From a virus, in the IMG/VR virus record IMGVR_UViG_3300032092_000015, positions 1 to 64,000 of that record: 64,000 nt of DNA; one strand, given 5' to 3'. Under the pieces are notes generated by a model. That model saw only the letters and a list, made by a program, of their open reading frames with translations, made no database searches and had not been told where the DNA came from. This document shows, one piece after another, positions 1 through 64,000 of this stretch. How positions within the stretch are numbered: position 1 is the first letter of the stretch; each line of letters starts with the position of its first letter. The position numbers were made by a program, and so were the translations under genes.

Positions 1-217
1 CACATCTTGCTATTTCGGCAATTTCATCATCTGTATATTCAAATACAATATTTCCTCGTTTTAAGTGCTGTTTACCTTCATAAAAAGGCATAGACACTTG
101 AGGACGATAACCCTTATCAAGTGCCACAATTAGGTCATTAACTGCTTTAGTCGACCATACAATCTTATTTGATTGAATTTCTTCTGAATCCTTTGGAATC
201 CAAATATTATCACTCAT
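1..217 (-). CDS. gp17: Terminase large subunit, gp17-like (N-terminal fragment)
   Basis: Only the first 72 codons are in the window; the gene runs off the left edge. The large terminase is the ATPase/nuclease motor that packages DNA through the portal. What is visible matches the N-terminal region of T4 gp17: a stretch L-K-R-G-N-I (about residue 52) followed by an acidic helix, as in the T4 protein just before its conserved Y-F-A-E-T-Y segment. The ATPase and nuclease motifs lie outside the window. The ATG at 217 overlaps the stop of the upstream small-terminase gene by 8 bases (ATGAGTGA), so the two are probably translationally coupled. Family call is by eye from a short segment plus gene order. 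Confidence 0.8.
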   Translation of the reverse strand, partial: MSDNIWIPKDSEEIQSNKIVWSTKAVNDLIVALDKGYRPQVSMPFYEGKQHLKRGNIVFEYTDDEIAEIARC

Positions 218-884
218 TTGATTCTGGTTCTATTTCTAGAGCATCATCAGCATCTTCGTTGCTTTGATTGATACCCATTTGAATCATTCGCATTAAGTCC
301 TTAGTACCTCTCTGTACATTAGCATCTTTAACATCTCCTCCAGCCTCTTCAATTTGAGTTTTGTTAGTATTTTTTCGGTAAACTTCAATATCTCTAGCAA
401 TTCTCTTATTAGATTCTTCAGTTGCCATTAAATACATGGTCTGAGATTTAATAATATCCAACATTGATTTTTGTAGTGTTGCTAATACCTCAAACATTCT
501 TGGAGACAGTTCGCCATCTTCAATAGTTTCTAATAATATTGTTAAGGCTCTTTCACCGGCTTGAAGCTGATAAACTAGAGATGCCATTGTCATCTCGTCC
601 ATTTTCTTTTTAGCCTTTACATACTCATCGTTTTCAATAATATCTGCATCGAGATAAAATTTCATTAGTGCAGTAATTGTTTTCTTAGCCTGAGTTTCTG
701 CACTGGTTTTTACGGCAGTATATGATACAGCTGGACTCTTTTGAACTTGAGGAGTTGAAGGAAGAGGTTGGTCTGTTTCTACAATATCTGTTAAAGATTC
801 ATCATCGCCAATCAACCACTCTAATTCCTTGCGAATATCTTCGGCCTGTTCACGAATTGGCCTATCCTTGTTTTCTTCTGACAT
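210..884 (-). CDS. gp16: Terminase small subunit, gp16-like
   Basis: 224 residues against 164 in T4. The small terminase binds DNA ends or concatemers and regulates gp17. The central helical region (about 110-175) resembles T4 gp16 around its R-H-M-E-V-F-A-T-L segment: here R-M-F-E-V-L-A-T-L, followed by a long coiled coil. The N-terminal 60 residues are acidic and probably disordered. It lies directly before gp17, the T4 order, and overlaps it by 8 bases. A TATAAATA box stands 11 bases upstream of the start. Confidence 0.85.
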   Translation of the reverse strand: MSEENKDRPIREQAEDIRKELEWLIGDDESLTDIVETDQPLPSTPQVQKSPAVSYTAVKTSAETQAKKTITALMKFYLDADIIENDEYVKAKKKMDEMTMASLVYQLQAGERALTILLETIEDGELSPRMFEVLATLQKSMLDIIKSQTMYLMATEESNKRIARDIEVYRKNTNKTQIEEAGGDVKDANVQRGTKDLMRMIQMGINQSNEDADDALEIEPESNE

Positions 885-894
885 AATATAATAT

Positions 895-902
895 TATTTA
901 TA
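895..902 (-). promoter_or_regulatory. Candidate late promoter before gp16
   Basis: The minus strand reads TATAAATA here, identical to the T4 late-promoter consensus, just upstream of the gp16 start at 884. Initiation 6-7 bases further down would give an almost leaderless mRNA. Most other late genes in this window carry ATATATAA instead, so this may be a variant or chance in AT-rich DNA. Confidence 0.35.
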
Positions 903-917
903 GAATATTTATCTCGA

Positions 918-2870
918 TTACAGAGAGTTTCTAAACTTCTGATAACCTAGAGATGGTAGAGCATTATCAATAATGATTCCTAATTGATTATCTCGAACAA
1001 CATATTGATTTAAAACATTACTATGTTGCTCATATTCTACAGGTGTATTAAATAATCTAATGTTTGTTAATTTAGCCTTAGTTCCTTTTAATGAATAAGC
1101 TCCATCTGGAACATCCCATGATATATTATAAACTTGATTTCTTGTTTCATCGTAAACCGGTACTAAATCATTTGAAGCGCTTTGAGGTGTTCCTAAATTA
1201 TTAGTAGGATCTAATGAATATAAACTAAATGATAATTGATTAAATTGTGTATTTGCATTAAGTACTATAGCATACCATCTCGTTGGTGATAAGATCGCAT
1301 TATGATTAAATACAAACTCATTAGTATTTACAACTACTTTAATTTTACTTCCATTAAATAAAACTTTTAATCCTTGGTTAATTGTGCCATTACCAAATAG
1401 CCAATAGTAATTATTATCATTAAAGTCTACATTTGGCGCAAACCAACATGTAAATGCAAAGTTATTTGTTATTTTAACAGGAGCAACGTACTCGATTGCC
1501 GTTTCGTCAATTGGTAATGATTGTAAATCATAGTAATTTTTAGAAACAATAGTCCATCTATTCTTTAATTCAGAATCAATTATTTTTAAACTTGAATTAA
1601 TTCTACCTCTAATACCATCATTGTATGATGTTGAAACCGTTTTAAAAATATCTGGCTTAGTAGTTTGGATATATTCATCTCTGATCTCTTCTCCAAAAAT
1701 TTCATCAACATCAGTAACTAAACTATCTGTTAAAGTTTCAAATGTATTTTTAATAACTGCTGTATCGTTTTGGTATTTAGTTAATTTAACTTTCCAATAT
1801 GTAATTGCCTCATTAAAACGATCTCCTAATGCAACTGAAAGAACAGTATACATTTTATTAATTAATGGAAAATATAAATAGTCATTATTTCTTGGCTTTT
1901 TGCCTTGACCAAATACCGCTTGAAATTGCTGTTGTGTTATATGAATTTCAAACTCTTCAAGCTCCATTCCAAATAAATCATATGAGATTGTAGATTCTTG
2001 AGGGAATTCATTGTCCGGAACTAAAACTTTTAATGTTTCTTGGTCAACCACACTATGTAGTGAATATTCCATTAAAATAACATCCTTAGTTCTAGTATCT
2101 GGTTCAGTTCTAAAATACGTAACTTCATGACCAAATATATTATTAACAATATTTGCTAATTGAATATATGTCTGTTGAGAACGGAACTGTTTGTATGGCT
2201 GAAATAAGTTTCCAGCGTTTTGACCAGTACAACTAACTTCAATAGTTGCACATCCTGAATAAACAAATGGATCTGTACATTGTGTGCAGAACTGTGGACA
2301 AGATTCAATAACTCCATCAACTGTCTCAATCGTTATTGTTGAAGATATAAATGTTATTTTAGCTCCAGTTAATAATGCTGAAACTTCTGCGCCAAAATCA
2401 ATTAATAAATCAATGCCATTAGGCCAATTATAATTTAATAAGTCTCCGGGTGTATTATTGTTATTTAATGGAGCAAATTCACTATATAACTTTCCGCCAT
2501 CAACCGAAATTCTAAAGGTGTAATCAAAACTATTATCCTCATCTACTGGACGATAAAATTGTATACCAGATCCTGTAAAATTAACAGGTGCCGTTAATAC
2601 TAAAATATTATTATTAGTTACACTCTGTATTGTCAGTACATTATTACCAACAATAATTTGGTTTGTGTTTTGGAAAAGTCTTGTAAAATTAGTTCCAATT
2701 CCGATAACTACTGCTGACCCAGAAGTAAAACTTAGAGTTCCTATCGTAGATGCATCACTAACTCCACTAAGAATGCTCCAGCCAACAACTTTTTTGAGAT
2801 TCTTATATGGTGTCTTAATTGATGCGATTAAAAAATCGCCATAAGCTGATGCGGTATTACCTACTACCAT
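918..2870 (-). CDS. gp14: Neck protein gp14-like, enlarged, with LamG-like C-terminal domain
   Basis: 650 residues, far longer than T4 gp14 (256). Residues about 225-370 match the gp14 pattern: G-H-E-V-T-Y-F, a D-L-F-G-M-E acidic stretch, then R-N-N-D-Y-L-Y-F-P and a hydrophobic strand. gp14 forms part of the neck that joins head to tail. Residues about 190-215 hold a Cys cluster (C-x3-C-x2-C, then further Cys). Residues about 450-610 look like a laminin-G/concanavalin-like beta-sandwich, with a C-W-F-A-P motif and alternating strands. Position next to gp16/gp17 agrees with T4 order. The extra domain is unusual and may decorate the neck or carry whiskers; that is inference. Confidence 0.6.
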   Translation of the reverse strand: MVVGNTASAYGDFLIASIKTPYKNLKKVVGWSILSGVSDASTIGTLSFTSGSAVVIGIGTNFTRLFQNTNQIIVGNNVLTIQSVTNNNILVLTAPVNFTGSGIQFYRPVDEDNSFDYTFRISVDGGKLYSEFAPLNNNNTPGDLLNYNWPNGIDLLIDFGAEVSALLTGAKITFISSTITIETVDGVIESCPQFCTQCTDPFVYSGCATIEVSCTGQNAGNLFQPYKQFRSQQTYIQLANIVNNIFGHEVTYFRTEPDTRTKDVILMEYSLHSVVDQETLKVLVPDNEFPQESTISYDLFGMELEEFEIHITQQQFQAVFGQGKKPRNNDYLYFPLINKMYTVLSVALGDRFNEAITYWKVKLTKYQNDTAVIKNTFETLTDSLVTDVDEIFGEEIRDEYIQTTKPDIFKTVSTSYNDGIRGRINSSLKIIDSELKNRWTIVSKNYYDLQSLPIDETAIEYVAPVKITNNFAFTCWFAPNVDFNDNNYYWLFGNGTINQGLKVLFNGSKIKVVVNTNEFVFNHNAILSPTRWYAIVLNANTQFNQLSFSLYSLDPTNNLGTPQSASNDLVPVYDETRNQVYNISWDVPDGAYSLKGTKAKLTNIRLFNTPVEYEQHSNVLNQYVVRDNQLGIIIDNALPSLGYQKFRNSL

Positions 2871-2887
2871 TTAATGAGAATTATTTT

Positions 2888-2898
2888 CTTTATATATT
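2888..2898 (-). promoter_or_regulatory. Candidate late promoter before gp14
   Basis: The minus strand reads AATATATAAAG, 18 bases before the ATG at 2870. It belongs to the recurring (A/G)ATATATA(A/G) motif found at similar distance before most virion genes here. Confidence 0.55.
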
Positions 2899-2899
2899 C

Positions 2900-3583
2900 T
2901 CAGTAATCCGTGACTAGTAGGACTTCAGGATTATCACCACTTAATTTCTGGTCGCTCATCATATCGAGCATATTAGCAACAGCATCTACAACATCCATAT
3001 CTGTAGATGTTATTGACTCTATAATCTTTTTATCTGCTCTAATAATCCATTCATCGAGTCGATCAATCAGGTCATTGAGCTTAATTCTTCGGTATGGAGT
3101 GCCTTCTTCTAAGATTCTTTGGTCAATTAGAATTTTATTAAACATTTGAACTTCTTCATTTGTTTCGAAAATATCAAATGTTTTGAGAGTCATGTGAAGT
3201 ATTTTAAATCCAAATTTAATTTGAGAATTTCCATTTGAATCTTTAATAAGTCTAGAATATTTGCTATTTTTATTTAAAGTCAATTTAATCCATCTAAGAT
3301 TCTGCATGTTTTTTAACATGTTTGCGATAAAATAGATTGAATTTACTTCTTTGTGAATAACTTCATAACCAACAGCATTAAATGTATTTAGTTCATTTTT
3401 AAATGAATGCTTAATAAAATTTTCTAGTTGGTCTTTAGTAACAATAATAGAGCCGTCATTTGGCTCTAAATATTCTACTTTGTTTCTAATGCCTGTCCAT
3501 AACTTATTATCACTATGATTATATTTGTAAAGGACAATATCTATAACATCAGATCGGTCATATAGTGAAAAGTTCTCAGTCAT
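2900..3583 (-). CDS. Conserved phage protein of unknown function
   Basis: 227 residues; not recognised. It is mostly alpha-helical in appearance, without a signal peptide or membrane segment. Residues about 160-205 form a helical stretch with D-L-I-D-R-L-D-E-W. It overlaps the upstream gp62-like gene by one base and precedes gp14, so it could be co-expressed either with the clamp loader genes or with the neck genes. No catalytic motif is evident. Confidence 0.75.
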   Translation of the reverse strand: MTENFSLYDRSDVIDIVLYKYNHSDNKLWTGIRNKVEYLEPNDGSIIVTKDQLENFIKHSFKNELNTFNAVGYEVIHKEVNSIYFIANMLKNMQNLRWIKLTLNKNSKYSRLIKDSNGNSQIKFGFKILHMTLKTFDIFETNEEVQMFNKILIDQRILEEGTPYRRIKLNDLIDRLDEWIIRADKKIIESITSTDMDVVDAVANMLDMMSDQKLSGDNPEVLLVTDY

Positions 3584-4011
3584 TAATACACTTTAATTGT
3601 TTCGTCTAGCTTTTTTAATTCAGCAAGAGTTTCTTTTTTATAAAACTTTATTAGCTCATTATACTCTCTTTTACCAATTTCATTCTTTCTAATAAAAAAT
3701 TCTATTGCTTCTTGACTAGGTATGTATTCGCTTTTTTCAGTTTTTACCGGTTCAGATTTCTTTGTTTTAGTATAAATCCAAGGTGGGACAGCAGTAAATC
3801 TTTGAGCAACAAGACCCCAACTCTCAACAACCGCAAGACCATTAATACCATTAATGTTAAATGCCTGCGCGTTTGTCGGGAACTTAATCGCAAAGAAGCG
3901 ATTAATCATAAAATGATGTCGCTTCTTTGTGTGGTCTTTAATATTTTGAAAATCTTTATGCTTTGTAAACATTATTTTTACAAAGTCAAATAATTTAGTA
4001 TCGTCTAACAT
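3583..4011 (-). CDS. gp62: Putative clamp loader small subunit, gp62-like
   Basis: 142 residues. The pattern L-F-D-F-V-K near the start, then a basic segment, F-M-I-N-R-F-F-A and a C-terminal helical K-x-Y-Y/F-K-K region follow the layout of the short gp62 proteins of marine T4-like phages (F-D-F-V...NR-x-L-S-Y-F). T4 gp62 itself is longer (187). gp62 is the non-ATPase partner of gp44 in loading the gp45 clamp. The gene sits two genes downstream of gp44 in the same direction and overlaps rnh by one base. The assignment is from a weak motif plus context. Confidence 0.5.
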   Translation of the reverse strand: MLDDTKLFDFVKIMFTKHKDFQNIKDHTKKRHHFMINRFFAIKFPTNAQAFNINGINGLAVVESWGLVAQRFTAVPPWIYTKTKKSEPVKTEKSEYIPSQEAIEFFIRKNEIGKREYNELIKFYKKETLAELKKLDETIKVY

Positions 4012-5234
4012 TAAAATAAAGTGTTTGTAGTTTTAGAGTTATCATTCACTTTTGTTTCATGTTCTTCTAAACCAGCAAAAGCATCAAAATCAACGGGTGT
4101 TGTATTAGCCTTCTTTAACCACCCTGTGCCTTCTAGGATCTTTTCCATCTGTGATAATGACATAATCATTGGTTCCATTTGCTTATCCTTTTCAATACAC
4201 TTAATGATTTCTCGTTGTATCGGGTCTGGTATTGTATTGTAATGTAATAGCATCAAATCAAGATTTTGGTTAAAACGAACCAAGATATTCGCTTGAGTTT
4301 CATGGCCAACTACTCGATAAATCAAGTTAACAATTTTATCAACTTGTGTTTGGTTAAACATGTGGTCGATAACGAAGTTTCCTTCTTCTTTATTATATTG
4401 ATTTAAGATAGACTCGGCCTGCTTGTCAGTAATTGAAAATGTTCTTGATTTACCATTCTTCATAGATTTTTGCCAAGTAACAACTGATTTAATATTATCG
4501 GATTTGTCACCCATTAGAATCTTTTGAAAAACAAATCGATCACAATTTACTTCTTCAATTTCAATTTGATTCTTTTTAATCCATTCAACTAGCTCGTTTT
4601 TAATACGATCGCTTTCATGCGCTGGACTATCTAAATTAAATAGAAGATCGTCAGTGTTAATTTCTAATTCTTGATTTTTATTAAGCAATTCATTGAAACC
4701 TTCAAATGTAATAAGTTTCTTTCTAGTATTATAATACCAGAGAGTATATCCATCGGTTGCCTTTGAATAGTCAACTAATTGAATCATATCTCGGTCGCCA
4801 GTCCAAATAATTGTATTCTTACCTTGTGAATTAAGATAAGTTGACCAAGCAAAAAGAATGTCATCAGCTTCAGCACCTTTTACTTGATGTACAATAACAC
4901 CCTTTTTGGCTAAAATTAGTTTAAACTCATCATAAACTTCGTAAACAGCTGACCAATCAACTGAACTATCTTGAGTTCTTGTACCTTTATAAAAGGCTTC
5001 TGGAAATAGATCTTTACGCCACGATTTTGAATCAACTGCAAATACTATTTGGTTGACAAATGGCGCCATTTTTCTAACTTCAGATGCGAAATCAATCGCA
5101 AGTTTTCTAATAAATTGTCCTTTACTATTATCATCTCCTAAAAGAGCGCCAGACTTAGGTCTAGGAAGGACAAAAAGTCTACTATGAATGAAATAGTTTC
5201 CATCGATTAGTAGTGTATGATTACCAAACTTCAT
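4011..5234 (-). CDS. rnh: 5'-3' exonuclease / RNase H (FEN family)
   Basis: 407 residues (T4 RNase H has 305). A flap-endonuclease-type nuclease that removes RNA primers from Okazaki fragments. Acidic metal-binding residues are visible: D11 in L-L-I-D-G-N, D68 in V-F-A-V-D, E122/D124/D125 in A-E-A-D-D, and D147/D149 in T-G-D-R-D. The second half carries the helical DNA-binding region, including M-G-D-K-S-D-N (helix-hairpin-helix start). The protein ends T-N-T-L-F, resembling clamp-binding tails; T4 gp33 ends T-N-T-L-D-F-L-L. It follows gp44 after a 69-base gap and overlaps the gp62-like gene. Confidence 0.9.
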   Translation of the reverse strand: MKFGNHTLLIDGNYFIHSRLFVLPRPKSGALLGDDNSKGQFIRKLAIDFASEVRKMAPFVNQIVFAVDSKSWRKDLFPEAFYKGTRTQDSSVDWSAVYEVYDEFKLILAKKGVIVHQVKGAEADDILFAWSTYLNSQGKNTIIWTGDRDMIQLVDYSKATDGYTLWYYNTRKKLITFEGFNELLNKNQELEINTDDLLFNLDSPAHESDRIKNELVEWIKKNQIEIEEVNCDRFVFQKILMGDKSDNIKSVVTWQKSMKNGKSRTFSITDKQAESILNQYNKEEGNFVIDHMFNQTQVDKIVNLIYRVVGHETQANILVRFNQNLDLMLLHYNTIPDPIQREIIKCIEKDKQMEPMIMSLSQMEKILEGTGWLKKANTTPVDFDAFAGLEEHETKVNDNSKTTNTLF

Positions 5235-5262
5235 ATCTTTATCTATTTGTTTATGTAAATAT

Positions 5263-5292
5263 AAACATTTTTCTTCAAACGGAAAAATGTTT
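5263..5292. other. Perfect hairpin between gp44 and rnh
   Basis: An 11-base-pair inverted repeat (AAACATTTTTC with its complement, 8-base loop) lies in the gp44-rnh gap. On the minus strand it is followed by ATATTTACAT, not by a clear U-run, so it may be a weak terminator, a processing site or a translational element for rnh rather than a full terminator. Confidence 0.5.
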
Positions 5293-5303
5293 TCACAACT
5301 TTT

Positions 5304-6254
5304 TTACGATTTTATAATCGTTTGTAGTTTATATACGCAGCTTAACATAGTAATAACTGGATCAATTACATGTACTCGTTGTGCTTGATGTTCGGCTACA
5401 GTTATGGCAATCTGTGGAATATGTTTAACGCTGTTTGGTTTTTCTGACTGGACGTATTCGATAAAATCATTACCAAGACATTGTAAAACATCATCAACTC
5501 GATTACCATATTCACTTACAAGCATCTTGTAATTTTTACTAGGATCCATTTCGTTAAAAATTAATTCAAATACATCTTTATAGACTGAATTAAACTTCTT
5601 TACATCATCAATAGTAATATTTGATGTGCCTTGAGATTTGTAACCTTGTAACTTATTTAGAGTACTGCGAAGATCTGGAAAATTACGCTTAACAAATTCA
5701 ACTAATGCGGGTTTTTCAATTGTCATTTCTTCCTTTCCACAAATATCGTAAACTCGCTTAATATATTTCTTAGTCAACTCAACTTCTTCAGATTTATCAA
5801 AATCAAAGTTGATAACTTCAAAACGAGATAAGATTGGATCCGGAATTTTATTAACATAATTACATGTTGCAATAAAACGAGAATTACTCGCAAATTGCTC
5901 CATTGTTGCACGTAATGCTTTAAAGAACTGGTCAGATACACCATCAACCTCATCAAGAATTACAACTTTAAATTTTCCTTGGTCATCTAAGATTGACATA
6001 GTTGAACAAAAATCTGTAATTCTTGTACGAATAACTTCAACTGAAGTATCTGTTGAAGCATTGATATAAATGTAAGGCAAACCAAATTGATTAACAATTG
6101 CCTTTGCTGTTGAGGTTTTTCCTGTTCCAGGACTTCCAGCCAACAACATATTCTGAGTGATGCCATCTTTAAATTTTGACATAACTCGATCTGGGAGAAT
6201 TAACTCTGATAAATTTTTAGGACGGTACTTTTCTGTAAAGAGTGAATGTATCAT
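5304..6254 (-). CDS. gp44: Sliding clamp loader ATPase, gp44-like
   Basis: 316 residues from the chosen ATG at 6254; T4 gp44 has 319. A longer frame opens at 6326, but the protein then gains 24 residues absent from the family and would cover the promoter; T4 gp44 likewise begins shortly before its E-K-Y-R-P box. AAA+ motifs: E-K-Y-R-P at 8-12, Walker A G-S-P-G-T-G-K-T at 40-47, Walker B V-V-I-L-D-E-V-D at 97-104, and the S-R-F arginine-finger box near 150. It loads gp45 together with gp62. A GAAAC-N17-TATAAA promoter ends 22 bases upstream. Confidence 0.93.
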   Translation of the reverse strand: MIHSLFTEKYRPKNLSELILPDRVMSKFKDGITQNMLLAGSPGTGKTSTAKAIVNQFGLPYIYINASTDTSVEVIRTRITDFCSTMSILDDQGKFKVVILDEVDGVSDQFFKALRATMEQFASNSRFIATCNYVNKIPDPILSRFEVINFDFDKSEEVELTKKYIKRVYDICGKEEMTIEKPALVEFVKRNFPDLRSTLNKLQGYKSQGTSNITIDDVKKFNSVYKDVFELIFNEMDPSKNYKMLVSEYGNRVDDVLQCLGNDFIEYVQSEKPNSVKHIPQIAITVAEHQAQRVHVIDPVITMLSCVYKLQTIIKS

Positions 6255-6275
6255 GTTTTGCACTTTATTTCTAAA

Positions 6276-6303
6276 TTTATATGACAGAATGTCGTTTAGT
6301 TTC
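6276..6303 (-). promoter_or_regulatory. GAAAC-N17-TATAAA promoter of gp44
   Basis: On the minus strand TGAAAC (complement of 6299-6304) is followed after exactly 17 bases by TATAAA (6276-6281), 22 bases before the gp44 ATG. The same arrangement precedes gp45, gp32, gp55, the inositol-phosphate synthase and the gene at 36100. Confidence 0.7.
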
Positions 6304-6319
6304 AAAAATAAATAACTAT

Positions 6320-6829
6320 ATGGCATTTCGTAAAAAATATCCAGAAATCGTTCGAACTGGTGGACCGTATCCTTCTAATAGGTTTGGTATCATACTTAAA
6401 AATCTGTCAAGGCTTCAGAGAAGATTCTTAGCCGATCATCCGATTTTAAGAGAAAGGGTACAAGATGATCAGTTTGCTCAAATTATTCTAGAAATTGCAA
6501 ACCATTCAGTACAACCATTTAAGTTTAAAGATCGTATGTATTACGACTGGTCAACTGGAAGTGTTGTAGAGAAAGAAGTCTTATTAGATAATTACAACTC
6601 AATCCCATGGGTATGTGCTGTCAGTGGTAAGCCTATCACTTCTAGAACAGATGATTTTAGCCTAGAAAACTTTGTTCATCCAGAATACCATGACATTTTA
6701 AAGGCTCCAATGGTCGACAGCCGAATTCTTAAATCTTCGGTTGAATTTCGCAAATATGTAAAAAAGCTCCTGTTGAATGAACAACAAGAGCTTCTTAAAT
6801 TAGCTAAGAAAAATTCTAAAGTTAATTAA
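6320..6829 (+). CDS. Plus-strand protein of unknown function
   Basis: The only gene on the plus strand that I accept; no minus-strand frame covers it. 169 residues from ATG 6320. An ATG at 6281 would add 13 residues but would place the gp44 promoter inside this gene, and 6320 has the A-rich leader typical of its neighbours. The protein is basic, with a helical N-terminus (K-K-Y-P-E-I-V-R) and a W-V-C-A-V-S-G-K-P segment near the middle. No family recognised. It diverges from gp44 and its stop overlaps the stop of the convergent gene 6826-8130. Confidence 0.75.
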   Translation: MAFRKKYPEIVRTGGPYPSNRFGIILKNLSRLQRRFLADHPILRERVQDDQFAQIILEIANHSVQPFKFKDRMYYDWSTGSVVEKEVLLDNYNSIPWVCAVSGKPITSRTDDFSLENFVHPEYHDILKAPMVDSRILKSSVEFRKYVKKLLLNEQQELLKLAKKNSKVN

Positions 6830-8130
6830 CTAAGTAATTTTCTAAAGTTATCAGCAATACTATTTCCAGTATATCTTGATTCGTTTAGTTTTAATTGATT
6901 TTCTAATTTACGAAGTTCCATTTCATAAATTCTACCTAATTCAGTTCCTTCTAATTGCCAGCTTTCTTTTGCTGAGATTTTATCAATTGCAGCTTGAATC
7001 TTTTTAATCTTTTCTTCATCACCGGCTTCTTTAGCGCTGTCTAATTGTTTCTTATATCTTTTTAATAAATCTTCTTTAGTATTCTTTTCGGGTTCTCCTT
7101 CTCCTTTAGAAGCTTGAGCATCTTTTAATGCTTGTTGAAATTCACCAACTCTACCCTGTGCAGTTGAAATAGCTTTATCATCTTTTTTCAATTTAGCAAT
7201 TTGTAAATCTATTTGAGCCATGCTTAAATTATTTTGAGCCTCTCCTGCCTTATCTTCTGGAGCAATTTTCTTTGCTTTTAATTCTCCTTTTTTAATATTT
7301 AGCTTTTCGATTTCTGCTTTAGCACCTTCTTCTTCAGCTTTTTTATCAGTTTCTTCTTTAGCTTTTCTATCAGTTTCAGCTTTAGCATCGTTATCTTTCT
7401 TTGCTTGTGCTGCAGCATCTTCTTTAGCTTTTTTATCGGCTTCGGCTTTAGCAGCTTTAGCTTCATCAGATAAATCTTTAATAGCATCTTGCTCTTCAGC
7501 ATATCTTTTCTGTAATTCTCCCATTGATGATGCTAAATCTTTCTTTTTCTTTGGATCGTCTTCCATGCCACTAGATCTTTTAACTAGTTCCATTCTACCT
7601 TTAATCTTTTCAGATTTAATTACTTTCTGAACATAAGATCCTCTATCTTTTGCCTTGTCATCAACAGCCGTTTGTAGATCAGATATTTGACTGTCGATAG
7701 TTTTCTTTTTAGCAAGAATTGCATCTTTTTTAGGCTTGTCTGCGCCAGATCCAAGATTATCAGCAGCAATCTGCATATCTAGAGCATTCATTTTCATTTT
7801 GTTGATTTTCTTTTGCATATTACGATATTTTGGTGCAAAAAGAAAATCTTTAATTTTATCCATTGCTGTTTCTTCTCCAGCTTCATTAAGAACTGAATCG
7901 CCAATAGATTCTAATTCTTCTTTTACTTGTGATGCTAACTGCGATAAGTTAGTCATGATAGTGTCGATATCACTAATAATTTCTTCTCTTGAAAAGTTTC
8001 CAGTTGAAGGAATTGCAGCAGTGTCGACTGTTGGTGCGTCGGTATTATCAGTGGTTGTTGCAACCGGTTCGGGAGTATTAACCGCCTCGAGAATGTTTGA
8101 ATACCAAGAATTGAAGTTTAATTTTTTCAT
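6826..8130 (-). CDS. Putative internal head protein, Ala/Lys-rich coiled coil with capsid-targeting-like N-terminus
   Basis: 434 residues. It starts M-K-K-L-N-F-N-S-W-Y-S-N-I-L-E-A, close to the T4 capsid-targeting form in which gp21 cuts after I/L-x-E. Further candidate cut sites are V-L-N-E-A (about 122), Q-L-E-G and K-L-N-E-S near the C-terminus. A Thr/Pro/Ala-rich linker follows residue 17; residues about 200-330 are a highly charged Ala/Lys/Glu helix. It lies immediately downstream of the major capsid gene with its own late-type promoter, where T4 carries the vertex gene 24, but it does not resemble gp24. A core or scaffold role, or a packaged protein, is inferred. Confidence 0.7.
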   Translation of the reverse strand: MKKLNFNSWYSNILEAVNTPEPVATTTDNTDAPTVDTAAIPSTGNFSREEIISDIDTIMTNLSQLASQVKEELESIGDSVLNEAGEETAMDKIKDFLFAPKYRNMQKKINKMKMNALDMQIAADNLGSGADKPKKDAILAKKKTIDSQISDLQTAVDDKAKDRGSYVQKVIKSEKIKGRMELVKRSSGMEDDPKKKKDLASSMGELQKRYAEEQDAIKDLSDEAKAAKAEADKKAKEDAAAQAKKDNDAKAETDRKAKEETDKKAEEEGAKAEIEKLNIKKGELKAKKIAPEDKAGEAQNNLSMAQIDLQIAKLKKDDKAISTAQGRVGEFQQALKDAQASKGEGEPEKNTKEDLLKRYKKQLDSAKEAGDEEKIKKIQAAIDKISAKESWQLEGTELGRIYEMELRKLENQLKLNESRYTGNSIADNFRKLLS

Positions 8131-8155
8131 TGTTCAATATTTTATTTGACTATGG

Positions 8156-8165
8156 TTTATATATT
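8156..8165 (-). promoter_or_regulatory. Candidate late promoter before the coiled-coil head protein
   Basis: AATATATAAA on the minus strand, 26 bases before the ATG at 8130 and directly downstream of the gp23 terminator, so this gene can be transcribed independently of gp23. Confidence 0.55.
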
Positions 8166-8186
8166 TACATTTCTAGGTAAAAAAGA

Positions 8187-8212
8187 AAAGGCTCTCCAAT
8201 TGGAGAGCCTTT
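8187..8212 (-). terminator. Rho-independent terminator after major capsid gene
   Basis: An 11-base-pair stem (AAAGGCTCTCC / GGAGAGCCTTT, loop AATT) followed on the minus strand by TCTTTTTT. It lies 44 bases after the gp23 stop. Confidence 0.85.
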
Positions 8213-8255
8213 CTTATAAAAATTGTACTATTAAGTATTATACTCTTAAGTAAAA

Positions 8256-9737
8256 TTATGCTAAGTTTAATAGGTTAGCAAATGCAGTACCGTCTGCTTT
8301 AGTAACACTGAACTTAACGTATTGAGTTTCAGGGTGGAAACCAGCTTCAACTAGAGCGAATCTAGATTTAACCGCAATTTTAGGAGCCATAGTTCCTTCA
8401 GCGATAGTTTGTACTGATTCAGCCATTAAGTAAGGCATGAAAACTAATCCAGGACCATTACCATCACCTTTTCTACCTACTAATACGTGATTGTAGTTCC
8501 AAGCCCATTTAGGGTTAGTGTAAACTTGTACACCAGCTACTGAACCTACTGGGTAGATTGCACCTGCAGCTTGAGATACTGTATTAGCAAATGGATTTGG
8601 TACGAAACCAGCAACAGCTTGAAGAACTGTAGCAACTTGAGGACCTACAACTGCAAAGTTACCTGCACCTCTACGACCACGGTTAGCGATCAAGTTAGCA
8701 GCAGCTAAAATACCAGTTAAGATTTTTCTGTGCTCAGAACCTTCAGTTTGACCACCTGTGAAAGATGCAGCTGCAACTAATTTTACGTTTAATGCGCCTG
8801 CAGCGAATTCACCAGCAGCAACCGCTCTAGTTAAGTTAGTAGTACCTAAAGTAGCGATGTTATTGATGATTAAGTCGTTGATGTTTTGAGTTAACTCGTT
8901 AACAAGTACTGCTTCAACTTGAGCAACAGCGTCAACGCCGAATTGCTTAAGATCTTGTACCTGCTCTCTTGTTACTGCAGCAGCAACTTGGAAAGTCTTA
9001 GCTTCAACAGCTTTGCTGAATAAAGATAGACCCATGATTTTTTCGTTAGTTTGCTCACCAACACCTCTTGTGAAAGGATCACCGTTAGCGTCTCCAGAGA
9101 AGCTAGGGATGTGATCTTCTAAAGCTTTTACTAATTCTACAGTTACTGAACCAGAAGTTACAGTAAATAGATCAGCAACAGTTCCAGCAGTTGAAGTTAC
9201 GAAAGCTTCACCAGCGTCATTGATTTTGTAGATGTTTTTACCATCGATACGAGATGTACCAATTAAAACAGCTCCAACTTGAGTACCTTGAGTACCTGAA
9301 TCAATATCAGCTAAAGCAAGACCTGTACCAGATGCTTTAACAATTGTAGGAGTAGTTGTACCAGCTAACTTACCACCTTCGTAAACGAAGTCTAAGTAAG
9401 ATAATAGACCCATAGGACCAGCCATAGGAATAACAGGTACTAAGTCTAAACCGATAGTTTGAGCAGCTACTTGCATTGCTAAAGGTAACAATGTAGGAGC
9501 TTTATCACCAGAACCTTTTGCAACACCATCAACGGCACCAGGAAGTGCAACAGCACCCATACCGAAAATGTTACCTGCAGAACCAAGTGACATCATATTT
9601 GCGTCTTCGTACAACTTGTGGTTGTGGCAGTACTCAGACATCCAAGCTAGTTTAGAAGCATCATTGATACCAGTAGCAGATTCGATGATCGGTGACCATG
9701 TCTCTCTGATTTCAGCTTCATTAATTAAATTTGCCAT
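8256..9737 (-). CDS. gp23: Major capsid protein, gp23-like
   Basis: 493 residues (T4 521). HK97-fold shell protein of the head. Matching segments are T-W-S-P-I-I-E near the start, G-N-F-A-V-V-G-P (about 365), and the C-terminal run H-V-L-V-G-R-K-G, F-M-P-Y-L-M and K-S-R-F-A-L-V, equivalent to T4 V-G-Y-K-G, Y-A-P-Y-V-A and K-T-R-Y-G-I. L-Y-E at 42-44 is a possible prohead protease cut, where T4 removes 65 residues. Codon use is noticeably more even and GC-richer than neighbours, as expected for a very highly expressed gene. Own promoter with an 80-base leader and own terminator. Confidence 0.95.
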   Translation of the reverse strand: MANLINEAEIRETWSPIIESATGINDASKLAWMSEYCHNHKLYEDANMMSLGSAGNIFGMGAVALPGAVDGVAKGSGDKAPTLLPLAMQVAAQTIGLDLVPVIPMAGPMGLLSYLDFVYEGGKLAGTTTPTIVKASGTGLALADIDSGTQGTQVGAVLIGTSRIDGKNIYKINDAGEAFVTSTAGTVADLFTVTSGSVTVELVKALEDHIPSFSGDANGDPFTRGVGEQTNEKIMGLSLFSKAVEAKTFQVAAAVTREQVQDLKQFGVDAVAQVEAVLVNELTQNINDLIINNIATLGTTNLTRAVAAGEFAAGALNVKLVAAASFTGGQTEGSEHRKILTGILAAANLIANRGRRGAGNFAVVGPQVATVLQAVAGFVPNPFANTVSQAAGAIYPVGSVAGVQVYTNPKWAWNYNHVLVGRKGDGNGPGLVFMPYLMAESVQTIAEGTMAPKIAVKSRFALVEAGFHPETQYVKFSVTKADGTAFANLLNLA

Positions 9738-9821
9738 TTTTTAAATGAATTTATTTTTGTGTTTTTAGCGTTATGCTCGACATGCTTAGATTTTTGCTTC
9801 TTATCTAATATCGTCGATTGT

Positions 9822-9831
9822 TTTATATATT
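9822..9831 (-). promoter_or_regulatory. Candidate late promoter of major capsid gene
   Basis: AATATATAAA on the minus strand, 85 bases before the gp23 ATG. The leader is much longer than the roughly 20 bases seen for most other late genes, which may relate to high expression or mRNA stability. Confidence 0.55.
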
Positions 9832-9867
9832 TGTGAATTTTTTCAAATTTTCCAATTTTTCAAAAAA

Positions 9868-11265
9868 TTACTTTTTGAATCTTTTTGCAAATTCTTCTTT
9901 CATACCATCTACGTTGTATGGTAATTTAGAAACTTTTTCTTCAGCTTTAGCAGATTCATTAACTACTTCAATTTTTTCCATTACTGGAGCAGTTTCTCTT
10001 AAATCTCTTGTTTGCCAGAAGTTTCTTACTTGATATTCAGTTTCTAATTTATGATATTTAGACTGGGCAAGTAATTGATTCTTTTTGCTTTCAGATAATT
10101 TATTCCATGTTTCTCTATATTCAGCAGGCATAGCTTTGATTACCATTGGTTCGTTTTCAACTGGAGCTCCAGCTACTGCATTATTCCATAATGCATAGAT
10201 TTGAGATTCAGTTAAGAAACCTTTACCTTCAACAGCTTTGGTAATTTTTGCTTTTGCTTCATCAGTTAAAGCATTGAATTCTTCAACTTTTGATTCAGAA
10301 ATAAATTTAAAGAAGTTTGGAGTTGTTGCAGGTTTTGCAGTTGCTTTTTCAACTAAAATTTGTAATTTCTCAGTGATTGCTTTCTTATAAGCATCCATTC
10401 TATCAACTTCTTCAGTTACTTCTTTACCAATATTTTCGCCTTCTGCTTCAGAATCTTTAATATCTTTTTCTAATTCTTTAGAATCATCTTCAGCTCTGTC
10501 TTCAGCTTTAGCATATTTAGTGCCTTCGCCATCTACAACTGGAGGTGTAGTATCTTTTAATTCTGTAGATTTAAGATCTTCAGCGTGTGTGCCAGTTTCG
10601 CCAGCAGCTTCAGTTACTTCTTTACCAATATTTTCGCCTTCTGCTTCAGAATCTTTAAGATCTTTTTCTAATTCTTTAGCTGTATCTTCGATAGCATCTT
10701 CACCCGTTGGTTGTTTTTTGCCATCAAATTCTACTTTTGGAGTTTTGTCATCAGACATTTTCTTAATTTTTTCAGCAGGTAAACCAGCTTCTTCTCCATC
10801 AGCTTCAACTAATAAGTTTTTATTTACTGATTCAGCAATATATTCAGCATACTCAGTTACTTTTTCTAAACTTTCTTTTAAATAAGTAACATACTTAAGC
10901 ATATTATCATGAGATGTTGCACCTTCGTTAAATGCCTCAGCTAAATAGTTTGAGTATTCTTTTACTTGGTTTACTGATTCACCAATTTTTTCACTGTATT
11001 GAATAGATTGGTCTAATTTTTCAGCAACATGATCTCCGTGTTGAATAGACTCGTCTACTTTTTCAGCTAAATAATTGTTATATTCAATTACTGAATTCAT
11101 TTTTTCAGCTAAGTATGATGAATATTCTTTAAGATTTTCAACTTCTTTAGCAAAAGTACCTTCGTTCTTTTCCTTAAGTGATTCTTTAATACCCTTCATC
11201 TCTTCTGCTAAGTACTTAGAATATTTGTTAAAATCTTCTGTACTTACAAATCTAGATTGTTCCAT
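9868..11265 (-). other. gp22: Possible internal translation start giving scaffold alone
   Basis: Within the protease-scaffold frame an ATG at 11265 (M-E-Q-S-R-F) lies just after the protease domain and is preceded by AGAAGAAAACAAA, one of the few purine-rich leaders here. It would give a 465-residue protein corresponding to a free gp22 scaffold, as in the nested Nu3 scaffold of lambda. Inference; a processed fusion is the alternative. Confidence 0.4.
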
Positions 11266-11856
11266 TTTGTTTTCTTCTATGGTTTGTGTTTGGTTGTCTT
11301 CTATACTATTTATCTCATAAATTAGAATATCGCCTTCATCTTCAAAACCAAAAGCCTCATTTACTCTTTTTAATTCAGCATTAGCAAATCCAGGATCTGC
11401 AACTAAATCGTATGTAAATAATTGTTTGATTTTTACTTTGCCGTCTGATTCAACGACACCAGCTGCTCTAGATGAGATATGAAGAGGTACTCCAGCATCA
11501 ACTAATGCTTTTGCTTGTTTACCAGCATCAGTATCAAGTAGCCTAATTCTACCCATTACTTTTTTGCTTTCTTTGTCATAAGTTAATTCTTCAATAACGT
11601 GTGATACGTTTTTAAGAGAAATATCAAATGCTTGAGGGTGATCAAGTTCACCAAGTAATTTTGATGAACCTATTTTAGCCTGTAGAGCTTCGATTTGAGG
11701 AAGGTATTCGCTTTCAGTATAGATTCTGTTATTTCTATTCTTAACACCAATCTCACCAAAACAGCCTTCTAGTACATAAGCACCAGAATCCTCTTGGTTG
11801 AAGGTCAACGTACTATTTGACCTTTCTAGAATAAGTAGTTTACTTTGTGGAGTCAT
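9868..11856 (-). CDS. gp21: Prohead protease gp21 fused to coiled-coil scaffold
   Basis: 662 residues from ATG 11856 (a GTG at 11868 would add four). Residues about 1-180 are the gp21 protease: V-L-E-G-C-F-G-E, L-L-G-E-L-D-H-P with the catalytic His, I-S-S-R-A-A-G with the catalytic Ser, and D-L-V-A-D-P. Residues about 200-360 are a coiled coil with a repeated Y-S-x-Y-L-A-E unit; residues 380-500 are acidic with a near-exact duplicated segment. T4 carries protease (gp21, 212 residues) and scaffold (gp22, 269) as adjacent separate genes, so this is a natural fusion. Position between core protein and gp23 is exactly the T4 place of 21-22. The C-terminal 160 residues contain F-I-S-E, Y-A-L-W and other helical segments. 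Confidence 0.88.
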   Translation of the reverse strand: MTPQSKLLILERSNSTLTFNQEDSGAYVLEGCFGEIGVKNRNNRIYTESEYLPQIEALQAKIGSSKLLGELDHPQAFDISLKNVSHVIEELTYDKESKKVMGRIRLLDTDAGKQAKALVDAGVPLHISSRAAGVVESDGKVKIKQLFTYDLVADPGFANAELKRVNEAFGFEDEGDILIYEINSIEDNQTQTIEENKMEQSRFVSTEDFNKYSKYLAEEMKGIKESLKEKNEGTFAKEVENLKEYSSYLAEKMNSVIEYNNYLAEKVDESIQHGDHVAEKLDQSIQYSEKIGESVNQVKEYSNYLAEAFNEGATSHDNMLKYVTYLKESLEKVTEYAEYIAESVNKNLLVEADGEEAGLPAEKIKKMSDDKTPKVEFDGKKQPTGEDAIEDTAKELEKDLKDSEAEGENIGKEVTEAAGETGTHAEDLKSTELKDTTPPVVDGEGTKYAKAEDRAEDDSKELEKDIKDSEAEGENIGKEVTEEVDRMDAYKKAITEKLQILVEKATAKPATTPNFFKFISESKVEEFNALTDEAKAKITKAVEGKGFLTESQIYALWNNAVAGAPVENEPMVIKAMPAEYRETWNKLSESKKNQLLAQSKYHKLETEYQVRNFWQTRDLRETAPVMEKIEVVNESAKAEEKVSKLPYNVDGMKEEFAKRFKK
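10411..10679 (-). repeat. 71-bp direct repeat within scaffold
   Basis: 10411-10481 and 10609-10679 are identical except for one base (offset 198). They encode two copies of the acidic segment K-E-L-E-K-D-(I/L)-K-D-S-E-A-E-G-E-N-I-G, in frame. A recent internal duplication. Confidence 0.9.
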
Positions 11857-11876
11857 ATTTATAGACACTATGTTTC

Positions 11877-11886
11877 TTTATATATC
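11877..11886 (-). promoter_or_regulatory. Candidate late promoter of protease-scaffold gene
   Basis: GATATATAAA on the minus strand, 21 bases before the ATG at 11856. Confidence 0.55.
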
Positions 11887-11916
11887 TGATTGATTTTTCA
11901 ATTTTTTAATTTTTCA

Positions 11917-12282
11917 TTAAAGCTCTTCTAATCCGGCTTCAGCGTCAGCAACATCGGCTTCTGCATCGGCACCGCCTTCTTCTTTTTTCTTATCGTCTTC
12001 TTGATTTTCTTTGTTCTCTTCTTCTTTCATTTCATTGTAAAAAGTCTTTAATTTAGACATTTCTTCAGTTTTGAAAGCGTCTTGACCATAAGTATTAAAG
12101 AAATAATCTTCAAACTCTTGTTCTGTTGCTGAGGCTGCAATTGCACCTAGTGTTTCAGCAGCTTTGATTACCGTGCCGTCTTCTAATGTAACATCTTCTA
12201 CATATACTTTAGAATCTTCTGCTTTTAAAGCTTCTGCTTCGGCAACGAATTCTTCAAATGTTTTAATAATTTTCATTTTCAT
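11917..12282 (-). CDS. Prohead core protein (gp67/gp68 position) with capsid-targeting-like N-terminus
   Basis: 121 residues. It begins with M-K-I-I-K-T-F-E-E-F-V-A-E-A, nearly the T4 capsid-targeting sequence (F-I-A-E, cut after Glu). The last third is strongly acidic with E/D/K runs, like T4 gp67. In T4 genes 67 and 68 lie between portal gene 20 and protease gene 21, exactly where this gene is. It has no promoter of its own and follows the portal gene by 18 bases. A core protein cleaved during head maturation is the likely role. Confidence 0.7.
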   Translation of the reverse strand: MKMKIIKTFEEFVAEAEALKAEDSKVYVEDVTLEDGTVIKAAETLGAIAASATEQEFEDYFFNTYGQDAFKTEEMSKLKTFYNEMKEEENKENQEDDKKKEEGGADAEADVADAEAGLEEL

Positions 12283-12300
12283 TTTGGTTTTGTTTAAAAT

Positions 12301-13914
12301 TTAGAATCCCATTCCTCCGCCACCGCCCATTGCAGCCATTGGATCTGCTGGTGGTTCTTCGGCTTTTTCAGCATCTTTTCTAGCTTTATACGCTTCGTTA
12401 GCTGCTTTATCGTCTGGGGAAAGTTTTAAGTATCTGTCAACCAAGAATTCTAAGTCAAAGTAATGTTCTTCTTCCATTGTCATTGGGTTAGCAATCATCA
12501 GGTCTTGGTTCATTTTAGAAATAAAGTCTAATCTCTTTTCCATTATTTCCATTTCTTTTAACTCAGCAAACATGTTCTCTTCATTGTATCTCAATGCAAT
12601 TTGAGTTTTGAATCCAGGATCATCAGAAAATTCTGGATATTTTAAACACATTTGTAAGTATAGTGGTTTTACAAGTATTTCTTGGAATGAGCTTCTTAAA
12701 CGATTAATAAATTTAGAGAATTTAATCTCATCACGAATCATACCATCTGCTGCCAAGTTAAAGTCTCCGCCTCCATCTTCATACATAAATCTATTAAATG
12801 GAATTTTAGAAACTTGTTTTAACTTATCAGAGAAATATTTAAGAGCTTCAGTGTCTGATAATTCTGGTCCATCTCCACCTAAAGTTTCAATTTCTGGTTG
12901 TTCACCATCTTTAGAAGGTAACCAATATTCTTTATTAAATTGAAGCATTGGTTTACCATTAGTTTTCAGCATACCTGAATCCCAATCGAAATCAACAACT
13001 TCTTTATAGTTATTCATTAATTGTGCTAACGATTGTTTAGCACGTGTTTTAGATTTACCTCCAACTGGAATAATGAATTTCATTCTATATGAGGCATTGG
13101 TAACAGCCCAAATAACTCTGGTGTGTTCCATAACTCTTAATAAGTTAAAAGCTCTAATTAATCTTTCAACATAAGAAACTCTAGAAGCTGTGGTAATTGA
13201 AGAATAAGAAATATAGATAATCTGCGCATCATATAATTTTCTTTCTTTGATTGGATCGTCTTTAAACTGGATCCAAACTTTTTTACCATCTTCTTTATTA
13301 TATGCTGGAACTAATGTAATAGGATCGATTTCTTTAAAACCGATAATCTCAGATTGTTCAGGGTTATAGATAATTTCAAATGCAAGATAACCATCAACTA
13401 ACCATTTGCGGAAATAGAACCACGCAGATTGATCTTGTGCAAAGCCAAAATATTGATAAATTTGACGGAATGCTTTATTTAGATAATTATTAACTTCCTC
13501 TGAAATCTCCATTCCAATAATTGATGGATTTGCAATAAAGTTTTTCTCATCATAAACAACCGCTTCATCACAAAGAATATCTAAAATATCTTCAATTTCA
13601 TCGTACATTGAGAATTGACGTAATTCATCTCTCTTTGTTTTATAATTCATGTCAAAGAACGGAATGTTCTTTCTCATGTTTGTATCTGCCATTGATAAAG
13701 CTGCAAATGCTCCATAAATGTCGTCATTATCGATACCCATCACATTCATTTGGCCGTAACCAAATTGATCTTCTGCTGGACCAATTGCTTGAGATTGTCG
13801 TAGTACTAAATCATCATAGTACATACCAAAAGAAGATAACCTTTTTAATCCGTCACTTAGATTAAAAGGTCTTCTGGCACTAAAGGGTCCATTTTTATTT
13901 ACAAATCCAGCCAT
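12301..13914 (-). CDS. gp20: Portal protein, gp20-like
   Basis: 537 residues (T4 524). Forms the dodecameric portal at the unique vertex, through which DNA is packaged and to which the neck attaches. Readable T4-like segments are the conserved helix with D-E-I-E-D-I-L-D-I-L-C-D-E-A-V (about 95-112), the stem region with R-V-M-E-H-T-R-V-I-W-A-V, and K-F-I-I-P-V-G-G. The C-terminus ends in a Gly/Met-rich tail (G-G-G-G-G-M-G-F). First gene of a head operon running into the core protein. Confidence 0.92.
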   Translation of the reverse strand: MAGFVNKNGPFSARRPFNLSDGLKRLSSFGMYYDDLVLRQSQAIGPAEDQFGYGQMNVMGIDNDDIYGAFAALSMADTNMRKNIPFFDMNYKTKRDELRQFSMYDEIEDILDILCDEAVVYDEKNFIANPSIIGMEISEEVNNYLNKAFRQIYQYFGFAQDQSAWFYFRKWLVDGYLAFEIIYNPEQSEIIGFKEIDPITLVPAYNKEDGKKVWIQFKDDPIKERKLYDAQIIYISYSSITTASRVSYVERLIRAFNLLRVMEHTRVIWAVTNASYRMKFIIPVGGKSKTRAKQSLAQLMNNYKEVVDFDWDSGMLKTNGKPMLQFNKEYWLPSKDGEQPEIETLGGDGPELSDTEALKYFSDKLKQVSKIPFNRFMYEDGGGDFNLAADGMIRDEIKFSKFINRLRSSFQEILVKPLYLQMCLKYPEFSDDPGFKTQIALRYNEENMFAELKEMEIMEKRLDFISKMNQDLMIANPMTMEEEHYFDLEFLVDRYLKLSPDDKAANEAYKARKDAEKAEEPPADPMAAMGGGGGMGF

Positions 13915-13935
13915 ATAGCTTTAGTTTTTTATTGT

Positions 13936-13945
13936 TTTATATATT
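13936..13945 (-). promoter_or_regulatory. Candidate late promoter of portal gene
   Basis: AATATATAAA on the minus strand, 22 bases before the portal ATG; it overlaps the last codons of the preceding gene by two bases. Confidence 0.55.
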
Positions 13946-14648
13946 AAGATTTTTTCTTGTTGTCTTTCATTTTAGCCGGTTTCTCTTTCGGTTTAGCTTT
14001 TGCAATTGCCTCTTCTATTCTTTTTCGCTTCTCTTCATTTCTAAAATTAGCATTATATTCTTGAAATTCTTTTCTGATTTCACCAACAGTAGAACCATGT
14101 ATCTTTGCAAATTCACATATTGCAATTTTACCCCAACTCTCATAACTTACAACAGCTTGATTTTTCTTAAGATTTGGTAAATATCTTCTAACAGCAAAAC
14201 CAAACCCATAACGATCTAAAAATCTTTTAGCATTTTCATATTTAAGATCGAGAAGTGGTCTTTGTTTTCTAGCATCGGATGCATTTGTTCCTTTTGTTGC
14301 GTTTTTAATTTTAGATTTCATTGTTTCATAAATCGCATCAAGTAATGCTTGTCTAAATTTAGCAGGTAGAAGGTTTAAATTAATACCAATATCGGTATGG
14401 TCTTTAGTATCTAATGCTAAAACTACTGGGGCTTTATCCCACCATTTTAATTTTTCTTCAGTAATTGGATTCTCGTATTTAAAAACATAAATTTTACCAG
14501 GCTCAAAACGCTTTCTAGTTGGCTTTGCCTCTAACGCCTCTCTAGCTGTAAGAGAATCTCGAAACCAGTTAGTAGCTATACTTTTTGCTTTAGCATATCC
14601 ACCACTGTCTCTAAACATGTCTCTAATCTGATCCTTAATGTAACCCAT
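13944..14648 (-). CDS. Conserved T4-like phage structural-region protein
   Basis: 234 residues. The segment P-G-K-I-Y-V-F-K-Y, then W-W-D-K-A-P-V-V-L-A-L and G-I-N-L-N-L-L-P, resembles a protein shared by many T4-like phages (G-K-x-Y-x-F-x-Y ... Y-D-x-F-P-L-V ... G-L-N-L-H-Y-L-P) that sits near head and tail genes; I cannot name its function. The C-terminus is Lys-rich (last 40 residues), suggesting nucleic acid contact. It overlaps gp4 by 14 bases. Confidence 0.8.
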   Translation of the reverse strand: MGYIKDQIRDMFRDSGGYAKAKSIATNWFRDSLTAREALEAKPTRKRFEPGKIYVFKYENPITEEKLKWWDKAPVVLALDTKDHTDIGINLNLLPAKFRQALLDAIYETMKSKIKNATKGTNASDARKQRPLLDLKYENAKRFLDRYGFGFAVRRYLPNLKKNQAVVSYESWGKIAICEFAKIHGSTVGEIRKEFQEYNANFRNEEKRKRIEEAIAKAKPKEKPAKMKDNKKKS

Positions 14649-15120
14649 TTATTGTCTTTTCGGTTAATATTTGAAAGTTCCAATTTCTTCCAGCACAATA
14701 GGTTTTGGCTGCGATATATTTATCAAGATTTTTTGTATATTGCTCGACTAAAAATTTATAGCTGTCGAGAGATTTCTTTGAATTCTTTTTTGGAGGTTCT
14801 GGCTTCCTAAGTTGATCTTCCGGTTTTATTTCAATTAATAACTCTTTAACCGTTCCATCGTTTTGTAATACTTTTAAATAAAAATCTGGGCTATATGTAT
14901 GCTCTCGTCCATCTAATCTCCAGAAATATTTTATTTGAATTGGTTCGCTAGACCAATAAATTACTTGCTGATTCCTGTCGCACCACATCATAAATTTCCG
15001 TTCCCAGCTAGAACGGAAAATGATAGGCATTGGTCCAACATATTTTTCTCTATTTTGAGGAGTAAAATATCCTTGAACGAATCCTGATTTTTTAGTAGGT
15101 TTTACATTCTTTATTGACAT
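14635..15120 (-). CDS. gp4: Head completion protein gp4 (TnsA-like nuclease fold)
   Basis: 161 residues (T4 gp4 has 150). gp4 acts late in head completion. The match to T4 is strong: F-R-S-S-W-E-R-K-F-M-M-W-C-D-R-N against Y-R-S-N-W-E-K-F-F-F-E-W-L-D-K-N, then W-S-S-E-P, Y-S-P-D-F-Y, and L-I-E-I-K-P. The D-(x)n-E-x-K arrangement is that of PD-(D/E)xK nucleases. It overlaps gp55 by one base and the next gene by 14. Confidence 0.9.
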   Translation of the reverse strand: MSIKNVKPTKKSGFVQGYFTPQNREKYVGPMPIIFRSSWERKFMMWCDRNQQVIYWSSEPIQIKYFWRLDGREHTYSPDFYLKVLQNDGTVKELLIEIKPEDQLRKPEPPKKNSKKSLDSYKFLVEQYTKNLDKYIAAKTYCAGRNWNFQILTEKTINGLH

Positions 15121-15512
15121 TAAATGCTATAGATACCACCACCTTCTTCTGAATCTCCATTTGAAGTTCTATCTAAGGAAATTGTACCTTTGTATTTTAC
15201 CGGATGAATTTTATTCCAACCTTTGGCGTATCCACGTTTTGCAATTTCCGTAAAGTATGCAAATGCGTTAGTATACTGAGGATTGAAATTTTTCCAATAT
15301 TTTAATAAGTCTAAAATTGCAAATTGTAAACAATCCATTCGATCGTCATCATTAACAAATCTCAATTTATTAATTGCCTTTTCTGCTAATAGAATTAGCA
15401 TTTTTTCGGCATCTTTAGTTAATTTATCCTGCTCTTTCGATTCGACAATCGCAGCATAGAAATCTCTATTATTGAGATAATTTTTATTTGCTCTTGGTTT
15501 TCTTTCAGCCAC
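15120..15512 (-). CDS. gp55: Late-transcription sigma factor gp55
   Basis: 130 residues; T4 gp55 has 185. Directs host RNA polymerase to late promoters together with gp33 and gp45. The N-terminal Y-L-N-N-R-D-F-Y-A-A-I matches T4 Y-V-N-N-K-E-L-L-Q-A-I; the middle has L-L-K-Y-W-K-N-F-N-P and N-A-F-A-Y-F-T-E-I-A, corresponding to the sigma region 2 segment G-L-H-N-F-D ... N-P-H-A-Y-I-T-Q-A. The T4 C-terminal clamp-binding tail (S-L-D-F-L) is not obvious; the protein ends G-G-I-Y-S-I. Starts with GTG; a GAAAC-N17-TATAAT promoter ends 22 bases upstream. Confidence 0.87.
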   Translation of the reverse strand: MAERKPRANKNYLNNRDFYAAIVESKEQDKLTKDAEKMLILLAEKAINKLRFVNDDDRMDCLQFAILDLLKYWKNFNPQYTNAFAYFTEIAKRGYAKGWNKIHPVKYKGTISLDRTSNGDSEEGGGIYSI

Positions 15513-15533
15513 GTTATTTAATTATTTTTAGGT

Positions 15534-15561
15534 ATTATACACCGGGTAGTAAAATTGTTTC
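15534..15561 (-). promoter_or_regulatory. GAAAC-N17-TATAAT promoter of gp55
   Basis: Minus strand AGAAAC, 17 bases, TATAAT, then 22 bases to the GTG start. Just upstream is the terminator at 15571-15596, so gp55, gp4 and the next gene form a separately started unit. Confidence 0.7.
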
Positions 15562-15570
15562 TAAAACTAA

Positions 15571-15596
15571 GAAAGGGGCGCAATAGCGTCCCTTTC
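15571..15596 (-). terminator. Terminator after gene 15619-16383
   Basis: Stem GAAAGGGACGC paired with GCGCCCCTTTC on the minus strand with a short loop (TATT), with one G-T pair. Only a weak T-rich tail (TTAGTTTT) follows. Confidence 0.6.
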
Positions 15597-15618
15597 TCCA
15601 AATAAATCTATATAAATC

Positions 15619-16383
15619 TTATGCTTTTAATTCAGCAATCTTAGATTCCCATACTTTAATTTCTTCACTGATTAATTTATCAGCTTCTTTAATTTCTGAA
15701 ATCTTTTTATCAGCTTCTGCTAATAATTCTCTTTGTTCTTTTAAGAATACGATCATTGATTCGCATTCTAAAATTTCTTTTGCTTTAGTAGCTAATTCAA
15801 CTGATTCTCCTTCTAATAAATCTACTAAGAAATTACTAGCATCGTGTCCAGTTTGTTCTTTAACGTATTCAACAGCAGAAACGGCATTTTCAGCCTTAAA
15901 GAATTTTGCAATTCTTGTATTTTCATTAATTCTAGCAACAAAAATGCCAGATTCAGTTTTCATTAAATCTACTTTATTACCATTACCTTCATAACAAGAT
16001 ACGAAATCTAACATAATGAAAGATTCTAAAATAGCTGGTAATTTTTCAAAAAGTTCTGCAGTTATTTTGTGTTCATATCTAACAGCTCCTGCTGCAATTA
16101 AGTGTTTTGCAACTGATTCACCTAGGATTTCACTGCTTCCCCAAGTAAATTTGTTTTCAGTAATATTATATGAAAATCTTGATGCACCATAGTACCATTT
16201 AACATTTTCATTTGTGAAACTGAAAGTTTGGATTGCTCTAATTTTTTCTACAAAATCAGCTGATAGTTTATTAACCTCTAGCTCATTAATTTCTGAACCG
16301 ATCATTTCAAACACTCTTCCATTTAAATAGAACTGGATTGAGTTTTCTGTTTGATTGATTGGAGATAGAATGCCTTTATTCAT
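15619..16383 (-). CDS. Protein of unknown function with C-terminal coiled coil
   Basis: 254 residues; not recognised. Residues 1-180 are mixed alpha/beta (F-Y-L-N-G-R-V-F-E-M, W-Y-Y-G-A-S-R-F); residues 185-254 form a charged helix ending in repeated K-I-S-E-I-K-E / K-L-I-S-E-E. It is a single-gene unit: a GATATATAA box 25 bases before the start and a terminator after the stop. An AGAAC-N17-TATAAT arrangement is superimposed on that box, so it could also be an earlier promoter. Being between gp15 and gp55 does not define a role. Confidence 0.75.
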   Translation of the reverse strand: MNKGILSPINQTENSIQFYLNGRVFEMIGSEINELEVNKLSADFVEKIRAIQTFSFTNENVKWYYGASRFSYNITENKFTWGSSEILGESVAKHLIAAGAVRYEHKITAELFEKLPAILESFIMLDFVSCYEGNGNKVDLMKTESGIFVARINENTRIAKFFKAENAVSAVEYVKEQTGHDASNFLVDLLEGESVELATKAKEILECESMIVFLKEQRELLAEADKKISEIKEADKLISEEIKVWESKIAELKA

Positions 16384-16407
16384 TTTAGCTCTTGTTTTTT
16401 TCTTTTA

Positions 16408-16416
16408 TTATATATC
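16408..16416 (-). promoter_or_regulatory. Candidate promoter before gene 15619-16383
   Basis: GATATATAA on the minus strand, 25 bases before the ATG. AGAAC lies 17 bases upstream of the TATAAT within it, so the site resembles both promoter classes. Confidence 0.45.
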
Positions 16417-16420
16417 TATT

Positions 16421-17311
16421 TTAAAGATCGTTCTGATCGATAATATTTATATCATCACCGAGGTAACCTCTTTTAAATTCTTCGACCTTCTGTTCGGTGA
16501 TAGTTGATCTAATTTCAAACATTCTATTACCAACATGCATTTCAGTATTTCCAGATGATCTAATTCTTCTACCTGTTACTAAATCTGGATCATTACCTGT
16601 GTCTAATCCTAAAACATCTGATAAATCATATCCATCGCCAAGATCAAAGGACGGTATAAACGAATTCACTTCTATTGATAATTCTATTTTATATTTACCC
16701 TTATCTTCGTAAGTATAACCGATTGGTCTTTCTGGACTATAATCGTCCGGCATTGCATAATATGATGCTATTTTATAGGTTCCTTCGTTTAAATGACCAA
16801 CCTCAACATAGAAATAGTTAGACTTATATAACTTTTTAATTAGCTGTTCAGTGATTTTAAATGCATCAAGCTGAGAAGAAACTATAATCTCTAAATCAAA
16901 TGCCATCGTAACTGGAACCATTTCAAATTCAGCAGTATATCCTTGCATTGATCCATTTTCATCTAATCTTGAATAACTTCCTCTATTTCTACGATTAACT
17001 AGTTTAGCAGAGTCAATTTGTACTGATTTTAAATTAGCAACTCCTCTTGGAACTGATTCATAATTCCCATCTGCAAAAGCTTTATTAGGAACACAGTCAG
17101 GACCAACCGCAGTTTGAAAAAGAAAATGATCTCTTAAGAATTGGTCATCTCCGCTGATTGAATAGTAAAATGGAACATCAATTACGGCACGAGTATTTGC
17201 ATCTAATTGACGATAAAAATAAATTTTATTGTTCAAATCAGATAGAAGACCAATGATTACATGTCGGATAACCGAATCGTCTGAATTGTATTTAACGTTG
17301 TATGATGCCAT
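16421..17311 (-). CDS. gp15: Tail terminator / proximal sheath stabiliser, gp15-like
   Basis: 296 residues (T4 272). gp15 caps the tail tube and sheath at the head-proximal end. T4-like segments: L-L-S-D-L-N-N-K-I-Y-F-Y-R-Q-L (T4 L-F-S-N-I-Q-I-K-R-Q-L), V-P-F-Y-Y, then P-V-T-M-A-F-D-L-E-I near 140 followed by K-I-T-E-Q-L-I (T4 Q-I-V-E-Q-I-L), and Y-K-I-E-L-S-I-E-V-N-S-F-I-P (T4 W-S-L-T-F-E-V-N-G-W-M-Y-P). Not next to gp14/gp16 as in T4, so the neck cluster has been rearranged. Confidence 0.8.
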   Translation of the reverse strand: MASYNVKYNSDDSVIRHVIIGLLSDLNNKIYFYRQLDANTRAVIDVPFYYSISGDDQFLRDHFLFQTAVGPDCVPNKAFADGNYESVPRGVANLKSVQIDSAKLVNRRNRGSYSRLDENGSMQGYTAEFEMVPVTMAFDLEIIVSSQLDAFKITEQLIKKLYKSNYFYVEVGHLNEGTYKIASYYAMPDDYSPERPIGYTYEDKGKYKIELSIEVNSFIPSFDLGDGYDLSDVLGLDTGNDPDLVTGRRIRSSGNTEMHVGNRMFEIRSTITEQKVEEFKRGYLGDDINIIDQNDL

Positions 17312-17323
17312 ATTTCATATATA

Positions 17324-18997
17324 TTATTCGATAGATTCAATATCAAACTTAGAGAATCCATTTTCTTTATATATGTGAATTTTCTTATCAAAGATTTCGT
17401 GAGGTAAGACAGTATGATTAATCACAAATGTATTAATCTTGCTCTCTTTAATTACCTGACTCAAAATCTTTAAAATGTTATAAATACCATCTTGATCTAC
17501 CGAACTTAATAACTCATCTAAGAATAAAAGATTTAATTGAGGAAATCTTAGCTTTAGAATCTTAATAATTGCAATAATAACAATAAAATCTGCCTTCTTT
17601 CTCTCTCCGGTTGAAAGAGTCATTGGATTAATATTTTCACCTAAATGGTTAATAATACAGTCGAATTTTTCATCAAAACGGATATGAAATGGTAGGTGCA
17701 TTGTTGAAGCCATTGCTGCAATATTTGCATTTAGACCTGGTAGAATTGTTTTTACTGCCAAGTTTTTAACACCATCTTCACCAAGAACTGATTCAACAGC
17801 TTCTAAGAAAATATAGTCAGAATTTAGGGTTGCTTTTTGATTTCCTTTTTCTAATTCTTTAGTTTGAAAATCTTCGATAATTTGCTTCAAATGATCGAAC
17901 TCTTTATTTTCACTTAGGCTATTTTTAATCTTTAATAATTCATTTTTAAAATTATCAATTGATGAACTCATATTACCTATTCTTTCTAAAACTTGGCGCT
18001 CTTTAGTTCTTAATGCTGTAATTTCATCACTAATACCTTGTACTTCTAATTCACATGTTTCGATTTGATCTGGCATAGAATTACATTTATGCTCTATTTC
18101 ATTCTTTCTCTCAATATGAAATTCTGAAGACAGAGGAGCTTCACAAGTTGGACAAGAATTTGATTCATATAGTTTTAACTTTCTTTTTAATTCGGCGTAT
18201 TCATACTTTAATTTAGAATATGCTGATTGAGAAGTTTCAAGTTCTTTTGATTTTGTACCAAGTGAAGATTTAATTTTATCTCTAGCCGCTTCTAGCTTTT
18301 TCTTGTCATCATTCATTGTAACAAGAGATGCTTTTAATTCTTCGATTCGATCTTTATTTTTCTGATCAGAATCAGTTAATAATTTTTCTAGCTTCTCTTG
18401 TACTGATTCAATGTTCTCATTAATTTGTTTTAGCTCTCGATCAAAAACATCAAGATCAGTTTTAATAGTTTTTCTTTCTTCTTTAATCGCTCGTTGCATA
18501 TCGTTTAGGATAGAAAAACCAAACATCTTATCTATGATCTGTTTCTTATCACCAGGTGACATCGTTAAAAATGATTTAAAATCATTCACAGATAAAATAA
18601 TAATGTTCTTAAACACATGGTATGGAATACCATACACTTCCTCTTCTAAATAATCTTGTACTGATCTTTTACCAGCCTTATCATACTCAACTCCATTTAG
18701 AGAAACATTAAATACTGTTGGAGCCAAACCTCGCTCAATAACTACTTCAATGTTTTTACATTGAACTACGATTTTAACAAGTAGATTCTTGTTAATTCTA
18801 TTTGGCAAATCAGCAAGTTTAACACCCTCTAATTTTCCATATAGTGCATATATAATTGCATTGGCAATGGTAGTTTTGCCATCACCATTCTTTCCAGTTG
18901 TCAGAAATAATTCAGCTTTATCTTCAGTTAGATCGAGTTTTTGTGACTTATTTCCATAACTTGCAAAATTCTTAAACTCTATTGATTTTATTCTCAT
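17324..18997 (-). CDS. gp46: Recombination nuclease ATPase gp46 (Rad50/SbcC-like)
   Basis: 557 residues (T4 560). With gp47 it resects DNA ends for recombination-dependent replication. Walker A T-G-K-N-G-D-G-K-T-T near residue 33-43, a long coiled coil with a zinc-hook C-P-T-C at about 285, the ABC signature L-S-T-G-E-R-K-K-A near 465, and Walker B L-L-F-L-D-E-L-L near 500. The start overlaps the gp47 stop by four bases. Confidence 0.93.
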   Translation of the reverse strand: MRIKSIEFKNFASYGNKSQKLDLTEDKAELFLTTGKNGDGKTTIANAIIYALYGKLEGVKLADLPNRINKNLLVKIVVQCKNIEVVIERGLAPTVFNVSLNGVEYDKAGKRSVQDYLEEEVYGIPYHVFKNIIILSVNDFKSFLTMSPGDKKQIIDKMFGFSILNDMQRAIKEERKTIKTDLDVFDRELKQINENIESVQEKLEKLLTDSDQKNKDRIEELKASLVTMNDDKKKLEAARDKIKSSLGTKSKELETSQSAYSKLKYEYAELKRKLKLYESNSCPTCEAPLSSEFHIERKNEIEHKCNSMPDQIETCELEVQGISDEITALRTKERQVLERIGNMSSSIDNFKNELLKIKNSLSENKEFDHLKQIIEDFQTKELEKGNQKATLNSDYIFLEAVESVLGEDGVKNLAVKTILPGLNANIAAMASTMHLPFHIRFDEKFDCIINHLGENINPMTLSTGERKKADFIVIIAIIKILKLRFPQLNLLFLDELLSSVDQDGIYNILKILSQVIKESKINTFVINHTVLPHEIFDKKIHIYKENGFSKFDIESIE

Positions 18998-20109
18998 TGG
19001 TTAGCATCATAGTTGTACGCACATTGGTCGTGTAATTGTTTTAGACGATTTTTGATTTCTTGTTTCATTTGATCGTCATAACCCAATCCATCGACATAAA
19101 CGTTACATAGGTGTAGAATATTATAATTTTTATATAGATCCTCAATTTCATCAAGGTCATAAAAATCTTTGTCTAAAAAGTTTTCTTCATCATAAATATT
19201 CGGCTCTATTTTACGACTAATTTTCTGAATTTTATTAATTAGCTTTGATAAAGCATTTGATGAAGCGATAGAAGCAGGAACATATAAGTCAACAAAGTTG
19301 TTTTCAATTTCTGCTTTAAATTCTCCTAATTGAGTATTATATAAGTTTGCTAAATTGTACTTAACAAATTTTGGAGAAACTGTATTTTCAAAGAATGTTT
19401 CTTCCATTGTAGCTAAATCTACTAAATCAAATCCTTTAGGATTATTTGAATCTGATCTGGTTAGCTGGTATGGAGTTCCTACCATTCTTAATTTACCCTT
19501 CTTTTGTCGATAGTGAATATGTCCTGAATAAACTGCGGTAAAATCTTGGTAAGTTTCAATTGAATTGCCATGTTGATTATTTACCTTTGCATTTAATTTA
19601 ATACCAGTTACTTCAGAGTGACAGAATACAATATCGGTCTTGGGATATTTAGCTAGTGTTTCTGCTTCATGTTCAGCATCTCTTCTCCATGGCATTAGCA
19701 AAATTGTTTTATCAGCCCATTTAAATGTTTTAGGCTTTTTATAGATTCCAACATTAGGAATCCATTTTAATGTATCAATTGAAGTAACTTCATTTGACTT
19801 TTTAGCCCAGATATCGTGGTTTCCGCAGATAACATGGGTTGGCATAATTTTACCAAGACGCTCAAATAAATCTACAGCATAGTGTAATACCTTTAAGTTA
19901 ATGCTTTGTCTATTATCAAACACGTCTCCTACTTGAACGAGTACGTCACCTTCTTGATAATTCTTTTCAAGTGTAGGTATAAAGACATTATCATAGTATT
20001 CTCTCTGTATTTCTAACCACTCAGCTGAATTTGCACGGACTCCCAGGTGCATATCACCTAGGATCCATATTCTTTTAACCGGAAGTTTTAGCGTCTTTTC
20101 GTCAATCAT
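18994..20109 (-). CDS. gp47: Recombination nuclease gp47 (Mre11/SbcD-like)
   Basis: 371 residues (T4 339). Metallophosphatase-type nuclease partner of gp46. Motifs in order: L-G-D-M-H-L-G (19-25), V-G-D-V-F-D-N-R, C-G-N-H-D-I-W, F-C-H-S-E and Y-S-G-H-I-H. C-terminal helices carry the gp46 contact region. Overlaps gp46 by four bases and the gp33-like gene by one, so the block is an operon. Confidence 0.93.
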   Translation of the reverse strand: MIDEKTLKLPVKRIWILGDMHLGVRANSAEWLEIQREYYDNVFIPTLEKNYQEGDVLVQVGDVFDNRQSINLKVLHYAVDLFERLGKIMPTHVICGNHDIWAKKSNEVTSIDTLKWIPNVGIYKKPKTFKWADKTILLMPWRRDAEHEAETLAKYPKTDIVFCHSEVTGIKLNAKVNNQHGNSIETYQDFTAVYSGHIHYRQKKGKLRMVGTPYQLTRSDSNNPKGFDLVDLATMEETFFENTVSPKFVKYNLANLYNTQLGEFKAEIENNFVDLYVPASIASSNALSKLINKIQKISRKIEPNIYDEENFLDKDFYDLDEIEDLYKNYNILHLCNVYVDGLGYDDQMKQEIKNRLKQLHDQCAYNYDANQ

Positions 20110-20549
20110 TAGAACAATCGATTTATTTTTTTACGTTTCAAGACATTTGTGCGATTATCTAGTTCTTGAATTAAATCTTCTTTAAATTTATTACCAAGGG
20201 AAGAATAGAATTTTGTAGGATGAACATTGAAATAATCACATGTTTCGCTAAATAATTCAATAAGTGAATATTTCTTAGCAAGTTCATCAACAATAAATTC
20301 ATAGATTTCATTAATATCTAACTTCTTTAATTTCTTGGTATCATGCATATCGTCTAAATCATTGAAATGCTTGAACCTTGAATTTATAATAGTAGAATGA
20401 ATGTCTCTACGGATCATTTCTAACTCAATCTTCTCGTCTTCTGATCTATCATCAGAAAATTGTTTGGACACTTCGAATGATATTGAACTATTGAGTTCAA
20501 ATTCAGTGCTCTCAAACGTATTATTAAATATTTTATCTTCTTTCTGCAT
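20109..20549 (-). CDS. gp33: Late transcription coactivator, gp33-like
   Basis: 146 residues (T4 gp33 has 112). gp33 bridges RNA polymerase and the gp45 clamp for late transcription. Residues about 80-146 follow T4 gp33: E-F-I-V-D-E-L-A-K-K-Y-S, S-E-T-C-D-Y-F-N-V-H-P-T-K-F and a final helix, against T4 E-K-M-V-E-E-F, F-L-E-E-N-S-I-P-E-T-Q-F. It ends K-I-N-R-L-F; T4 ends T-L-D-F-L-L, the clamp-binding tail. N-terminal 50 residues are acidic. Located between gp47 and gp41 with one-base overlaps. Good but not decisive by eye. Confidence 0.65.
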   Translation of the reverse strand: MQKEDKIFNNTFESTEFELNSSISFEVSKQFSDDRSEDEKIELEMIRRDIHSTIINSRFKHFNDLDDMHDTKKLKKLDINEIYEFIVDELAKKYSLIELFSETCDYFNVHPTKFYSSLGNKFKEDLIQELDNRTNVLKRKKINRLF

Positions 20550-21856
20550 TATAGAGAATGTAAATTTGAGTTTGTAATTTCATCAGTTTCAGTTAAACGC
20601 ATATAATTATAATTGATGTTCAATTTACATTTCATGCCTTTTCCTTCACCATCACGTATTTTTAAAACTTTTAGCCAATATTCATAACTTGCTCTCATTA
20701 TATCATCTTGAATGATACCAAGCATAACATCGGCAGTATGAGATAGACCAGCAGATTCTGCAACATCTCCCATACCAATATCACTAGAATTATATCCACT
20801 TCTCGTGATCTGTGTTGCTGTTACAATTAACCAACCATTGCGAACTCCCATTGCTCGTAAATCTTCAGCAATTTGCTTAATTTTTAAGTACGTATTTTCA
20901 GAGTTTGGATTTCTGTAATTTGCTAAAATGTTAATATAGTCGATTACAATTGCACCTAATTTAATTTTACGTTCTTCTTCAATCTGCTTTAAGTATGCTT
21001 CAATATCTGGTACGGTTGCTTGAGATGTTGGAAATTGTTTGACAAACAGTTGACCAGGAGGAGTTAATCCATCACCAACAGTTTCAAGTTTTCTACGAAT
21101 AAAATCAACGTTCTTTGATTTTTCTTCATATTCATTCATTGGAATTGTTAACAAATTAGAACCAACTCTTCGCATAAATTTATAAGCCGACATTTCCGCA
21201 GTAATGATTGCAGTATTAACTCCCATTTTTACATAGTGCGCTGCATCATTTGCTAAGAAAATAGACTTACCAATGTTTTGTTCTCCAACATAAACTGTTA
21301 AAGTACCAGATTTATCATAACCGCCGCCAAGAATTCGGTCTAAGAAAACGTATGGCGTTGGAAATTTAGATGCTTCATTATGAATATGGTGGTCTGGGTT
21401 AAAGAAATCTAGACCAATATCTGAGTTAAACACTAATGAGTTTCTATCATTAATTAATGTTTTAACTTTAGAAATAATTTGATCTGCATTTTCAGGAGTA
21501 ACATTAGTTGATTTGATATACTCGATCGTGTCAACTAATGTTGTGTCAAAGTTTCTCCATTTGATCCATGCTTCGGCAGTAGATGTTAACCATTCCTCAT
21601 CATATTGTTTTAAATCAGCATCGTAAATTAATTCAACCATATCTGGTTCAATTTTCTTAGATACTTTTTGTGTTAATAATTTCATTTGTTCACAACTCGG
21701 AACTTCATGAAATTTATTATGGAATTTCGTAGCTAAATAATGTAGTGTATCGATTTCTTCTGAAGTATAAAAACCTTTTTTAATAGATTCTAAATACTTT
21801 GGCTTAGATAACGATAATTTAAAGAATATTTTTTCAAAATCTTGTCCGAAATTCAT
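20549..21856 (-). CDS. gp41: Replicative helicase gp41 (DnaB family)
   Basis: 435 residues (T4 475). Hexameric 5'-3' helicase of the replisome. Walker A V-G-E-Q-N-I-G-K-S near 190, Walker B A-I-V-I-D-Y-I-N near 305, and the conserved Q-I-T-R-S near 350. N-terminal helical domain present. Overlaps the gp33-like gene by one base and the upstream small gene by four. Confidence 0.93.
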   Translation of the reverse strand: MNFGQDFEKIFFKLSLSKPKYLESIKKGFYTSEEIDTLHYLATKFHNKFHEVPSCEQMKLLTQKVSKKIEPDMVELIYDADLKQYDEEWLTSTAEAWIKWRNFDTTLVDTIEYIKSTNVTPENADQIISKVKTLINDRNSLVFNSDIGLDFFNPDHHIHNEASKFPTPYVFLDRILGGGYDKSGTLTVYVGEQNIGKSIFLANDAAHYVKMGVNTAIITAEMSAYKFMRRVGSNLLTIPMNEYEEKSKNVDFIRRKLETVGDGLTPPGQLFVKQFPTSQATVPDIEAYLKQIEEERKIKLGAIVIDYINILANYRNPNSENTYLKIKQIAEDLRAMGVRNGWLIVTATQITRSGYNSSDIGMGDVAESAGLSHTADVMLGIIQDDIMRASYEYWLKVLKIRDGEGKGMKCKLNINYNYMRLTETDEITNSNLHSL

Positions 21857-22164
21857 ATGAATGGGTTTATAAGTATTGTATAGGATTCTTTGCCTTCTGT
21901 TTCACAAGTACATTCAACAATACCTAGTTCAATGGCTTTATCTAAGCCTCGTAATGCTTGTTCTTCTCTACCTTTTGCTTGATAGTTTAATAGAGCATGT
22001 TTAGTAAAAGAAGCTCCGTGCCGATCTGGATTTTTTATAGCTCGTTGAATAAAACTATAAACAATATCGAACGCATCTGGATAATCTGGAAATTGTTGTT
22101 CAATACCTAAGATATATTTGATCGGCAACTTGTCTTCATCTATTTTATAGACATTTGGTTGCAT
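21853..22164 (-). CDS. Small protein between uvsX and gp41, unknown
   Basis: 103 residues, probably a compact winged-helix-like alpha/beta fold (helices 12-70, then a short beta pair near the C-terminus: G-I-V-E-C-T and S-Y-T-I-L-I). It overlaps gp41 by four bases and follows uvsX by one base, so it belongs to the replication operon. A helicase-accessory role is plausible by context, but it does not resemble T4 gp59. Confidence 0.75.
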   Translation of the reverse strand: MQPNVYKIDEDKLPIKYILGIEQQFPDYPDAFDIVYSFIQRAIKNPDRHGASFTKHALLNYQAKGREEQALRGLDKAIELGIVECTCETEGKESYTILINPFI

Positions 22165-22165
22165 A

Positions 22166-23287
22166 TTAATCTTCTGAATCTATTACATCATCGATGTCAA
22201 ATCCTGCGTCATCTCCGGCTGTATTATAATTAAATAATGGTTGGATATGTTTTTCAATTCTTTCTAATACCTGCTGATTAAATACTTTTTCGGTAAAGAA
22301 ATCTTTGTTTGCAACTACTTCGTCCAAGTGCTCGCAAATCCAAGTCTTAGCGGTATCTTTCTTAATTTTTTCTTTGGTTTTAGGATCGATAATTCCTCTC
22401 GTTACTCCACAAATGTCCCATGTAGCGTATTGCTCTAGTCCAACAAATTTATTCATTCCTTTAGTAAAATCTAAATGGAATTTAATTGCAGTTGGTTTGG
22501 CAAAACGATTCTTAGCAGGTTTAGCAGTTACGATAATACCAACTTTTTCTGCTCCATCTTTTAATTGTGCCTTATTTAACATAAGTACAATTGATGCTGC
22601 ATATTCAGGTCCAGTTCCACCACCCGCAATCTGCTGTGGTATAAAGGATTGTGATTGATATGTGTGATTAGTAAATAAGAACGGAATCTTTAAGTCAGCC
22701 AGTGGTGTCATAATGATACGGAAGATTGATTTTAGAACCTTTGATCTAGTCATATCTGCTTTATCTGATCCGGCTGCAGCATCTTCGATTTCTTTTTGAG
22801 TAGCTAAGTTACCAGCAGAATCTAAGACAATCATAATTTTTGGAATTTCTGCTCCGCCTCTTTTAGCCTCTTGCATTTTCTTAGTAATTGAAGTTACCGA
22901 AGTTCTAAACTCTTGTACCGTATTAACAGGTTGATAACTAACTTTAGTCGTATCAATGTTAAATTTCTTCATTAGATCTTTATCAACTGCAGCTTCAGAA
23001 TCATAATAGATCACGCTATAACCCATGTTGATTGCTTCTCGTACAGTATTCAACATTAAGAATGTTTTACCGGTTCCTGAAGGACCAGCTACTGAACAAG
23101 ATCGGTTATTCGGCCATCCACCAAAAAGGCTACCAGAAACACATGCATTTAAATGATAGTTTCCTGTGTCTAGCCATTCAGTTACTTCAGAGAAATCTGA
23201 AGTTTCCATAATGGATCCTAGCGGATTTAATTCTGATAATTCAGCGTTGATATCGTCAAACGTGAATGATGTTATTTTTTTAGCCAT
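22166..23287 (-). CDS. uvsX: RecA-like recombinase UvsX
   Basis: 373 residues from ATG 23287 (T4 391). A longer frame begins at 23338, but ATG 23287 overlaps the stop of the upstream gene as ATGGCTAA, the usual coupling here. Walker A G-P-S-G-T-G-K-T at 68-75, Walker B I-M-I-V-L-D-S-A-G-N-L (T4 V-V-F-I-D-S-L-G-N-L), M-T-R-S-K-V-L-K-S-I-F-R-I and G-G-G-T-G-P-E-Y all align with T4 UvsX. C-terminal acidic tail ends D-S-E-D. Drives strand exchange with UvsY and gp32. Confidence 0.93.
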   Translation of the reverse strand: MAKKITSFTFDDINAELSELNPLGSIMETSDFSEVTEWLDTGNYHLNACVSGSLFGGWPNNRSCSVAGPSGTGKTFLMLNTVREAINMGYSVIYYDSEAAVDKDLMKKFNIDTTKVSYQPVNTVQEFRTSVTSITKKMQEAKRGGAEIPKIMIVLDSAGNLATQKEIEDAAAGSDKADMTRSKVLKSIFRIIMTPLADLKIPFLFTNHTYQSQSFIPQQIAGGGTGPEYAASIVLMLNKAQLKDGAEKVGIIVTAKPAKNRFAKPTAIKFHLDFTKGMNKFVGLEQYATWDICGVTRGIIDPKTKEKIKKDTAKTWICEHLDEVVANKDFFTEKVFNQQVLERIEKHIQPLFNYNTAGDDAGFDIDDVIDSED

Positions 23288-23498
23288 TGTTTTCTGTATT
23301 TTTTGTAATATTTTGTTCAAGATTGTCAAAGAGTTCATGCTCTTTTTCTCTAAGTTCAGATATTTCTTTTATTGCTTCAGATAATTCTTGTTTAAGAATT
23401 TCCATGCGAATTTTTAATGAACCTACTCTAGAATACAAATCTTTATACTTTTGTATAATTTCAATTTGTTCTGGACTTAGTTGTGATATATCAAGCAT
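23280..23498 (-). CDS. Small coiled-coil protein upstream of uvsX
   Basis: 72 residues, almost entirely one charged heptad helix (residues 8-62), Asn-rich end. Coupled on both sides: its ATG overlaps the stop of the upstream 51-residue gene (ATGCTTGA) and its stop overlaps the uvsX start. Function unknown; size and place suggest a recombination accessory factor. Confidence 0.7.
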   Translation of the reverse strand: MLDISQLSPEQIEIIQKYKDLYSRVGSLKIRMEILKQELSEAIKEISELREKEHELFDNLEQNITKNTENNG

Positions 23499-23646
23499 CT
23501 TTTTCTTTTTTGTTTTCTTTTTCAGAATTTATTTTTGCATTTTCAATTTGGAATATAAATTTACGGACGGCCTTGCCTAGTTCCATATCATTTGGTTGAT
23601 TTTTAACCATTGCTTCCAAAATCTGCATTACTGTTAAATGTTCCAT
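23491..23646 (-). CDS. 51-residue protein between polymerase C-part and uvsX
   Basis: A short open frame from ATG 23646 (M-E-H-L-T-V-M-Q-I-L-E) to TGA 23491, one base after the polymerase stop and overlapping the next gene by eight bases. N-terminal half is helical, the last 15 residues are Lys/Glu-rich. Tight coupling on both sides is the main support. No family recognised. Confidence 0.6.
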   Translation of the reverse strand: MEHLTVMQILEAMVKNQPNDMELGKAVRKFIFQIENAKINSEKENKKEKDA

Positions 23647-23647
23647 A

Positions 23648-24844
23648 TTAAAATAATGATGTTGAATAAATTAAGTTACGATTTAATGTTTGAAGACCGA
23701 TAGAATCTAATACTCGATTTAACGGATCAATCATACTTTTTTCAAATTGCACTTCATAATCGATTGGAGGAGCAATTTCATAAGGATGGTCTCCTGGGAA
23801 ATATGCAAACATTTCACAATTTTTATGGTTACAATGATACAATTTAAGTTTTTCACCGTTACCAATTAACTTATACTTATTCTTGTATTTTTGATTATTG
23901 TTTAGTAAATAATTATAGAATCCAGCAGCTTTTACATTTGGTGGACATTTAGAACCATATTGAAATTCGATATGGTCATCTACAATATATTTCTCAATGT
24001 TATTAGTCCTTTTATTAAAAGAAATATCGTCGATGTCGGCCATTTTAAATTCTTTCTTAGTTTTCTTTAGAAAGTTAACAATTTTTGTTAGTGTTTCTGT
24101 TGTTGGCTTTTCTGTAAAAAGAATTTGTAATGCTTCAGTTAATTTTTTACGAATAAAAGTTGGTGTTGAAGATTGAATCGAATCAAATCCGATAACTTTT
24201 ACCTTTTTCAAAGAAGGATATCGCTCATGTGTTTTTAGCTTATCTTCCCATGCAATATCTTGAATATACTTTTTCTTAGCCATCCAAATTCCTGAATACG
24301 CTATTGATTCAAGTTCAAACTGTAAGAAGCTTTCAGTGTTTTTAGAAGATGCATATTTATCTAATGCTTTAACAATATAATCTCTAATTCGTAAATCATA
24401 AATTGTTAAAATAAAAGTTGCGATGTCCATCTTTTCACCAAGCCATTCAATAGAATCATACATTTCTTCAAATTGAACATAATTTGAATCAGTATCAATA
24501 TAAATTACAGCTTCTTTATAAATATTATTTTTTACTTTAATATTTAATTTCTTATGAACTTCCGTATCTTTAATAAAGAATTCTTGGAAATATTTGTTTA
24601 GAATTTTAGCCGAATATAAAATTGCATTTTGGCCTTGTAGTGTAATAGATTCTGCAATATCGATGTTGAAAAAGTGAAACCACTTGTTACCAAAGGCTCC
24701 ATAGATCGAGTTTAGAGTTACTTTAACTGCTTGTTCATACGCAGTAAACTTGGCCGACTCATTGCTAAAATGAGTGGCCAAGATTTCTAACTCGTTTCTA
24801 GTAAGTTGATCTTCAGGTTTATTTAGTAGTTCCTCAATTGTCAT
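23648..24844 (-). CDS. gp43B: DNA polymerase gp43, C-terminal part (split gene)
   Basis: 398 residues holding the rest of a family-B polymerase whose first part is at 28735-30144. Motif B K-V-T-L-N-S-I-Y-G-A-F-G-N at 41-53, motif C Y-I-D-T-D-S at 115-120 with both catalytic Asp, then a thumb region and S-S-T-P-T-F. It ends Y-S-T-S-L-F, the place of the T4 clamp-binding tail L-D-F-L-F. It lacks exonuclease and motif A, which are in the other gene. The frame is open and clean with its own ATG overlapping the gp45 stop, so this is a true split, not a frameshift. Confidence 0.93.
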   Translation of the reverse strand: MTIEELLNKPEDQLTRNELEILATHFSNESAKFTAYEQAVKVTLNSIYGAFGNKWFHFFNIDIAESITLQGQNAILYSAKILNKYFQEFFIKDTEVHKKLNIKVKNNIYKEAVIYIDTDSNYVQFEEMYDSIEWLGEKMDIATFILTIYDLRIRDYIVKALDKYASSKNTESFLQFELESIAYSGIWMAKKKYIQDIAWEDKLKTHERYPSLKKVKVIGFDSIQSSTPTFIRKKLTEALQILFTEKPTTETLTKIVNFLKKTKKEFKMADIDDISFNKRTNNIEKYIVDDHIEFQYGSKCPPNVKAAGFYNYLLNNNQKYKNKYKLIGNGEKLKLYHCNHKNCEMFAYFPGDHPYEIAPPIDYEVQFEKSMIDPLNRVLDSIGLQTLNRNLIYSTSLF

Positions 24845-25596
24845 TAATCAGCGGTTTGGCAAGTTGCAATAGTTAATAGAGTGGCAGATTCAGTTGAACG
24901 AAGCACTACACGGTTTCCAAATACATAAGCTTTATAATCTTCTTTATCCAAGAGATTTAAGTACTTTTTGTAAACTGTAACACTTCCAGCTTCACCTTCA
25001 TAATCAACACTTACTAATTTGTTGTATGATTTACCGCTCATTTTAACACCGCCATCGCCAGCTGTAATTGTGAACGTTTCATCTTTATCAAGATTGAACA
25101 ATGATTTAATACGTCCTGCTTCTACATTGCTTAATTCGAATACAAAATCAGAACCTTCTACATTAAAGATAGATTGTAATTGAGCATCTGTAAGGTCTTT
25201 GTAACCCAATGATGGCTCTGAACAAGATAAGGTAATTTCCAAATCTTCATTAAAGATTTTAAAGCTAGATGCTACTAAATCTTCTTCATTTTCAACAAAT
25301 TCAATTTCGCCTTGAATTGTTTGGTAGTCGAATTGTTTGAAAGCTTCAATTAATTTAGAAGCATCAAAAAATGCAACTTTCATTTCTTTTTCTGGCGTAG
25401 CCTCTGTGATTGTGAAAATTTCACTTGCTGGAAATGCGTTATGTTTAACAGCATCTCTCTGCGGAAGATACGCGGAAGATACAACCTGGAGGTTATCTCC
25501 TTTAATTTTGAAATAGATGAACGAATCAATCAATTTCAACCTGTTTACAAAACCAATAAAATTGGCTTGATCTACTTTGTCAATTTTTAATTTCAT
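24844..25596 (-). CDS. gp45: Sliding clamp gp45
   Basis: 250 residues (T4 228). Trimeric processivity clamp, also the late-transcription activator. The start M-K-L-K-I-D-K, the regular alternation of strands and helices, the central F-T-I-T-A-G-D-G-G-V-K-M-S-G (T4 I-A-I-T-V-K-E-G-K-I-V-I-N-G) and D-Y-E-G support the call. Located next to polymerase, as clamp genes are. Own GAAAC-N17-TATAAT promoter 36 bases upstream. Confidence 0.85.
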   Translation of the reverse strand: MKLKIDKVDQANFIGFVNRLKLIDSFIYFKIKGDNLQVVSSAYLPQRDAVKHNAFPASEIFTITEATPEKEMKVAFFDASKLIEAFKQFDYQTIQGEIEFVENEEDLVASSFKIFNEDLEITLSCSEPSLGYKDLTDAQLQSIFNVEGSDFVFELSNVEAGRIKSLFNLDKDETFTITAGDGGVKMSGKSYNKLVSVDYEGEAGSVTVYKKYLNLLDKEDYKAYVFGNRVVLRSTESATLLTIATCQTAD

Positions 25597-25631
25597 GTGA
25601 TTTAAACTTTTAGAAACATTTGTTATTGATA

Positions 25632-25661
25632 ATTATATTCATAATGTACCTTTTGTTTCAC
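25632..25661 (-). promoter_or_regulatory. GTGAAAC-N17-TATAAT promoter of gp45
   Basis: Minus strand GTGAAAC (complement of 25655-25661), 17 bases, TATAAT (25632-25637), then 35 bases to the gp45 ATG. It lies directly beyond the nrdA terminator. Confidence 0.72.
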
Positions 25662-25662
25662 A

Positions 25663-25694
25663 TAAAAAAGGGCAGGAGTAGCGAATTCCTGCCC
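25663..25694 (-). terminator. Terminator after nrdA
   Basis: Stem GGGCAGGA with its complement and a 9-base loop, followed on the minus strand by TTTTTT. A second small hairpin (GTGGT-cttcaa-ACCAC) lies at 25725-25740 between it and the nrdA stop. The 25697-25754 stretch shows no gene. Confidence 0.85.
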
Positions 25695-25754
25695 AGTATC
25701 CGTGAACTAGTCCCGGTCCTAAGAGTGGTCTTCAAACCACACCTTAAAAATTAT

Positions 25755-27569
25755 TTATCCATCACAACTTAAACAATCAACCATTGCTCTTTGTGCAATA
25801 TCTCCTCTAAGTACTGATTCTGATCTCATATAATAAAGAGTTTTGATACCTTGATTATAGGCTTCTAAATGTACTTGATTGATAAATTTAGGTTCTGCTT
25901 CATTTGGAAATGCTAAGTTTAAAGAAACTGCCTGGTCAACGTATTGTTGTCTAACTCCAGCCTGTTTAACTAATTCCATTTGATTAATTTCTTTGAAAGT
26001 TCTATACGCATCTTTCATTGGAATAAATTCATCTTTATGAACATTTTCTAATTCATTCATTTTATCTTTATGGATTGGGCGGCCTGCTTTTTCATCTAAT
26101 TTTTCACCAACACGAACAAAATATTCATCCATCCAATCTAAACCTTGAACTGATCCGCCATCGGCTAAAATTTGATCCCAAGTTTCTTTGTTATTCTTTT
26201 TGATAAAAGATAAAGCTTTTTCTAAGGTTGGATTTTTACGAATAAAAGTTCCTTTAGCTGTTTGTTCGGTAAATACGTTTGCTGCCCAAGGTTCTACTCC
26301 AGCCGAAACATTACCAGATAATTTAGAGTTAGAAACTGTTGGAGCAATTGCACGTAAATGCGTGTTTCTCATTCCAGTTCCAACGCACCATAAGGGTTCT
26401 CCAAATTCTGTTGCCATATCTCTACTTGCTCTTTCAGACTCTATTTTGATTTGACTAAAAATCTTACGAGTTTCAAATTGCGCAATAAGCGAATCAAATG
26501 GAATATTTCTGTCTTGTAGATAAGTGTGCCATCCTAAAACTCCAAGTCCTAATGCTCTACCTTTTTCAGCTGAACGAACTGAGTTTTCAAATCCTCTCAT
26601 GTATTTTGCTCGACTAATAAATTCAGAAAGAACACCATCTAGAAAATATGTTGACGTATATACTAAATCAGTATCTTTCCATTCATCATATTTTGCAAGG
26701 TTTAATGAGCTTAAACAACAAACAAATGAGTGATTCTCATCAGTGTGTAAAGTAATTTCTGAACAAATGTTGGTCATATAAACTTTTAAACCATTTTGTT
26801 TGTACGCTTCAGGGTTTGCTCTATTAACATTTCCTTTGTACATAATATATGGCTCTCCAGTTGCTTTACGTTTTCTAAGAACCGCAGCCCAGCGTTTTCT
26901 TGACTCTTTGTCTCCAGCTTCTAATTTAGCCATAAAACTATCAGAAACCACAGCACATTGGTGCATATTTAAGGATTGACGATTAACATCTCCCTTTGGT
27001 TCTCTAATTTCTAACCATTCCCAAAAATCACCATGTTCAATATCGATGTTAACTGATGCTGCTCCTCTTCTAACAGACCCTTGGTTGGTTGCTAAAATAG
27101 TAGAATCATAAATCTTAATAAATGGAACTACTCCATCTGATGTACCATTTTGAGAAATGCTAGAACCTGCTGGACGAATTTGATTTACTCCAATTCCAAC
27201 TCCACCTCCATGTTTTGCAAGTAGCATCATCTCTAAATTCTTAGAACCAATATCTTGAATTGAGTCGGCTACATCAATTCCAAAACATGAAATTGGCAAT
27301 CCTCTTTCTGTACCAGTATTTGATAAAACTGGAGTAGCTAAGTTTAACCAACCTTTCCAAATATAATCGAAGAATTTGCTTGCCAATTCTGGCTTTCCTA
27401 ATCTTTTTGCAACGCTAGTTGAAACTCTCCAATAAGCATCTTTAGGTGTTTCACCCTTTAACAAATATCCTTTTGATATTGTTTTAACATAAATTTCTGT
27501 ATTACCCCAAACTGGGAAATCTACTCCTAGTTCCCAGTTCAGTTGTTCTCCGTGATTAATTTGATCCAT
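25755..27569 (-). CDS. nrdA: Ribonucleotide reductase large subunit NrdA (class Ia)
   Basis: 604 residues, shorter than T4 NrdA (754) because the N-terminal ATP-cone is absent. Active-site residues: C95 in P-I-S-C-F-G and the C284/C285 pair as the redox cysteines, and N267-x-C269-x-E271 as the radical site. Y-Y-M-R-S-E-S near 580 is the radical-transfer tyrosine pair, and C-L-S-C at the C-terminus is the swinging reductant pair. Reduces ribonucleoside diphosphates for phage DNA synthesis. Without the cone it should escape dATP inhibition through that domain. Follows nrdB by 30 bases. Confidence 0.95.
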   Translation of the reverse strand: MDQINHGEQLNWELGVDFPVWGNTEIYVKTISKGYLLKGETPKDAYWRVSTSVAKRLGKPELASKFFDYIWKGWLNLATPVLSNTGTERGLPISCFGIDVADSIQDIGSKNLEMMLLAKHGGGVGIGVNQIRPAGSSISQNGTSDGVVPFIKIYDSTILATNQGSVRRGAASVNIDIEHGDFWEWLEIREPKGDVNRQSLNMHQCAVVSDSFMAKLEAGDKESRKRWAAVLRKRKATGEPYIMYKGNVNRANPEAYKQNGLKVYMTNICSEITLHTDENHSFVCCLSSLNLAKYDEWKDTDLVYTSTYFLDGVLSEFISRAKYMRGFENSVRSAEKGRALGLGVLGWHTYLQDRNIPFDSLIAQFETRKIFSQIKIESERASRDMATEFGEPLWCVGTGMRNTHLRAIAPTVSNSKLSGNVSAGVEPWAANVFTEQTAKGTFIRKNPTLEKALSFIKKNNKETWDQILADGGSVQGLDWMDEYFVRVGEKLDEKAGRPIHKDKMNELENVHKDEFIPMKDAYRTFKEINQMELVKQAGVRQQYVDQAVSLNLAFPNEAEPKFINQVHLEAYNQGIKTLYYMRSESVLRGDIAQRAMVDCLSCDG

Positions 27570-27599
27570 GTAAAATATAATTGTATTGTTTATTTATTC

Positions 27600-28616
27600 T
27601 TATGAAAACATGTCATCCGCGTCCCAATTCTCATCTTCTCCTGCCTTTGAGTAGTCAGTTGGTCGAATTGCAAAAAAGTCAGTGTGTGTATGTCCTCCAG
27701 TTAAGTGATAGAACCAATCTAATTGACTAGCCATTGCTTCACTATAATGGAAAATGCTTTCATATCCTAATTCATTAAGTTTTTCGTTTGCCCTTTTCTT
27801 AATAAATTCTTTAAGGTCTGCTGCTTGCATGTTTTCAAGGTCTCCCATTTCAAACATTTTATCAATGAATTGGAATTCCATTTCAACCATTAATTTTGCA
27901 GCTTCTTCTACTTGAGATTGAACTGCACCTTTTAGTTCAGGATATTCTTCGCACATGTGTCGAAATAACTGACAACCCATTTTTGAGTGTAATGATTCAT
28001 CTCTAACTGACCATTTCATTTGCTGACCAATACCTTTAAGTAGGTTGCGCATCTGGAATGAATATAAAACTGCAAATGATGAATATAGTGAAACGCCTTC
28101 AGCAAAAGCAGAGAAGATCGCAAGTGATCTGGCTACTTCCTTTCTAGCAGAAGAATCGTGTTGTAAATCTAAATGATTATAATCATTACTAGTTTCTAAT
28201 AAGAATTCAAACTTTTGAGAAATTGATGGTTCTTTAAGAAATGCAGCAAAATCTTCTAATCCTAAAGTTTCATTTAAATATGAGTAAGCAACAGCATGCA
28301 CTGTTTCATTCGAACCAAAAGCCATCGCCATTTGTCTAATCTCATGTTTTGGAAACCATTTAGTAACCATGCCAGTCCAATAATCTGAAACTGCACATTC
28401 GGTTTGTGCAAATCCTAATAATATATTACCAACAAGATTCTTTTCAGATGGTGTTAAGTTTTCATTCCAATCTTTAAGATCGCCTTGCATTGAAATTTCA
28501 GTATGTAACCAATGAGCTTGCATTACTGGAAGCCATCCTTCAGTATAGTACATTGGATATTCAAAGGGTTTATACTCTACGCGTTCAACAAATAATGATG
28601 ATTTTGAATTTTCCAT
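27600..28616 (-). CDS. nrdB: Ribonucleotide reductase small subunit NrdB
   Basis: 338 residues. Di-iron/tyrosyl-radical partner of NrdA. Ligand motifs visible: E-C-A-V-S-D-Y (about 112), N-E-T-V-H-A-V-A-Y-S-Y (about 140), E-G-V-S-L-Y-S-S-F (about 193) and R-D-E-S-L-H (about 225). Acidic C-terminus D-D-M-F-S can bind NrdA. Sits between polymerase halves, upstream of nrdA. Confidence 0.95.
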   Translation of the reverse strand: MENSKSSLFVERVEYKPFEYPMYYTEGWLPVMQAHWLHTEISMQGDLKDWNENLTPSEKNLVGNILLGFAQTECAVSDYWTGMVTKWFPKHEIRQMAMAFGSNETVHAVAYSYLNETLGLEDFAAFLKEPSISQKFEFLLETSNDYNHLDLQHDSSARKEVARSLAIFSAFAEGVSLYSSFAVLYSFQMRNLLKGIGQQMKWSVRDESLHSKMGCQLFRHMCEEYPELKGAVQSQVEEAAKLMVEMEFQFIDKMFEMGDLENMQAADLKEFIKKRANEKLNELGYESIFHYSEAMASQLDWFYHLTGGHTHTDFFAIRPTDYSKAGEDENWDADDMFS

Positions 28617-28652
28617 TTTTTTAATTTTTTTTGCTTTTAATTTAGACTAAAA

Positions 28653-28677
28653 TGGCCTAGATAGTTATTCCAGGCCA
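28653..28677 (-). other. Hairpin in nrdB leader
   Basis: Inverted repeat TGGCCT/AGGCCA with a 13-base loop, followed on the minus strand by TTTTAG, lying between the AATATATAAA box and the nrdB start. Could be an attenuator or weak terminator. Confidence 0.35.
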
Positions 28678-28694
28678 AGTGTTGTAGGGATTTC

Positions 28695-28704
28695 TTTATA
28701 TATT
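28695..28704 (-). promoter_or_regulatory. Candidate promoter before nrdB
   Basis: AATATATAAA on the minus strand, 79 bases before the nrdB ATG. Identical to the motif before virion genes, although nrdB would not be expected to be late-only. Confidence 0.4.
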
Positions 28705-28734
28705 AAAGTCATCTTCCTAGACTCATACCGGGAA

Positions 28735-30144
28735 TTAATCTTTTTTCTTAGCTAATAACTTTTTATAGTAATCTGCTTTTTCGTATAACTGGTATGATGT
28801 TGATTTGTATTGTTTACGTTTTGAATATAAATCAGAAAGAATCATTTTTAACATTGAATCTTCTTTATTATAAACAACACCATTCTCGCAAACAATAACA
28901 TTTTTATCTTTTCGACGCTCTTCAATTTTCGAAGCAGGTACCTTTTCAATAAAGGCATCTGGAGAAATATTAAACTGTCGCATGATTGATGGATATAGAG
29001 ATGCAAAGTCAAATGCACTTACTCCAGCATAGAAACCAACTTTAGGTTCTTTAACAAAAGCTCCGGCATATTGTGTTTCTTTTTTACCATCTTCACGTTG
29101 TTCTGAACCGATTCTAAATCCAGATTCTGCCATCTTACGAGCAATTAATGCTTCAGTTACAGCAACTGGAGAAGCAGCTTTATAAATTGGCATTCTAGTA
29201 ATATTAGCAAGAGTTAAAAGTACTTCCATTGATTTTAACTTTTTATCAATATAATATACTAGAACGGAGTCAACTACGTTATAATAAACATACTTTTTAA
29301 AATCGTCTCGATATAAATCTTGTAAGCCTCCATTGTATTTAATTTTATTTAAATTTAATACTTGGCCAGAAACATAATCAAGTGAATTTGATTCTTTAAC
29401 TTTTACAGATTTATCATACTTATCATAAAGTTGCATGTAGTCAAGAATACCCATGTGTAATGGTCTTGAATCAGTTGGATCAACTGCTTTTGTAATTGCA
29501 GATTCAGCAATGTCAATTTGTAAATGCTTACAACGATTTACAATATATTGCCAGTCATAATTAATAAAATTCCAGCCGGTCATCATTGGAAACTTAGGCA
29601 TAAATTTATACAAAAATGTATAAACCATGTCATACTCGGTTTTAAACTTAATATATTGAAAAGTCCAATCAGTGTCTAATGATTTAAAATATTCATTAGT
29701 ATCTTTTTCAATTTGAGAGATTTGTTCTGAACTTAAATCTTCTAAACCTAATACGATTGCCTTTTTATTTGGAGTAATAATTGAAAAAGTAAGGATTCTT
29801 GATTTTGCTTCTTCAGCTCTTGGAAAACCGTCAACAATCTCAGTTTCAATGTCGACAAAATAAGTTTTTGGCATATTGTATGCGTAAATTTCTTCTTTGT
29901 CTTTTTCAGAAAGACTGTCCATGAAATATACTAGCGAAAACTTATTAAACTGACGGGACGGCTGCAACTTAATTGCTCTGCCGTCCCAGTTTTTAAATTT
30001 TTGGCTTGCTTCGCGCTCTTTTTGGTCACAAACAAACCAGTTTTGATACTGATTAATTGGGTATCTCTTAAATGCAACTTCACCTTCTTTATTGTAAAAA
30101 GAGATCATTACCTCTTTATCTCTTTGCTCAATATCTAATAACAT
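28735..30144 (-). CDS. gp43A: DNA polymerase gp43, N-terminal part (split gene)
   Basis: 469 residues with the uracil-sensing N-terminal and 3'-5' exonuclease domains and the first part of the palm. Exo I F-V-D-I-E at D98/E100, Exo II W-N-F-I-N-Y-D near 203, Exo III Y-N-V-V-D near 287, and motif A D-F-A-S-L-Y-P-S-I near 375. It ends after S-K-R-K-Q-Y-K, the first fingers helix, with a Lys-rich tail; motifs B and C are in the gene at 23648-24844, 3.9 kb away beyond nrdB, nrdA and gp45. Overlaps the gp56-like gene by one base. Confidence 0.93.
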   Translation of the reverse strand: MLLDIEQRDKEVMISFYNKEGEVAFKRYPINQYQNWFVCDQKEREASQKFKNWDGRAIKLQPSRQFNKFSLVYFMDSLSEKDKEEIYAYNMPKTYFVDIETEIVDGFPRAEEAKSRILTFSIITPNKKAIVLGLEDLSSEQISQIEKDTNEYFKSLDTDWTFQYIKFKTEYDMVYTFLYKFMPKFPMMTGWNFINYDWQYIVNRCKHLQIDIAESAITKAVDPTDSRPLHMGILDYMQLYDKYDKSVKVKESNSLDYVSGQVLNLNKIKYNGGLQDLYRDDFKKYVYYNVVDSVLVYYIDKKLKSMEVLLTLANITRMPIYKAASPVAVTEALIARKMAESGFRIGSEQREDGKKETQYAGAFVKEPKVGFYAGVSAFDFASLYPSIMRQFNISPDAFIEKVPASKIEERRKDKNVIVCENGVVYNKEDSMLKMILSDLYSKRKQYKSTSYQLYEKADYYKKLLAKKKD

Positions 30145-30611
30145 TAATATCCTCGTTTTTGGCGTTGCTTATTCTCTTCTGCTTTTGCAAAGTAGTAATT
30201 GTATGCTGTTTTTGCATCTAATCCAATAGATGCTGCATAATTTATAAAGAAGTGCAGAATATCTACCCATTCCATATAAAGCTCTTTGCGATCGTTTTCT
30301 GAAAGATCGGAAATTTTCAGGTTTTCATACTTTGTATGAGCTGTTTTCCAATACTTCCATACTGCATTACCATCTCCATCTTTAATTCCACCAAGTGCAT
30401 CGGTCATTTCATGAATTTCATCAAGCACTGCGTGAGTGTTAACATGCCAGAAATTCATAATATCTCTGATTGTCATGTTATCAAAATCAAAGCCATAAGT
30501 TTTTTCTTGCATTTCTTTTTGGTGGTTCATTATATCCGCCAAGTGTGTTGTAGATTTATCATAGAAGTCATTTACTTCTAAATCTTTACATTCATTATCA
30601 ATATTTGCCAT
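30144..30611 (-). CDS. gp56: dCTPase/dUTPase, gp56-like (all-alpha NTP pyrophosphatase)
   Basis: 155 residues (T4 171). Hydrolyses dUTP and possibly dCTP to monophosphates. Metal-binding D-E-I-H-E near 75, the V-W-K-Y-W-K segment, L-S-E-N-D-R-K-E, E-W-V-D-I-L-H-F-F near 115, and the C-terminal E-E-N-K-Q-R-Q-K-R-G-Y, which matches T4 A-E-N-F-A-R-Q-D-R-G-Y. In T4 it excludes unmodified dCTP; no dCMP hydroxymethylase is in this window, so a plain dUTPase role is equally possible. Confidence 0.9.
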   Translation of the reverse strand: MANIDNECKDLEVNDFYDKSTTHLADIMNHQKEMQEKTYGFDFDNMTIRDIMNFWHVNTHAVLDEIHEMTDALGGIKDGDGNAVWKYWKTAHTKYENLKISDLSENDRKELYMEWVDILHFFINYAASIGLDAKTAYNYYFAKAEENKQRQKRGY

Positions 30612-30627
30612 ATACTATTTTATAGTT

Positions 30628-31056
30628 TTATTTATTATTGTTTACGAATTTAATATAATCGTGAATATAATTTCTGATTCTTTCAGATCCGACAGGATTC
30701 ATTGAATGTACATGAAATTCTGGAAATTTTAACTTATTGTCAATACAATACTCTACCAAAAATTTAGCACAGTCTAAACCTGTTTTTTCTTCAAATTCTT
30801 GCGGATAATCAGCGCCATCTCCACACATTGCTGGAGAATAATGTTCATCTGCTAAATCATGGTCAAAAGATACTAATTCAGGAACTCCATTAGTTACAAT
30901 CCATTTTACGAATTGATTGTAATCTTTAACAATATCCCACTGTTTTTGGGTATAATCAGCAGCCGCAAGTCCAATGCGAGCAGGCATATATGCAATACAA
31001 TCGTATGGATGCCTAAAATCGTCTAAGAATAAATTTTTGATATTACTTGCTTTCAT
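30628..31056 (-). CDS. Cyclic-phosphate processing receiver-like domain (cREC)
   Basis: 142 residues from ATG 31056; a start at 31125 would run back into the previous gene. L-F-L-D-D-F-R-H-P near the N-terminus and V-S-F-D-H-D-L-A in the middle form the Asp cluster of the receiver-like family that Burroughs and Aravind linked to processing of cyclic phosphate RNA ends. H-V-H-S-M-N-P-V-G near the C-terminus is also typical. Such genes travel with RNA repair ligases, and ligase-like proteins occur at 40862-44000. Function here is inferred. Confidence 0.65.
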   Translation of the reverse strand: MKASNIKNLFLDDFRHPYDCIAYMPARIGLAAADYTQKQWDIVKDYNQFVKWIVTNGVPELVSFDHDLADEHYSPAMCGDGADYPQEFEEKTGLDCAKFLVEYCIDNKLKFPEFHVHSMNPVGSERIRNYIHDYIKFVNNNK

Positions 31057-31066
31057 AATAGTTATA

Positions 31067-32116
31067 TTAGAAAAGCGCGTTTTGTTCAAAATTATTATTA
31101 AAAAAGTACTCCATAACTGAATCATCGGTTCTGGCTACTTTTCGACGGCTAATTAAATGCGGATTGTTTCTTAGTCGGTAATAAACTCCATACTGACAAA
31201 GACCAACTTCGCAACCATAAGTTTTAAGATCGTTTTGTTCTTCTTGGAAAATTTTCTTACCATCAACGTAAACATTATGCGTGGATTCATGCAATGGAAT
31301 GTCTCCAATTAGATCTTTGTAGTTTTCTCGGAACCAAATAACTCTATCGCCATAAGGAATATCACATCCTTCGCCAAACATAAGATCTAATGTATATCTA
31401 GCACCAGGACCAGGAACACAGAATCTTTCGTCATGGTTAATTGGAATTCTTGGATTTACAGAATTAGACGTTGAACAGTGATATCCGTAGTATTGTCCCA
31501 CACCTTCAAGCGAGGAGATAATATCATACATCTCACTTAAAGATTTTACTTGGGCCATTCTACCTGTGATTCCTCGAGGTATAAAAGATGCTACCCATAA
31601 TAGAATATTGATTTTATGAGCATCTCTTGGTTGATTTCTTAACTGAGCAACATAATTATTTGCAGCACCAAAAAGACTTGTACGTAATTCCGTACTTCCA
31701 TAGATTGGTAAACCTAAAGAAACGGCATCTTCTAAATTTTTACGGATTTTATCTTCATATTCTCTATCAACTAAAAGTCTTTCAAAATCAACTAAAGCTG
31801 TTTTAGGATTTGGGTCTCTTGTTAATACTTGGTGAATTCCACGAGCTCCATAGAAGTGAGAAATAATTGTGTTGCAAATAATATTATCCATTGAGATTGG
31901 AGCATACACGATGTTCTCCATGATATATCTCATACGATCGTCTAGAGTAATTTGAGGATGGAAATATTCAACTGTTTCTCCAAGAGCATCGTCTCCACCG
32001 CTGTCGTAACTTTCAAGAACACCCATATTATAGAGTGCTCTTTCATTTACTTTATTAAAGAATCGTCCAACGTCTTTTACAACGTCCATATTGACTTGTT
32101 CAATTATATTACTCAT
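31067..32116 (-). CDS. DNA-glycosylase-fold-like protein (possible aGPT-Pplase relative)
   Basis: 349 residues, helical. Residues about 205-250 contain G-Q-Y-Y-G-Y-H, then F-C-V-P-G-P-G-A-R-Y-T-L-D, which resembles the helix-hairpin-helix G-P-G-A element of the putative thymine-modifying pyrophosphorylase families described with hypermodified phage DNA. A H-E-S-T-H-N-V segment and several Cys follow. Ends N-A-L-F, one of six Leu-Phe tails. The family link is tentative. Next to FkbM methyltransferase, HAD and inositol synthase genes. Confidence 0.5.
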   Translation of the reverse strand: MSNIIEQVNMDVVKDVGRFFNKVNERALYNMGVLESYDSGGDDALGETVEYFHPQITLDDRMRYIMENIVYAPISMDNIICNTIISHFYGARGIHQVLTRDPNPKTALVDFERLLVDREYEDKIRKNLEDAVSLGLPIYGSTELRTSLFGAANNYVAQLRNQPRDAHKINILLWVASFIPRGITGRMAQVKSLSEMYDIISSLEGVGQYYGYHCSTSNSVNPRIPINHDERFCVPGPGARYTLDLMFGEGCDIPYGDRVIWFRENYKDLIGDIPLHESTHNVYVDGKKIFQEEQNDLKTYGCEVGLCQYGVYYRLRNNPHLISRRKVARTDDSVMEYFFNNNFEQNALF

Positions 32117-32125
32117 AATATTATT

Positions 32126-32797
32126 TTATTTTTTAAACCAACAATCATATCCAGCAGTTTTATTAAAAACTGTAAATGCATGTACATGATTATGGTTTGG
32201 ATATAATTCAACCAATCTTTCAATTGCAGGTTCAGCAAATCGTTTTACTTTACCCATATGAAGTTCAACAAATAAAACTTCTGGATGATAAGCTTCAACA
32301 GCTTGTAAAATTTCGTATTCAGCTCCTTCAATATCGATTTTAATAATGTCTGGTCTATATTTGTCTAATAACTCCTGAATATTAAAATTGTTTACTTCAT
32401 CATAATCTGAAAATTGACTACGTTTCATAATTGAAGTAGAACAATGCGCTTGTTTACTTTTACCTTTATAGATTCTAAGAGTTGGGCATGTTTGTCCAGA
32501 AACTGCACCGTGTATGATGTTTGCCTTTGGCTCATTTCTAAAACTATTCATCATTTTTTCATAGTTTCTAGAATCACATTCAACCGTATAAACAGCTTGA
32601 GCTCCACCATCAATTGCAATCTTTGTAAACCCTCCAATATTACCACCTAAATCTAAACATACTTTACCAGTATAATCAATTTCTGGTTTTATGTAATGTA
32701 TAATGCAATCGGTAATCATGTTATTATCGACGCGTTCAGTTGCATTTAGGTACCTAAGGTAATGTTTCTTTAATCCCTTTTGGAAATCATTTAACAT
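32126..32797 (-). CDS. FkbM-family SAM-dependent methyltransferase
   Basis: 223 residues. Rossmann SAM-binding motif C-L-D-L-G-G-N-I-G-G-F-T near 45-56, acidic E-C-D at the end of strand 2, and I-I-K-I-D-I-E-G-A-E-Y-E-I-L near 148, which is the FkbM signature. FkbM enzymes O-methylate sugars or small molecules; the phage substrate is unknown. Coupled within the accessory cluster (gaps of about 9 bases each side). Confidence 0.85.
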   Translation of the reverse strand: MLNDFQKGLKKHYLRYLNATERVDNNMITDCIIHYIKPEIDYTGKVCLDLGGNIGGFTKIAIDGGAQAVYTVECDSRNYEKMMNSFRNEPKANIIHGAVSGQTCPTLRIYKGKSKQAHCSTSIMKRSQFSDYDEVNNFNIQELLDKYRPDIIKIDIEGAEYEILQAVEAYHPEVLFVELHMGKVKRFAEPAIERLVELYPNHNHVHAFTVFNKTAGYDCWFKK

Positions 32798-32805
32798 ATT
32801 TTATA

Positions 32806-33174
32806 TTATTTTTCTACTAAATTTGATACAATATGGACTATGTCAAGATCTGGATGTTCTTGTTTAATCACAGCAATTTGAACTTCATCATCATCGAAAA
32901 AACGCTCAACAATAATTCCCTGTTCTGCCAATTCTCTAATTGTTTTTGCTTTATGTTTTCCAGAGAATACTCTAGCTTCAACACTATGATTTCCTCTTTC
33001 AGCCAATGTCATTTGATTAAAATATACATTGGTTGAGATTCCCATTTCAGATAGTTTTTCAAAAACATAGGGTGCTTCTTCTTGACAACGACCAGTAATA
33101 ATAACATCGTCACTATATCTAGGACAAACACCAATTGATACTACACCATCAAAATCGTATGCAAATATTTTCAT
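32806..33174 (-). CDS. HAD-superfamily hydrolase
   Basis: 122 residues from ATG 33174; an upstream ATG at 33216 lies inside the terminator of the preceding gene and is rejected. HAD motif I Y-D-F-D-G-V (D7, D9), motif II I-I-T-G-R and motif IV F-F-D-D-D-E. Small capless HAD, likely a phosphatase. It is the next gene after the inositol-phosphate synthase, so a phosphatase step on its product is an attractive but unproven idea. Confidence 0.8.
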   Translation of the reverse strand: MKIFAYDFDGVVSIGVCPRYSDDVIITGRCQEEAPYVFEKLSEMGISTNVYFNQMTLAERGNHSVEARVFSGKHKAKTIRELAEQGIIVERFFDDDEVQIAVIKQEHPDLDIVHIVSNLVEK

Positions 33175-33193
33175 TTCTTTCTTTTTTAAAAAA

Positions 33194-33218
33194 AGATGGA
33201 GAGCAAAACTCTCCATCT
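33194..33218 (-). terminator. Terminator after inositol-phosphate synthase gene
   Basis: Ten-base-pair stem AGATGGAGAG/CTCTCCATCT with a 5-base loop, followed on the minus strand by TTTTTTT. Confidence 0.88.
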
Positions 33219-33229
33219 ATTTGGATTAA

Positions 33230-34408
33230 TTAAGCCTTAACCTGTTTCTCTGTAACTTTAGTAAGTTTACGATTTGCTAAAGCTTCGCATTCTTGAACAG
33301 CGTCAACAAACATCATTTGTTGAGGTGGTGTCTTTTGAGTAAATGCAGATGGTCCACGAAGAGCACCAACAATTCCCATTTCTCTTGCAACTCTAACATA
33401 ACGTAGAGCGTCAATTACAACTCCTGCGGAGTTTGGACTATCTTGTACAGATAGTTGAGCATCAAAAATAACCGGTGCTCCACCAAATCCTTCAAGTTCT
33501 AAACGGAAGTTTGCAACTTTATTATCTCCATAGTAAGAGATATATTCAGAAGGACCAGCATGTAAGAATGAACCTTCGGTTGAGATTCCACGAATATCAT
33601 TCTGAGCACGAATTACATTCTCTTTAGAAATCTTTTTAGATTTCAAACGAGATTTATCTTCCATATTTAAGAAGTCAGTATTACCACCAACATTACGTTG
33701 AATATGTGCTCTTACTACGTGGCCTCTTTCGAATGCAAGTTCTTGTAACATTTGAGACAAGATAGATGCACCAAATTGAGAACGCATATCATCACCAATC
33801 AATGGAATTCCTGCGTCGATAAAACGTTTCTCCCATGCTGGATCAGATGCAATAAATACTGGAATACAGTTAACAAAAGAGATTCCAGTTTCTAGACAAA
33901 TTTCTGCCCAAAATTCTGTTGCTGCTTGAGAACCTACTGGTAAGTAGTTAATCAATACCTCAACTTCATGTTCTTTTAATTGAGAGATGATTTTGTCTTT
34001 CCACTGTCTGTCTTTTTTATCAGTCCATTCAGTACGATTAGTTTCAGTTGAATTTCTCAACTCTTCAGAAACCAAGAAACGATTTGTTTCTGGATATGCA
34101 TCCATTAACAATGCGTAACCATCAATAACTGGTGCTTCATATACTGGAGCAGTAGAATCGATAGTTGGAACAATGTCCCATGCAGAGTTTGGACGCTGCT
34201 TCAATGCAACACCTAATGGTTGATTTACTTTACGTTCATCAATATCAAAAGCACAAACGAATTCAATATCTTTTGCACCATATCCACCGATGTCGCTACG
34301 CATCATACCGTCGATGTTTGCTTCATTTTCGGTGTAGAATTGTACTCCTTCTACTAGAGACTTGGCACAATTTCCTGTACCAATAATTGCAACTTTAATT
34401 TTACTCAT
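33230..34408 (-). CDS. ino1: Inositol-3-phosphate synthase (MIPS)
   Basis: 392 residues, the length of short bacterial and archaeal MIPS. Converts glucose-6-phosphate to myo-inositol-3-phosphate using NAD. N-terminal Rossmann I-G-T-G-N-C-A-K-S; C-terminal half with G-G-N-T-D-F-L-N-M, K-S-K-K-I-S-K, P-S-E-Y-I-S-Y-Y-G-D and Q-D-S-P-N-S-A-G-V-V-I-D-A, all MIPS hallmarks. Its own GAAAC-N17-TATAAC promoter and its own terminator make it a single-gene unit. Unusual in a phage; may feed glycan, lipid or DNA modification. Confidence 0.9.
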   Translation of the reverse strand: MSKIKVAIIGTGNCAKSLVEGVQFYTENEANIDGMMRSDIGGYGAKDIEFVCAFDIDERKVNQPLGVALKQRPNSAWDIVPTIDSTAPVYEAPVIDGYALLMDAYPETNRFLVSEELRNSTETNRTEWTDKKDRQWKDKIISQLKEHEVEVLINYLPVGSQAATEFWAEICLETGISFVNCIPVFIASDPAWEKRFIDAGIPLIGDDMRSQFGASILSQMLQELAFERGHVVRAHIQRNVGGNTDFLNMEDKSRLKSKKISKENVIRAQNDIRGISTEGSFLHAGPSEYISYYGDNKVANFRLELEGFGGAPVIFDAQLSVQDSPNSAGVVIDALRYVRVAREMGIVGALRGPSAFTQKTPPQQMMFVDAVQECEALANRKLTKVTEKQVKA

Positions 34409-34430
34409 GATTTTTAGTAATTTGTTTTAA

Positions 34431-34458
34431 GTTATACTTATAATTTATAAAAGGTTTC
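34431..34458 (-). promoter_or_regulatory. GAAAC-N17-TATAAC promoter of inositol-phosphate synthase
   Basis: Minus strand TGAAAC, 17 bases, TATAAC, 23 bases before the ATG. The TGAAAC overlaps the end of the SGNH-like gene by two bases. Confidence 0.68.
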
Positions 34459-35506
34459 AAAATAGGCTAGTAACTTTTGGTTTAAGTTCTGGATTCTTTT
34501 TTCCGGTTTCAAAGTCATATTGATAATATTTCCTTGAAAGGTGCACCGATCCGGGTTTTTCCATATACATATCCGCATAGTCTTTAGGGCTAAGTTGATA
34601 CCATTCGATTGGCCATTCGATTAATTCGTATCCGGCCTCACTTAGATATATACTCAGCTTTTGATTAAAAATTCGACAAATTTCTAATCTTTTTTCTAAA
34701 GATCCATAAAAAGGTGTTCCTTTGTAGAATCCAGTTTTTGGAATTCTGCGTTCTTCATGATCTATTGGTAATAATTTGACTGCACTAATCTTTGGAATGT
34801 TTAAAGATTTTAAATGTTCAACATAATTCTTAACCAAATCTTCAGTTGCTTTAACCGGATCTGGTTGTCGGCATAAATGGTGTCGAATATCAATATTACC
34901 AAAATACGTAATTAGGTGTTTAGTTCCTTCTGGAATATAGGTTGTCATACCTTCTTTAATAACTCCAAATAATGTTTTGCCATCATTTCGACTGATATTT
35001 GAGCCTGGTACATAAACTGAAACCGAATGGCTATCACCTAACACAAATATATCAGACTTTAGAGTTGTATCTATTGTCTGAGTTTCTACTGATTTTGTAC
35101 TTAAAGTTTCAACATCAAGATTTTTCCAAATCTCAGTACATGCATTCATTCTGCTTTTAGCAAATGCTCCAATGTCTGGCATTTGTCTATTTAGACAATA
35201 CACAGATCCTTTAAAATCTATTAGCCTTTGCATTCTAATTGCAGTTTCATCATTAGCACCGCCAAATAAATTGTAACTTCCTTGAAATTCCATTGGTAAA
35301 GCTACTAACCAAACGTCATAGTTATGAACATTTACATCTTTGGTTAAAACGGTAGCATCAATACCTAGACTCTTTAATTGTGACATTAATAAATATGTCC
35401 ATGCTGATTTATGAGATTCTGGTTTTGAACTATAAGTAGTAACCACATCATCTATTGCAACTTTTTTACCAAGTAAAGAATCTTTTATATCGTAGATGCT
35501 TATCAT
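34457..35506 (-). CDS. SGNH/GDSL-like hydrolase or acyltransferase
   Basis: 349 residues. Residues about 155-349 carry SGNH blocks: L-G-D-S-H-S (nucleophile Ser), Y-F-G-N-I-D-I-R (block III Gly-Asn) and G-S-V-H-L-S near the C-terminus (catalytic His). Residues 1-130 form a separate alpha/beta domain with L-L-M-S-Q-L and N-Y-D-V-W-L-V-A, resembling the start of a glycosyltransferase-B-like fold. Ends V-T-S-L-F. Probably acts on a glycan or acylated substrate. Confidence 0.6.
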   Translation of the reverse strand: MISIYDIKDSLLGKKVAIDDVVTTYSSKPESHKSAWTYLLMSQLKSLGIDATVLTKDVNVHNYDVWLVALPMEFQGSYNLFGGANDETAIRMQRLIDFKGSVYCLNRQMPDIGAFAKSRMNACTEIWKNLDVETLSTKSVETQTIDTTLKSDIFVLGDSHSVSVYVPGSNISRNDGKTLFGVIKEGMTTYIPEGTKHLITYFGNIDIRHHLCRQPDPVKATEDLVKNYVEHLKSLNIPKISAVKLLPIDHEERRIPKTGFYKGTPFYGSLEKRLEICRIFNQKLSIYLSEAGYELIEWPIEWYQLSPKDYADMYMEKPGSVHLSRKYYQYDFETGKKNPELKPKVTSLF

Positions 35507-35847
35507 TTTAAAAGCTTTTTAATAAGAGATGGTAAATATGTAAATGAAATAATAATGCCAAAACTAAACATTATTACGGCTAACTCTTTGGTCTGAGCAT
35601 TAAATTGTTCATGTGACATCCATAGAGTGTTTGCTGTTAACCAACAAAGTATTGATATATTTTCCATCTTTTCGAAAAATCTATCACTCCATTTAATTAA
35701 TAGAACCGAGATTATGATTGTTGGAATTGCAAGTGTTAAACTTAAAACACCAAATCCCATCATCCACGCTAAATCTTTAAGAATCCACATTGGAAAATGG
35801 ATCACTTCTAAAACGTCTTTACTTCTTTGTTCCTTCGTTCTTTTCAT
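35503..35847 (-). CDS. Small membrane protein
   Basis: 114 residues with two or three predicted membrane helices: about 25-52 (G-F-G-V-L-S-L-T-L-A-I-P-T-I-I-I), a weaker one at 62-76, and 88-108. Positively charged N- and C-termini. Overlaps the SGNH gene by four bases and the upstream gene by 29. No family recognised; membrane-active accessory or superinfection roles are possible. Confidence 0.7.
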   Translation of the reverse strand: MKRTKEQRSKDVLEVIHFPMWILKDLAWMMGFGVLSLTLAIPTIIISVLLIKWSDRFFEKMENISILCWLTANTLWMSHEQFNAQTKELAVIMFSFGIIISFTYLPSLIKKLLK

Positions 35848-36100
35848 TAATATAATTTTCTAAACCTTGAATATACGCAACTGCATCAAGCAAATTATCT
35901 CGTTTGTGATTATAACTTTCACGCGAGAATTTAAGCGCTACTAGCGCCATAAACATTTCACGACCCGTAACATTAAGTCCGGTCATACCATTAAAAATCA
36001 TTGCTGCTCGATCCATGCCTTCTGAAAATGGACCATATTGGCGATCTGCTTCTTCTGAACGATTGTTGACAATCTTGTCTGCTTCTTCTAAAATACTCAT
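35819..36100 (-). CDS. DUF6378-like conserved phage protein
   Basis: 93 residues. R-Q-Y-G-P-F-S-E, then M-A-L-V-A-L-K-F-S-R and R-D-N-L-L-D-A-V-A-Y-I follow the conserved pattern Q-Y-G-x-x-x-E ... L-K-x-x-R ... K-x-D-N-x-x-D-x-x-G-Y of a small helical family common in phages and of unknown function. Preceded by a GAAAC-N17-TATAAG promoter 17 bases upstream, so it heads the unit containing the membrane protein and SGNH protein. Confidence 0.75.
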   Translation of the reverse strand: MSILEEADKIVNNRSEEADRQYGPFSEGMDRAAMIFNGMTGLNVTGREMFMALVALKFSRESYNHKRDNLLDAVAYIQGLENYINEKNEGTKK

Positions 36101-36116
36101 ATTTGCTGCTTTAGAA

Positions 36117-36144
36117 CTTATATCTAAAACTACAAAAAAGTTTC
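36117..36144 (-). promoter_or_regulatory. GAAAC-N17-TATAAG promoter
   Basis: Minus strand CGAAAC, 17 bases, TATAAG, 17 bases before the ATG at 36100. Same geometry as the gp44, gp45, gp55 and ino1 promoters. Confidence 0.66.
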
Positions 36145-36151
36145 GAAAAAA

Positions 36152-36457
36152 TTATAGAGTTTGTAAACTAATTGATTCTAAATCCATTGAATCAATTTCA
36201 TCTAAGAGACTAGTGATTAGAGATGTCTCTTTAATTTTAAGTAATAAAAATAATTGCGAAGATACTAATTGTAGAACTGCATCATTTTCGTCTTTTCCGG
36301 TCATAATTGATGCAAACATGAAATTATTTACTAGAGCTTTGCAAGTTCTTAATTGCTTTAAAGTCTGGCATGAATCGATTGATTTAATAATCTTTTCGAT
36401 TGCCATAACTTCCCAATTTTTACCTCGGTTAGATCCTAATAAAAGTAATTCCATCAT
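36152..36457 (-). CDS. Small helical protein, unknown
   Basis: 101 residues, Leu/Ile-rich amphipathic helices (E-K-I-I-K-S-I-D, L-V-S-S-Q-L-F-L-L-L-K-I). No motif, signal or membrane segment of convincing length. Starts M-M-E and follows the DUF3008-like gene by 14 bases. Confidence 0.65.
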   Translation of the reverse strand: MMELLLLGSNRGKNWEVMAIEKIIKSIDSCQTLKQLRTCKALVNNFMFASIMTGKDENDAVLQLVSSQLFLLLKIKETSLITSLLDEIDSMDLESISLQTL

Positions 36458-36471
36458 AATATTTTATAGAT

Positions 36472-36927
36472 TTACTTTTGTTTGTTTAATTTTTCAAAAA
36501 CAAACTGCTCGAATGTTTTTACCGGTTTTTCATTCTTTTCGGCTTCAGCCTCTCTTTTCTTACGCTTTTTCTTCTCTTCTTCGTATTCATCTTCTGCCCA
36601 ACCTGCTCCCTTTGGAACATCTCCAGATCCATTTGCGCCAGTTCCTAAGTTTGGTAATTTAACTGCCCCCATACCAGCTCCTGGCATGAATACGCTTTGA
36701 GGTCCTCCAATATTAGTAGCAAAACCTAGTGCTTCTTTAACTTTTTCTGGAAGATCCTCATGTGGCGTTGATGCAAAGTCTTTAAGTTGTTTCAATGTCA
36801 TTCCATTGATTAAATCTTTAACTTTGTCTTGGTATTCTTTTGAAACATCAGAGATTAGCATATGACCGGCTTTAACAGCATACGCTACTCCCATTAGTCT
36901 TTGTTGTGTTTTACTTGTGCTCGGCAT
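36472..36927 (-). CDS. DUF3008-like protein with C-terminal capsid-targeting-like peptide
   Basis: 151 residues. The start M-P-S-T-S-K-T-Q-Q-R-L-M-G-V-A-Y-A-V-K with D-F-A-S-T-P-H-E-D-L-P matches the DUF3008 pattern found in many phages. A Gly/Pro-rich middle and a charged E/K helix follow. It ends V-K-T-F-E-Q-F-V-F-E-K-L-N, strikingly like the targeting peptide at the N-termini of its neighbours but at the C-terminus. Likely a virion or prohead protein. Confidence 0.7.
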   Translation of the reverse strand: MPSTSKTQQRLMGVAYAVKAGHMLISDVSKEYQDKVKDLINGMTLKQLKDFASTPHEDLPEKVKEALGFATNIGGPQSVFMPGAGMGAVKLPNLGTGANGSGDVPKGAGWAEDEYEEEKKKRKKREAEAEKNEKPVKTFEQFVFEKLNKQK

Positions 36928-36932
36928 AAAAA

Positions 36933-37478
36933 TTATTTAGCATCTATTGATAAGAAAACGCTGTTTCTAATTTCAATATTATTATAACCAACTTGCTTGT
37001 CCTGATCACCGACGATTGTAGTAGCTGATACGAAGAGTGCAGTGTTTGTCATTCCACCAAGCTTACGATCAAATTTGCTAGCGTCAACATCATCAGCAAA
37101 ACCAATATTAATTACAAAATCACTTTTTAAACTAACAAAAAGTTCTGTACCTGTTGGTGTATTTAATCTATTAACAACATCGGCAATCCATTGTGAATTT
37201 GATAAAGTTGCTGTAATATAAACTATAGCTTCTTTATCTTTTACAACTTTCATTACTTCTTGTTCAATGATTTTAGAACCATCGCGATCTGCCCAGTATG
37301 ACCAAATTTCATTTAGTTCAGCTAAAGTTGCATCAGCATCACCTTCATATTTAATCTTTTCTACTTCTTTCTTAAAGGCAAATAGAACTTTTCCAATAAT
37401 ACCTTTAGCTCCGTAGATTCCAGTTAACTGGTATGCTTTTTCAGCAATAAAGTTTTCGTATAGCTTAATGTGTTTCAT
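36933..37478 (-). CDS. Putative packaged head protein with capsid-targeting-like N-terminus (1)
   Basis: 181 residues. Begins M-K-H-I-K-L-Y-E-N-F-I-A-E-K, containing the exact F-I-A-E of T4 internal proteins, where gp21 cuts after Glu. The rest is an alpha/beta domain without recognised catalytic motifs. First of a run of similar genes with 5-base gaps. Confidence 0.7.
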   Translation of the reverse strand: MKHIKLYENFIAEKAYQLTGIYGAKGIIGKVLFAFKKEVEKIKYEGDADATLAELNEIWSYWADRDGSKIIEQEVMKVVKDKEAIVYITATLSNSQWIADVVNRLNTPTGTELFVSLKSDFVINIGFADDVDASKFDRKLGGMTNTALFVSATTIVGDQDKQVGYNNIEIRNSVFLSIDAK

Positions 37479-37484
37479 ATCTTA

Positions 37485-38054
37485 TTAATATTCGTTGGCA
37501 CGACACCATTCAACGGCATCTTTAACTGTTTTTAGTTCTTGGTCATATCCACTTAAATCGTAAATTCCGAGAATAGTTTTGCCATCGTCATTTAAATAGA
37601 ATGAAAATTGCTCTAGTTCTCCATCATGTCTAGGTGATTGCGCTTCTAATCCATTTTCAAATTTCACAACATGTGGAAACTCTTCATCTGCATCATATCC
37701 CCAAGATAATGATTCTACGTTTTTAGCCTTAGATAATTCTTTAAACAATTTTACTAAAATTGCTGGTTTTTCTGGCTTAGAAGCTTCATTAATAAAGTTT
37801 TCATTAGCAAAATCTGGTTTAACAATAACCCAATATGGGCCTCTGCTAGTACCAACAATTCTATTTTGATCAGTATCTAATGCTCCCATTTTCACATCAC
37901 CAATAACAGATTCTTTATTGTCTTTGATCCATTTTGAGCATGATGTTCCATTTTGAAATTCAATAACTGGATTTCCGTCAACAGTAACATCAAGTACTTT
38001 ATATTGTTTCCTAGCTTCATTAATGAAACTTTCAAATAGTTTTACGTGTTTCAT
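37485..38054 (-). CDS. Putative packaged head protein with capsid-targeting-like N-terminus (2)
   Basis: 189 residues from ATG 38054 (an in-frame TTG at 38063 is rejected because it overlaps the upstream stop). Begins M-K-H-V-K-L-F-E-S-F-I-N-E-A. A second copy, E-N-F-I-N-E-A, occurs near residue 90, dividing it into two halves of similar size that could be separated by the prohead protease. The C-terminal half contains E-D-E-L-type and W-G-Y-D-A-D-E segments. Function unknown. Confidence 0.7.
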   Translation of the reverse strand: MKHVKLFESFINEARKQYKVLDVTVDGNPVIEFQNGTSCSKWIKDNKESVIGDVKMGALDTDQNRIVGTSRGPYWVIVKPDFANENFINEASKPEKPAILVKLFKELSKAKNVESLSWGYDADEEFPHVVKFENGLEAQSPRHDGELEQFSFYLNDDGKTILGIYDLSGYDQELKTVKDAVEWCRANEY

Positions 38055-38056
38055 AT

Positions 38057-39385
38057 TTACCAAGCGTAATTTAAGTTGTCAATTTTCTTAATGTAATCTT
38101 GAAGATTTTTAGCATGTTGTTTCATACTACCTTCATAGTAAGATCCGGTATAACCAGCTGCTTTTTCTCTCTCTGCGTTAGTAACATCGCCAACATATCT
38201 GCCATACTCATCTAGAATGTTTCTCATTAAGTTTGCAGCATCACTCATTCTAACTTCTCTTCCTTTTGGATCTGTTCCGATAATAGGTTCATCATATCTT
38301 CCCTTTAAACCTTTAGCTAAACCATCTTTGATTTGATCTGCGATAGTTTCAATTGCTTTAGATACAAGAGAATCTAATGGTAATTCAGCAGCTTTAGTAG
38401 CTAAAATTTCATTATATCTTTTCAAGTTTTCAGCTTTGAAATCTTTGTCGTTTTGGAATGCGATTGCTCCTTTTTTTGCAGCTGCTCTTTCAGATTGTAT
38501 AGCTGCTGTAGAATATCTTGCTCTAAGAATTTCTAGGTCTAGACAATATGCTCTATCTGCAAGCTCAACAACTTGTTTTAAGCTTGAAATTCTAGAACCG
38601 TATGCAGAACTAGCAGAAGATTTTGCAATACCCGCTGAATCATCTCTTTTGGTTGTCTTTAAAATTCTATTGTTATTTCTGGCGCTATATCTACTTTGCC
38701 ATTCAACATTCATCCATTCATTTTGACCATCAGTGATAGCTAATAAACAGTTTGCTGGAATCGTTCTAGTTGACCAATCGTCTTGAGAATATGGATTCTC
38801 TTTTTCATTAGTTGTAAAATAGAAATATACAGCGCTTGCTCTTTTTTCTTTTTTAGCAGTTTCTGGATCCATTTCAATAATATCAATATCTTGAACTTTA
38901 TCAAGTGCAATTTTAGACATTGCATAGAATGCTTTTGGAAGATCTTTTGGCATTTTTGCGGCACCAAGTAAAATACTAGCAAGTTTTGCTGATGCAAATG
39001 CTTCATTTATAGTACCTTCATTTAAGTTCTCAACAAATTCTGAGAATGATTCAACTAATCTTTTCATTTCGAAACGAGGTTTATTTTGATTTTCTTTTTC
39101 TTGTTTAATCTGGTTATAAATTTTAAGACCATCTTTGCTTAAAGATATACCATCTTCGGAAACGTTGAAAAATCCAGCGTTTCTCTTTAGCCATCTTTTT
39201 TGGTCTTCTGAAACTTTAGAAAGAATAGCATTGAAATCTTCTTTAGAAATCTTACCATCTTTTACAGCTTCAATTACAGTATTTCGAATAGTAGCATGTT
39301 TTCCAACTGTCTTAGCTGGATGATTCTCAGTATACTGTCTTTTAATAGTAATTCTGGATTCATTTAAAAACTCTTCAAAATTCAT
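38057..39385 (-). CDS. Putative packaged head protein with two capsid-targeting-like peptides
   Basis: 442 residues. Begins M-N-F-E-E-F-L-N-E-S. A second cluster at about 107-131 reads M-K-R-L-V-E-S-F-S-E-F-V-E-N-L-N-E-G, then I-N-E-A, so residues 1-125 could be a removable pro-part with helices and the rest a mature domain. Residues 130-442 are helical and Ala/Lys-rich, with K-G-R-Y-D-E-P and D-A-A-N-L-M-R. No enzyme family recognised. Confidence 0.7.
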   Translation of the reverse strand: MNFEEFLNESRITIKRQYTENHPAKTVGKHATIRNTVIEAVKDGKISKEDFNAILSKVSEDQKRWLKRNAGFFNVSEDGISLSKDGLKIYNQIKQEKENQNKPRFEMKRLVESFSEFVENLNEGTINEAFASAKLASILLGAAKMPKDLPKAFYAMSKIALDKVQDIDIIEMDPETAKKEKRASAVYFYFTTNEKENPYSQDDWSTRTIPANCLLAITDGQNEWMNVEWQSRYSARNNNRILKTTKRDDSAGIAKSSASSAYGSRISSLKQVVELADRAYCLDLEILRARYSTAAIQSERAAAKKGAIAFQNDKDFKAENLKRYNEILATKAAELPLDSLVSKAIETIADQIKDGLAKGLKGRYDEPIIGTDPKGREVRMSDAANLMRNILDEYGRYVGDVTNAEREKAAGYTGSYYEGSMKQHAKNLQDYIKKIDNLNYAW

Positions 39386-39406
39386 AATCTTTAGTATTTT
39401 TATAAA

Positions 39407-39415
39407 CTATATATC
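39407..39415 (-). promoter_or_regulatory. Candidate late promoter before the packaged-protein operon
   Basis: GATATATAG on the minus strand, 22 bases before the ATG at 39385. It would serve the genes from 39385 down to about 36472. Confidence 0.5.
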
Positions 39416-39416
39416 A

Positions 39417-40862
39417 TTATTTCATTTTGAAACCTAGTTTACCATTACCTGGGTTTGTTGATGATACGTTCGGTGCTTCGAATGAAAGTTTTGCATTAGC
39501 ATCGCTAAATCCTTTTAAATAAAAATGAATCTGGTCTCTTTTAAGATCCACATCCATATATAATTGTTTAACATCTAATTTAGCAACGATGGTTCTTAGT
39601 GTGTTAATATAAGTATCTCCAACACCAAGTTTACCATTTAAAACATCAATAAGTTCTAAGCTTAATGAGTAACTAAATAAGCCAATATACTTTTTACCTT
39701 TATCTAGTTTGTCCCATTGAACTTTGTCAAATTTGTCAACTCCTCTACCAGAGGATTTAACCAATGGTTGAACGTAAGTTGTAAAGAATTCTTCTCTACC
39801 AAGCTCAGTCATTTTAGCTTGTATAAAACTTTCTAGAGATTTTTCATCTAATGGAACATTTCCAATCAATCCCTTTAACACAGAAATTGATGGCGTATTC
39901 ATAAATTCAGCGCCTTTAATATAACCATCGACTACTGAATTGTTTTCTATAATTTTAAATAAATCGTACAACTGAACTTCTGAAGTTTCAGTAAAATTTT
40001 CAGCTTTTAGATTTTTAATAATATTTGATAGGGTTGGGGCTGCTCCAGATTTATATTTTGAAGATATACCATATCCATCAATATAAAAATCTACTAGTGG
40101 ATTATTTCCAGAAGGAAATGATATTCCATGTTGAGTTGTTACCATATTTAATAGTAATGCAGCTCCTAGAACTTCACCAAAATCTTTACCGATTGTGTTT
40201 AGATCTGTTACACCAAGAGCATCAATTGCTTCTCTAACATTTTCATCATATCCGATAGTTTCAGAAAACGCTGAAATTGATAATGGATCTTTAAAATATG
40301 TTGAAGGTTTATGCATTGATATTAAATCATAAAGTTCGATTAAAAAACTTTGCATAAAGAGATTAGAGCTATACTTACTGTTAATTGCGCTTTTAACACT
40401 GTTTGATAAAACTGTAGAATTCATATCAGTGTCTTGTGGTAAATTAAGAGAAGTTGGAGTAAGTTCTTTAGATTTAATAGATCCTCTTGGTGGATTATTA
40501 TCAACAAATTTAATAACATCTCCGATTGAAACTTTTAAATCTTTTACATCTTCACCGAATGTTACGATGAAAGTTGTAAATTTACCTGAATTAGAACCAT
40601 TTGAATATTCTCCAGGTCCAGCAGTTACGATATCGAATTTTGATGCTCCTAATTTATTAAGAGCATCACTGATTGATTTTAGTGCGCTTTTAGAATCTCC
40701 ACCTAAATCAAATCTTAAATCTTTTCCACCATTCTTTGTATTAATTCTACCGGGTCCTAATAATTTCTGCATTGCCGGAAGTACTGTTCCTTCAATCGAT
40801 CTTGCTGCTTCATTTAATGCAAGTTGAAATCTTGCTCTAATATCTCCGTAAGTTTGTCCCAT
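39417..40862 (-). CDS. Large protein of the packaged-enzyme block, unknown
   Basis: 481 residues; not recognised. N-terminus F-Q-L-A-L-N-E-A could be a divergent processing site. Residues about 255-285 contain V-D-F-Y-I-D-G-Y-G-I-S-S-K-Y-K-S-G-A-A, a pattern of a Asp, strand, then S-x-K typical of some restriction-nuclease-like cores; this is only a hint. Overlaps the nucleotidyltransferase-NMNAT gene by one base, so it is probably functionally linked to it. Confidence 0.7.
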   Translation of the reverse strand: MGQTYGDIRARFQLALNEAARSIEGTVLPAMQKLLGPGRINTKNGGKDLRFDLGGDSKSALKSISDALNKLGASKFDIVTAGPGEYSNGSNSGKFTTFIVTFGEDVKDLKVSIGDVIKFVDNNPPRGSIKSKELTPTSLNLPQDTDMNSTVLSNSVKSAINSKYSSNLFMQSFLIELYDLISMHKPSTYFKDPLSISAFSETIGYDENVREAIDALGVTDLNTIGKDFGEVLGAALLLNMVTTQHGISFPSGNNPLVDFYIDGYGISSKYKSGAAPTLSNIIKNLKAENFTETSEVQLYDLFKIIENNSVVDGYIKGAEFMNTPSISVLKGLIGNVPLDEKSLESFIQAKMTELGREEFFTTYVQPLVKSSGRGVDKFDKVQWDKLDKGKKYIGLFSYSLSLELIDVLNGKLGVGDTYINTLRTIVAKLDVKQLYMDVDLKRDQIHFYLKGFSDANAKLSFEAPNVSSTNPGNGKLGFKMK

Positions 40863-42718
40863 TATATCTTATTTATAAATTGTTCAAATGTTAAAATATC
40901 TTCTTCAACTTGAATAGATTCCATAGCTGCAAAAGAAGCATCTAATTTCTCTTTTAAATCATTAAACATTCCGTGTAGAGAACGTGGAGTCATTTTATTA
41001 AACTCTTTTACATTACCATCGCTAAGTGCTTGTCTAACTTTGGTAGCTGAAATATCATCGTCTCCTCTTTGGATTTCATATAAGCCAAATTCAGGAAGTA
41101 CTCCAAGTTCTTGACGATATTTATCATTGTTAACCATATATCCATAAGCTTTCATACGGTCAGTTCCAGTGCCCCATAAAACAGGCTCATAATTAGGTCT
41201 AAGTTCATTAAACATAACATCGATTGCAGCAGAAGGAACAACAATAACTTCTTTTAAGAATCTGTATTCGCTCTGTACATTATTAAACATTTGAATTTGA
41301 GTTTCTACATCATAAGGTCTTTTAATAGCATCCTCTTTCTTAGCAGTTTTTGCCTTAACTAAGAATACAATAACTGGATATCCATTTTGCTTATTAAGTG
41401 TTTCTAATACTTTAACGTGACCTAGTGTAAATGGTTGAAATCTACCAACAAAAATATTTACTTTTTCGCGACCTTGTTCTGGATAATCGATCTTTAATGC
41501 TTCAGTAATTTTTTGGCTATTTGCAACTTTATGATGCATTATAAAATTATGAAAGTCAAATACTGCGTTTTCTTCAGTTGGTTCAACATAGATCTTTTGT
41601 TCAATTTTATCCACGATTTCATTAATTTGATTTAAAACCAACCCTGAAATAATAGTTGATTCCTTGGTTCTTTTCTTTCTAAAACTACCTAAAACTATTT
41701 TATACAATTCAGCAAGAACTGGATTTGAAATATAATCTAGCGTAGTTTCATTTTTAATATATGTTGTATTCAACTTAAATGACTCAATTGTTGCAAAATT
41801 AGCAGAATCAAAATTAGCACCAACATATTTAAATGCATTCTTAGAAAGATATTGATTGTAAATTGCTGAAGTTAACTCAATATATCGTAAATCCGGGTTT
41901 GTTTCGGTTAATTCAATTTCGTCTAAATTAAAACTATTCATATATTCTAATAAATCAACGATGGTGATCTGGTACATATGAGAAGACTCTCTATCGTCAT
42001 TTGATTCATTAAGTCTATCGAATGATTCTAATTTATAGGATTTTACTTTAGTTCCATCAATAAAAGAAACTATTAAACCATCAATTTCTTTATCTAAATT
42101 TTCATTTAATGTACTTTTAGTTAAAGATTGATTAAAAATATGATACGCTTCTCTTGTAAACGTATCTTTATTATATCGTTTATTAAATTCGCCTTCATTC
42201 ATTGAAAGTAATTTAATTAAACGATCTTTTTGTTCTGTGTGTAATATACCTTCAAAAATAACGGGTGGCTTTTGTACACCAAACATTCCTGCCCATTTAT
42301 TAAGAATAGCAGTATCGTTAATAACTTTTCTAGGTTTTCTATTCTCACCTAAAACCTGAATGTGTGTTAATATTAAATAGTTTGTAGGTAAAGTATCATA
42401 TTGATATGGAGAAGCTTCGGCTTCTGGAAGATATTCAAATCCAAATTTCCAATCAATTGGCATATTTTGCTTAACTTCATGTGAAATTGATTGAAAATAT
42501 TTAATGGCAGTTTCATATAAAGAAACCATGGTTCTATCGATTGGAGAAAGCTCTTCACTTGATCCGTTTTTATAGAACTCAAATCCATTTAAACTTCTTC
42601 TAACATATAAAGAAGGGGCTGCGATCTTTTCAGAGACAACAATTTTATCATTCAACATTGAGTTGAATTCATTAATATTTACCGATTGGTATAGATCTCT
42701 TAATTTTTGTAATGCCAT
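40862..42718 (-). CDS. RNA-ligase-like nucleotidyltransferase fused to NMNAT-like adenylyltransferase
   Basis: 618 residues. Domain 1 (about 1-240): motif I S-E-K-I-A-A-P-S-L-Y-V with K31 but with the usual D-G replaced by A-A; motif III F-G-F-E-Y-L; motif IV E-I-D-G-L-I-V; motif V V-K-S-Y-K-L-E. Domain 2 (after about 420): V-G-R-F-Q-P-F-T-L-G-H, the HxGH nucleotidyltransferase signature, and D-I-S-A-T-K-V-R near 565, as in nicotinamide or pantetheine adenylyltransferases. It ends L-T-F-E-Q-F-I-N-K-I, a C-terminal targeting-like peptide. Downstream of a second ligase-like gene by one base. A packaged nucleotide- or RNA-end-processing enzyme is inferred. Confidence 0.75.
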   Translation of the reverse strand: MALQKLRDLYQSVNINEFNSMLNDKIVVSEKIAAPSLYVRRSLNGFEFYKNGSSEELSPIDRTMVSLYETAIKYFQSISHEVKQNMPIDWKFGFEYLPEAEASPYQYDTLPTNYLILTHIQVLGENRKPRKVINDTAILNKWAGMFGVQKPPVIFEGILHTEQKDRLIKLLSMNEGEFNKRYNKDTFTREAYHIFNQSLTKSTLNENLDKEIDGLIVSFIDGTKVKSYKLESFDRLNESNDDRESSHMYQITIVDLLEYMNSFNLDEIELTETNPDLRYIELTSAIYNQYLSKNAFKYVGANFDSANFATIESFKLNTTYIKNETTLDYISNPVLAELYKIVLGSFRKKRTKESTIISGLVLNQINEIVDKIEQKIYVEPTEENAVFDFHNFIMHHKVANSQKITEALKIDYPEQGREKVNIFVGRFQPFTLGHVKVLETLNKQNGYPVIVFLVKAKTAKKEDAIKRPYDVETQIQMFNNVQSEYRFLKEVIVVPSAAIDVMFNELRPNYEPVLWGTGTDRMKAYGYMVNNDKYRQELGVLPEFGLYEIQRGDDDISATKVRQALSDGNVKEFNKMTPRSLHGMFNDLKEKLDASFAAMESIQVEEDILTFEQFINKI

Positions 42719-42719
42719 T

Positions 42720-44000
42720 TTATCTTCCGTATTTAATAATACCCATTAGCTGATTTATTGCAGCAAATGTACCAGTTAATTTATATAGTTTTCCTTTATA
42801 TTTAAACACCAAACCTTCTGATGGAACAATTGATTCGATGCCTCCAATTCTTTCTAAACGAGCTAATTCAGCTTCTACTTTAGAAATTTGAGAAAGGTCA
42901 CCATTTTTTTTAATTTTATCAGCTTCAGTTTTAATTTGATTATGAAGTCTCTGCATTTCTTGGTCTGGATTTGCCGCTAATAAGTTTGAAACGTTCTTTA
43001 AAACAACAGATCCTAATTCAAGGAAAATGTTTTCAAACGGCATGATGTTCTCTTTATACTTCTTTTTAGCATCAGTTTTTTCGAACTCTTGTAGTTTTTT
43101 ATATTCACTAGCTCCAATTTGTTTACTAACATCGCGCATATTGAGAGTTTTCTTGTCATCAAATGCCCAACGTTTAACCAAACCTTCTTTAGTAATGTCA
43201 TCTAAAGTTGGAAATGTTGAAGCAATTAATTCTCTCCACCACATTTCATGATACTTAGAAACCTCATCAGTATCTGCCAAACTATATCTTTTTTGAAGAT
43301 CTTCAATTTGCTTCATGAAATAAGACTTTTTCTCTTCAAAATTAACATTTTTACCAATTTGCAAATCTTGCGGAGGAATAATTTGAAATGTTTTTTGAAC
43401 ATCTGCTGTAACTTTATTAAGAGCTGCTTGAACTTTTCTAGCAACACTAGAATCAGATCCAATTTGATTACCATTACCATCAGTATGGACAATTCCATGG
43501 AATTGAATTACATCGCGATCATAATTAATTACATTTGAGTTACCTGAATAAATTAACTCCATATTCATAAATGAAGTTCCATTATTAAAGTCCTCTAAAT
43601 CAGCACCCTTTAATGAACCAAGTGCACTTGCTAGGTCTGATGCGGCATAAGTGAATGTATCTCTTACTCCAGCTGAAGGGTGATCCTTAAACATATCTGT
43701 GATTCCCTTTAAATCAATTGGATTCGCCATTTGACCTTTATTTCTAGCAAACAAAACTCTACCATCTTTTACCGTAACAAATAGATTCTGTCCATCTGTT
43801 TTTTCAGTCGGTGCCTCTTCAAAACTTAAATTACCTTGAAGCGCAGAATCAACTAAATGGCGTAAATCGCCAAATGTTAAATCATGATCGTCAAAAGGAT
43901 GCATCATATGCCCGGCTGCACCACCTTCCATTACTAATTCTGGATATTTGCTATTCCATTGTTCTAGTAAAAAGCTGTTAAATGTATGTAGTTTTTTCAT
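42720..44000 (-). CDS. Ligase-like nucleotidyltransferase with capsid-targeting-like N-terminus
   Basis: 426 residues from ATG 44000 (an in-frame TTG at 44006 is rejected). Begins M-K-K-L-H-T-F-N-S-F-L-L-E-Q, the packaged-protein peptide. Motif I E-K-T-D-G at 66-70 with catalytic K67, F-M-N-M-E-L-I-Y as motif III, and C-terminal E-G-L-V-F-K at 395-400 followed by Y-K-L-T-G as motifs IV and V. This is the covalent nucleotidyltransferase fold of RNA and DNA ligases and capping enzymes. A long helical insertion (about 210-370) separates the motifs. Substrate unknown. Confidence 0.75.
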   Translation of the reverse strand: MKKLHTFNSFLLEQWNSKYPELVMEGGAAGHMMHPFDDHDLTFGDLRHLVDSALQGNLSFEEAPTEKTDGQNLFVTVKDGRVLFARNKGQMANPIDLKGITDMFKDHPSAGVRDTFTYAASDLASALGSLKGADLEDFNNGTSFMNMELIYSGNSNVINYDRDVIQFHGIVHTDGNGNQIGSDSSVARKVQAALNKVTADVQKTFQIIPPQDLQIGKNVNFEEKKSYFMKQIEDLQKRYSLADTDEVSKYHEMWWRELIASTFPTLDDITKEGLVKRWAFDDKKTLNMRDVSKQIGASEYKKLQEFEKTDAKKKYKENIMPFENIFLELGSVVLKNVSNLLAANPDQEMQRLHNQIKTEADKIKKNGDLSQISKVEAELARLERIGGIESIVPSEGLVFKYKGKLYKLTGTFAAINQLMGIIKYGR

Positions 44001-44009
44001 AATCAAAAA

Positions 44010-44037
44010 AGACCTGAGTGTTTTATACTCAGGTCTA
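44010..44037 (-). terminator. Terminator after polyprotein gene
   Basis: Ten-base-pair stem AGACCTGAGT/ACTCAGGTCT, loop of 8, then TTTTTTGATT on the minus strand. It lies just 10 bases before the next ATG at 44000, so the downstream gene needs read-through or its own start. Confidence 0.85.
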
Positions 44038-44054
44038 ATATTTATCTTTTTAAA

Positions 44055-46655
44055 TTATACCGTTTCCTGATTAATCATTGCGTGGCAAACGTTTACTGAG
44101 ATCCATTTAGCTTTATCAAAAAATTCTTTTGCTAATTTTTTAATTTTAGGCTCTTGGTTAGAAGGTAATTTATTCTCTTCGCCATCAGCTTCTTCATTCC
44201 ATGATTTAACTGCAATTTTCCAAATTGTATCAAAATCACGGCTTTTTTCATAATATTTTGAATTTCCTTGTCTGTCTATATGATCGTGATAATCTGCCCA
44301 ATACTGTACATCGATTCCTTCATTAGAAACTGATTCTCCAAGAGAACTTGTTAGAGTTCCAACGCATGCACCATAATCATCTCCACATTTCTTAAGAATA
44401 CCATCTACAACTTCTTGAGCTTTCTCAGCATCAAATTCTTCTCCAAATGCTTTTTGTAAAACATTAAATGCATATTCTTTAAATTCGTCATCTGATTTAA
44501 TATCAGCTTCAGAGATTAATGATTCATTTGCGAAAGATTCAGCTGCCATACCATAACATTCAGTAAATTCATCAATATCTAAGCCATAGTGGTCAACAAC
44601 TTCCATGATTTCATCTGGAAAATCCATTTCATCATTGCGCATTGATTTTCTAAGACCAGTTACTTTATCATAATTATCATATACGAATGAAGCAACATCC
44701 ATACATTCTGGATTATCTCCTAATTGAGAAATAATCCAATCTAAACCTTTAGCTTTTGCTTCATTAACTTCTGCTGATTCTTTAATACCAAGCTCTTTTA
44801 AAGATTTAACTTGCTCGCCTTTATCTTCTCCAGTTTCTTCGTCAGCATACCATAAAAGTCCTGCTTTAATTAATCTTCCATAGATTTCAGATGCAACTAA
44901 CTCAAATGGAAAAGAGTCTGATGAATTTTCCCATGTTGTAGCTACGTAATCTGGATCAATCCAACCAATACCTCTTTTAATAGATTTCTCCATATCGGCA
45001 TAGTCCATTTCAAATTGCTTTACAGCACCTTCATTAACTTCTAAAGATTCGTTTTTCTTTACATAATCTTGAAGATCTTTTACTTCGTCTTTTAATTCTT
45101 TTGGTATATTATTTGTGAATGTATTCCAATTAAAACTTGCTTTAACAATCATAAACAAAGGTAAGCCAGAATTTCTTTTACCGAATTCAGATCTTTCAAT
45201 CCAATCTAAATAATATTCAGCTAATTCTTTTGACATTTTAATACCTTCTGCTCTTGAAGTATTTCCTTTAATAATATCGTTAAGTAATCTCTTAGCCATG
45301 CCATGTGAACCTTCGTTGACTTCAACTGATTCCATTTTAGCATTTGCAATTACTTCTGCGATAGTTTCTAATAAATCTTCAGTTTTCTTTCTAACTGGAA
45401 TAAGATCCATGTCCACTAATTTATTAAGAACTTTGTGTGCAATGATTCTACCACCTTTAATAGAAACTACACCTTCAGTAACTACTGATTCTTCTACTTT
45501 ATAAGTTTTACCTTGGAATTCGAATTCGTCTTTACCTTCTTCTTTTGCCTTTCTAACCGCATCTCCAAAAGCATTTCCTTCTTCAAGTTCCTCGGCTTCT
45601 TCTACTTTATAAGTTTTACCTTGGAATTCGAATTCGTCTTTACCTTCTTCTTTTGCCTTTCTAACCGCATCTCCAAAAGCATTTCCTTCTTGAACTTCTT
45701 CATCATCTTCATTAACGGTCTTAGCACCATGTACTTTGTATGTTTTTCCGTTAAATTCAAAAGTTTTTTGACCTTTATTTCTTGCAGCAAAAAGAGCTCC
45801 AGTAAATGCATTTCCTTCAGAAACTGCTAATTCAAGATCTTTATCTTTACCAGCAACTGCATCGTTTAATTCAGCTTCTAAAGCTTTTTTCTTAGCAGTC
45901 ATTGCTTTTAATTCATCTAATAAAGCTGCTTTAGCATCGCCTTCGGCTGCTTTCCATTCTTGAGCTTTAGCTGCCATTTCAGCAGTAATTTTGCTCCAAT
46001 CATTTTGAATTTTATTAATTGAACGAGCTTCAAAAATATATGCTTCTTCGATGAATTCTTCTAGACCACTATCTTTTCCCCAGAAATCTTGAATCATTTT
46101 TTCAAGATCCTTCTTTTTACCAACATATTCAACTTCTGGATAGTTGGCTGCAGGACCATTCATATTTACGATTTTCCACTTAATACCCTTTTTCTTACAA
46201 AAATCAACTAGACCTTTTTCATTAGGCTCAATAGCATCTAGAGTAACTGTAGCTTCATATAAATCTGCTTGAACTTCTTCAGCATCATCAGCATCTTCTT
46301 TTTCAGGCTCTCCTAAATCTTTGATTTTACCTTCGATTTCTTCAGCGCGGTCTTCTTCAACTTTTTTAAGAACATCTTCAACTGCATCTTTTTCTTTACC
46401 CATCGCCATGATTTCTTTTTCGATTTCTTCAGCGCGGTCTTCATTAAAAATTTTTGCAACTAGTGCTCTTTTCTTTTCTTCGTCAAGTTCTGACATGTCT
46501 GAAATTTCTAACTCATCTAAGATAGCTGAAATTTTCTCAAGAGATTTAACTCTTTTACTTTTATTATCTTGTTCAGTCTTTACAGCATCCTGCTGTTTTT
46601 TCATTTCTGAAAAAGATTTAAATGATGAAATTCTGTTTAGTTCCATTTTATTCAT
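44055..46655 (-). CDS. Putative capsid polyprotein of short domains
   Basis: 866 residues. N-terminus F-K-S-F-S-E-M fits the targeting peptide loosely. After a charged 130-residue coiled coil the chain is a string of 35-90-residue domains, each starting right after a V/L/I-x-E-G or -A site: A-V-S-E-G, V-Q-E-G, L-E-E-G, V-T-E-G, V-N-E-G (twice), V-N-E-A, I-S-E-A and S-N-E-G. Three tandem copies begin G-N-A-F and end G-K-T-Y-K-V; two are identical at DNA level. Other domains include one with H-G-M-A-K-R-L-L and one with K-R-G-I-G-W-I-D-P-D-Y-V. Such sites suit the gp21-type protease. Own promoter and terminator. Confidence 0.75.
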   Translation of the reverse strand: MNKMELNRISSFKSFSEMKKQQDAVKTEQDNKSKRVKSLEKISAILDELEISDMSELDEEKKRALVAKIFNEDRAEEIEKEIMAMGKEKDAVEDVLKKVEEDRAEEIEGKIKDLGEPEKEDADDAEEVQADLYEATVTLDAIEPNEKGLVDFCKKKGIKWKIVNMNGPAANYPEVEYVGKKKDLEKMIQDFWGKDSGLEEFIEEAYIFEARSINKIQNDWSKITAEMAAKAQEWKAAEGDAKAALLDELKAMTAKKKALEAELNDAVAGKDKDLELAVSEGNAFTGALFAARNKGQKTFEFNGKTYKVHGAKTVNEDDEEVQEGNAFGDAVRKAKEEGKDEFEFQGKTYKVEEAEELEEGNAFGDAVRKAKEEGKDEFEFQGKTYKVEESVVTEGVVSIKGGRIIAHKVLNKLVDMDLIPVRKKTEDLLETIAEVIANAKMESVEVNEGSHGMAKRLLNDIIKGNTSRAEGIKMSKELAEYYLDWIERSEFGKRNSGLPLFMIVKASFNWNTFTNNIPKELKDEVKDLQDYVKKNESLEVNEGAVKQFEMDYADMEKSIKRGIGWIDPDYVATTWENSSDSFPFELVASEIYGRLIKAGLLWYADEETGEDKGEQVKSLKELGIKESAEVNEAKAKGLDWIISQLGDNPECMDVASFVYDNYDKVTGLRKSMRNDEMDFPDEIMEVVDHYGLDIDEFTECYGMAAESFANESLISEADIKSDDEFKEYAFNVLQKAFGEEFDAEKAQEVVDGILKKCGDDYGACVGTLTSSLGESVSNEGIDVQYWADYHDHIDRQGNSKYYEKSRDFDTIWKIAVKSWNEEADGEENKLPSNQEPKIKKLAKEFFDKAKWISVNVCHAMINQETV
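45489..45691 (-). repeat. Two identical 95-bp tandem repeats within polyprotein gene
   Basis: 45489-45583 and 45597-45691 are identical (period 108 bases, 36 residues). Each encodes a G-N-A-F-G-D-A-V-R-K domain. A third diverged protein copy (G-N-A-F-T-G-A-L) follows upstream in the gene at about 45710-45815. Confidence 0.95.
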
Positions 46656-46671
46656 ATTTTTTTAATCTTAT

Positions 46672-46681
46672 CTTATATATT
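46672..46681 (-). promoter_or_regulatory. Candidate late promoter of polyprotein gene
   Basis: AATATATAAG on the minus strand, 17 bases before the ATG. Confidence 0.55.
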
Positions 46682-46704
46682 CATTTGAATTTACTAAAGT
46701 TTAC

Positions 46705-48213
46705 TTATGCCGAACCGTCAAATGTAACCTTCTTAACGTCGAATTTAAATTTTTCTTGATTATAGATTCTTTGTCGTTCTTGTCCATGCCTATAAAGATA
46801 GCAATCCCAATCAGCCGTTGACAAATTATCAACAAAATCTACAATTATTACTTCTTTTTTTGACTCGTGCTGTCTAAGTCCTCGACCAATTGATTGTCTA
46901 ATGATAACTTCTGATTTAAATGATTCCGTGAAGAAGACGCTGTGAATCTTTTTAATCGAGATTCCCGTTGAAAAAGTTCCGTAAGATGCAACAATGACAA
47001 CTTCGTCCCCGTGTTCCATCTTCTTTTTATACTCTTCTCTAATATCTGAATCTGTTCCACCGTCAACATAGAAAACCTTTTTTTGACTTCTTTGGCGTAA
47101 TGCATCGTATAACCTTTTACCATGCTCGATTCGGTGAAAAAGAACCAAAGAATTCCTTGGTACTCTGGAAATAACGTTGACAATGAAGTCAAGACGTGCA
47201 TCATTGTTGATGATGTAGTTTTGCTCGAGTTGGAAGACATCTTTATTTTCGTATCTGTTCTGAGCAAGTTCTTGGAAAGCTTTCTTTGTTGCTTCTGGTG
47301 CATAATCCATTTCTATTACTTTTACACGACACTGTGCAATGTGGCCTTCTTGCTGTAAATATGCTGCTTTTACTTCAGTAATTACAGGACCTGTTTGAGA
47401 CATCAGTGTTAGCTTATCTATTGATCCATCCTTTGGAATTGTTCCGGATAGACCAAATCGATAGTGTGCATTTCTGCATTTTGCTAAAATATCTTTAATT
47501 GATTGTGATTTGGCTTTGTGTGTTTCATCGACGATTACACAATCAAATTCATCGAAGTATTCTTTCTCTTTTTTAATTAGGGATTGATATGTACCAATAA
47601 CCACATTTGCATTCGGTTTAACCTTTTGACCAGAATAGATTTGTTGAATTCTAATCTTAACTTGGTTTTTCCAATTATAGTCAATAAAGTCCTCACTTGC
47701 CTGAACGACAAGAGAAACATTTGGTACGATAAAAAGAATTTTTTGTGCTTTTTGTTTTTCTAGCATATAGGCAACTGTCATAAAGGAAATCATTGTCTTT
47801 CCAGCTGATGTTGCTAATTCTGCTAAGCATCTTTTAAATTTAAGAATATTAAAAGCTGCATCAATTTGATAATCATGTGGTGTTAATTTATAGCCATTGA
47901 AAAAATCATATGCCCATTTTTCAAATCCTTCTGCTGTGATATTTCGATCAAATATGCGAGTAATTCCATTAATTTTTAAATCAAAGTTGTATTCTTTGCA
48001 AACCTCCATGACATATTTCCATAGACCTGCAGGAATCCATTTATTATCTTTAATGTATGAAATGTACCCGTCCCAAACACCCCTTTTGACTAGAGGATTA
48101 AACCTCCAGCCATCAATTCGCTTGGTGAGACTTAAATTTAATTGTTCGAGTTCAAGTTCATCAGCTTCATCAATTCGTAAAAACCTATTATCATCTGTTA
48201 GTGTAATTACCAA
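46705..48213 (-). CDS. uvsW: Recombination helicase UvsW
   Basis: 502 residues (T4 503). Superfamily 2 helicase that remodels R-loops and recombination intermediates and switches origin to recombination-dependent replication. Motif Ia/I A-T-S-A-G-K-T near 136, motif II V-D-E-T-H near 233, motif III S-G-T, and motif VI Q-S-I-G-R-G-L-R near 440. N-terminal domain W-D-G-Y-I-S-Y matches UvsW (V-W-D-G-x-I). Confidence 0.93.
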   Translation of the reverse strand: MVITLTDDNRFLRIDEADELELEQLNLSLTKRIDGWRFNPLVKRGVWDGYISYIKDNKWIPAGLWKYVMEVCKEYNFDLKINGITRIFDRNITAEGFEKWAYDFFNGYKLTPHDYQIDAAFNILKFKRCLAELATSAGKTMISFMTVAYMLEKQKAQKILFIVPNVSLVVQASEDFIDYNWKNQVKIRIQQIYSGQKVKPNANVVIGTYQSLIKKEKEYFDEFDCVIVDETHKAKSQSIKDILAKCRNAHYRFGLSGTIPKDGSIDKLTLMSQTGPVITEVKAAYLQQEGHIAQCRVKVIEMDYAPEATKKAFQELAQNRYENKDVFQLEQNYIINNDARLDFIVNVISRVPRNSLVLFHRIEHGKRLYDALRQRSQKKVFYVDGGTDSDIREEYKKKMEHGDEVVIVASYGTFSTGISIKKIHSVFFTESFKSEVIIRQSIGRGLRQHESKKEVIIVDFVDNLSTADWDCYLYRHGQERQRIYNQEKFKFDVKKVTFDGSA

Positions 48214-48230
48214 AACTCATCTTTGTATTT

Positions 48231-48665
48231 TTAAAGTTGCTTCATATCAATTCGATTCTTAATTGCAAATCCAATATTATCAAGCGTTTTAACAGAATTT
48301 GTAAAGAAATCTTTTTGATTCTCTAACAATTCTAGTATTTGATAGTCCTCAGATAAATCAGCCTCAATAAATCTTACGCGCTGTCCATCTGAAAGTTTAT
48401 AATCATAGTTGTAATAACCAATCCAAGCGGTCTTATATTCTCTATCTAGTTTTGCTTTTTGTGCTCTAATCTTAGAGCTAATAGATGCCATCATATCAAC
48501 TAAAATTTGTCGATAGCTAAGAGTATATGAAGATGTTTCGGGAAGATTAACTCCAGCCTTTAATTCATCTGCAACTTCTCTGATTTTCTTAGTCCATTCA
48601 GCTCTTTGAGCTGCTAAATACTCATCTAGTTGCTGTATTTTATTTGGTTTAGTTTCAACTTCCAT
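48231..48665 (-). CDS. uvsY: Recombination mediator UvsY
   Basis: 144 residues (T4 137). Loads UvsX onto gp32-coated DNA. The C-terminal segment L-L-E-N-Q-K-D-F-F, L-D-N-I-G-F-A-I-K-N-R-I-D-M matches T4 L-L-D-F-C-S-G-A-L-D-A-I-K-S-R-G-F-A-I-K-H-I-Q-D-M; the middle has the K-L-D-R/K-A-R-L basic helix. Located between uvsW and primase, close to UvsW as in T4. Confidence 0.83.
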   Translation of the reverse strand: MEVETKPNKIQQLDEYLAAQRAEWTKKIREVADELKAGVNLPETSSYTLSYRQILVDMMASISSKIRAQKAKLDREYKTAWIGYYNYDYKLSDGQRVRFIEADLSEDYQILELLENQKDFFTNSVKTLDNIGFAIKNRIDMKQL

Positions 48666-48676
48666 TATTAATTATT

Positions 48677-48907
48677 TTAAAATAAGCTATTGCTGTTTTT
48701 ATCGGGTTTTATATAAATACTAGTTTTCACCTTTTGTTTAAATTTAGGTTTAATTTCAGTACTTATTTTAGTTCCTTCATATTCATATTTTGATGCCTCA
48801 AAATCAACAAGAGTTTTTAAACCCTTAAACTGATCTTTTTGTCTTTCAAAATCTTCAAATTCGTTATCGATCATTTCGATAAAGCTATTTTTATAGATAG
48901 TATGCAT
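48677..48907 (-). CDS. Small acidic/basic protein with Leu-Phe tail
   Basis: 76 residues. N-terminal acidic helix (I-E-M-I-D-N-E-F-E-D-F-E), basic middle (K-P-K-F-K-Q-K-V-K) and C-terminus S-N-S-L-F. Overlaps primase by 17 bases. The tail resembles clamp-binding peptides on polymerase and RNase H in this genome, so it may attach to gp45; function unknown. Confidence 0.7.
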   Translation of the reverse strand: MHTIYKNSFIEMIDNEFEDFERQKDQFKGLKTLVDFEASKYEYEGTKISTEIKPKFKQKVKTSIYIKPDKNSNSLF

Positions 48908-49970
48908 CTAACATCGAGTTACTAAAGTAATTGTTTATTTTAGAGAGACAGTCACTTTTGTTTCGATATGCAGCAATTACTAAATCATTTAAATCTTTTA
49001 TTTCTTCATTATATGTATTCATTTTAGTTTCTTTAAGAAATTTGGTCCACAAGAAGATTGATTTACCAGCTTTTAGCTTTTCAAGCATCTTTGTTTTACC
49101 AGCTTTATCATTATCAAACATATAACGAATTGTTGGAACCTCATCAAGTTCCGTTGTATCGCGTCCTACCGAAGAAAGAGCAATTGAATTACTCATAAAC
49201 ATTCGGTCAAGTGGACCTTCAAAAATAGTTACGGGTCGAGTAAAATCAGTTTGCGTGATTCCAAATAAGGTTGATATTTTACTAATGGCAATCTTTTCTT
49301 CTGGAGTAACTTCAATTGGTCGCTCCATCCATTCTAAGATTTTATCAAGATCGTATGTTAGGTATTTTGAATTGCTTGTTTTAACAAGAGCTCTTGATTG
49401 CATACCAATTACCTTATTTCCTGGAGCCAAATTTAAAACATAGATACGTTTATCTCTTGGGGAAAAAAGGAAGTTTTCTAATTTGTTTGATAGTAACCTT
49501 TTTCTAAGATAGAGCCAAGGAGCATCGCCGACATCGATTTTAACCATCTTTAACGTAGAACATAATTCATCTACGGTTGGAGCCAACTGAAACATTTTTT
49601 CAAACATTCCATATTGCAAAACTTCAACATGATTTGTTTCGCTCTTATTCTCTTTGATCCATTCAATAACCTGAATTGAATCTTCAGTGTTGTCGAATCT
49701 TATTTCATGGTCCTTTAAGAAACTATATACGTCAGAATGCTCTCCACAGTTGAAGCAATGATACTGTAGAGTGTCCCAGTAGATATTACCACGTTTCTTT
49801 TTATCGTCAGAATGCGAATCACCACAATAAGGACATGCCAGAGTTATTCGCCCTGGCATTTCCTTTATCATGGTCTTGTTTAAGTTTGCGTGCTCTTTTT
49901 GTAGAACTTTCTTAACTAAGACTTTGATTTTTAACTTTAATTCTTCTGATATTTTAGAGGTCGAGGTCAT
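48891..49970 (-). CDS. gp61: DNA primase gp61
   Basis: 359 residues (T4 342). Makes RNA primers with gp41. N-terminal zinc ribbon C-P-Y-C (about 47-50) and C-F-N-C (about 72-75), then the toprim core with I-F-E-G-P-L-D near 241 and D-N-D-K-A-G near 276. Overlaps gp32 by 17 bases and the next gene by 17. Confidence 0.92.
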   Translation of the reverse strand: MTSTSKISEELKLKIKVLVKKVLQKEHANLNKTMIKEMPGRITLACPYCGDSHSDDKKKRGNIYWDTLQYHCFNCGEHSDVYSFLKDHEIRFDNTEDSIQVIEWIKENKSETNHVEVLQYGMFEKMFQLAPTVDELCSTLKMVKIDVGDAPWLYLRKRLLSNKLENFLFSPRDKRIYVLNLAPGNKVIGMQSRALVKTSNSKYLTYDLDKILEWMERPIEVTPEEKIAISKISTLFGITQTDFTRPVTIFEGPLDRMFMSNSIALSSVGRDTTELDEVPTIRYMFDNDKAGKTKMLEKLKAGKSIFLWTKFLKETKMNTYNEEIKDLNDLVIAAYRNKSDCLSKINNYFSNSMLDAYYL

Positions 49971-50892
49971 TCAAGAACGAATCTAAATCATCAGAACTAT
50001 CTACTGAACTTGATTCAACTGGAGCAGCTTCAGCTTTTTTCGGAGCTGGAGATGTTGGAGTATCGAAATCGAAATCGTTTGATTCTTCAACTTTTGGAGC
50101 TGCTTTAGCTTTTGGTTTTGATACAATCTCATCCATTGCAGAACCTGGGTTCAAATATTGGCGAAGAATGCTGTTCACGAAATCGCGAGTTTCTTCATCC
50201 CATGCTTTGTACTCATAAGGTTCCAATGATGGAGCTGCATCTAATTCAGTTTTGATTTTGGTCATGAACTCTTGGGTCTTTTCTGCAGTTTCACCATCAA
50301 CAACAACTGCTGATTTGCTTGCTGAGAATTTCGACTTATCATAGTTGTTATAATCTCCTTGACGAGTAATAATCAGCTCAAAGTTCTTACCATTAAATAG
50401 ATCGAAAATTTGTGTAGGTTCACCGAATGCAGGTTTCAATTCTTCATCGATTTTCTCTTTGATTTTGTAACCAAACTTGAAAATCTTGTATTGTCCTTCG
50501 AATTCAGGATGCTGAGGATCTTTGATAATTTTTACCAAAGCATAATACTGTTCGCGTCTTTTTAATTTATCAGCGATCTTGCGATCTACAGCTGATTCAG
50601 ACTTACGAAGTTTAAAGAATGCATCTGCAATTGGGCACTTTTCTCCAACTGAAGAAGGAGAGTCAATAAGTTTACCTTCACCGGCTGCATCTGTCAACCA
50701 ATGTACGTACTTTTTAACTAGTGAGTTGCGGGGATTCTTTGGATTAGGAACAAATCGGATTAGAGCTTTGTAAGTTCCGTCTTTACCTTCATCAGCGGTA
50801 GGTTTGTAAATGTCATTTGTTGATGAAGAGCTCTGTGTTTCATGAGTATCGACTGCGTCAACGCTCAGATTAAAAATGTCAAATTCTGCCAT
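49954..50892 (-). CDS. gp32: Single-stranded DNA-binding protein gp32
   Basis: 312 residues (T4 301). OB-fold ssDNA-binding protein central to replication and recombination. T4-like: Y-K-A-L-I-R-F-V-P-N (T4 Q-A-V-I-R-F-L-P-S), Y-A-L-V-K-I-I-K-D-P-Q-H-P-E-F-E-G, F-K-F-G-Y-K-I, N-Y-D-K-S-K-F, and an acidic C-terminus D-L-D-S-F-L-N-D-L-D-L that recruits partners. T4 gp32 holds zinc with three Cys and one His; here only one Cys (G-E-K-C-P-I) remains, so the zinc site is lost. Strongly regulated leader upstream. Confidence 0.93.
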   Translation of the reverse strand: MAEFDIFNLSVDAVDTHETQSSSSTNDIYKPTADEGKDGTYKALIRFVPNPKNPRNSLVKKYVHWLTDAAGEGKLIDSPSSVGEKCPIADAFFKLRKSESAVDRKIADKLKRREQYYALVKIIKDPQHPEFEGQYKIFKFGYKIKEKIDEELKPAFGEPTQIFDLFNGKNFELIITRQGDYNNYDKSKFSASKSAVVVDGETAEKTQEFMTKIKTELDAAPSLEPYEYKAWDEETRDFVNSILRQYLNPGSAMDEIVSKPKAKAAPKVEESNDFDFDTPTSPAPKKAEAAPVESSSVDSSDDLDSFLNDLDL

Positions 50893-50971
50893 GTCTTTAA
50901 TACTTTAATTTTCTTTAAATTTGTTAATACGTTAAAATCTTTAGGTACCTTAAATCTTTAAAACGATAATG

Positions 50972-51001
50972 TTTATATAGTGTAATTTGATAATGTTTCA
51001 C
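50972..51001 (-). promoter_or_regulatory. GTGAAAC-N17-TATAAA promoter of gp32
   Basis: Minus strand GTGAAAC (complement of 50995-51001), 17 bases, TATAAA (50972-50977), 80 bases before the gp32 ATG. A second possible start, GATATATAG, is at 51031-51039. Confidence 0.7.
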
Positions 51002-51030
51002 AGCGTCCTGTAATATTATCAGCTTACATA

Positions 51031-51039
51031 CTATATATC
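51031..51039 (-). promoter_or_regulatory. Candidate late-type promoter of gp32
   Basis: GATATATAG on the minus strand, identical to the box before gene 38057-39385. Together with the GAAAC promoter it would give gp32 two modes of expression. Confidence 0.4.
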
Positions 51040-51041
51040 TC

Positions 51042-51081
51042 ACTTTACACATTGTAAGCTCCGGACTTTACACATTGTAAG
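51042..51081. repeat. Two 17-bp direct repeats upstream of gp32 (possible operator)
   Basis: ACTTTACACATTGTAAG at 51042-51058 and again at 51065-51081, spaced 23 bases centre to centre (about two helical turns). Each contains the inverted repeat TTACA-cat-TGTAA. They sit just upstream of the two gp32 promoter boxes, in a 292-base gene-free stretch (50893-51184) that otherwise holds AT-rich runs. Confidence 0.75.
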
Positions 51082-51125
51082 ATCCTAAAACTTTTTTCAC
51101 TTTTTTAAAACTTTTTTTTAAATTT

Positions 51126-51156
51126 GTGAAACAAACCCGTGCAGAGTGAATATAAG
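51126..51156 (+). promoter_or_regulatory. Plus-strand GTGAAAC-N18-TATAAG element
   Basis: Same elements as the GAAAC promoters but on the plus strand and with an 18-base spacer. It points into the 3' end of the resolvase gene, where no plus-strand gene is seen. Could produce an antisense or small RNA, or be chance. Confidence 0.3.
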
Positions 51157-51184
51157 TTATGGTTTTGAGGTGAAGATAAGGTTC

Positions 51185-51829
51185 TTAGAGCGCTTCCAAT
51201 GAGCTTAAGTAATTAGCTAGGAAGTAAGCGTCCACCAAATCATCAAGCGGCTTCGGGACCGACTTCCCAATTTCAAGTGTCTGTAGATACTGAAAGAACT
51301 CCAGGTCGGACAAATTTTGGTCTTGTAAACGGTTTTCGACAAAAACGTCCCACAATTCCCTTTTCCCCATATTTCCCTTTCCAGCATGCTTCTTAATTGT
51401 CGATGGTGCAACTGTAAGAATATTACTAATATTATCAAATGAATTTATTATCTTATACTTAAAAATAGCGGCGGCAGCAGCCATATCAATAAGATTATTT
51501 GTTCCACCATTTGAACCGTAAGAAACACCCTCAAACCCAAAAATACAAGGACCTTCGTTAATTTTTGTTTTGATTAACTCAATCATTGAATCCGCCATAT
51601 TAATAAAGCGATTGATTTTTAAAAGTTCTTGAGATGAAAAATCTTTAGATGTCTGATAGACCGGCTGATTTACAAGAACTACATTCGGTAATTGTGAAAT
51701 ATGGGATTGCATAGCTTGGTCTGCTTTTGTACCAGTACCAGGCTTTAAAAAAGAAATAAAGCTGAGTTTATCATTAAGTACTACAACTCCGGGAGAGTTA
51801 AGTGAAAAGTCAATTCCTATAAAATTCAT
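51185..51829 (-). CDS. RuvC-like Holliday junction resolvase
   Basis: 214 residues with the RNase H-like fold of RuvC family resolvases: I-G-I-D-F-S-L-N-S-P-G at 4-14 (D7), F-G-F-E-G-V-S-Y-G near 98 (Glu), and P-L-D-D-L-V-D-A-Y-F near 192 (catalytic Asp pair). T4 uses unrelated endonuclease VII (gp49) to resolve branches before packaging; a RuvC-like enzyme may take that place here. Start is coupled to the upstream gene stop (51830). Confidence 0.78.
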   Translation of the reverse strand: MNFIGIDFSLNSPGVVVLNDKLSFISFLKPGTGTKADQAMQSHISQLPNVVLVNQPVYQTSKDFSSQELLKINRFINMADSMIELIKTKINEGPCIFGFEGVSYGSNGGTNNLIDMAAAAAIFKYKIINSFDNISNILTVAPSTIKKHAGKGNMGKRELWDVFVENRLQDQNLSDLEFFQYLQTLEIGKSVPKPLDDLVDAYFLANYLSSLEAL

Positions 51830-52198
51830 TTAGATTCTTTTACCAAGAGCAGCACCTAACGCAGCACCAACTAATCTTGAGGTTAATAAATCATACATTA
51901 ATCCAGATTGGATTCCTAATACTTTACAAACAGTTTTACCAATTGAAGAACCAAGTGCAAAACCAGTTAGACCGCCAATAATAGATCCTAATAAACCTTC
52001 ATTGGTTAGTTCCTCGTTGAATCTTTCAAAATCATAAGATCCATCTTCATTTTTATATGAAGCAACAAATTGTTCTAGAGCAGCTTCTACTTTAGCTTCT
52101 AATTCAGGAGTCCATTCTGAAACAAGTGACTCTTGTAGGAGTTGAATATCTTGTTCTGTTACTTGCTGTTCTGATAAATATTGTTCAAATGTTTTCAT
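51830..52198 (-). CDS. Capsid-targeted glycine-zipper protein
   Basis: 122 residues. Begins M-K-T-F-E-Q-Y-L-S-E-Q, close to T4 M-K-T-Y-Q-E-F-I-A-E-A. Residues 12-85 are acidic and helical; a second site L-T-N-E-G near 86-90 precedes a hydrophobic glycine-zipper half (L-L-G-S-I-I-G-G-L-T-G-F-A-L-G and G-A-A-L-G-A-A-L-G-K) that would insert in or oligomerise at a membrane. Cleavage there would free the hydrophobic part in the mature head. An ejected pore or membrane peptide is a reasonable inference. Confidence 0.7.
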   Translation of the reverse strand: MKTFEQYLSEQQVTEQDIQLLQESLVSEWTPELEAKVEAALEQFVASYKNEDGSYDFERFNEELTNEGLLGSIIGGLTGFALGSSIGKTVCKVLGIQSGLMYDLLTSRLVGAALGAALGKRI

Positions 52199-52201
52199 AT
52201 A

Positions 52202-52210
52202 GTATATATT
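52202..52210 (-). promoter_or_regulatory. Candidate late promoter of glycine-zipper gene
   Basis: AATATATAC on the minus strand immediately before the start at 52198. Only 4 bases separate them, so placement is uncertain. Confidence 0.25.
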
Positions 52211-52760
52211 AGTCTATTTCTAGCACCAAAGAGTACTGATTATAATTAAAAGAAACTGAAAATGTGTTAAATTCAGCAACGTTTTGACTCATATTTAAAT
52301 CAATTTCCGAGATTGACTTCATGATTGGTTGATGAAATCTTGCTGAAATAACATGAATACCTTCCGCATCCATAATTTGAAGTTTTAAATCTTCGGCATA
52401 TTCTTCTTTCTTTGCCCAACTATAATAATATAGAAGAGTATCATTCATTATCCAATAATTAATAAATCCGTCAAGAAGTTGCATCGTTACTGTAAATTCT
52501 CTCTCAACTAAGTTTTGAATTGGCATAGCTCCTCTATGATAATTAATAGTACCATCGTTATTCTGTTGAGTTACTGGGTCGAAACTAATTCCAGGCAAAT
52601 TAATACCTTGAATACTATAATTAATAAAATCTATTGGCTCAGTAAGTATGTTCCCAGGCATTCTGTTCAAATATTTTTTATATTTGTCAGCAACTTCCTT
52701 GGGAATAAAGTTTCTAGGAAACTTAAAGTTGTATAGATTATTTCTACTATTTAAAATCAT
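52209..52760 (-). CDS. Tail tube-like protein (gp19/gp54-like fold)
   Basis: 183 residues, T4 gp19 has 163. Beta-rich with central L-P-G-I-S-F-D, E-R-E-F-T-V-T-M-Q-L and a C-terminal strand F-N-T-F-S-V-S-F-N-Y, comparable to T4 gp19 W-T-V-T-V-M and I-Q-T-F-E-V-T-L-A-L-D-Y. Could be the tube itself or a tube-like baseplate initiator. Overlaps the stop of the next structural gene by one base. Confidence 0.55.
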   Translation of the reverse strand: MILNSRNNLYNFKFPRNFIPKEVADKYKKYLNRMPGNILTEPIDFINYSIQGINLPGISFDPVTQQNNDGTINYHRGAMPIQNLVEREFTVTMQLLDGFINYWIMNDTLLYYYSWAKKEEYAEDLKLQIMDAEGIHVISARFHQPIMKSISEIDLNMSQNVAEFNTFSVSFNYNQYSLVLEID

Positions 52761-54844
52761 TAGATGATATTTACATTTCCATGGTATAGCAATGAGCTAG
52801 TACCACCGTTTATGATGTTAATATAAAATTTATCAGCATTTAAGTTAGCATCAGATTCATCAAATCTAGCCGCAGTAGATTTTGTTATTTTAAATAAAAT
52901 TTCACCAACGCCTAAGTCAATATCTGGGAAAGAAGGATCATGATTAATAGTTGCTAAAATATTACCACTCTTAAGAATTAGTTCAATATTTTCAGCATTT
53001 ACTAAACTTACAGACTTTGTTGAATCTCCATCTTTTTGTGCAACTTTAAATTTAACAAAGTTATCTGAAACTTTTGATAGAGTAATAGTAGCCTCTCCAT
53101 CAGAAAAATACTGAATGTTCGCTAACTGATTAATAGTTACACCATCTAATGTTACTAGGCTACTTCCTGCTAAAATATTAGTTGTATCTACCGCAACTGG
53201 AACGTATTTAGTTTCTCCAACACTTGGTCTAATTGAGTTAACAAAGTTTGTTAAACTTCTATTTGAACTTGTATCAGCCAAAGTATTGTAAATCTTATTT
53301 ATAGCATTAGAACCTAAATTTACTTGTGATAATCTCTTACCATATTTAGAAGTATTTCTATAAAATAAAGTAGATTTCTTTACAATTTGAGTATTATCAG
53401 TTTCATTATAAATACGAAGTACATAATTAATAAAGAATCCTGACGCAACGTTAGAGTTTTTAATAATAGGTCTAAATAATATAGGTTGGTCATATTCTTC
53501 AGTTTGAACAAATGTTGTATTAAAAGTAGAAATACTACTTAATCCAAGTACTTCTCTAATTTCAACATCATGAAACACAGTAATATCATCGCCTGTTGTG
53601 GATTGTCTAGTTAAAATATAATCTTCAAATTCATTTTGGCTACCGTCTTTAGTACCATATAATTTAAAATAATCTCCATCAGTTGCCTCTTCGATAACTC
53701 CAACAATATCTTGGAATTCATCTTCTTGCGGAACGGTAAATGTTTTTCCTTCTGAAACATCAGCATACTCTATTCCAGCAACTTCAAGTATTCTATCAAT
53801 TAGTTTAAAATTAATAGTATAACCAGCAGATCCATCAAGACATGCATATCCTCCAGTTTGATGATTTGCAAAGAATACATCTTGGAAATCTTGGTTTAAA
53901 TTGTTGTCATACATGTGAGGTAATGCAGGAACCTTAATCTCAATAAATTTAGAGTATGCAGTACCATTAAGTACGAATGGATTTGGATTTTGAATTTCAA
54001 AATTACTTGAATTTTTATAAACCAAAGAAGTAAAATAGTTATAGACTCCAGATATTCTAGGTACTTTAACTTGAAATAAGAATCCATCATATCCTCTACC
54101 AGCAAAACTAAATCCAGTTCTTAAATGCAATCTAATAGTATCATACCAAATTTGGTTACTATTATTTGCTAAAGTTTCTGGAAGAAAATTCTGAACTGTT
54201 GTTCCACTCCATGAAGGAGATTGTAGATAATCTAATGAATTATTTAAGAGTGCAAATCTAGTTCCATCAACATCATGCTGTACAGCATAATATCTACCAA
54301 TTTCTCCAGCTGCTGTTTTAATAGTATTTCCAGTTTCTGCGTCTGGAATAGAAAATAAAGAACTTGCTTTATCTCTAACTATAATTCTTCCAGATTGGTA
54401 AACTTTATCAGGATTTAGTGTAGTATCAGTGTATTCGTAATTATAAGAACCATTTGTGTTAGGTGTATATGTTAAAATACCAGTTATGTTTGAATATGAA
54501 GTAGATCCTCCACCGTTAATACTAAAATTAGAAGGATCGTTTAAATTATTTAAATCAAACTTATAAGTTTTACCATTTTGTAATTGTAGTTCTCTAGATG
54601 CAAAGTTATTTACAACAATGTAAATCCCATCCGTATCAACTGAAAATTCAACAACATCGTTACCTAATTCATGTACTAAGTATCTTGTTTTTGTTGAATC
54701 AGAGGCATCGGTATCTAAAAATTTTACATGACTACCATTATTATCGGTCTCTATCAGAACCTCAGATAAGCTAGTTTGGTCATGATAGATAAATTCCATC
54801 ACGATATCCTGATCTAGTCCTATAAATTTAGATGATCTTGCCAT
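52760..54844 (-). CDS. Large virion structural protein, probably baseplate
   Basis: 694 residues, beta-rich, with no signal peptide. Thr/Ser/Asn/Gly-rich throughout; Y-T-P-N-T-N-G-S-Y, R-G-Y-D-G-F-L-F-Q-V and several Y-F-x-S/N patterns typical of baseplate or fibre-connector proteins. Not assigned to a T4 gene; gp8- or gp9/gp10-like roles are possible. Operon with the tube-like gene. Confidence 0.6.
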   Translation of the reverse strand: MARSSKFIGLDQDIVMEFIYHDQTSLSEVLIETDNNGSHVKFLDTDASDSTKTRYLVHELGNDVVEFSVDTDGIYIVVNNFASRELQLQNGKTYKFDLNNLNDPSNFSINGGGSTSYSNITGILTYTPNTNGSYNYEYTDTTLNPDKVYQSGRIIVRDKASSLFSIPDAETGNTIKTAAGEIGRYYAVQHDVDGTRFALLNNSLDYLQSPSWSGTTVQNFLPETLANNSNQIWYDTIRLHLRTGFSFAGRGYDGFLFQVKVPRISGVYNYFTSLVYKNSSNFEIQNPNPFVLNGTAYSKFIEIKVPALPHMYDNNLNQDFQDVFFANHQTGGYACLDGSAGYTINFKLIDRILEVAGIEYADVSEGKTFTVPQEDEFQDIVGVIEEATDGDYFKLYGTKDGSQNEFEDYILTRQSTTGDDITVFHDVEIREVLGLSSISTFNTTFVQTEEYDQPILFRPIIKNSNVASGFFINYVLRIYNETDNTQIVKKSTLFYRNTSKYGKRLSQVNLGSNAINKIYNTLADTSSNRSLTNFVNSIRPSVGETKYVPVAVDTTNILAGSSLVTLDGVTINQLANIQYFSDGEATITLSKVSDNFVKFKVAQKDGDSTKSVSLVNAENIELILKSGNILATINHDPSFPDIDLGVGEILFKITKSTAARFDESDANLNADKFYINIINGGTSSLLYHGNVNII

Positions 54845-54861
54845 TTGTTATTTTAATAATT

Positions 54862-55665
54862 TTAGAATCTTAACCATTTAGGGCTCCAAAATAGTCCAAT
54901 ACTTAAATTTGGACCAGTTTGAATTTGTTGACCATTAACTAGAGAGAATCCATATCCGATTCCCGCGCCAATTGACCAACCTGCCTTCTTTTCTGGTTTA
55001 TTTAACTTATTATTTATCAAGTTTATATTTTCAATCTCTCCGAAAGTAATTCCCGGATAGTCAGTTGCAATTCTAACTTGCTTATATCCATCTTTCTCAT
55101 CGGTCATTGCATATAACTTAATGGTTTGTTCAATTTTGAATTCTCCTGGAGATGCTGTAAATTTATTTGAATTGTAAGCAACATCAACAGATCCTGAAAA
55201 CTTTCTTGTATTTCCTTTCCCAAAATCATCAAATTTAGAGAATGCAACGTTTGCTGTAGAATCAGAACTTTGTGTTACTGTAGATTCTCCACCTTTAACT
55301 TCGGATAGAACTGCAATTTCAGTTTTCATCAAAGAGTTTACATCTTTTAGATTTTTAATATCTCCAAGAGCCTCTTTGTATTCTTCAACTAATTCTGAAT
55401 TATTATCTTTTAGTTCATCGATAGTATATTCAAAACTTCTTTTTGAAGCAACTAAGCCTCCGTTTTCTTTAATAAGAACTCTAACGCTATCTTGCTCTGC
55501 TAAAAGATTGTTCATTGCTCTTTTAGCCTCTTTTTTAGCCATTTCTTTTTCGTCTTTCAATTGTTGAATTGAATTACATTGTTTTAGGAATAGCAATACA
55601 ACAATAGCTCCAACTATAAAAGTTAGAACGCTTTTGTTGATACTAGGTAATTTAGGAATTATCAT
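54862..55665 (-). CDS. Membrane-anchored coiled-coil protein with outer-membrane-like C-terminus
   Basis: 267 residues. One transmembrane helix at about 14-30 (L-T-F-I-V-G-A-I-V-V-L-L-F-L), a coiled coil at 33-125, then a beta-rich C-terminal region of G-x-G-x-G-Y and ending in L-F-W-S-P-K-W-L-R-F, an alternating strand with terminal Phe as in outer-membrane proteins. That layout (inner-membrane anchor, periplasmic coil, outer-membrane contact) fits a spanin-like lysis or channel protein; inference only. Between fibre and baseplate genes. Confidence 0.6.
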   Translation of the reverse strand: MIIPKLPSINKSVLTFIVGAIVVLLFLKQCNSIQQLKDEKEMAKKEAKRAMNNLLAEQDSVRVLIKENGGLVASKRSFEYTIDELKDNNSELVEEYKEALGDIKNLKDVNSLMKTEIAVLSEVKGGESTVTQSSDSTANVAFSKFDDFGKGNTRKFSGSVDVAYNSNKFTASPGEFKIEQTIKLYAMTDEKDGYKQVRIATDYPGITFGEIENINLINNKLNKPEKKAGWSIGAGIGYGFSLVNGQQIQTGPNLSIGLFWSPKWLRF

Positions 55666-55688
55666 AATTTATATTTAAAATTTATTTA

Positions 55689-58013
55689 TTAGTAAGATGA
55701 ACCTCCAGAACCTCCAGAACTTCCACCGCCATAACCATAACTTATGCTACAATCTCCTCCACCATCTGTAATATCATAAGAGTAATCTGAACTTGCACAA
55801 GAAACAGACATTCTAGTTAATAATCCATTCGAAATAACAAAAGACCATGATTTAAAACAAGGGTTTAAAGAAACATAACCGCTTCCATATGTTCCATCGG
55901 TGCACCAGTTAATTGGAGCGTCATTACCCTGTACTGCTCCCGAGGCAACAACTCTAGCAGTTGAACTAGTTGACATTGTTGATAATGACGAAACAGTTGA
56001 CCAAAAATGTACAGCGTTCATATCCGGTGTTACCGTAGAATTACACGCATTATATTGAGCAACTAAATTATAAGAACCAATACCGCCGCTCGTTATTAAT
56101 TGATCGTATGAAACATTATACCAACTTCCAGGGGCATTAGTAACGCCTGACATATTATACATTGAACTAAATGTACCGTTGTTATAATATCTATAAGACC
56201 ATCCTGATCCGCTATTCCATGCATACCATCCTGAACTAGCTCCACTAGTTAAGTTACTATTACTGTAAAGGTTTGCAGTAGTATTAAAATTTGAATTAGA
56301 TGGAATATAGACAGTTTGATCAGTCCATGCTGAAGAACTACTACCTTGGAATCCACTTAATGATCTTTTAACAGATATTCCAGTGCCAGTTACATTTTGC
56401 ACCGCATCTCCTATTAGATAAAGCCAAGTATATAAATTATTAGTTGTTGGAAAACTACTATCCGTTAAAGTTAAAACTAATTGACCGGATTGATTAATTG
56501 ACGCCGATGTCTGCGTCACAGAAGCATCATAAGCTCCCCATCCTCCTTGAGCATTAGTCCATGGCACGTTTTGTGTACGTAATGCAACATTTGTTGTATT
56601 ATTAAATTGATAGCCTGAAGATGGAGTAAGTGTATATGTTATTGTAACACCACTTGCTCCGGGAGCTGCACTAGTTGTAAATGTTCCACTTCCACTAATA
56701 GTGTAATTAACACTAGAATCTAAACTAGAAGCTGTCTTTGATCTTAAAGCTATAAATGAATTAGTAACTCCAGCTACTCCACTATCTTGCCAGTACCACC
56801 CATCCTCTCCTAAATAAACAACAAACACCAAATGTACTAAGTCATATGGCGTTGAATTAAGTGCTCCCGTTGGATAGATCGTCTGCGTTGTATTTGTTAT
56901 TGTGTCGTCAAATGCGTATCCTGTCGTATAATCAGCAGTAAACTCAACGTTTGCTCCGCCTACAATTGCATATTTTGAATTTGTTACAGACGCAGCACCC
57001 TGTCCGGTTCCAGAAACAGCATCAATTGTATAATCAAATGAGCTTAGATCTGGGACTTGTATAGATGAACCTTGTCCGTTTGTCCAGTTTTTACCATTAC
57101 ACAAATACCATCCTTTGTAATCTCCTTTGCCGCGACCATGTCTAACTTTTAAAACTTGTCCAGATCCACCTGACCAAGTTTCAGCATCTTTATAAAAATT
57201 ATTAGTATCATCAAATATACTAGTTAATATAGGAACAATTGTGCCAACTGGAACAACACCACCAATTTCATTGACTGATTTCCATGTTGTAGTACCTTGA
57301 ATATCTGTTGCTACCAATATTTTTCCATCTGCTGGACTTCCACTATTAATCTTTACAGTATTTTGAAAAGTAGTTGCTTGAGAAAAAGCAGAGTTAACAT
57401 TAACATTAAAACCGCTATTTAATATTTCAACAAAATTATTAGTACCATCTGAAAACTCAAACCCATCAGCAAAAAATTGCCATTGAGTTGGATTTGCATT
57501 TGAAGTGTTCGCAAAACCCATTTCAAATTTAGTAGTTGTTCCGTCTTGAAATAATTTAAAACCAATTTTGTTATTATCTGAAGTAGTTACACCATCATCA
57601 GTTAATAATAAATTATATCCATATATTGCCTTTCTATTAATAAGAACAGAAGTTTCATCAAATACTGTGTCATATAAAGGATCTAACTTATCAATACCGA
57701 ACATTACTGTCGGAGGATTAATTTCATTACCGTGTATTGGAACTAGAGTCTTGTTGCTTGCATTTATGTTAGCATTAATTTTCCAATAATTAGCAGCCGC
57801 AGCACCTTGAGGTCCTTGATTTCCTTGAGGTCCTATAACACCTTGATTTCCTTGTGGTCCAGTTAAACCATCTAAACCCTGCGGTCCAGTTGCGCCTTGT
57901 GCTCCGCTTGGACCACCACCATTTGCAACAATCTGATCAAAGTTATAATTTATTGTATCTAACTTTTGATTATCAGTTTGAGCGGATAATATAGGTTTTA
58001 AATTTAGTGACAT
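55689..58013 (-). CDS. Collagen-like tail fibre protein
   Basis: 774 residues. Collagen-type G-P-Q/G-P-S repeats at about 30-70 (G-A-Q-G-A-T-G-P-Q-G), a region with G-W-Y-L-C-N-G-K-N-W and V-P-D-L near 305-325, typical of phage tail collar domains, and a Gly/Ser-rich C-terminus ending G-G-S-S-Y. Receptor-binding fibre or collar-type spike. Its architecture is parallel to the next fibre gene: the same N-terminus I-D-N-Y-N-F-D-Q-I, collagen stretch and collar domain. Confidence 0.8.
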   Translation of the reverse strand: MSLNLKPILSAQTDNQKLDTINYNFDQIVANGGGPSGAQGATGPQGLDGLTGPQGNQGVIGPQGNQGPQGAAAANYWKINANINASNKTLVPIHGNEINPPTVMFGIDKLDPLYDTVFDETSVLINRKAIYGYNLLLTDDGVTTSDNNKIGFKLFQDGTTTKFEMGFANTSNANPTQWQFFADGFEFSDGTNNFVEILNSGFNVNVNSAFSQATTFQNTVKINSGSPADGKILVATDIQGTTTWKSVNEIGGVVPVGTIVPILTSIFDDTNNFYKDAETWSGGSGQVLKVRHGRGKGDYKGWYLCNGKNWTNGQGSSIQVPDLSSFDYTIDAVSGTGQGAASVTNSKYAIVGGANVEFTADYTTGYAFDDTITNTTQTIYPTGALNSTPYDLVHLVFVVYLGEDGWYWQDSGVAGVTNSFIALRSKTASSLDSSVNYTISGSGTFTTSAAPGASGVTITYTLTPSSGYQFNNTTNVALRTQNVPWTNAQGGWGAYDASVTQTSASINQSGQLVLTLTDSSFPTTNNLYTWLYLIGDAVQNVTGTGISVKRSLSGFQGSSSSAWTDQTVYIPSNSNFNTTANLYSNSNLTSGASSGWYAWNSGSGWSYRYYNNGTFSSMYNMSGVTNAPGSWYNVSYDQLITSGGIGSYNLVAQYNACNSTVTPDMNAVHFWSTVSSLSTMSTSSTARVVASGAVQGNDAPINWCTDGTYGSGYVSLNPCFKSWSFVISNGLLTRMSVSCASSDYSYDITDGGGDCSISYGYGGGSSGGSGGSSY

Positions 58014-58046
58014 TATGGTCTAAATATTTTTATCTTTATATTTATC

Positions 58047-58673
58047 TTAGATTATTTTGTTGCTTTCTTCTGTTAAAGCCGAATAATCACCGTCTATTAT
58101 TTGTTGTGCAGTCAAGTATCGATTCTTTACTCGATTCGAGTTCTCTCTTTTAAACCATTTTTTATCATTAATCGATTTTACTACAATATCCTTAAGCTTA
58201 CATTTAATCAAGTATTCTCCATATTGATTCTCTTCAGTTCTTAAATCATCGAGCCATACAACTTCTCCATTAATTATTTTCTTAACAAAACCAATTTTAA
58301 TATGATCAGAATCTAAATCTAATTCTAAATAATTATCTTTGTTAATATCTATGTCTAGTGTTTTATAAGTTGGAATTGAAGACCAATTTACATCAATCAA
58401 TAAATTATTATCATCTCCAATTTTTTGAATAATTAAAAAATCATTCTCTATTTCATTAGGATCTGGTACACTATTAGAAGAAATATTAATATCCAAATCC
58501 CACGTGTGATAAAGATTTTTATACATTACTCCGCCATATATTGTAAATTCGTATTTGTTTAAAATATTGGTTTCGCTTAAAACTTGATTAAAGAATGATA
58601 ATATTGATCTTATGTTAGGTCTATTCCAATGCTTGGTGGTTTCAAATTTTCCGGCTTTGTAAAAGAATTCCAT
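58047..58673 (-). CDS. Nucleotidyltransferase-fold-like protein between fibre genes
   Basis: 208 residues. F-T-I-Y-G-G-V-M near 45 followed by W-D-L-D-I-N-I about 12 residues on resembles the G-G ... D-x-D core of polymerase-beta-type nucleotidyltransferases. The rest is charged alpha/beta with a Lys-rich helix. Located between two fibre genes with gaps of 2 and 33 bases, a place often used by fibre modification or chaperone genes. Tentative. Confidence 0.5.
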   Translation of the reverse strand: MEFFYKAGKFETTKHWNRPNIRSILSFFNQVLSETNILNKYEFTIYGGVMYKNLYHTWDLDINISSNSVPDPNEIENDFLIIQKIGDDNNLLIDVNWSSIPTYKTLDIDINKDNYLELDLDSDHIKIGFVKKIINGEVVWLDDLRTEENQYGEYLIKCKLKDIVVKSINDKKWFKRENSNRVKNRYLTAQQIIDGDYSALTEESNKII

Positions 58674-58675
58674 AT

Positions 58676-61375
58676 CTATAATAATCTTTGAATCTCTTTA
58701 TTATGTGTTACTATTCCATTTGCAACAAATAAATCATTATCTTCAACATCCACTCTATAAACAATAAAGCTACCTGACATTTTAATAATGTTAAAGATTT
58801 GAATTTCATTACCATCTTTATCTAATAAAAAGTCTCCTTCAGTTAGTTTATAGGTTTGACCAACTTTCCATAGACCTTCATGTTTATATAAATGTAGGTG
58901 ATCTTCTGATGCAAATAGTTTACCGTCATTGATCGAATAAACAGTATTTATATTAACTGATGCAATAGATTTAACAACAACAGTGTCTTTTGAAATATCT
59001 GCTGTCTTAGAACTCCATTCATAAACCGAAGGATAATCTTTAATCGGCATACCTTCGAATTTTAAACTATATAAGACGTCATTAATTTTTAAATCTTGTA
59101 TAAATTTATTAGAACCATCGGCCATCAATATTTTAGTTCCATATAATAAACAAGGTCCAGTATTTCCTGTGCCTGGCCCTGTTGAAAAACAAGATACTAC
59201 GGATCCTAATGCTCCTGTAAATGAATTAGTTCCTTGTCTAGAATTAGTTCCGTTTATATCACTATAATATCTTCCTGATTGAGCAAATGTTAATGGAGAT
59301 TCTCCATCTGAACTAGTAGATTCAAACATCGTAGATATTGTGGTAAATGAAAGAAATCCAGAGCTAGAACTCTGATAATATCCTTCAGTAAAATAATTAC
59401 CATTACATGCACCAGAAGCATTATTGTCCCAAGATAGTCCAGATAAATATCTAACATAATCTAATGTAGGAGCAGCTCCTTCAAATGATGTTCCATCCCA
59501 ATATCTTCTAACACCAGAATCTCTATACCATCCAGCCGAAGCAAATGTAGTTCCAGTTGAATTTGTATAAATTGCACTACTATTACTTAATGAAGTACCA
59601 TTAACATAGTAAGTTGATTTTGATAATCCAGAAAAAGATCCATTTAAAGAACTACTATTTACCGCAATATTGTAAGCAAGTTGCAATGAATTATTAGATG
59701 GACAAGATTCTCTAGTTGTAAAGGCTGAACCCGTCCAATATCTTACAATTCCAAATTTTTCATAATACCCACTGGTTGCGTATGCTGTTCCAGTGCTATT
59801 ATACAATTTATATCCGGTCGTACTCCAGTTGTTAGTTTCAGTCCAAGACGCAACAAAATCAGTTTTATAAGAGGTTTCAGATGCTTCGCATGCTTGTCCT
59901 GCTGCATAGAAACCATATCCTGCTGTAATATCATTAAGAGATAATGAAGATCCTTCTGTATTCCACTGCATATCATCTTCTCCTAAATAAACAACATATA
60001 CCAATCCTTTGCCCAGTCCCATTTTTAATTCTAAACCGCTATTAACAAGATCACCTGTGTACGGATTTAATAAATTTGCATCTCCACTATAAAATTCATT
60101 TACGCCGTCAACATAAGATTCTAAAACATCAGTCCCACTTGTACCATTACTAAAAGTATATGCGCTGCCTGAAAGAGCAGCAACGAATTTTAAAACAGCG
60201 CTAGATAAAAACTGCCTGTTGTTTGTTGTTTGTACAAGTTGAGCAATTTGATTTGCTTGTCCCAGACCTGGTGAAAATGGATAATCAACTGTTAAATCAA
60301 AACTACATAAATTTGGAACATCATAAGATAAGGCTCCTTTATACCAAGTTCTGCCATGACATAAATACCAACCTTTAAATTTACCTTTTCCTTTTCCATA
60401 AGTAAACGTAAAAGTTGGAACAGTGCCTCCGCTACCAGTAACGGCAGCTTGTTGCGATATTGTTAATGTTCCGGAAACAGAAGTATCTACTAAATCAAAA
60501 TTTTGTGTGTTAAATTCAGCATCAATTGCAATAATCGATCCAATTGGAAAACCACCAATAACATCTTTAGGATCTCCCCATCTAACTCGACCAACATTAC
60601 TTGAATCGGTGTATGCTACATATCCTGGATTCGGAGAATCATTTTGAAATCTATTGACGCCATTTAAAGATACTCCTGAATTAAATATTGAAGTTCTATT
60701 AACAGTCACTCCATTTGAATCTAACTTAAACATTGGAGTATCGTTGACATTTCTTGTTTTAAATAAAACTTCTGAACCAATTGCATTAGATGTTTTTAGA
60801 ATAAATTCCTTAGCATTATTAATATGTTCAAAGCCAAATTCAAATTTAGAATGACTAGTATCGTAAAATAAATTACCAAAAACCTGTTTTCTAGAAGATA
60901 AGTCTGTATTAGATCCATCTATTTCTGAAGAAATAAAAACAAAGTTATTTTGTAATGCATCATTAGTATGAAACGTTTTTACTGAAGTTGTATTTCCAGC
61001 AGTGCTAACTAAACTATAACCGGTTGCAGTATTATCTAATCCTAAAATGATGTTACTTGGATTATCAACAGATTGAGGTATTTTTAAAGTAATATTATTA
61101 GTACCGATATTTGCTAACCAATTAGTTTCTCCTAAAGGACCTTGAGTTCCTTGAATTCCTTTTGGACCTTGTCTGCCAATAGGACCCTGATTTCCAGTTA
61201 CACCATCCGGACCAATACCGCCAGCCCATCCTTGAGGACCTAATGGACCTCCTCCTATTGTTTCAATCTGATCAAAATTCCAATTTAATTTTTCAATCTT
61301 TTTTGAAGACCACCAAGTGTTTGGATTATTTGGATCCAGATCCGATCTGAATATTTCTTTAATATCTAACGGCAT
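58676..61375 (-). CDS. Collagen-like tail fibre with C-terminal Hint domain
   Basis: 899 residues. Collagen-like G-P-x repeats at about 45-85, a collar-type G-W-Y-L-C-H-G-R-T-W near 340, then tandem Y-x-x-S-G-W/Y-Y-x-x-x-G-x-x-R-Y-W fibre units between about 520 and 700. Residues 742-892 form a Hint (hedgehog/intein) domain: C742-L-L-Y-G-T-K-I-L-M-A-D-G, I-N-D-V-L, S-E-D-H-L and the end V-T-H891-N892, followed by only six residues (K-E-I-Q-R-L-L). The fibre should be able to cleave itself at C742 or at N892. Confidence 0.82.
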   Translation of the reverse strand: MPLDIKEIFRSDLDPNNPNTWWSSKKIEKLNWNFDQIETIGGGPLGPQGWAGGIGPDGVTGNQGPIGRQGPKGIQGTQGPLGETNWLANIGTNNITLKIPQSVDNPSNIILGLDNTATGYSLVSTAGNTTSVKTFHTNDALQNNFVFISSEIDGSNTDLSSRKQVFGNLFYDTSHSKFEFGFEHINNAKEFILKTSNAIGSEVLFKTRNVNDTPMFKLDSNGVTVNRTSIFNSGVSLNGVNRFQNDSPNPGYVAYTDSSNVGRVRWGDPKDVIGGFPIGSIIAIDAEFNTQNFDLVDTSVSGTLTISQQAAVTGSGGTVPTFTFTYGKGKGKFKGWYLCHGRTWYKGALSYDVPNLCSFDLTVDYPFSPGLGQANQIAQLVQTTNNRQFLSSAVLKFVAALSGSAYTFSNGTSGTDVLESYVDGVNEFYSGDANLLNPYTGDLVNSGLELKMGLGKGLVYVVYLGEDDMQWNTEGSSLSLNDITAGYGFYAAGQACEASETSYKTDFVASWTETNNWSTTGYKLYNSTGTAYATSGYYEKFGIVRYWTGSAFTTRESCPSNNSLQLAYNIAVNSSSLNGSFSGLSKSTYYVNGTSLSNSSAIYTNSTGTTFASAGWYRDSGVRRYWDGTSFEGAAPTLDYVRYLSGLSWDNNASGACNGNYFTEGYYQSSSSGFLSFTTISTMFESTSSDGESPLTFAQSGRYYSDINGTNSRQGTNSFTGALGSVVSCFSTGPGTGNTGPCLLYGTKILMADGSNKFIQDLKINDVLYSLKFEGMPIKDYPSVYEWSSKTADISKDTVVVKSIASVNINTVYSINDGKLFASEDHLHLYKHEGLWKVGQTYKLTEGDFLLDKDGNEIQIFNIIKMSGSFIVYRVDVEDNDLFVANGIVTHNKEIQRLL
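58700..59152 (-). other. Hint (intein-like) autoprocessing domain
   Basis: Codons 742-892 of the fibre gene. The first Cys, a G-T-K-I block A, an H in block B (E-D-H), and a terminal His-Asn are the catalytic signature; the residue after Asn is Lys, not Cys/Ser/Thr, so protein splicing is unlikely and cleavage of the A-type bacterial intein-like kind is more probable. Confidence 0.75.
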
Positions 61376-61379
61376 CTAT

Positions 61380-64000
61380 TTAAGCAAATATTTTGATAGC
61401 TGGTATAAAATTGTAACGATATCCCGGCCTTTTATTATATATTAATCTAAATCCAAGTCGATCTTCGGTAAAAGTCTTATATGTAAAGTTAGACTGTTTA
61501 ACAAAAATAGATTGATCTATTTCAGAAACATCCGATATTGAAGTAAATCCAGTCTGAATATCTTTGCCTTCTCTAGCATACAGATCAACTGAACCAATAA
61601 TAAATCTAGGAACAATATTCAATTCAACATATCTAGATAAGTCATCCTCTATTGTTGTAATATCACCATAAGACTTAGATGGGTCGACATATTTATTAAA
61701 CTTAGATTTAACACCATTTTCAATAAGTTCGTCTAGTACGGCATATTTTAAATAAACATCAATATAAACTTTTTCTTCATTTTCAAAGAATCCAATTGAA
61801 GAATCTTTAGATGCTTTAATAGCAAAAGAATCTAATTCATCTAATGAGTTAACTTGAACAACATTAAACCTAGATAATGTGTATTCATCAGAAACTTTCA
61901 TAACAGTAGAAGCCATAAATGAACTTTTTTCTGAAGGATTTATAGTACCAAATGCGTTCTCATACTTACTATTTAATAAAGATTTTATATAGTAATCATC
62001 CTCATATTTAGATTTTAAAATATTTAAATTTCTTTTGTCAATAGCAATTTCACCAATTTTTGGATATATTGGTAATTTATCAGAAGTTACTGAAAGTTTT
62101 AATACTGCATCCGCAGATTCTGTATTAACTTTATGATAATAATAATTTGGAATATATCCAATTGTATTAGCTCCTGTTAAAGAATACGCAGTTCCAAAAA
62201 CAACTCCAATATTATTATATTTGTTGTATAGTATTGACTGTTTAGTTTTAATAGGTTGACCGGAATTATTTAAATCATAGTACATATTAGAAGGATAAAT
62301 CTCTTCAAAGAAAAGAACATCATTGAATTTAGGTAAATAATCACCATTCATTCGTTTCATTGCAATGAAATACTCATCACTTCTTTTTATAATATTTTTA
62401 CCAATTTCTTCTGCTGTAACTTTATATGATTTTGGTTTATCGCTATCAACTTCAGTAGAAAGAGATGATAATTTTATAAACTCAATACCATCTTCAACTT
62501 CTAAAACATATTCATTGTTAGTCACTGTACCGTCATCTTTTATAGTAGTATAAGTTACTTGAGATGGATTATTATTTAAAAGATCTGAAAATCTTTTAGC
62601 ATTCAATGATTCAAAAACTTCGATCATTACACCGATTCCACCCTTGTAGTATTTGTAAGATAATGATTGTTCTAATGTAGAAGAAATAGAACCAACTGTT
62701 AACCATTGATTTCCAGCTTCCAAATCACCATTTACTCCATCCCAATCTCTAGGCCATCCTTTTACAATAATAGCGTCATCACCCACAACTCGATCTACTT
62801 TTAAAACCTTAGTAGAATTACCAACGTTAACAATTAAATAAGAATATTGACCGTCAACTTGATTTAATTGCGTTAAGAATCTTGGAGATTTTCCATTAGC
62901 ACCAACAATACCTTTAAGATAAGTTAATCCAGAATTTTGACCTCCAAAATTTAACCAATTTGCTCCATTCAAGTCTAGACCTCCATCAATAATTGTATCA
63001 ACTGGAAGACCATTACTTACACTTAGTGCATTTTCAATTTCATAAAATACTTTTCTAGGAAAAGACCTAACTAAATTATTTTGAAGAACTAAATTAACAT
63101 AAATGCATATAAATTTAAATTTATCATTCTTAATAACTTCAATAGTTTTCGTAGTACTATCAGTATCGTTGTTTGAAACTGATACGTTAACAACAAATCC
63201 AAATTTATAACCATTAACCTCTCCAGTTTGTATAAATTCCTTAGGAGTTGACAAACTAGTTTCTTTTCTATTTTTAAAATTATATCTTAATCCTCTAAAT
63301 AAAGTAGAAGGATATTGACTTGCATTTCCATTAGAAAATCTAGAATATCTAACCTCTCTCTTGTTTTTAACGTATGTTGACGTAGGAACACCATTCGAAT
63401 CTATATTTCTATTAATAATATCTCCTATTGCAAAATCTAGTAATGGATCAATTGGACTACCAATTGTTGATAGTTTATTAGATCCAGCTGCAGAAGAAGC
63501 AATAGCATTAAAGATAACTGGATTTGATCCAGCTCTAATAATCTGTGTATTTGCGGGTATTGAAAGAGCGACGCTAGAAATCGGACCATTAAATGTGTAT
63601 ATTGTTTGAGTCACGTTTCCTGGAAGACTAACTTTAGTAATATCTTGTAAAATAATAAAATCACTAAGAAGACCGTTCCATATCATATACTTATCAAAAT
63701 AATTATATGATGTTGATTTTAAATCAGCAACTGAGAGATTACGTCCAATGCCAAGATCTATATAGCTTTTATTTTTATAAAGATTGTCAATATCCGCCTG
63801 TAAAAATAAAGGCATTTTATTAATATGGAAATGTTCCATATTAAGTAGATCGGATCTTCTAGTATCACCACTTAAGCTAGGTGATAGATTATTAGTTCCA
63901 AATGATTCATTAACAGATAAGTGGTATGGCTTCATCCTAGCATTAAATCCGTCCTTAAATACAAACTTATTAATGCTTGGGACAACTCTACTTAAAATAG
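61380..64000 (-). CDS. Large virion structural protein, 5'-truncated
   Basis: The frame is open to the right edge of the window (reading I-L-S-R-V-V-P-S before the internal Met at 63935), so the gene starts outside; at least 873 codons are present. Beta-rich structural protein with D-G-G-L-D-L-N-G and W-D-G-V-N-G-D-L-E-A-G-N-Q-W-L. Neighbouring fibre genes suggest a baseplate or fibre-hinge role. No T4 gene assigned. Not convincingly related to the 694-residue protein. Confidence 0.65.
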   Translation of the reverse strand, partial: ILSRVVPSINKFVFKDGFNARMKPYHLSVNESFGTNNLSPSLSGDTRRSDLLNMEHFHINKMPLFLQADIDNLYKNKSYIDLGIGRNLSVADLKSTSYNYFDKYMIWNGLLSDFIILQDITKVSLPGNVTQTIYTFNGPISSVALSIPANTQIIRAGSNPVIFNAIASSAAGSNKLSTIGSPIDPLLDFAIGDIINRNIDSNGVPTSTYVKNKREVRYSRFSNGNASQYPSTLFRGLRYNFKNRKETSLSTPKEFIQTGEVNGYKFGFVVNVSVSNNDTDSTTKTIEVIKNDKFKFICIYVNLVLQNNLVRSFPRKVFYEIENALSVSNGLPVDTIIDGGLDLNGANWLNFGGQNSGLTYLKGIVGANGKSPRFLTQLNQVDGQYSYLIVNVGNSTKVLKVDRVVGDDAIIVKGWPRDWDGVNGDLEAGNQWLTVGSISSTLEQSLSYKYYKGGIGVMIEVFESLNAKRFSDLLNNNPSQVTYTTIKDDGTVTNNEYVLEVEDGIEFIKLSSLSTEVDSDKPKSYKVTAEEIGKNIIKRSDEYFIAMKRMNGDYLPKFNDVLFFEEIYPSNMYYDLNNSGQPIKTKQSILYNKYNNIGVVFGTAYSLTGANTIGYIPNYYYHKVNTESADAVLKLSVTSDKLPIYPKIGEIAIDKRNLNILKSKYEDDYYIKSLLNSKYENAFGTINPSEKSSFMASTVMKVSDEYTLSRFNVVQVNSLDELDSFAIKASKDSSIGFFENEEKVYIDVYLKYAVLDELIENGVKSKFNKYVDPSKSYGDITTIEDDLSRYVELNIVPRFIIGSVDLYAREGKDIQTGFTSISDVSEIDQSIFVKQSNFTYKTFTEDRLGFRLIYNKRPGYRYNFIPAIKIFA

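Follow-up and report, generated by a model that had tools for sequence, protein, structure and literature searches.

A GAAAC-N17-TATAA middle promoter class in T4-like viruses and its probable reading by a phage ECF sigma factor

Here we describe a promoter class, GAAAC-N17-TATAA, that precedes replication genes, nucleotide genes and the gene of the late sigma factor gp55 in a large, uncultured, T4-like virus, probably of a Bacteroidota host, and in its relatives. Judging from sequence, we consider it likely that this class is the middle stage of a relay that leads from host sigma to a phage ECF sigma factor, which reads the two halves of the motif as −35 and −10 boxes, and on to gp55. In such a relay, host RNA polymerase with sigma-A would transcribe the early genes, that of the ECF sigma included, from TTATATTTAC-type promoters; the box itself is seen in the sequence, and the host sigma would presumably use it. 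The ECF sigma would then join the host core polymerase, with its region 4 reading GAAAC and its region 2 reading TATAA 17, sometimes 18, bp downstream, and turn on the replication genes, the nucleotide genes and the gp55 gene; the promoters to which it would bind are mapped below. Last, gp55 would, by analogy with T4, drive the late promoters [GA]ATATATA[AG] of the capsid genes. The ECF sigma would thus fill the place of MotA/AsiA, and, as it is the likely reader of the middle signal, this lineage may have replaced the T4 MotA/AsiA switch.

The analysed window, 64 kb of a virus record of 95,302 bases, contains six exact matches to GAAAC-N17-TATAA, each on the coding strand (Table 1), compared with a mean of 0.47 and a maximum of two in shuffled windows, none of which (0/100) reached six. 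Across the whole record, eight matches fall on the coding strand and one on the other, this last being intragenic, and the reversed-pattern control gave 0 and 0 by strand. A first-pass annotation had placed the sites before gp44, gp55, gp45, ino1, the gene starting at 36100 (a DUF6378 gene) and gp32; all six are present, its coordinates are right within one or two bases, and its range of 17–80 bases to the start codon is the range measured, with the gp44 distance taken from the ATG at 6254 and not from the longer ORF start at 6326. Family matches back its labels for gp44, gp55, gp32 and ino1. For gp45, a family search of the protein gave no match, and the label is backed by a predicted structure of modest confidence (pLDDT 63.9) that resembles PCNA-type sliding clamps (8.5e-10).

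Table 1. Predicted promoter elements of the 64-kb window and the genes that follow them.
Feature	Coordinates	Strand	Remarks
Early-type box TTATATTTA	5256..5264	-	21 nt 5′ of exonuclease gene (4011-5234)
gp44 clamp loader, middle gene	5304..6254	-	phrog_168 9.9e-75
Middle promoter of gp44	6277..6303	-	Exact motif; 22 nt 5′ of start 6254
Late box AATATATAA	9823..9831	-	Before major head protein gene (8256-9737)
Late box GATATATAA	11878..11886	-	Before head protease gene (9868-11868)
Late box AATATATAA	13937..13945	-	Before portal gene (12301-13914)
gp55-like late sigma factor, 130 aa	15120..15512	-	phrog_234 1.2e-11
Middle promoter of gp55	15535..15561	-	22 nt 5′ of GTG start 15512
gp45 sliding clamp	24844..25596	-	By predicted fold
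Middle promoter of gp45	25633..25659	-	36 nt 5′ of gene
Late box AATATATAA	28696..28704	-	Before NrdB gene (27600-28616)
ino1, inositol-1-phosphate synthase-like	33230..34408	-	PF01658 3.1e-22
Middle promoter of ino1	34432..34458	-	23 nt 5′ of gene
DUF6378 gene	35819..36100	-	PF19905 9.3e-10
Middle promoter of DUF6378 gene	36118..36144	-	17 nt 5′ of gene
gp32 single-strand DNA binding protein	49954..50892	-	phrog_224, PF08804
Middle promoter of gp32	50973..50999	-	80 nt 5′ of gene
Late box GATATATAG	51031..51039	-	Tandem with gp32 middle promoter; 138 nt 5′ of start

TATAA is frequent in AT-rich upstream regions such as these, yet the reading of the sites as chance matches is already refuted by spacing, strand and conservation tests, and we give it practically no weight. 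Eight genomes hold 7–23 matches each, against 0.35–1.46 per genome in shuffles. Among seven group genomes, GAAAC-N17 occurs 97 times on the dominant strand and 6 times on the other, and GAAAC-N18 29 and 6 times; the remaining spacings from 10 to 24 give 2–11 each on the dominant strand, most of them near background. TAAAC-N17 is found there as well (54 dominant, 2 other), and single-base variants of the motif are hardly tolerated in either half. The 17-base spacing initially reported as exact is therefore dominant, with 18 as a real minority and TAAAC as an existing variant. Around the ECF loci described below, a redundant set, spacing 17 gives strand counts of 255 to 0 and spacing 18 gives 71 to 0. 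The genome-wide scan proposed with the annotation showed enrichment 5′ of starts, and the opposite-strand comparison that it had set as the refuting test revealed strong strand asymmetry instead of equal frequency. In an unbiased dyad ranking, GAAAC-N17-TATAA came 7th (49 upstream vs 22 elsewhere), with AAACA-N16-TATAA 4th and AACAA-N15-TATAA 8th; above it stood T-run dyads, some of which belong to the early class and some of which probably derive from terminators. Conservation was followed at gp44, for which 80 of 220 relative loci found were kept: the exact motif lies 5′ of the gene in 77 of them, even though the sequence of its spacer has diverged. The middle box likewise precedes gp55 in 6/6 group genomes, and the promoter class of each gene is constant throughout the group.

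By sequence there are three such classes: early TTATATTTAC, which is host-like, middle GAAAC-N17-TATAA, and late [GA]ATATATA[AG] before capsid genes. In the group genomes the late pattern is found 209 times on the dominant strand and 17 times on the other; the T4 late promoter TATAAATA shows no such strand bias (99 dominant, 103 other). A gp55-like sigma is encoded in the window and has homologues in the relatives. The six genes had been called 'early or middle': the second term holds and the first does not, since a separate, host-like early class exists in the same genomes. The statement that the motif is unlike the Bacteroidota sigma-A consensus is likewise supported.

The middle class resembles that of T4 in its genes, as T4 middle promoters also serve replication genes, nucleotide genes and the gp55 gene, and the T4 late class depends on gp55 (accessible portions of PMC2988021 and PMC6024815). 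It differs in architecture, with GAAAC 17–18 bp from TATAA rather than a MotA box 12 ± 1 bp from a retained host −10 (PMC2988021, same portion), and in its likely regulators, as the relatives have an ECF sigma and MotA/AsiA were not detected. MotA and AsiA models, which recovered the T4 positive control and which divergent forms could escape, gave no credible match in six group records (two of 234–236 kb) or in phage PAU; two weak MotCF matches (E 0.024) were rejected because they span nine stop codons. The first-pass distinction from T4 MotA boxes is thus upheld. These observations bear on an activator, MotA-like in role, that would bind GAAAC and recruit host sigma-A polymerase to TATAA. Such an activator would suit PAU, which carries the motif without the group's ECF and in which nine sites have a second GAAAC six bases 5′, as repeated activator sites might look. 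We nevertheless regard it as unlikely: besides the MotA and AsiA result, the distance of GAAAC from TATAA is the canonical one for a −35 box, both halves tolerate hardly any single-base variants, and TATAA is unlike the −10 of the host-like early class, while in T4 the host −10 is retained at middle promoters (PMC2988021, in part).

The preferred reader, an ECF sigma, is found in the larger relatives as a full protein in addition to gp55. It scores above the model cut-off in 6/9 and 8/10 group records, and the only group records without it are those of 71–145 kb. The gene was not found in the window's own 95-kb record, which lacks that region; its absence there counts against the ECF reading. 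One contig (L013 and L294) carries a gp44 93% identical to that of the window, the motif before gp44 and the ECF gene. The suggestion that the class may need a phage or ECF-type sigma or an activator thus finds a candidate in the large relatives, by which the motif would be read, and none in the window's record. Against the ECF superfamily model TIGR02937 the phage sigma scores 59.2–69.5 bits (cut-off 42.9). Its ~200 residues are covered end to end by the sigma-2 and sigma-4 ECF models and by SigW, and it has regions 2 and 4 only, joined by a linker that by eye is short (~50 residues). A further ECF hallmark is an anti-sigma factor gene in the same transcript; after the phage ECF gene lies a conserved gene of ~70 aa, whose product gave nothing worth naming in Pfam and no PDB sequence match, and its predicted fold matches (E 0.02–0.18, Z ~4) may reflect merely a common arrangement.

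An early-type box precedes the ECF gene in 66 of 80 loci and the middle box in 0/80, that is, the gene shows no autoregulation by its own candidate box. ECF hallmarks include a −10 box with CGT, and not every ECF is autoregulated (PMC8103513, accessible part). The candidate −35 GAAAC, which the phage ECF would read, includes the AAC expected of ECF −35 boxes, and the candidate −10 TATAA lacks CGT. The missing CGT and autoregulation count against the ECF reading, as does LR756500, whose gp44, gp55 and gp32 orthologues lack the box.

The class could also be read by a host alternative sigma that the phage borrows. GAAAC looks like the −35 boxes of bacterial ECFs, and among named families the phage sigma comes nearest to a Bacteroidota ECF subfamily, with a score below that family's cut-off. 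A host reader would, however, not account for a conserved early ECF gene in the phage itself, and in one Flavobacteriaceae (Gramella) genome of 3.9 Mb the motif is at background level (16 and 20 vs 14 and 13 in the control); we judge it very improbable, and a host promoter class was rejected on the totals in that one genome, 36 vs 27. A bacterial parent of the ECF sigma was likewise rejected: a scan of genome contigs yielded two Gramella loci at 24–27% identity, neither with a GAAAC promoter by eye.

The −35 recognition helix of the phage ECF reads LQT[IV]KNRI[RHL]RG[KR] in 80/80 loci. In Bacillus subtilis SigW, recognition-helix residues contact the −35 element TGAAAC (PMC6713349, accessible part), and four of the five contacting residues are identical in the phage sigma. 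The two otherwise differ: the phage −10 is TATAA, and the phage sigma lies far below the SigW cut-off (74 bits, cut-off 209) and is not autoregulated. LR756500, whose genome has the GAAAC motif, encodes an ECF homologue that retains the SigW-type contact residues. LR745206 has an ECF homologue (35%) but no GAAAC site, and PAU has 23 motif sites forward and 0 reverse and no homologue of the group's ECF; both count against the ECF reading. The full sigma of PAU is a different, sigma70-like protein of 362 residues, and LR756500 also encodes another full sigma. Proteins of this kind in some members, or more than one sigma, could read the same box, with GAAAC as a convergent −35, an explanation that we find improbable; in the window's group, sigma matches are limited to the ECF and gp55.

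Sigma cascades in phages are already known, and so are programmes of the T4 type. In the SPO1 cascade, gp28 is the middle sigma and gp33/gp34 act late. The relay proposed here is alike in that an early gene would supply the sigma for middle promoters, which would switch on the next sigma; it differs in having an ECF as the proposed middle sigma and T4-type gp55 for the late step, in a T4-like genome. In the literature searched, we found no paper about an ECF sigma of a phage together with a class of middle promoters, and no precedent for a T4-like genome in which a phage ECF sigma apparently reads the middle class and works in series with gp55. For jumbo phages, RpoD-like and minimal sigmas are reported and 'ECF' is not mentioned in the accessible text of PMC7824862. 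The 'Moraphages', large aquatic phages with predicted Bacteroidota hosts that are related to Lak, have a sigma factor in their core genome, and the sole 'promoter' passage found in the accessible text concerns a homing endonuclease (PMC12619734). If the relay is true, temporal gene classes could be predicted from sequence for many uncultured phages, and the sigma/promoter pair would be available as a candidate orthogonal tool in Bacteroidota.

Finally, the Lak megaphages of Prevotella encode a distant ECF homologue and also have, 5′ of gp44, a −35 box separated by 17 bp from TATAA. Their box is AGACA rather than GAAAC, and the helix of the homologue has lost both arginines. For AGACA, the reversed pattern makes an imperfect control because its composition differs, so a spacing test was added for Lak-B5 only. 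From the comparison of homologues, the sigma sequences G019, G004, Lak-B5_a, W04_a and W06_a, which came from loci in the other orientation, were left out, as were LakC1_a and LakC1_b; the Lak-C1 promoter was read straight from the locus. The correlation of helix and box is based on few independent lineages. We hold evenly balanced the broader proposal that MotA/AsiA gave way to an early ECF sigma, which acts together with a small RNA polymerase epsilon-like partner and leads to gp55 for the ATATATA late promoters, and that the same sigma family shifted its −35 to AGACA in Lak with its helix. If true, homologous sigmas with different −35 boxes would provide a natural series in which to test how ECFs specify their −35. 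In Lak, unlike in the window's group, the AGACA-type box is also found before the sigma gene itself.

GAAAC-N17-TATAA is a strict, conserved and strand-specific element, laid out like a middle promoter class, one of three classes. The six sites that the first-pass annotation had reported in the window proved to be its only exact matches, all on the minus (coding) strand, compared with a mean of 0.47 and a maximum of 2 in shuffled sequences. The complete 95,302-base record carries eight sites on the coding strand, two of them before the dCMP deaminase and phrog_1811 genes, and one, within a gene, on the other strand; the reversed pattern was found on neither strand. When eight genomes, phage PAU among them, were shuffled separately, means of 0.35–1.46 were obtained against 7–23 observed sites per genome. 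A count over seven genomes or genome fragments of the group gave, for spacing 17, 97 sites on the dominant strand versus 6 on the other and, for spacing 18, 29 versus 6; the remaining spacings between 10 and 24 gave 2–11 on the dominant strand. Among single-base variants TAAAC was common (54 sites), and all others gave 0–19 each. The strand bias, intergenic placement and enrichment before starts expected of a promoter all held: 64 of the 97 sites were intergenic, in a compartment making up 8.3% of the total, and an ATG that opens an ORF of 40 codons or more lay within 60 nt downstream of 80 of the 97, compared with 9,509 of 28,000 positions drawn at random. Of the six sites on the other strand, two precede an ORF of 378–379 codons on that strand.

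Next, conservation was followed upstream of gp44. With the gp44 of the window as query, 220 relatives were found and 80 kept, and the exact motif lies closely upstream of the gene in 77 of these, with divergent 17-base spacers. Two of the three exceptions, judged by eye, have spacing 18 (L074) or TAAAC-N17-TATAA (L072), and the sequence of the third (L087) ends ~38 bases upstream of the gene. The motif was one-sided in 21 of 21 relative records, several of them near-identical. In the window, the start region of a possible divergent gene overlaps the stretch directly upstream of the gp44 promoter, where many relatives share a recurrent GCCAT (ATGGC on the + strand).

Reading of upstream regions revealed that capsid genes are preceded by another element, [GA]ATATATA[AG]; over the seven genomes it was found 209 times on the dominant strand (158 intergenic) versus 17 on the other. 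This late class differs from the T4 late element TATAAATA, which showed no enrichment (99 versus 103), despite the encoded gp55-like sigma. Dyad counting and inspection yielded a third, early element, TTATATTTAC with a T-run upstream (88, of which 78 intergenic, versus 12), similar to the Bacteroidota sigma-A element TAnnTTTG. Early, middle and late denote the timing that we infer for the three classes. In a survey of group records the class was constant per gene. The DNA polymerase gene had a box in none of six group records, and gp32 carried tandem middle and late boxes in four of five. As in T4, whose middle genes are described in part of PMC2988021 as replication, nucleotide-metabolism and late-switch genes, the middle class here takes in genes of these kinds. 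The middle promoter of the dCMP deaminase gene in the window's own record, beyond the window (L010), overlaps a terminator-like hairpin that has a T run after it.

Promoter class by gene in the group records (middle box: G, T or A at the first place, spacing 17 or 18) and positions of features
Feature	Class	Records	Position
gp44	middle	7/7 where found	G015 (both contig ends) 1096-2046, 235070-236020
gp55	middle	6/6	
DUF6378 gene	middle	6/6	
gp32	middle	5/5	
ino1	middle	4/4	
dCMP deaminase	middle	4/4	promoter: own record 93412-93438
phrog_1811	middle	2/2	
gp45	middle	4/6	
SbcC	middle box	just 3/6	
helicase	middle box	just 2/6	
major head protein	late	6/6	
portal	late	6/6	
protease	late	6/6	
exonuclease gene	early	7/7	4011-5234
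late boxes (examples)	late		window 9823-9831, 11878-11886, 13937-13945
possible divergent gene			window 6281-6829, + strand
opposite-strand sites before an ORF			G015 118452; G012 3930
~70-codon gene			L101:10508-10720 (G015)

A candidate reader of the middle class is encoded by larger relatives. A six-frame search with an ECF model detected, above the cut-off, a full sigma factor of ~200 residues besides gp55 in six of nine records, and the same ECF sigma in eight of ten further group records; the five records without it are 71–145 kb long and include that of the window. In the 236-kb contig G015 the gene sits in a conserved cluster with a phosphoesterase, two uncharacterised genes and a guanylate-kinase-like gene. 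Because these neighbours likewise had no match in the window's record or in record G002, truncation would suffice to explain the absence of the sigma gene. Contig IMGVR_UViG_3300027242_000010 combines the ECF gene with a gp44 that is 93% identical to that of the window and is preceded by the motif (L013, L294). With the ECF alignment as query, 114 relatives were recovered and 80 kept. By a strict regular expression, the early box precedes the ECF gene in 66 of these 80 loci (36 of 49 distinct upstream sequences), those that fail being mostly close variants such as GTATATT; the middle box precedes it in 0 of 80 (0 of 49). Around the ECF loci, in 1.36 Mb of redundant sequence, spacing 17 gave 255 versus 0 between strands, spacing 18 gave 71 versus 0, and other spacings 0–18.

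The best solved match of the ECF profile is Bacillus subtilis SigW, in whose crystal structure T168, K170, T171, R172 and R175 read T-36 G-35 A-34 A-33 A-32 C-31, according to a portion of PMC6713349. The -35 helix LQT[IV]KNRI[RHL]RG[KR], present in 80 of 80 phage ECFs, has T, K, N, R and R at the aligned places and resembles that of a sigma reading the same -35 sequence. The ECF factor would probably read the middle class in the window's phage, presumably with the host core polymerase. In phage Lak-B5, aligned by eye, Y and K replace both arginines of the homologue, and GAAAC-N17-TATAA occurs at 2 and 0 sites in the Lak genomes. AGACA-N17-TATAA occurs there at 24 and 28 sites (Lak-B5, MK250024, and Lak-C1, MK250029) versus 8 and 12 with the pattern reversed, and with spacing 17 accounting for 24 of the 79 Lak-B5 matches across spacings 10–24; it precedes Lak gp44 and lies directly upstream of the phage's own ECF-like gene in Lak-B5 (14 nt) and Lak-C1. 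Neither arginine is retained in the LR745206 homologue, which comes from a genome without GAAAC sites. Encoded next to the same phosphoesterase gene, the LR756500 homologue keeps the SigW-contact residues of the group. The motif was counted at 17 sites on the coding strand of the LR756500 genome and at 6 others; the orthologues of gp44, gp55 and gp32 there show no box, which counts against reading by the ECF factor. PTm1, S-SM2 and Melnitz had neither a sigma above the ECF cut-off nor an excess of the motif, and LR756504 and LR756501 had such sigmas and no clear motif excess (6 and 8 sites versus 11 and 7 in the control).

PAU, a phage assigned a Sphingobacterium host in part of PMC3738902, carries 23 forward and 0 reverse motif sites, 21 of which have a start no more than 80 nt away. 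The full sigma that it encodes is a sigma70-like protein of 362 residues, and a search of the genome found no homologue of the group's ECF factor. Either the sigma of PAU has converged on this -35, or GAAAC is bound in PAU by some other factor. Nine PAU matches at spacing 23 are due to a second GAAAC six bases further upstream, and several motif sites (JQ362498, L199–L209) share GTTTCGTAG immediately before TATAA, which suggests an extra bound factor. The ECF hallmarks listed in part of PMC8103513 include a CGT -10 and autoregulation, neither of which is displayed by the candidate sigma and its presumed motif. Sigma cascades of phages are known, as are T4-type programmes, but the literature searched did not contain the combination proposed here.

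Finally, a conserved gene of ~70 codons lies 3′ of the ECF gene in G015 and at other loci (alignment A3). The predicted structure of its product (pLDDT 82.7) gave, as its first three Foldseek and first four VIA matches, 60–69-residue chains of Firmicutes RNA polymerase structures (E 0.02–0.18, Z 3.4–4.0). These chains, unnamed in the match tables, we take to be the epsilon subunit. Since the gene adjoins the sigma gene, the product may be worth considering as a candidate polymerase-binding partner despite the weak matches. In G015 itself, each end of the contig has a gp44 call, which suggests that the ends overlap and that the genome is complete, at ~234 kb.

What the first reader, a model, noticed from the sequence alone, without database searches (positions are those of the whole stretch)
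23648..30144. DNA polymerase gp43 is split in two genes separated by nrdB, nrdA and gp45
Exonuclease motifs and motif A are in 28735-30144; motifs B and C are in 23648-24844. The break is in the fingers, between the first long helix and the K-x3-N-S-x-Y-G helix. Split gene 43 is known in some Aeromonas T4-like phages (44RR, 25), attributed to mobile elements; here three ordinary genes stand between the parts and no mobile element or intein remains. Both frames are open with their own starts.
Basis: partly seen in the sequence, partly recalled or inferred. Interest (0 to 1): 0.8.

Follow-up and report, generated by a model that had tools for sequence, protein, structure and literature searches.

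The report
Phage DNA polymerase made as two proteins
A T4-type phage and its many relatives make their DNA-copying enzyme as two separate proteins, cut at the tip of the enzyme's 'fingers' with other replication genes moved into the gap; the same cut has arisen at least four times, once visibly next to a selfish DNA-cutting gene.

Summary
gp43 (family B polymerase) is encoded by two ORFs (N part 28735-30144, C part 23648-24844, minus strand), separated by nrdB, nrdA and a sliding clamp. It is not an assembly error: 107 relative loci have the order N-nrdB-nrdA-clamp-C, and none is fused. Exonuclease and polymerase catalytic residues are all kept and are shared between the chains. Both genes are under strong purifying selection, and the halves and the clamp co-evolve.

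It is not unique. The same fingers-tip split occurs in Sphingomonas PAU, Chryseobacterium MA9V-1, Tenacibaculum PTm1/pT24, Prevotella Lak and uncultured megaphages. PHROGs already has separate families for the halves. Aeromonas 44RR is cut at the same place. The tree needs at least four independent splits.

Origin: homing-endonuclease genes sit at the break in LR756500, Lak-A1 and contig L302. L302's near-identical relative L280 has an intact gene there. Best reading: an old homing-endonuclease insertion split the gene; the element was lost and other genes entered the gap; the chains re-assemble without splicing.

Assembly itself was not tested here. The kind is known (phage 25 halves co-purify and are active). 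New here are the clade-wide fixation, the clamp in the gap and the empty/occupied site pair.

The parts
28735..30144 (-). gp43 N part (469 aa): N-terminal and exonuclease domains, palm motif A, first fingers helix
   Evidence: (phrog_2062); residues D114/E116/D222/D327/D411/R482/K486 (RB69 numbering) kept
23648..24844 (-). gp43 C part (398 aa): second fingers helix with motif B (K560, N564, Y567), motif C (D621, D623), thumb, C-terminal tail
   Evidence: (phrog_1918)
24844..25596 (-). sliding clamp (PCNA fold, gp45 equivalent), directly upstream of the C part; its stop codon overlaps the C part's ATG
   Evidence: AF2 pLDDT 88 and Foldseek to PCNA; no sequence match; start context
25755..27569 (-). 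nrdA, ribonucleotide reductase large subunit
   Evidence: PF02867 6.5e-87
27600..28616 (-). nrdB, ribonucleotide reductase small subunit
   Evidence: PF00268 4.5e-59
30144..30611 (-). nucleotide pyrophosphohydrolase-like gene, stop overlaps the N part's ATG
   Evidence: phrog_173 2.3e-12
22166..23338 (-). uvsX-like recombinase, downstream of the C part (as in cyanophages: 43, then uvsX)
   Evidence: phrog_97 8.5e-61; context
20549..21856 (-). DnaB/gp41-like helicase
   Evidence: phrog_19 1.2e-57

Best explanation
A T4-type replicative polymerase (gp43) is made as two chains that assemble without covalent joining. The break lies at the solvent-exposed tip of the fingers hairpin, so each chain keeps one fingers helix. 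The catalytic aspartates (motif A in the N chain, motif C in the C chain) and the dNTP-binding residues (R482/K486 in the N chain, K560 in the C chain) are divided, so polymerase activity needs both chains. Shown here: positions, conservation, selection, co-evolution, and recurrence of the break. Inferred: assembly and activity, by analogy with phage 25. Origin (inferred, about 0.65): a freestanding homing endonuclease inserted at the fingers tip in an ancestor, was later lost in this lineage, and the gap was occupied by the clamp gene and then by nrdB-nrdA.
For: Catalytic and fingers residues are kept across both halves in 11 N halves and 6 C halves of this clade (the one exception is K486, which is Q in PAU and MA9V-1). 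dN/dS is about 0.04-0.10 for most comparisons of both halves. Pairwise distances of N and C correlate at 0.95, and N with clamp at 0.95, against 0.55 for N with uvsX and 0.5 for N with nrdAB, in 43 non-identical loci. The order is conserved in 107 loci. The break is at the same structural place in all split members and in 44RR. Homing-endonuclease genes lie directly after the N half in LR756500 (start overlaps the N stop; phrog_3339 8e-134) and in Lak-A1 (starts 9 bases after the stop; 5e-23). Contig L302 is split by a NUMOD3 homing-endonuclease gene exactly at the fingers tip, while L280, 97-99% identical in DNA, is intact. Literature: 43A/43B of phage 25 co-purify and have polymerase activity (PMC2988022, citing Petrov 2010).
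Against: No direct evidence of assembly or activity; co-folding could not be run. No endonuclease remains in the window, and those seen in relatives could have invaded an already split gene, the same caveat as for phage 25 (PMC2988022). The one intact clade member, MaF61, falls inside the split clade on a long branch (p-AU 0.03-0.18), so the order of events in the clade is not settled. L302's C part carries an in-frame stop just after motif B, so its function is doubtful.
Confidence: 0.88

Rival explanations
1. Assembly chimera or rearranged contig: the gene is really contiguous.
For: The window is a metagenomic virus record and no reads could be examined.
Against: 107 loci from many metagenomes have the same order; isolate genomes PAU, MA9V-1, PTm1 and pT24 are split at the same place.
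Confidence: 0.01
2. The parts are joined after expression by a split intein or a trans-spliced intron.
For: Split inteins occur nearby in relatives: after DTDS (motif C) in PTm1, Lak-A1 and LR756500, and in nrdA of L061 and LR756500.
Against: The N part ends 91 residues after motif A and the C part has only 44 residues before NSxYG, all attributable to the fingers helices, with no room for intein fragments. No Rfam intron at E<=1 in 23400-30300. In Lak-A1 and some megaphages the parts lie more than 100 kb apart.
Confidence: 0.02
3. The N part works mainly as a free-standing 3'-5' exonuclease and the C part is a remnant or has another role.
For: The exonuclease domain can stand alone (a 388-residue T4 fragment is solved as 1noy).
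Against: The C part keeps K560, N564, Y567, D621 and D623, has dN/dS mostly 0.04-0.07 and co-evolves with the N part. No other PolB is in the own record.
Confidence: 0.04
4. The split arose by genome rearrangement alone (translocation of the 5' part past the clamp gene), without a mobile element.
For: The window has no mobile remnant. In T4-like phages the clamp gene lies upstream of 43, and in cyanophages uvsX lies downstream, so moving the N part past the clamp would give the present order.
Against: A homing endonuclease sits exactly at the break in two deep relatives and in a very recent independent split.
Confidence: 0.3

Closest known systems
Split gene 43 (43A/43B) of Aeromonas phages 44RR and 25
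   Same: T4-type PolB cut at the fingers tip (44RR: RB69 ~512/514); separate chains; phage 25 chains co-purify and are active (PMC2988022).
   Different: In 44RR the parts are adjacent (about 50 bases apart); in phage 25 a seg endonuclease is associated with the split (PMC2988022). Here nrdB, nrdA and a clamp lie between. 44RR lies on a separate branch with intact relatives, so the split is independent.
Split polymerase genes of phages PAU, MA9V-1, PTm1, pT24, Lak and uncultured megaphages (PHROGs 2062 and 1918)
   Same: Same clade (100/100), same break; a clamp-like gene lies just before the C part in PAU, MA9V-1 and pT24, and before it with an endonuclease gene between in PTm1.
   Different: No nrdAB between in PAU, MA9V-1, PTm1 or pT24. 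Halves dispersed in Lak and some megaphages. PTm1, Lak-A1 and LR756500 have a second cut at motif C with a split intein.
Split PolB of Methanothermobacter thermautotrophicus and Nanoarchaeum equitans
   Same: Family B polymerase encoded by two genes; M. thermautotrophicus uses two polypeptides (PMC7776575, PMC4104785).
   Different: Cellular PolB3 lineage, attributed to inteins; N. equitans parts carry inteins. Break position not compared here.
Rhodothermus phage RM378 polymerase
   Same: T4-related; polymerase ORF too short to hold a full gp43 exonuclease part.
   Different: The polymerase domain lies in a single ORF (PF00136 positions 41-378), so the cut is elsewhere.

Membership tests
T4-type gp43 (family B DNA polymerase) | Exonuclease acidic residues D114, E116, D222, D327 | tested here: met
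T4-type gp43 (family B DNA polymerase) | Motifs A, B, C with D411, K560, N564, Y567, D623 | tested here: met
   over two chains
T4-type gp43 (family B DNA polymerase) | Single polypeptide | tested here: not met
T4-type gp43 (family B DNA polymerase) | C-terminal clamp-binding tail | tested here: inconclusive
   Conserved C-terminal end finishing in an invariant L-F; binding not tested
Aeromonas-type split gp43 (43A/43B) | Break at the fingers tip | tested here: met
Aeromonas-type split gp43 (43A/43B) | Parts adjacent, or separated only by an untranslated spacer or endonuclease gene | tested here: not met
   Three genes between
Aeromonas-type split gp43 (43A/43B) | The two chains bind and polymerise | not testable with these tools
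   Single-chain folding only; bench test needed
Aeromonas-type split gp43 (43A/43B) | Shared descent of the split | tested here: not met
   Separate origin on the tree
Split-intein ('fractured') gene | Intein fragments at the two ends of the break | tested here: not met
Group I intron-interrupted gene | Intron RNA at the break | tested here: not met
Sliding clamp (gp45/PCNA) for 24844-25596 | Two-domain clamp fold | tested here: met

The most novel reading that the evidence does not exclude
The fixed split is useful rather than merely tolerated. The N chain may also act alone as a proofreading or degrading exonuclease, and assembly with the clamp-coupled C chain may switch on polymerisation, so that replication is controlled by chain assembly.
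Probability: 0.1. Interest if true: 0.75.

Novelty: new variant of a known kind. Interest (0 to 1): 0.5.

Why it matters
A replicative polymerase that works as two chains cut through the moving fingers domain is a strong test of how modular the family B fold is. Finding the same cut fixed across a large phage clade and arising at least four times marks the fingers tip as a recurrent break site. The intact/occupied pair L280/L302 lets the homing-endonuclease origin be tested directly. It also warns annotators that 'missing' gp43 in jumbo phages of this clade is often two ORFs far apart.

Tried and rejected
Assembly artefact: rejected on 107 loci and several isolates. Intron: no Rfam hit. Intein at the fingers break: no fragments. 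A second full PolB: none in the own record or in relatives' records of 166-256 kb. Naming the clamp by sequence failed and was solved by fold. AlphaFold of the C part alone gave pLDDT 52 and was not searched; this may mean that it needs its partner or only that the alignment was shallow. Papers: ten searches were made; none of the papers found states the split as a clade trait of these phages, but the library holds open-licence papers only, and Petrov 2010 itself was not readable. In the 37-row tree the RB69 row was cut short by a pattern error (19% of columns filled); Eco005 and 44RR carry that branch.

Full report
1. What is there. On the minus strand of the window the gene order is pyrophosphohydrolase-like gene (30144-30611), gp43 N part (28735-30144, 469 aa), nrdB, nrdA, clamp (24844-25596), gp43 C part (23648-24844, 398 aa), two small ORFs, uvsX (22166-23338), a small ORF and gp41-like helicase (20549-21856). 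Pfam PF00136 is divided between the two ORFs: positions 21-137 and 154-452. RB69 gp43 residues 66-490 align to the N part and 545-819 to the C part. No other PolB place is found in the 95 kb record. That record is probably a fragment, since several close relatives are 160-256 kb, but those also show only the two places.

2. The gene between. Neither Pfam, PHROGs nor a PDB profile search names 24844-25596. AlphaFold on 19 relatives gives pLDDT 88, and Foldseek returns PCNA clamps from E 6e-12. It is a PCNA-superfamily sliding clamp. Profile comparison with T4-type gp45 finds nothing, so 'gp45' is a functional label.

3. Not an artefact. In 107 relative loci the order N-nrdB-nrdA-clamp-C recurs, with 3.6-7.6 kb between the halves and no fused gene; some contigs appear twice in that count because they were fetched with both halves. 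A separate contig is 99.8-100% identical. Isolates carry the same split: PAU gp105/gp110, MA9V-1 ORF135/138, PTm1 ORF236/239/241, pT24 165/168. In Lak-A1 and the megaphages LR756502 and LR756504 the halves are about 130-280 kb apart and on opposite strands. PHROGs holds one family per half (phrog_2062 and phrog_1918).

4. Where the cut is. Aligned to RB69, all split members end after the first fingers helix and restart before the helix with K560-x3-N564-S-x-Y567-G. 44RR is cut at RB69 ~512/514, the same turn. This is the exposed tip of the fingers hairpin (own knowledge of RB69 gp43 structures).

5. Function. Exonuclease D114/E116/D222/D327, polymerase D411 (N chain) and D623 (C chain), R482/K486 (N chain; K486 is Q in PAU and MA9V-1) and K560/N564/Y567 (C chain) are kept. 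dN/dS is mostly 0.04-0.10 in both halves. Protein distances of N and C correlate at 0.95 (0 of 999 permutations as high), and each with the clamp at 0.94-0.95, but only 0.55-0.56 with uvsX and 0.39-0.51 with nrdAB, which lies between them. Both halves start with TAATG overlaps, N with the pyrophosphohydrolase gene and C with the clamp, so clamp and C half are probably translated together. I infer a two-chain polymerase whose active site is shared. The experimental precedent is phage 25 (PMC2988022).

6. How often. Of 106 further contigs, 80 have intact genes, all nearest to cyanophage P-SSM2. The 16 nearest to the split clade all have an N half only; their C halves were not found in the stretches held. 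Three more, nearest to P-SSM2, are also cut at the fingers tip with the C half just downstream. On a 37-row tree at least five changes between intact and split are forced by well-supported branches: 44RR, the window's clade, L302, L308, and MaF61, which is intact inside or beside the clade. Holding the window's clade together without MaF61 is not rejected in that tree (p-AU 0.134) nor in the concatenated tree (0.18), but is weakly rejected by the C half alone (0.03). MaF61's long branch makes its place unsure.

7. How it arose. L302 and L280 are 97-99% identical in DNA. L280 has an intact fingers. In L302 about 850 bases with a NUMOD3 homing-endonuclease gene (phrog_314, 6e-34) replace about 15 bases at the tip, and the ends of the two parts are recoded. 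L308 has only a spacer of about 270 bases, like 44RR's shorter one. In the window's clade, LR756500 and Lak-A1 have a DUF7487/phrog_3339 homing-endonuclease gene directly after the N half, and PTm1 has one just before its C half. The window has none of this family. I read these as stages: invasion, loss of the element, then other genes entering. The alternative, that endonucleases entered an already split gene, is not excluded.

8. The gap as a site of exchange. The nrdB-nrdA pair between the halves exists in two versions, 76-96% versus 28-30% (nrdB) or 37-40% (nrdA) identical to the window's, while flanking genes stay at 54-99%. In L061 and LR756500 nrdA carries split inteins, with endonuclease genes beside it.

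9. Verdict. Real, functional by all sequence evidence, and a known kind. New here are the clade-wide fixation, the clamp lodged between the halves, the count of independent splits and the empty/occupied pair. Assembly and activity remain to be shown.

Noticed in passing
window 25755-28616; relatives such as L008, L015, L017, L047, L049: The nrdB-nrdA pair between the polymerase halves has been replaced by a distant version (28-30% / 37-40% identity) in about half of the relatives while both flanks are conserved.
   Followed up: partly
L165:11522-14328, L191:1405-2208, L161:28721-29491: In PTm1, Lak-A1 and LR756500 the C half is cut again right after DTDS (motif C) by a split intein, so the polymerase comes from three genes.
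   Followed up: partly
window 11917-12276, 36933-37478, 37485-38054; also L060, L061, L049, L017: Several ORFs share an N-terminus like MKHIKLFExFxNEA, resembling the capsid-targeting leader of T4 internal head proteins (from memory); they also accumulate between nrdA and the clamp in relatives.
   Followed up: no
L302:4499-5351 versus L280:7116-7132: Near-identical contigs with and without a homing-endonuclease insertion in the gp43 fingers tip; L302's C part also has an in-frame stop just after motif B.
   Followed up: partly
L164:7944-10928: Flavobacterium phage MaF61 has an intact 994-aa gp43 on a long branch within the otherwise split clade: an ancestral survivor or a re-fusion.
   Followed up: partly
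L161:18416-20359: Homing-endonuclease gene (DUF7487 plus MTES_1575 nuclease) whose ATG overlaps the stop of the gp43 N half in LR756500.
   Followed up: yes

Follow-up and report, generated by a model that had tools for sequence, protein, structure and literature searches.

The window, the 64,000-nucleotide stretch of DNA analysed here, is part of a 95,302-base virus record. Profile searches assigned it to a T4-superfamily phage by its portal, gp21-gp22 fusion and gp23 genes:

8256..9737, minus strand: major capsid protein gp23 (PF07068, E=6.8e-43)
9868..11868, minus strand: gp21-like prohead protease fused to a gp22-like scaffold (PF03420 Peptidase_S77, E=6.4e-10; phrog_207 head maturation protease, E=1.3e-41)
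12301..13914, minus strand: portal protein gp20 (PF07230, E=2.3e-72)

By gp23 and gp21, the closest annotated or cultured relatives were huge phages, Prevotella Lak phages, Tenacibaculum PTm1 and phage PAU, while a megablast search of phage records with this region returned zero matches. Shine-Dalgarno sequences were not enriched at the called starts (7.7% vs. a background of 8.9%). Because of these nearest relatives and the absence of a Shine-Dalgarno excess, the host is likely a member of the Bacteroidota.

A preliminary description of this DNA had singled out eight proteins that begin with the peptide F-x-x-(F/Y)-(I/L/V)-x-E, which it compared to the T4 internal proteins, and two that end with a similar peptide. 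The N-terminal tags of the record are the following:

6826..8130, minus strand: head-region protein, degenerate N-terminal tag FNSWYSNILE (8086-8115; homologue comparison)
11917..12282, minus strand: small acidic core-type protein, tag FEEFVAE (12238-12258; motif search)
36933..37478, minus strand: N-tagged cargo, YENFIAE (37440-37460; tag retained in homologues)
37485..38063, minus strand: N-tagged cargo, FESFINE (38016-38036), with an internal FANENFINE|A (37785-37811; motif search)
38057..39385, minus strand: multi-module cargo, N-terminal tag FEEFLNE (39359-39379), internal tag FSEFVENLNEGTINE (39002-39046; alignment to the stand-alone gene L035:14686)
42720..44006, minus strand: N-tagged ligase-fold candidate, FNSFLLE (43962-43982; model pLDDT 82.9, RNA/DNA ligases best but weak)
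44055..46655, minus strand: multi-module protein, degenerate N-terminal tag FKSFSE (46605-46622), 15 (L/I/V)xE(G/S/A) junctions
51830..52198, minus strand: glycine-zipper-like protein, tag FEQYLSE (52169-52189; strict tag in 35/46 homologues)
L083:14452-14928 and 14962-15429: further tagged genes of the record, both outside the window
N-terminal tag peptide: MKHVKLFESFINE

The motif held strictly for five of the eight named N-termini and nearly for 36933, with Y in place of F; 6826 and 44055 did not match it. These five strict matches among the window ORFs compare with 0.067 expected and a maximum of 2 in 2000 shuffles (first 24 residues, 55 ORFs). The preliminary description had not noted the two tagged genes outside the window, the internal tags of 37485 and 38057, the repeated junctions of 44055 or the similar motif copies in the scaffold. 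In total, the record carries 8 clear N-terminal tags (the five strict ones, 36933 and the two L083 genes), 2 degenerate ones and 2 C-terminal tags. With T4 numbering, the window pattern is aromatic-4, aromatic-7, aliphatic-8, Glu-10, and both aromatics are found in the five strict and the one near N-terminal tags as well as in the two C-terminal ones. A homologue of 6826 (L112) starts ...LYESFLKE, containing the near-canonical YESFLKE, and homologues of 44055 retain FKSF, FEDF or FEQF at the N-terminus. The sequences behind the peptide proved unrelated, as proposed and as far as tested, since no Pfam or PHROG family is common to the tagged proteins of the window. Profile searches of Pfam and PDB gave no identification for 42720, 38057 or 39417; Foldseek matches of 42720 to RNA/DNA ligases were consistent but weak (best E 9e-3, TM about 0.2).

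The frequency of the tag was determined in 80 loci around relatives of 42720, comprising 1162 unique ORFs in 280 families. Results showed an N-terminal tag in 41 of the 280 family representatives, against 0.76 expected by shuffling, a roughly 50-fold excess, and the tagged families carry unrelated cargo. That the tags are chance matches to a loose pattern, as the position of 6826 and 44055 outside the motif could suggest, is refuted by both sets of shuffles, and we consider it to have practically no probability.

The T4 capsid-targeting sequence of IPI, IPII, IPIII and Alt was described by Mullaney and Black 1996, as cited in the review PMC9026906. In this sequence, MKTYQEFIAE, residues 4 and 7 act in targeting and residues 8 and 10 in gp21 processing, and Asp at position 10 stops cutting and leaves targeting unaffected (PMC9026906). 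IPII and IPIII both start MKTYQEFIAEA. The window phage shares with T4 the aromatic-x-x-aromatic-(I/L/V)-x-E arrangement at residues 4-10, the unrelated cargo behind it and a gp21-type protease, the cognate gene being present in the genome (PF03420, phrog_207; 9868-11868). It differs from T4 in that a partial genome has at least eight tagged genes, that tags also stand internally and at the C-terminus, and that the cargo includes enzymes and putative polyproteins.

Both C-terminal peptides of the preliminary description are present:

36472..36927, minus strand: DUF3008 protein (PF11450, E=9e-9; family comparison), C-terminal tag FEQFVFE (36493-36513)
39417..40862, minus strand: cargo candidate; in fusion proteins of L069, L048, L059 and L063, a homologous region follows an internal tag
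40862..42718, minus strand: NMNAT-type nucleotidyltransferase domain (about residues 420-600; PF01467, E=1.4e-7; solved NMNATs) with a C-terminal tag
40865..40891, minus strand: C-terminal tag TFEQFINKI (T 48/49, F 47/49, F 46/49 conserved)
40892..40927, minus strand: variable linker AMESIQVEEDIL, in which candidate cut sites occur (motif count in homologous linkers)

The C-terminus of 36472 (FEQFVFEKLNKQK) contains Glu-10, and 40862 ends TFEQFINKI, without Glu. We compared 49 full-length homologues of 40862 and found that 48 end in (L/M)TFEQFI or a close variant; T610, F611 and F614 were conserved in at least 90%, and the linker upstream of this island varied in length and sequence. At the DNA level, all four Thr codons were used and 29 spellings occurred among 48 tags. 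Because the codons vary synonymously, selection on the C-terminal tag acts at the protein level. Asn or Lys predominated at the equivalent of Glu-10, and Glu did not occur there (0/48), in contrast to the N-terminal tags, where 121 of 142 family members carry Glu. The linkers contain xxE|S/G/A sites: [AVILNT]xE[SGA] was present in 38 of the 48, where 14.4 were expected and 500 shuffles gave a maximum of 22. In L069, where fusion of a 40862-type protein with the following gene makes the tag internal, Glu is present again (LLTFNDFIFE|SARINEA). The C-terminal tag was absent from the NMNAT homologues in L020 and LR756500 (L087).

Two side observations concern these genes. In 39417-40862, the invariant D258, D262, S267 and K269 (VDFYIDGYGISSKYK) resemble a PD-(D/E)xK nuclease core, with no profile match. 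In Microcystis phage Mel-JY01, a single gene (L086:11243-13162), located a few kilobases away from that for terminase, fuses cytidyltransferase/NMNAT-type and 42720-type domains.

A third family (L271) behaves like that of 40862: eight of nine sequences end (I/V)QES...LFEQF(I/V)xK(D/A/S), and the ninth, which is 97% identical but longer, reads FEQFIGE|AKK and then continues. DUF3008 proteins across phages show either the tag followed by the stop codon or the tag, often preceded by Met, with varied cargo behind it. Among short DUF3008 proteins from cyanophage-like contigs, 11 of 13 end with the same core (by eye, accepting Leu for the first aromatic). The peptide is, as read from the sequences, present on at least eight unrelated proteins of the window phage and C-terminal in at least three protein families. 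Among family representatives alone, the C-terminal motif was not significantly frequent (3 vs. 1.2 expected in 280 families), and the case for C-terminal tags therefore rests on conservation within the three families and not on their number; the sequences within each family are kin, so that these counts are not independent. An apparent C-terminal tag in NAD-dependent epimerases (LSFKEFLLEQ) was set aside, since it probably represents an ordinary helix.

The N-terminal position of the T4 sequence is kept by the N-tagged proteins but not by 36472, 40862 and the L271 family, and the internal tags of 38057 and of the DUF3008 fusions likewise depart from it. The (I/L/V)-x-E at positions 8-10 is present in the N-terminal tags and in 36472, and absent from the C-terminal tags of the 40862 family, in which a candidate site lies upstream. 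One alternative is that only the N-terminal tags are genuine and the C-terminal and internal copies are functionless relics, left over from fusion to a tagged gene that lay downstream. The DUF3008 C-terminal tags do sit where other phages have the tag, often with Met, of a fused downstream cargo, and probably arose through fusion with and loss of the following cargo, or the reverse; in addition, the internal tags of the 38057 family are preceded by Met and an A-rich leader. A relic would decay, however, whereas TF--F is kept in 46-48 of 49 sequences with synonymous change next to a linker that is free to vary. Loss of Glu-10 is, moreover, specific to the C-terminal tags of two families, and the cyanophage-type short DUF3008 proteins share the terminal core. 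Thus, we regard relics as improbable, although they are the strongest of the alternatives.

Tags also occur inside multi-module proteins. The internal tag of 38057 is homologous to the N-terminus of the stand-alone gene L035:14686, and in the relatives of 38057 and 44055 modules are strung together in differing orders. One module (SINKIQxxW...) was found in 44055, in L023 and behind DUF3008 in L067 and L033, always directly after (V/I)NEA. The motif (L/I/V/M)(N/S/T/A)E(G/A/S) was enriched five- to six-fold in both families, and 68% of the module boundaries defined by alignment lay within 12 residues of [LIVMF]xE[SGA], compared to 31% at random. An internal Met followed by the tag occurs in 25 multi-module relatives, including 38057 of the window; none of the 25 Mets had a Shine-Dalgarno site, and the called starts lack enrichment as well, so this result speaks neither for nor against internal translation. 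No peptidase domain was matched in 44055 or 38057 by Pfam or PHROGs at E 0.1, and a model of the C-terminal domain of 38057 (pLDDT 80.5) gave no credible fold match.

The scaffold part of the protease-scaffold protein also contains sequences similar to the tag:

10294..10314, minus strand: tag-like FFKFISE (motif search, homologue comparison)
10831..11223, minus strand: scaffold repeats YSKYLAE ... YAEYIAE, with a core resembling the tag (motif counts)

In total, 8 copies of [FYH]xx[FYH][LIV]xE were counted in the scaffold part of 9868-11868, against 0.106 expected, several of them spaced in a 14-residue register, and the repeats are shared by 18 of 18 unique homologues, with 7-10 copies each. 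From this resemblance, the tag may be an imitation of the scaffold repeat. In T4 gp23, the similar FGSFLTE|A at residue 65 is the known end of the propeptide (cut position per PMC5694885). This overlap with a T4 cut site, together with the recurrence in the scaffold, would fit a peptide that is a recognition site of the prohead protease and carries no address. Against this, the C-terminal tags of 40862 and L271 retain both aromatics in the absence of the Glu that the protease requires, and in T4 targeting and processing map to separate residues (PMC9026906). We therefore consider a pure protease site very unlikely. A side observation in a relative is an extra tagged gene (MKHIKLFEQFINE) immediately after the scaffold gene (L105:8798-9142), which suggests mobile tagged cassettes.

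Evidence on virions comes from the cultured cyanophage S-SCSM1. In CsCl-purified particles of this phage, mass spectrometry detected 45 phage proteins, the NMNAT ORF91 being named among them, with the reservation of the authors that carry-over after purification is possible (PMC9602691). ORF91 starts MKSFLQFLKEA, and the NMNAT N-terminal core F/L-x-x-F-L-x-E was found in 47 of 47 cyanophage-type loci from viral contigs. Its domain is homologous to that of 40862 (BLASTP 7e-11). Because the tag of ORF91 is N-terminal and that of 40862 C-terminal, the two groups place the tag at opposite ends of a homologous enzyme domain; the available text of PMC9602691 does not mention a targeting peptide. Two genes downstream, ORF93 (DUF3008) has the C-terminus TFKEFLEYIE and carries the GenBank label 'virion protein', which we take to reflect the same experiment, the record holding 48 virion labels and the paper 45. 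Genome-wide, 6 of 12 loosely tagged CDS have a virion label, compared to 42 of 270 (Fisher p = 0.007); ORF30 (MKTFKQFMSE) is tagged and has no such label, and the majority of the virion proteins are untagged. Alternatively, the peptide, being short and potentially amphipathic, might be a helix for oligomerisation or membrane binding that has nothing to do with the head; a weak glycine-zipper match was also obtained for 51830. The residue-by-residue agreement with T4 targeting, the 41 families and the two cargo homologues listed as S-SCSM1 virion proteins argue against a helix of this type, which we judge slightly less probable still than a protease site without address.

Our best explanation of the whole, with a probability of roughly 0.77, is that the peptides are T4-type capsid-targeting sequences that can be used N-terminally, internally and C-terminally. 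The N-terminal part of this proposal is supported by the IPII/IPIII match, the gp21-family protease gene, the family excess and the reported S-SCSM1 NMNAT in virions. The C-terminal part is supported by the 48/49 conservation in the 40862 family, the two other families and the label on the C-tagged S-SCSM1 protein. Overall, the reading as a tag is well supported, and C-terminal use would be a variant of T4 capsid targeting that is new to the literature found. The novelty suggested in the preliminary description has to be narrowed, since the T4-type motif is unreported at a C-terminus in that literature but C-terminal propeptides removed by the prohead protease are already known in T4 Alt and gp21 and in SPN3US gp245, where the propeptide has 64 residues and a targeting role was proposed (PMC5694885, PMC7411985). 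These have in common with the window tags a C-terminal peptide and removal, here predicted, by the prohead protease; they differ in that a T4-type FxxF motif is unreported there and that they belong to the protease or to Alt itself and do not form a general cargo tag. In P1 DarB, the N-terminal 30 residues likewise suffice to send a reporter into the head, but the authors found no consensus among the Dar N-termini, which are not T4-type (PMC9024508). Polyvalent proteins are also multi-domain chains, thought to be packaged and split (PMC5512222), comparable to the 44055 and 38057 modules that recur in other arrangements; they are split by embedded peptidase domains (PMC5512222), whereas the junctions of 44055 and 38057 fit the prohead protease instead.

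The analysis shows the sequence pattern, its conservation, the protease gene and homologues in virions; for the window phage, we infer packaging, cleavage, head location, ejection and docking partner. Through the aromatics at T4 positions 4 and 7, the peptide would dock the cargo to the core of scaffold inside the prohead as this grows, and may do so by mimicking the repeated YxxYLAE units of the scaffold; the gp21-like protease would then cleave after (I/L/V)xE, and the cargo would remain in the head with the DNA and be ejected at infection. The tag would function at either end of a protein and also between fused modules. Tags before cargo usually have their own Glu-10 and would be cleaved behind the tag, whereas in two families the C-terminal tags lack it and have a candidate cut upstream, by which the tag could still be removed; the DUF3008 C-terminal tags of the window clade retain Glu-10, contrary to this polarity rule. 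Several cargo genes would encode polyproteins broken into modules by the protease. The fuller proposal of a position-independent loading code, in which the tag could stand anywhere, the side of the protease site would mark the cargo, whole polyproteins would enter as one chain and be cut in the prohead into separately injected proteins, and the tag would mimic the scaffold repeat, is tentative, and we would put it a little below even odds. The tag could serve as a predictor of hypothetical genes whose products are packaged and injected in uncultured T4-like and huge phages. C-terminal and internal tagging would extend the tools for packaging proteins with T4, and a concrete model of targeting is offered by the scaffold repeats. 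The NMNAT-type and ligase-like cargo are candidates for early host take-over or counter-defence.

Several minor observations were made alongside. In Sphingomonas phage PAU (L121, 10924-18608), about 10 genes around the portal, protease and scaffold have a different common N-terminal peptide, roughly MKT(L/I)(T/S)xL(Y/F)E, and two of them are annotated as internal capsid protein; in this cultured phage, the peptide has the appearance of an independent head tag. In the window, the product of 33230-34408 resembles, by eye only, a myo-inositol-phosphate synthase, unusual for a phage, and the DNA polymerase is seemingly split (23648-24844 and 28735-30144), with ribonucleotide reductase and clamp-like genes between. 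Finally, 58676-61375 encodes a large fibre-like protein with collagen-like repeats and, by appearance, a Hint/intein-like C-terminal end (CLLYGTKILMADG ... VANGIVTHNK).
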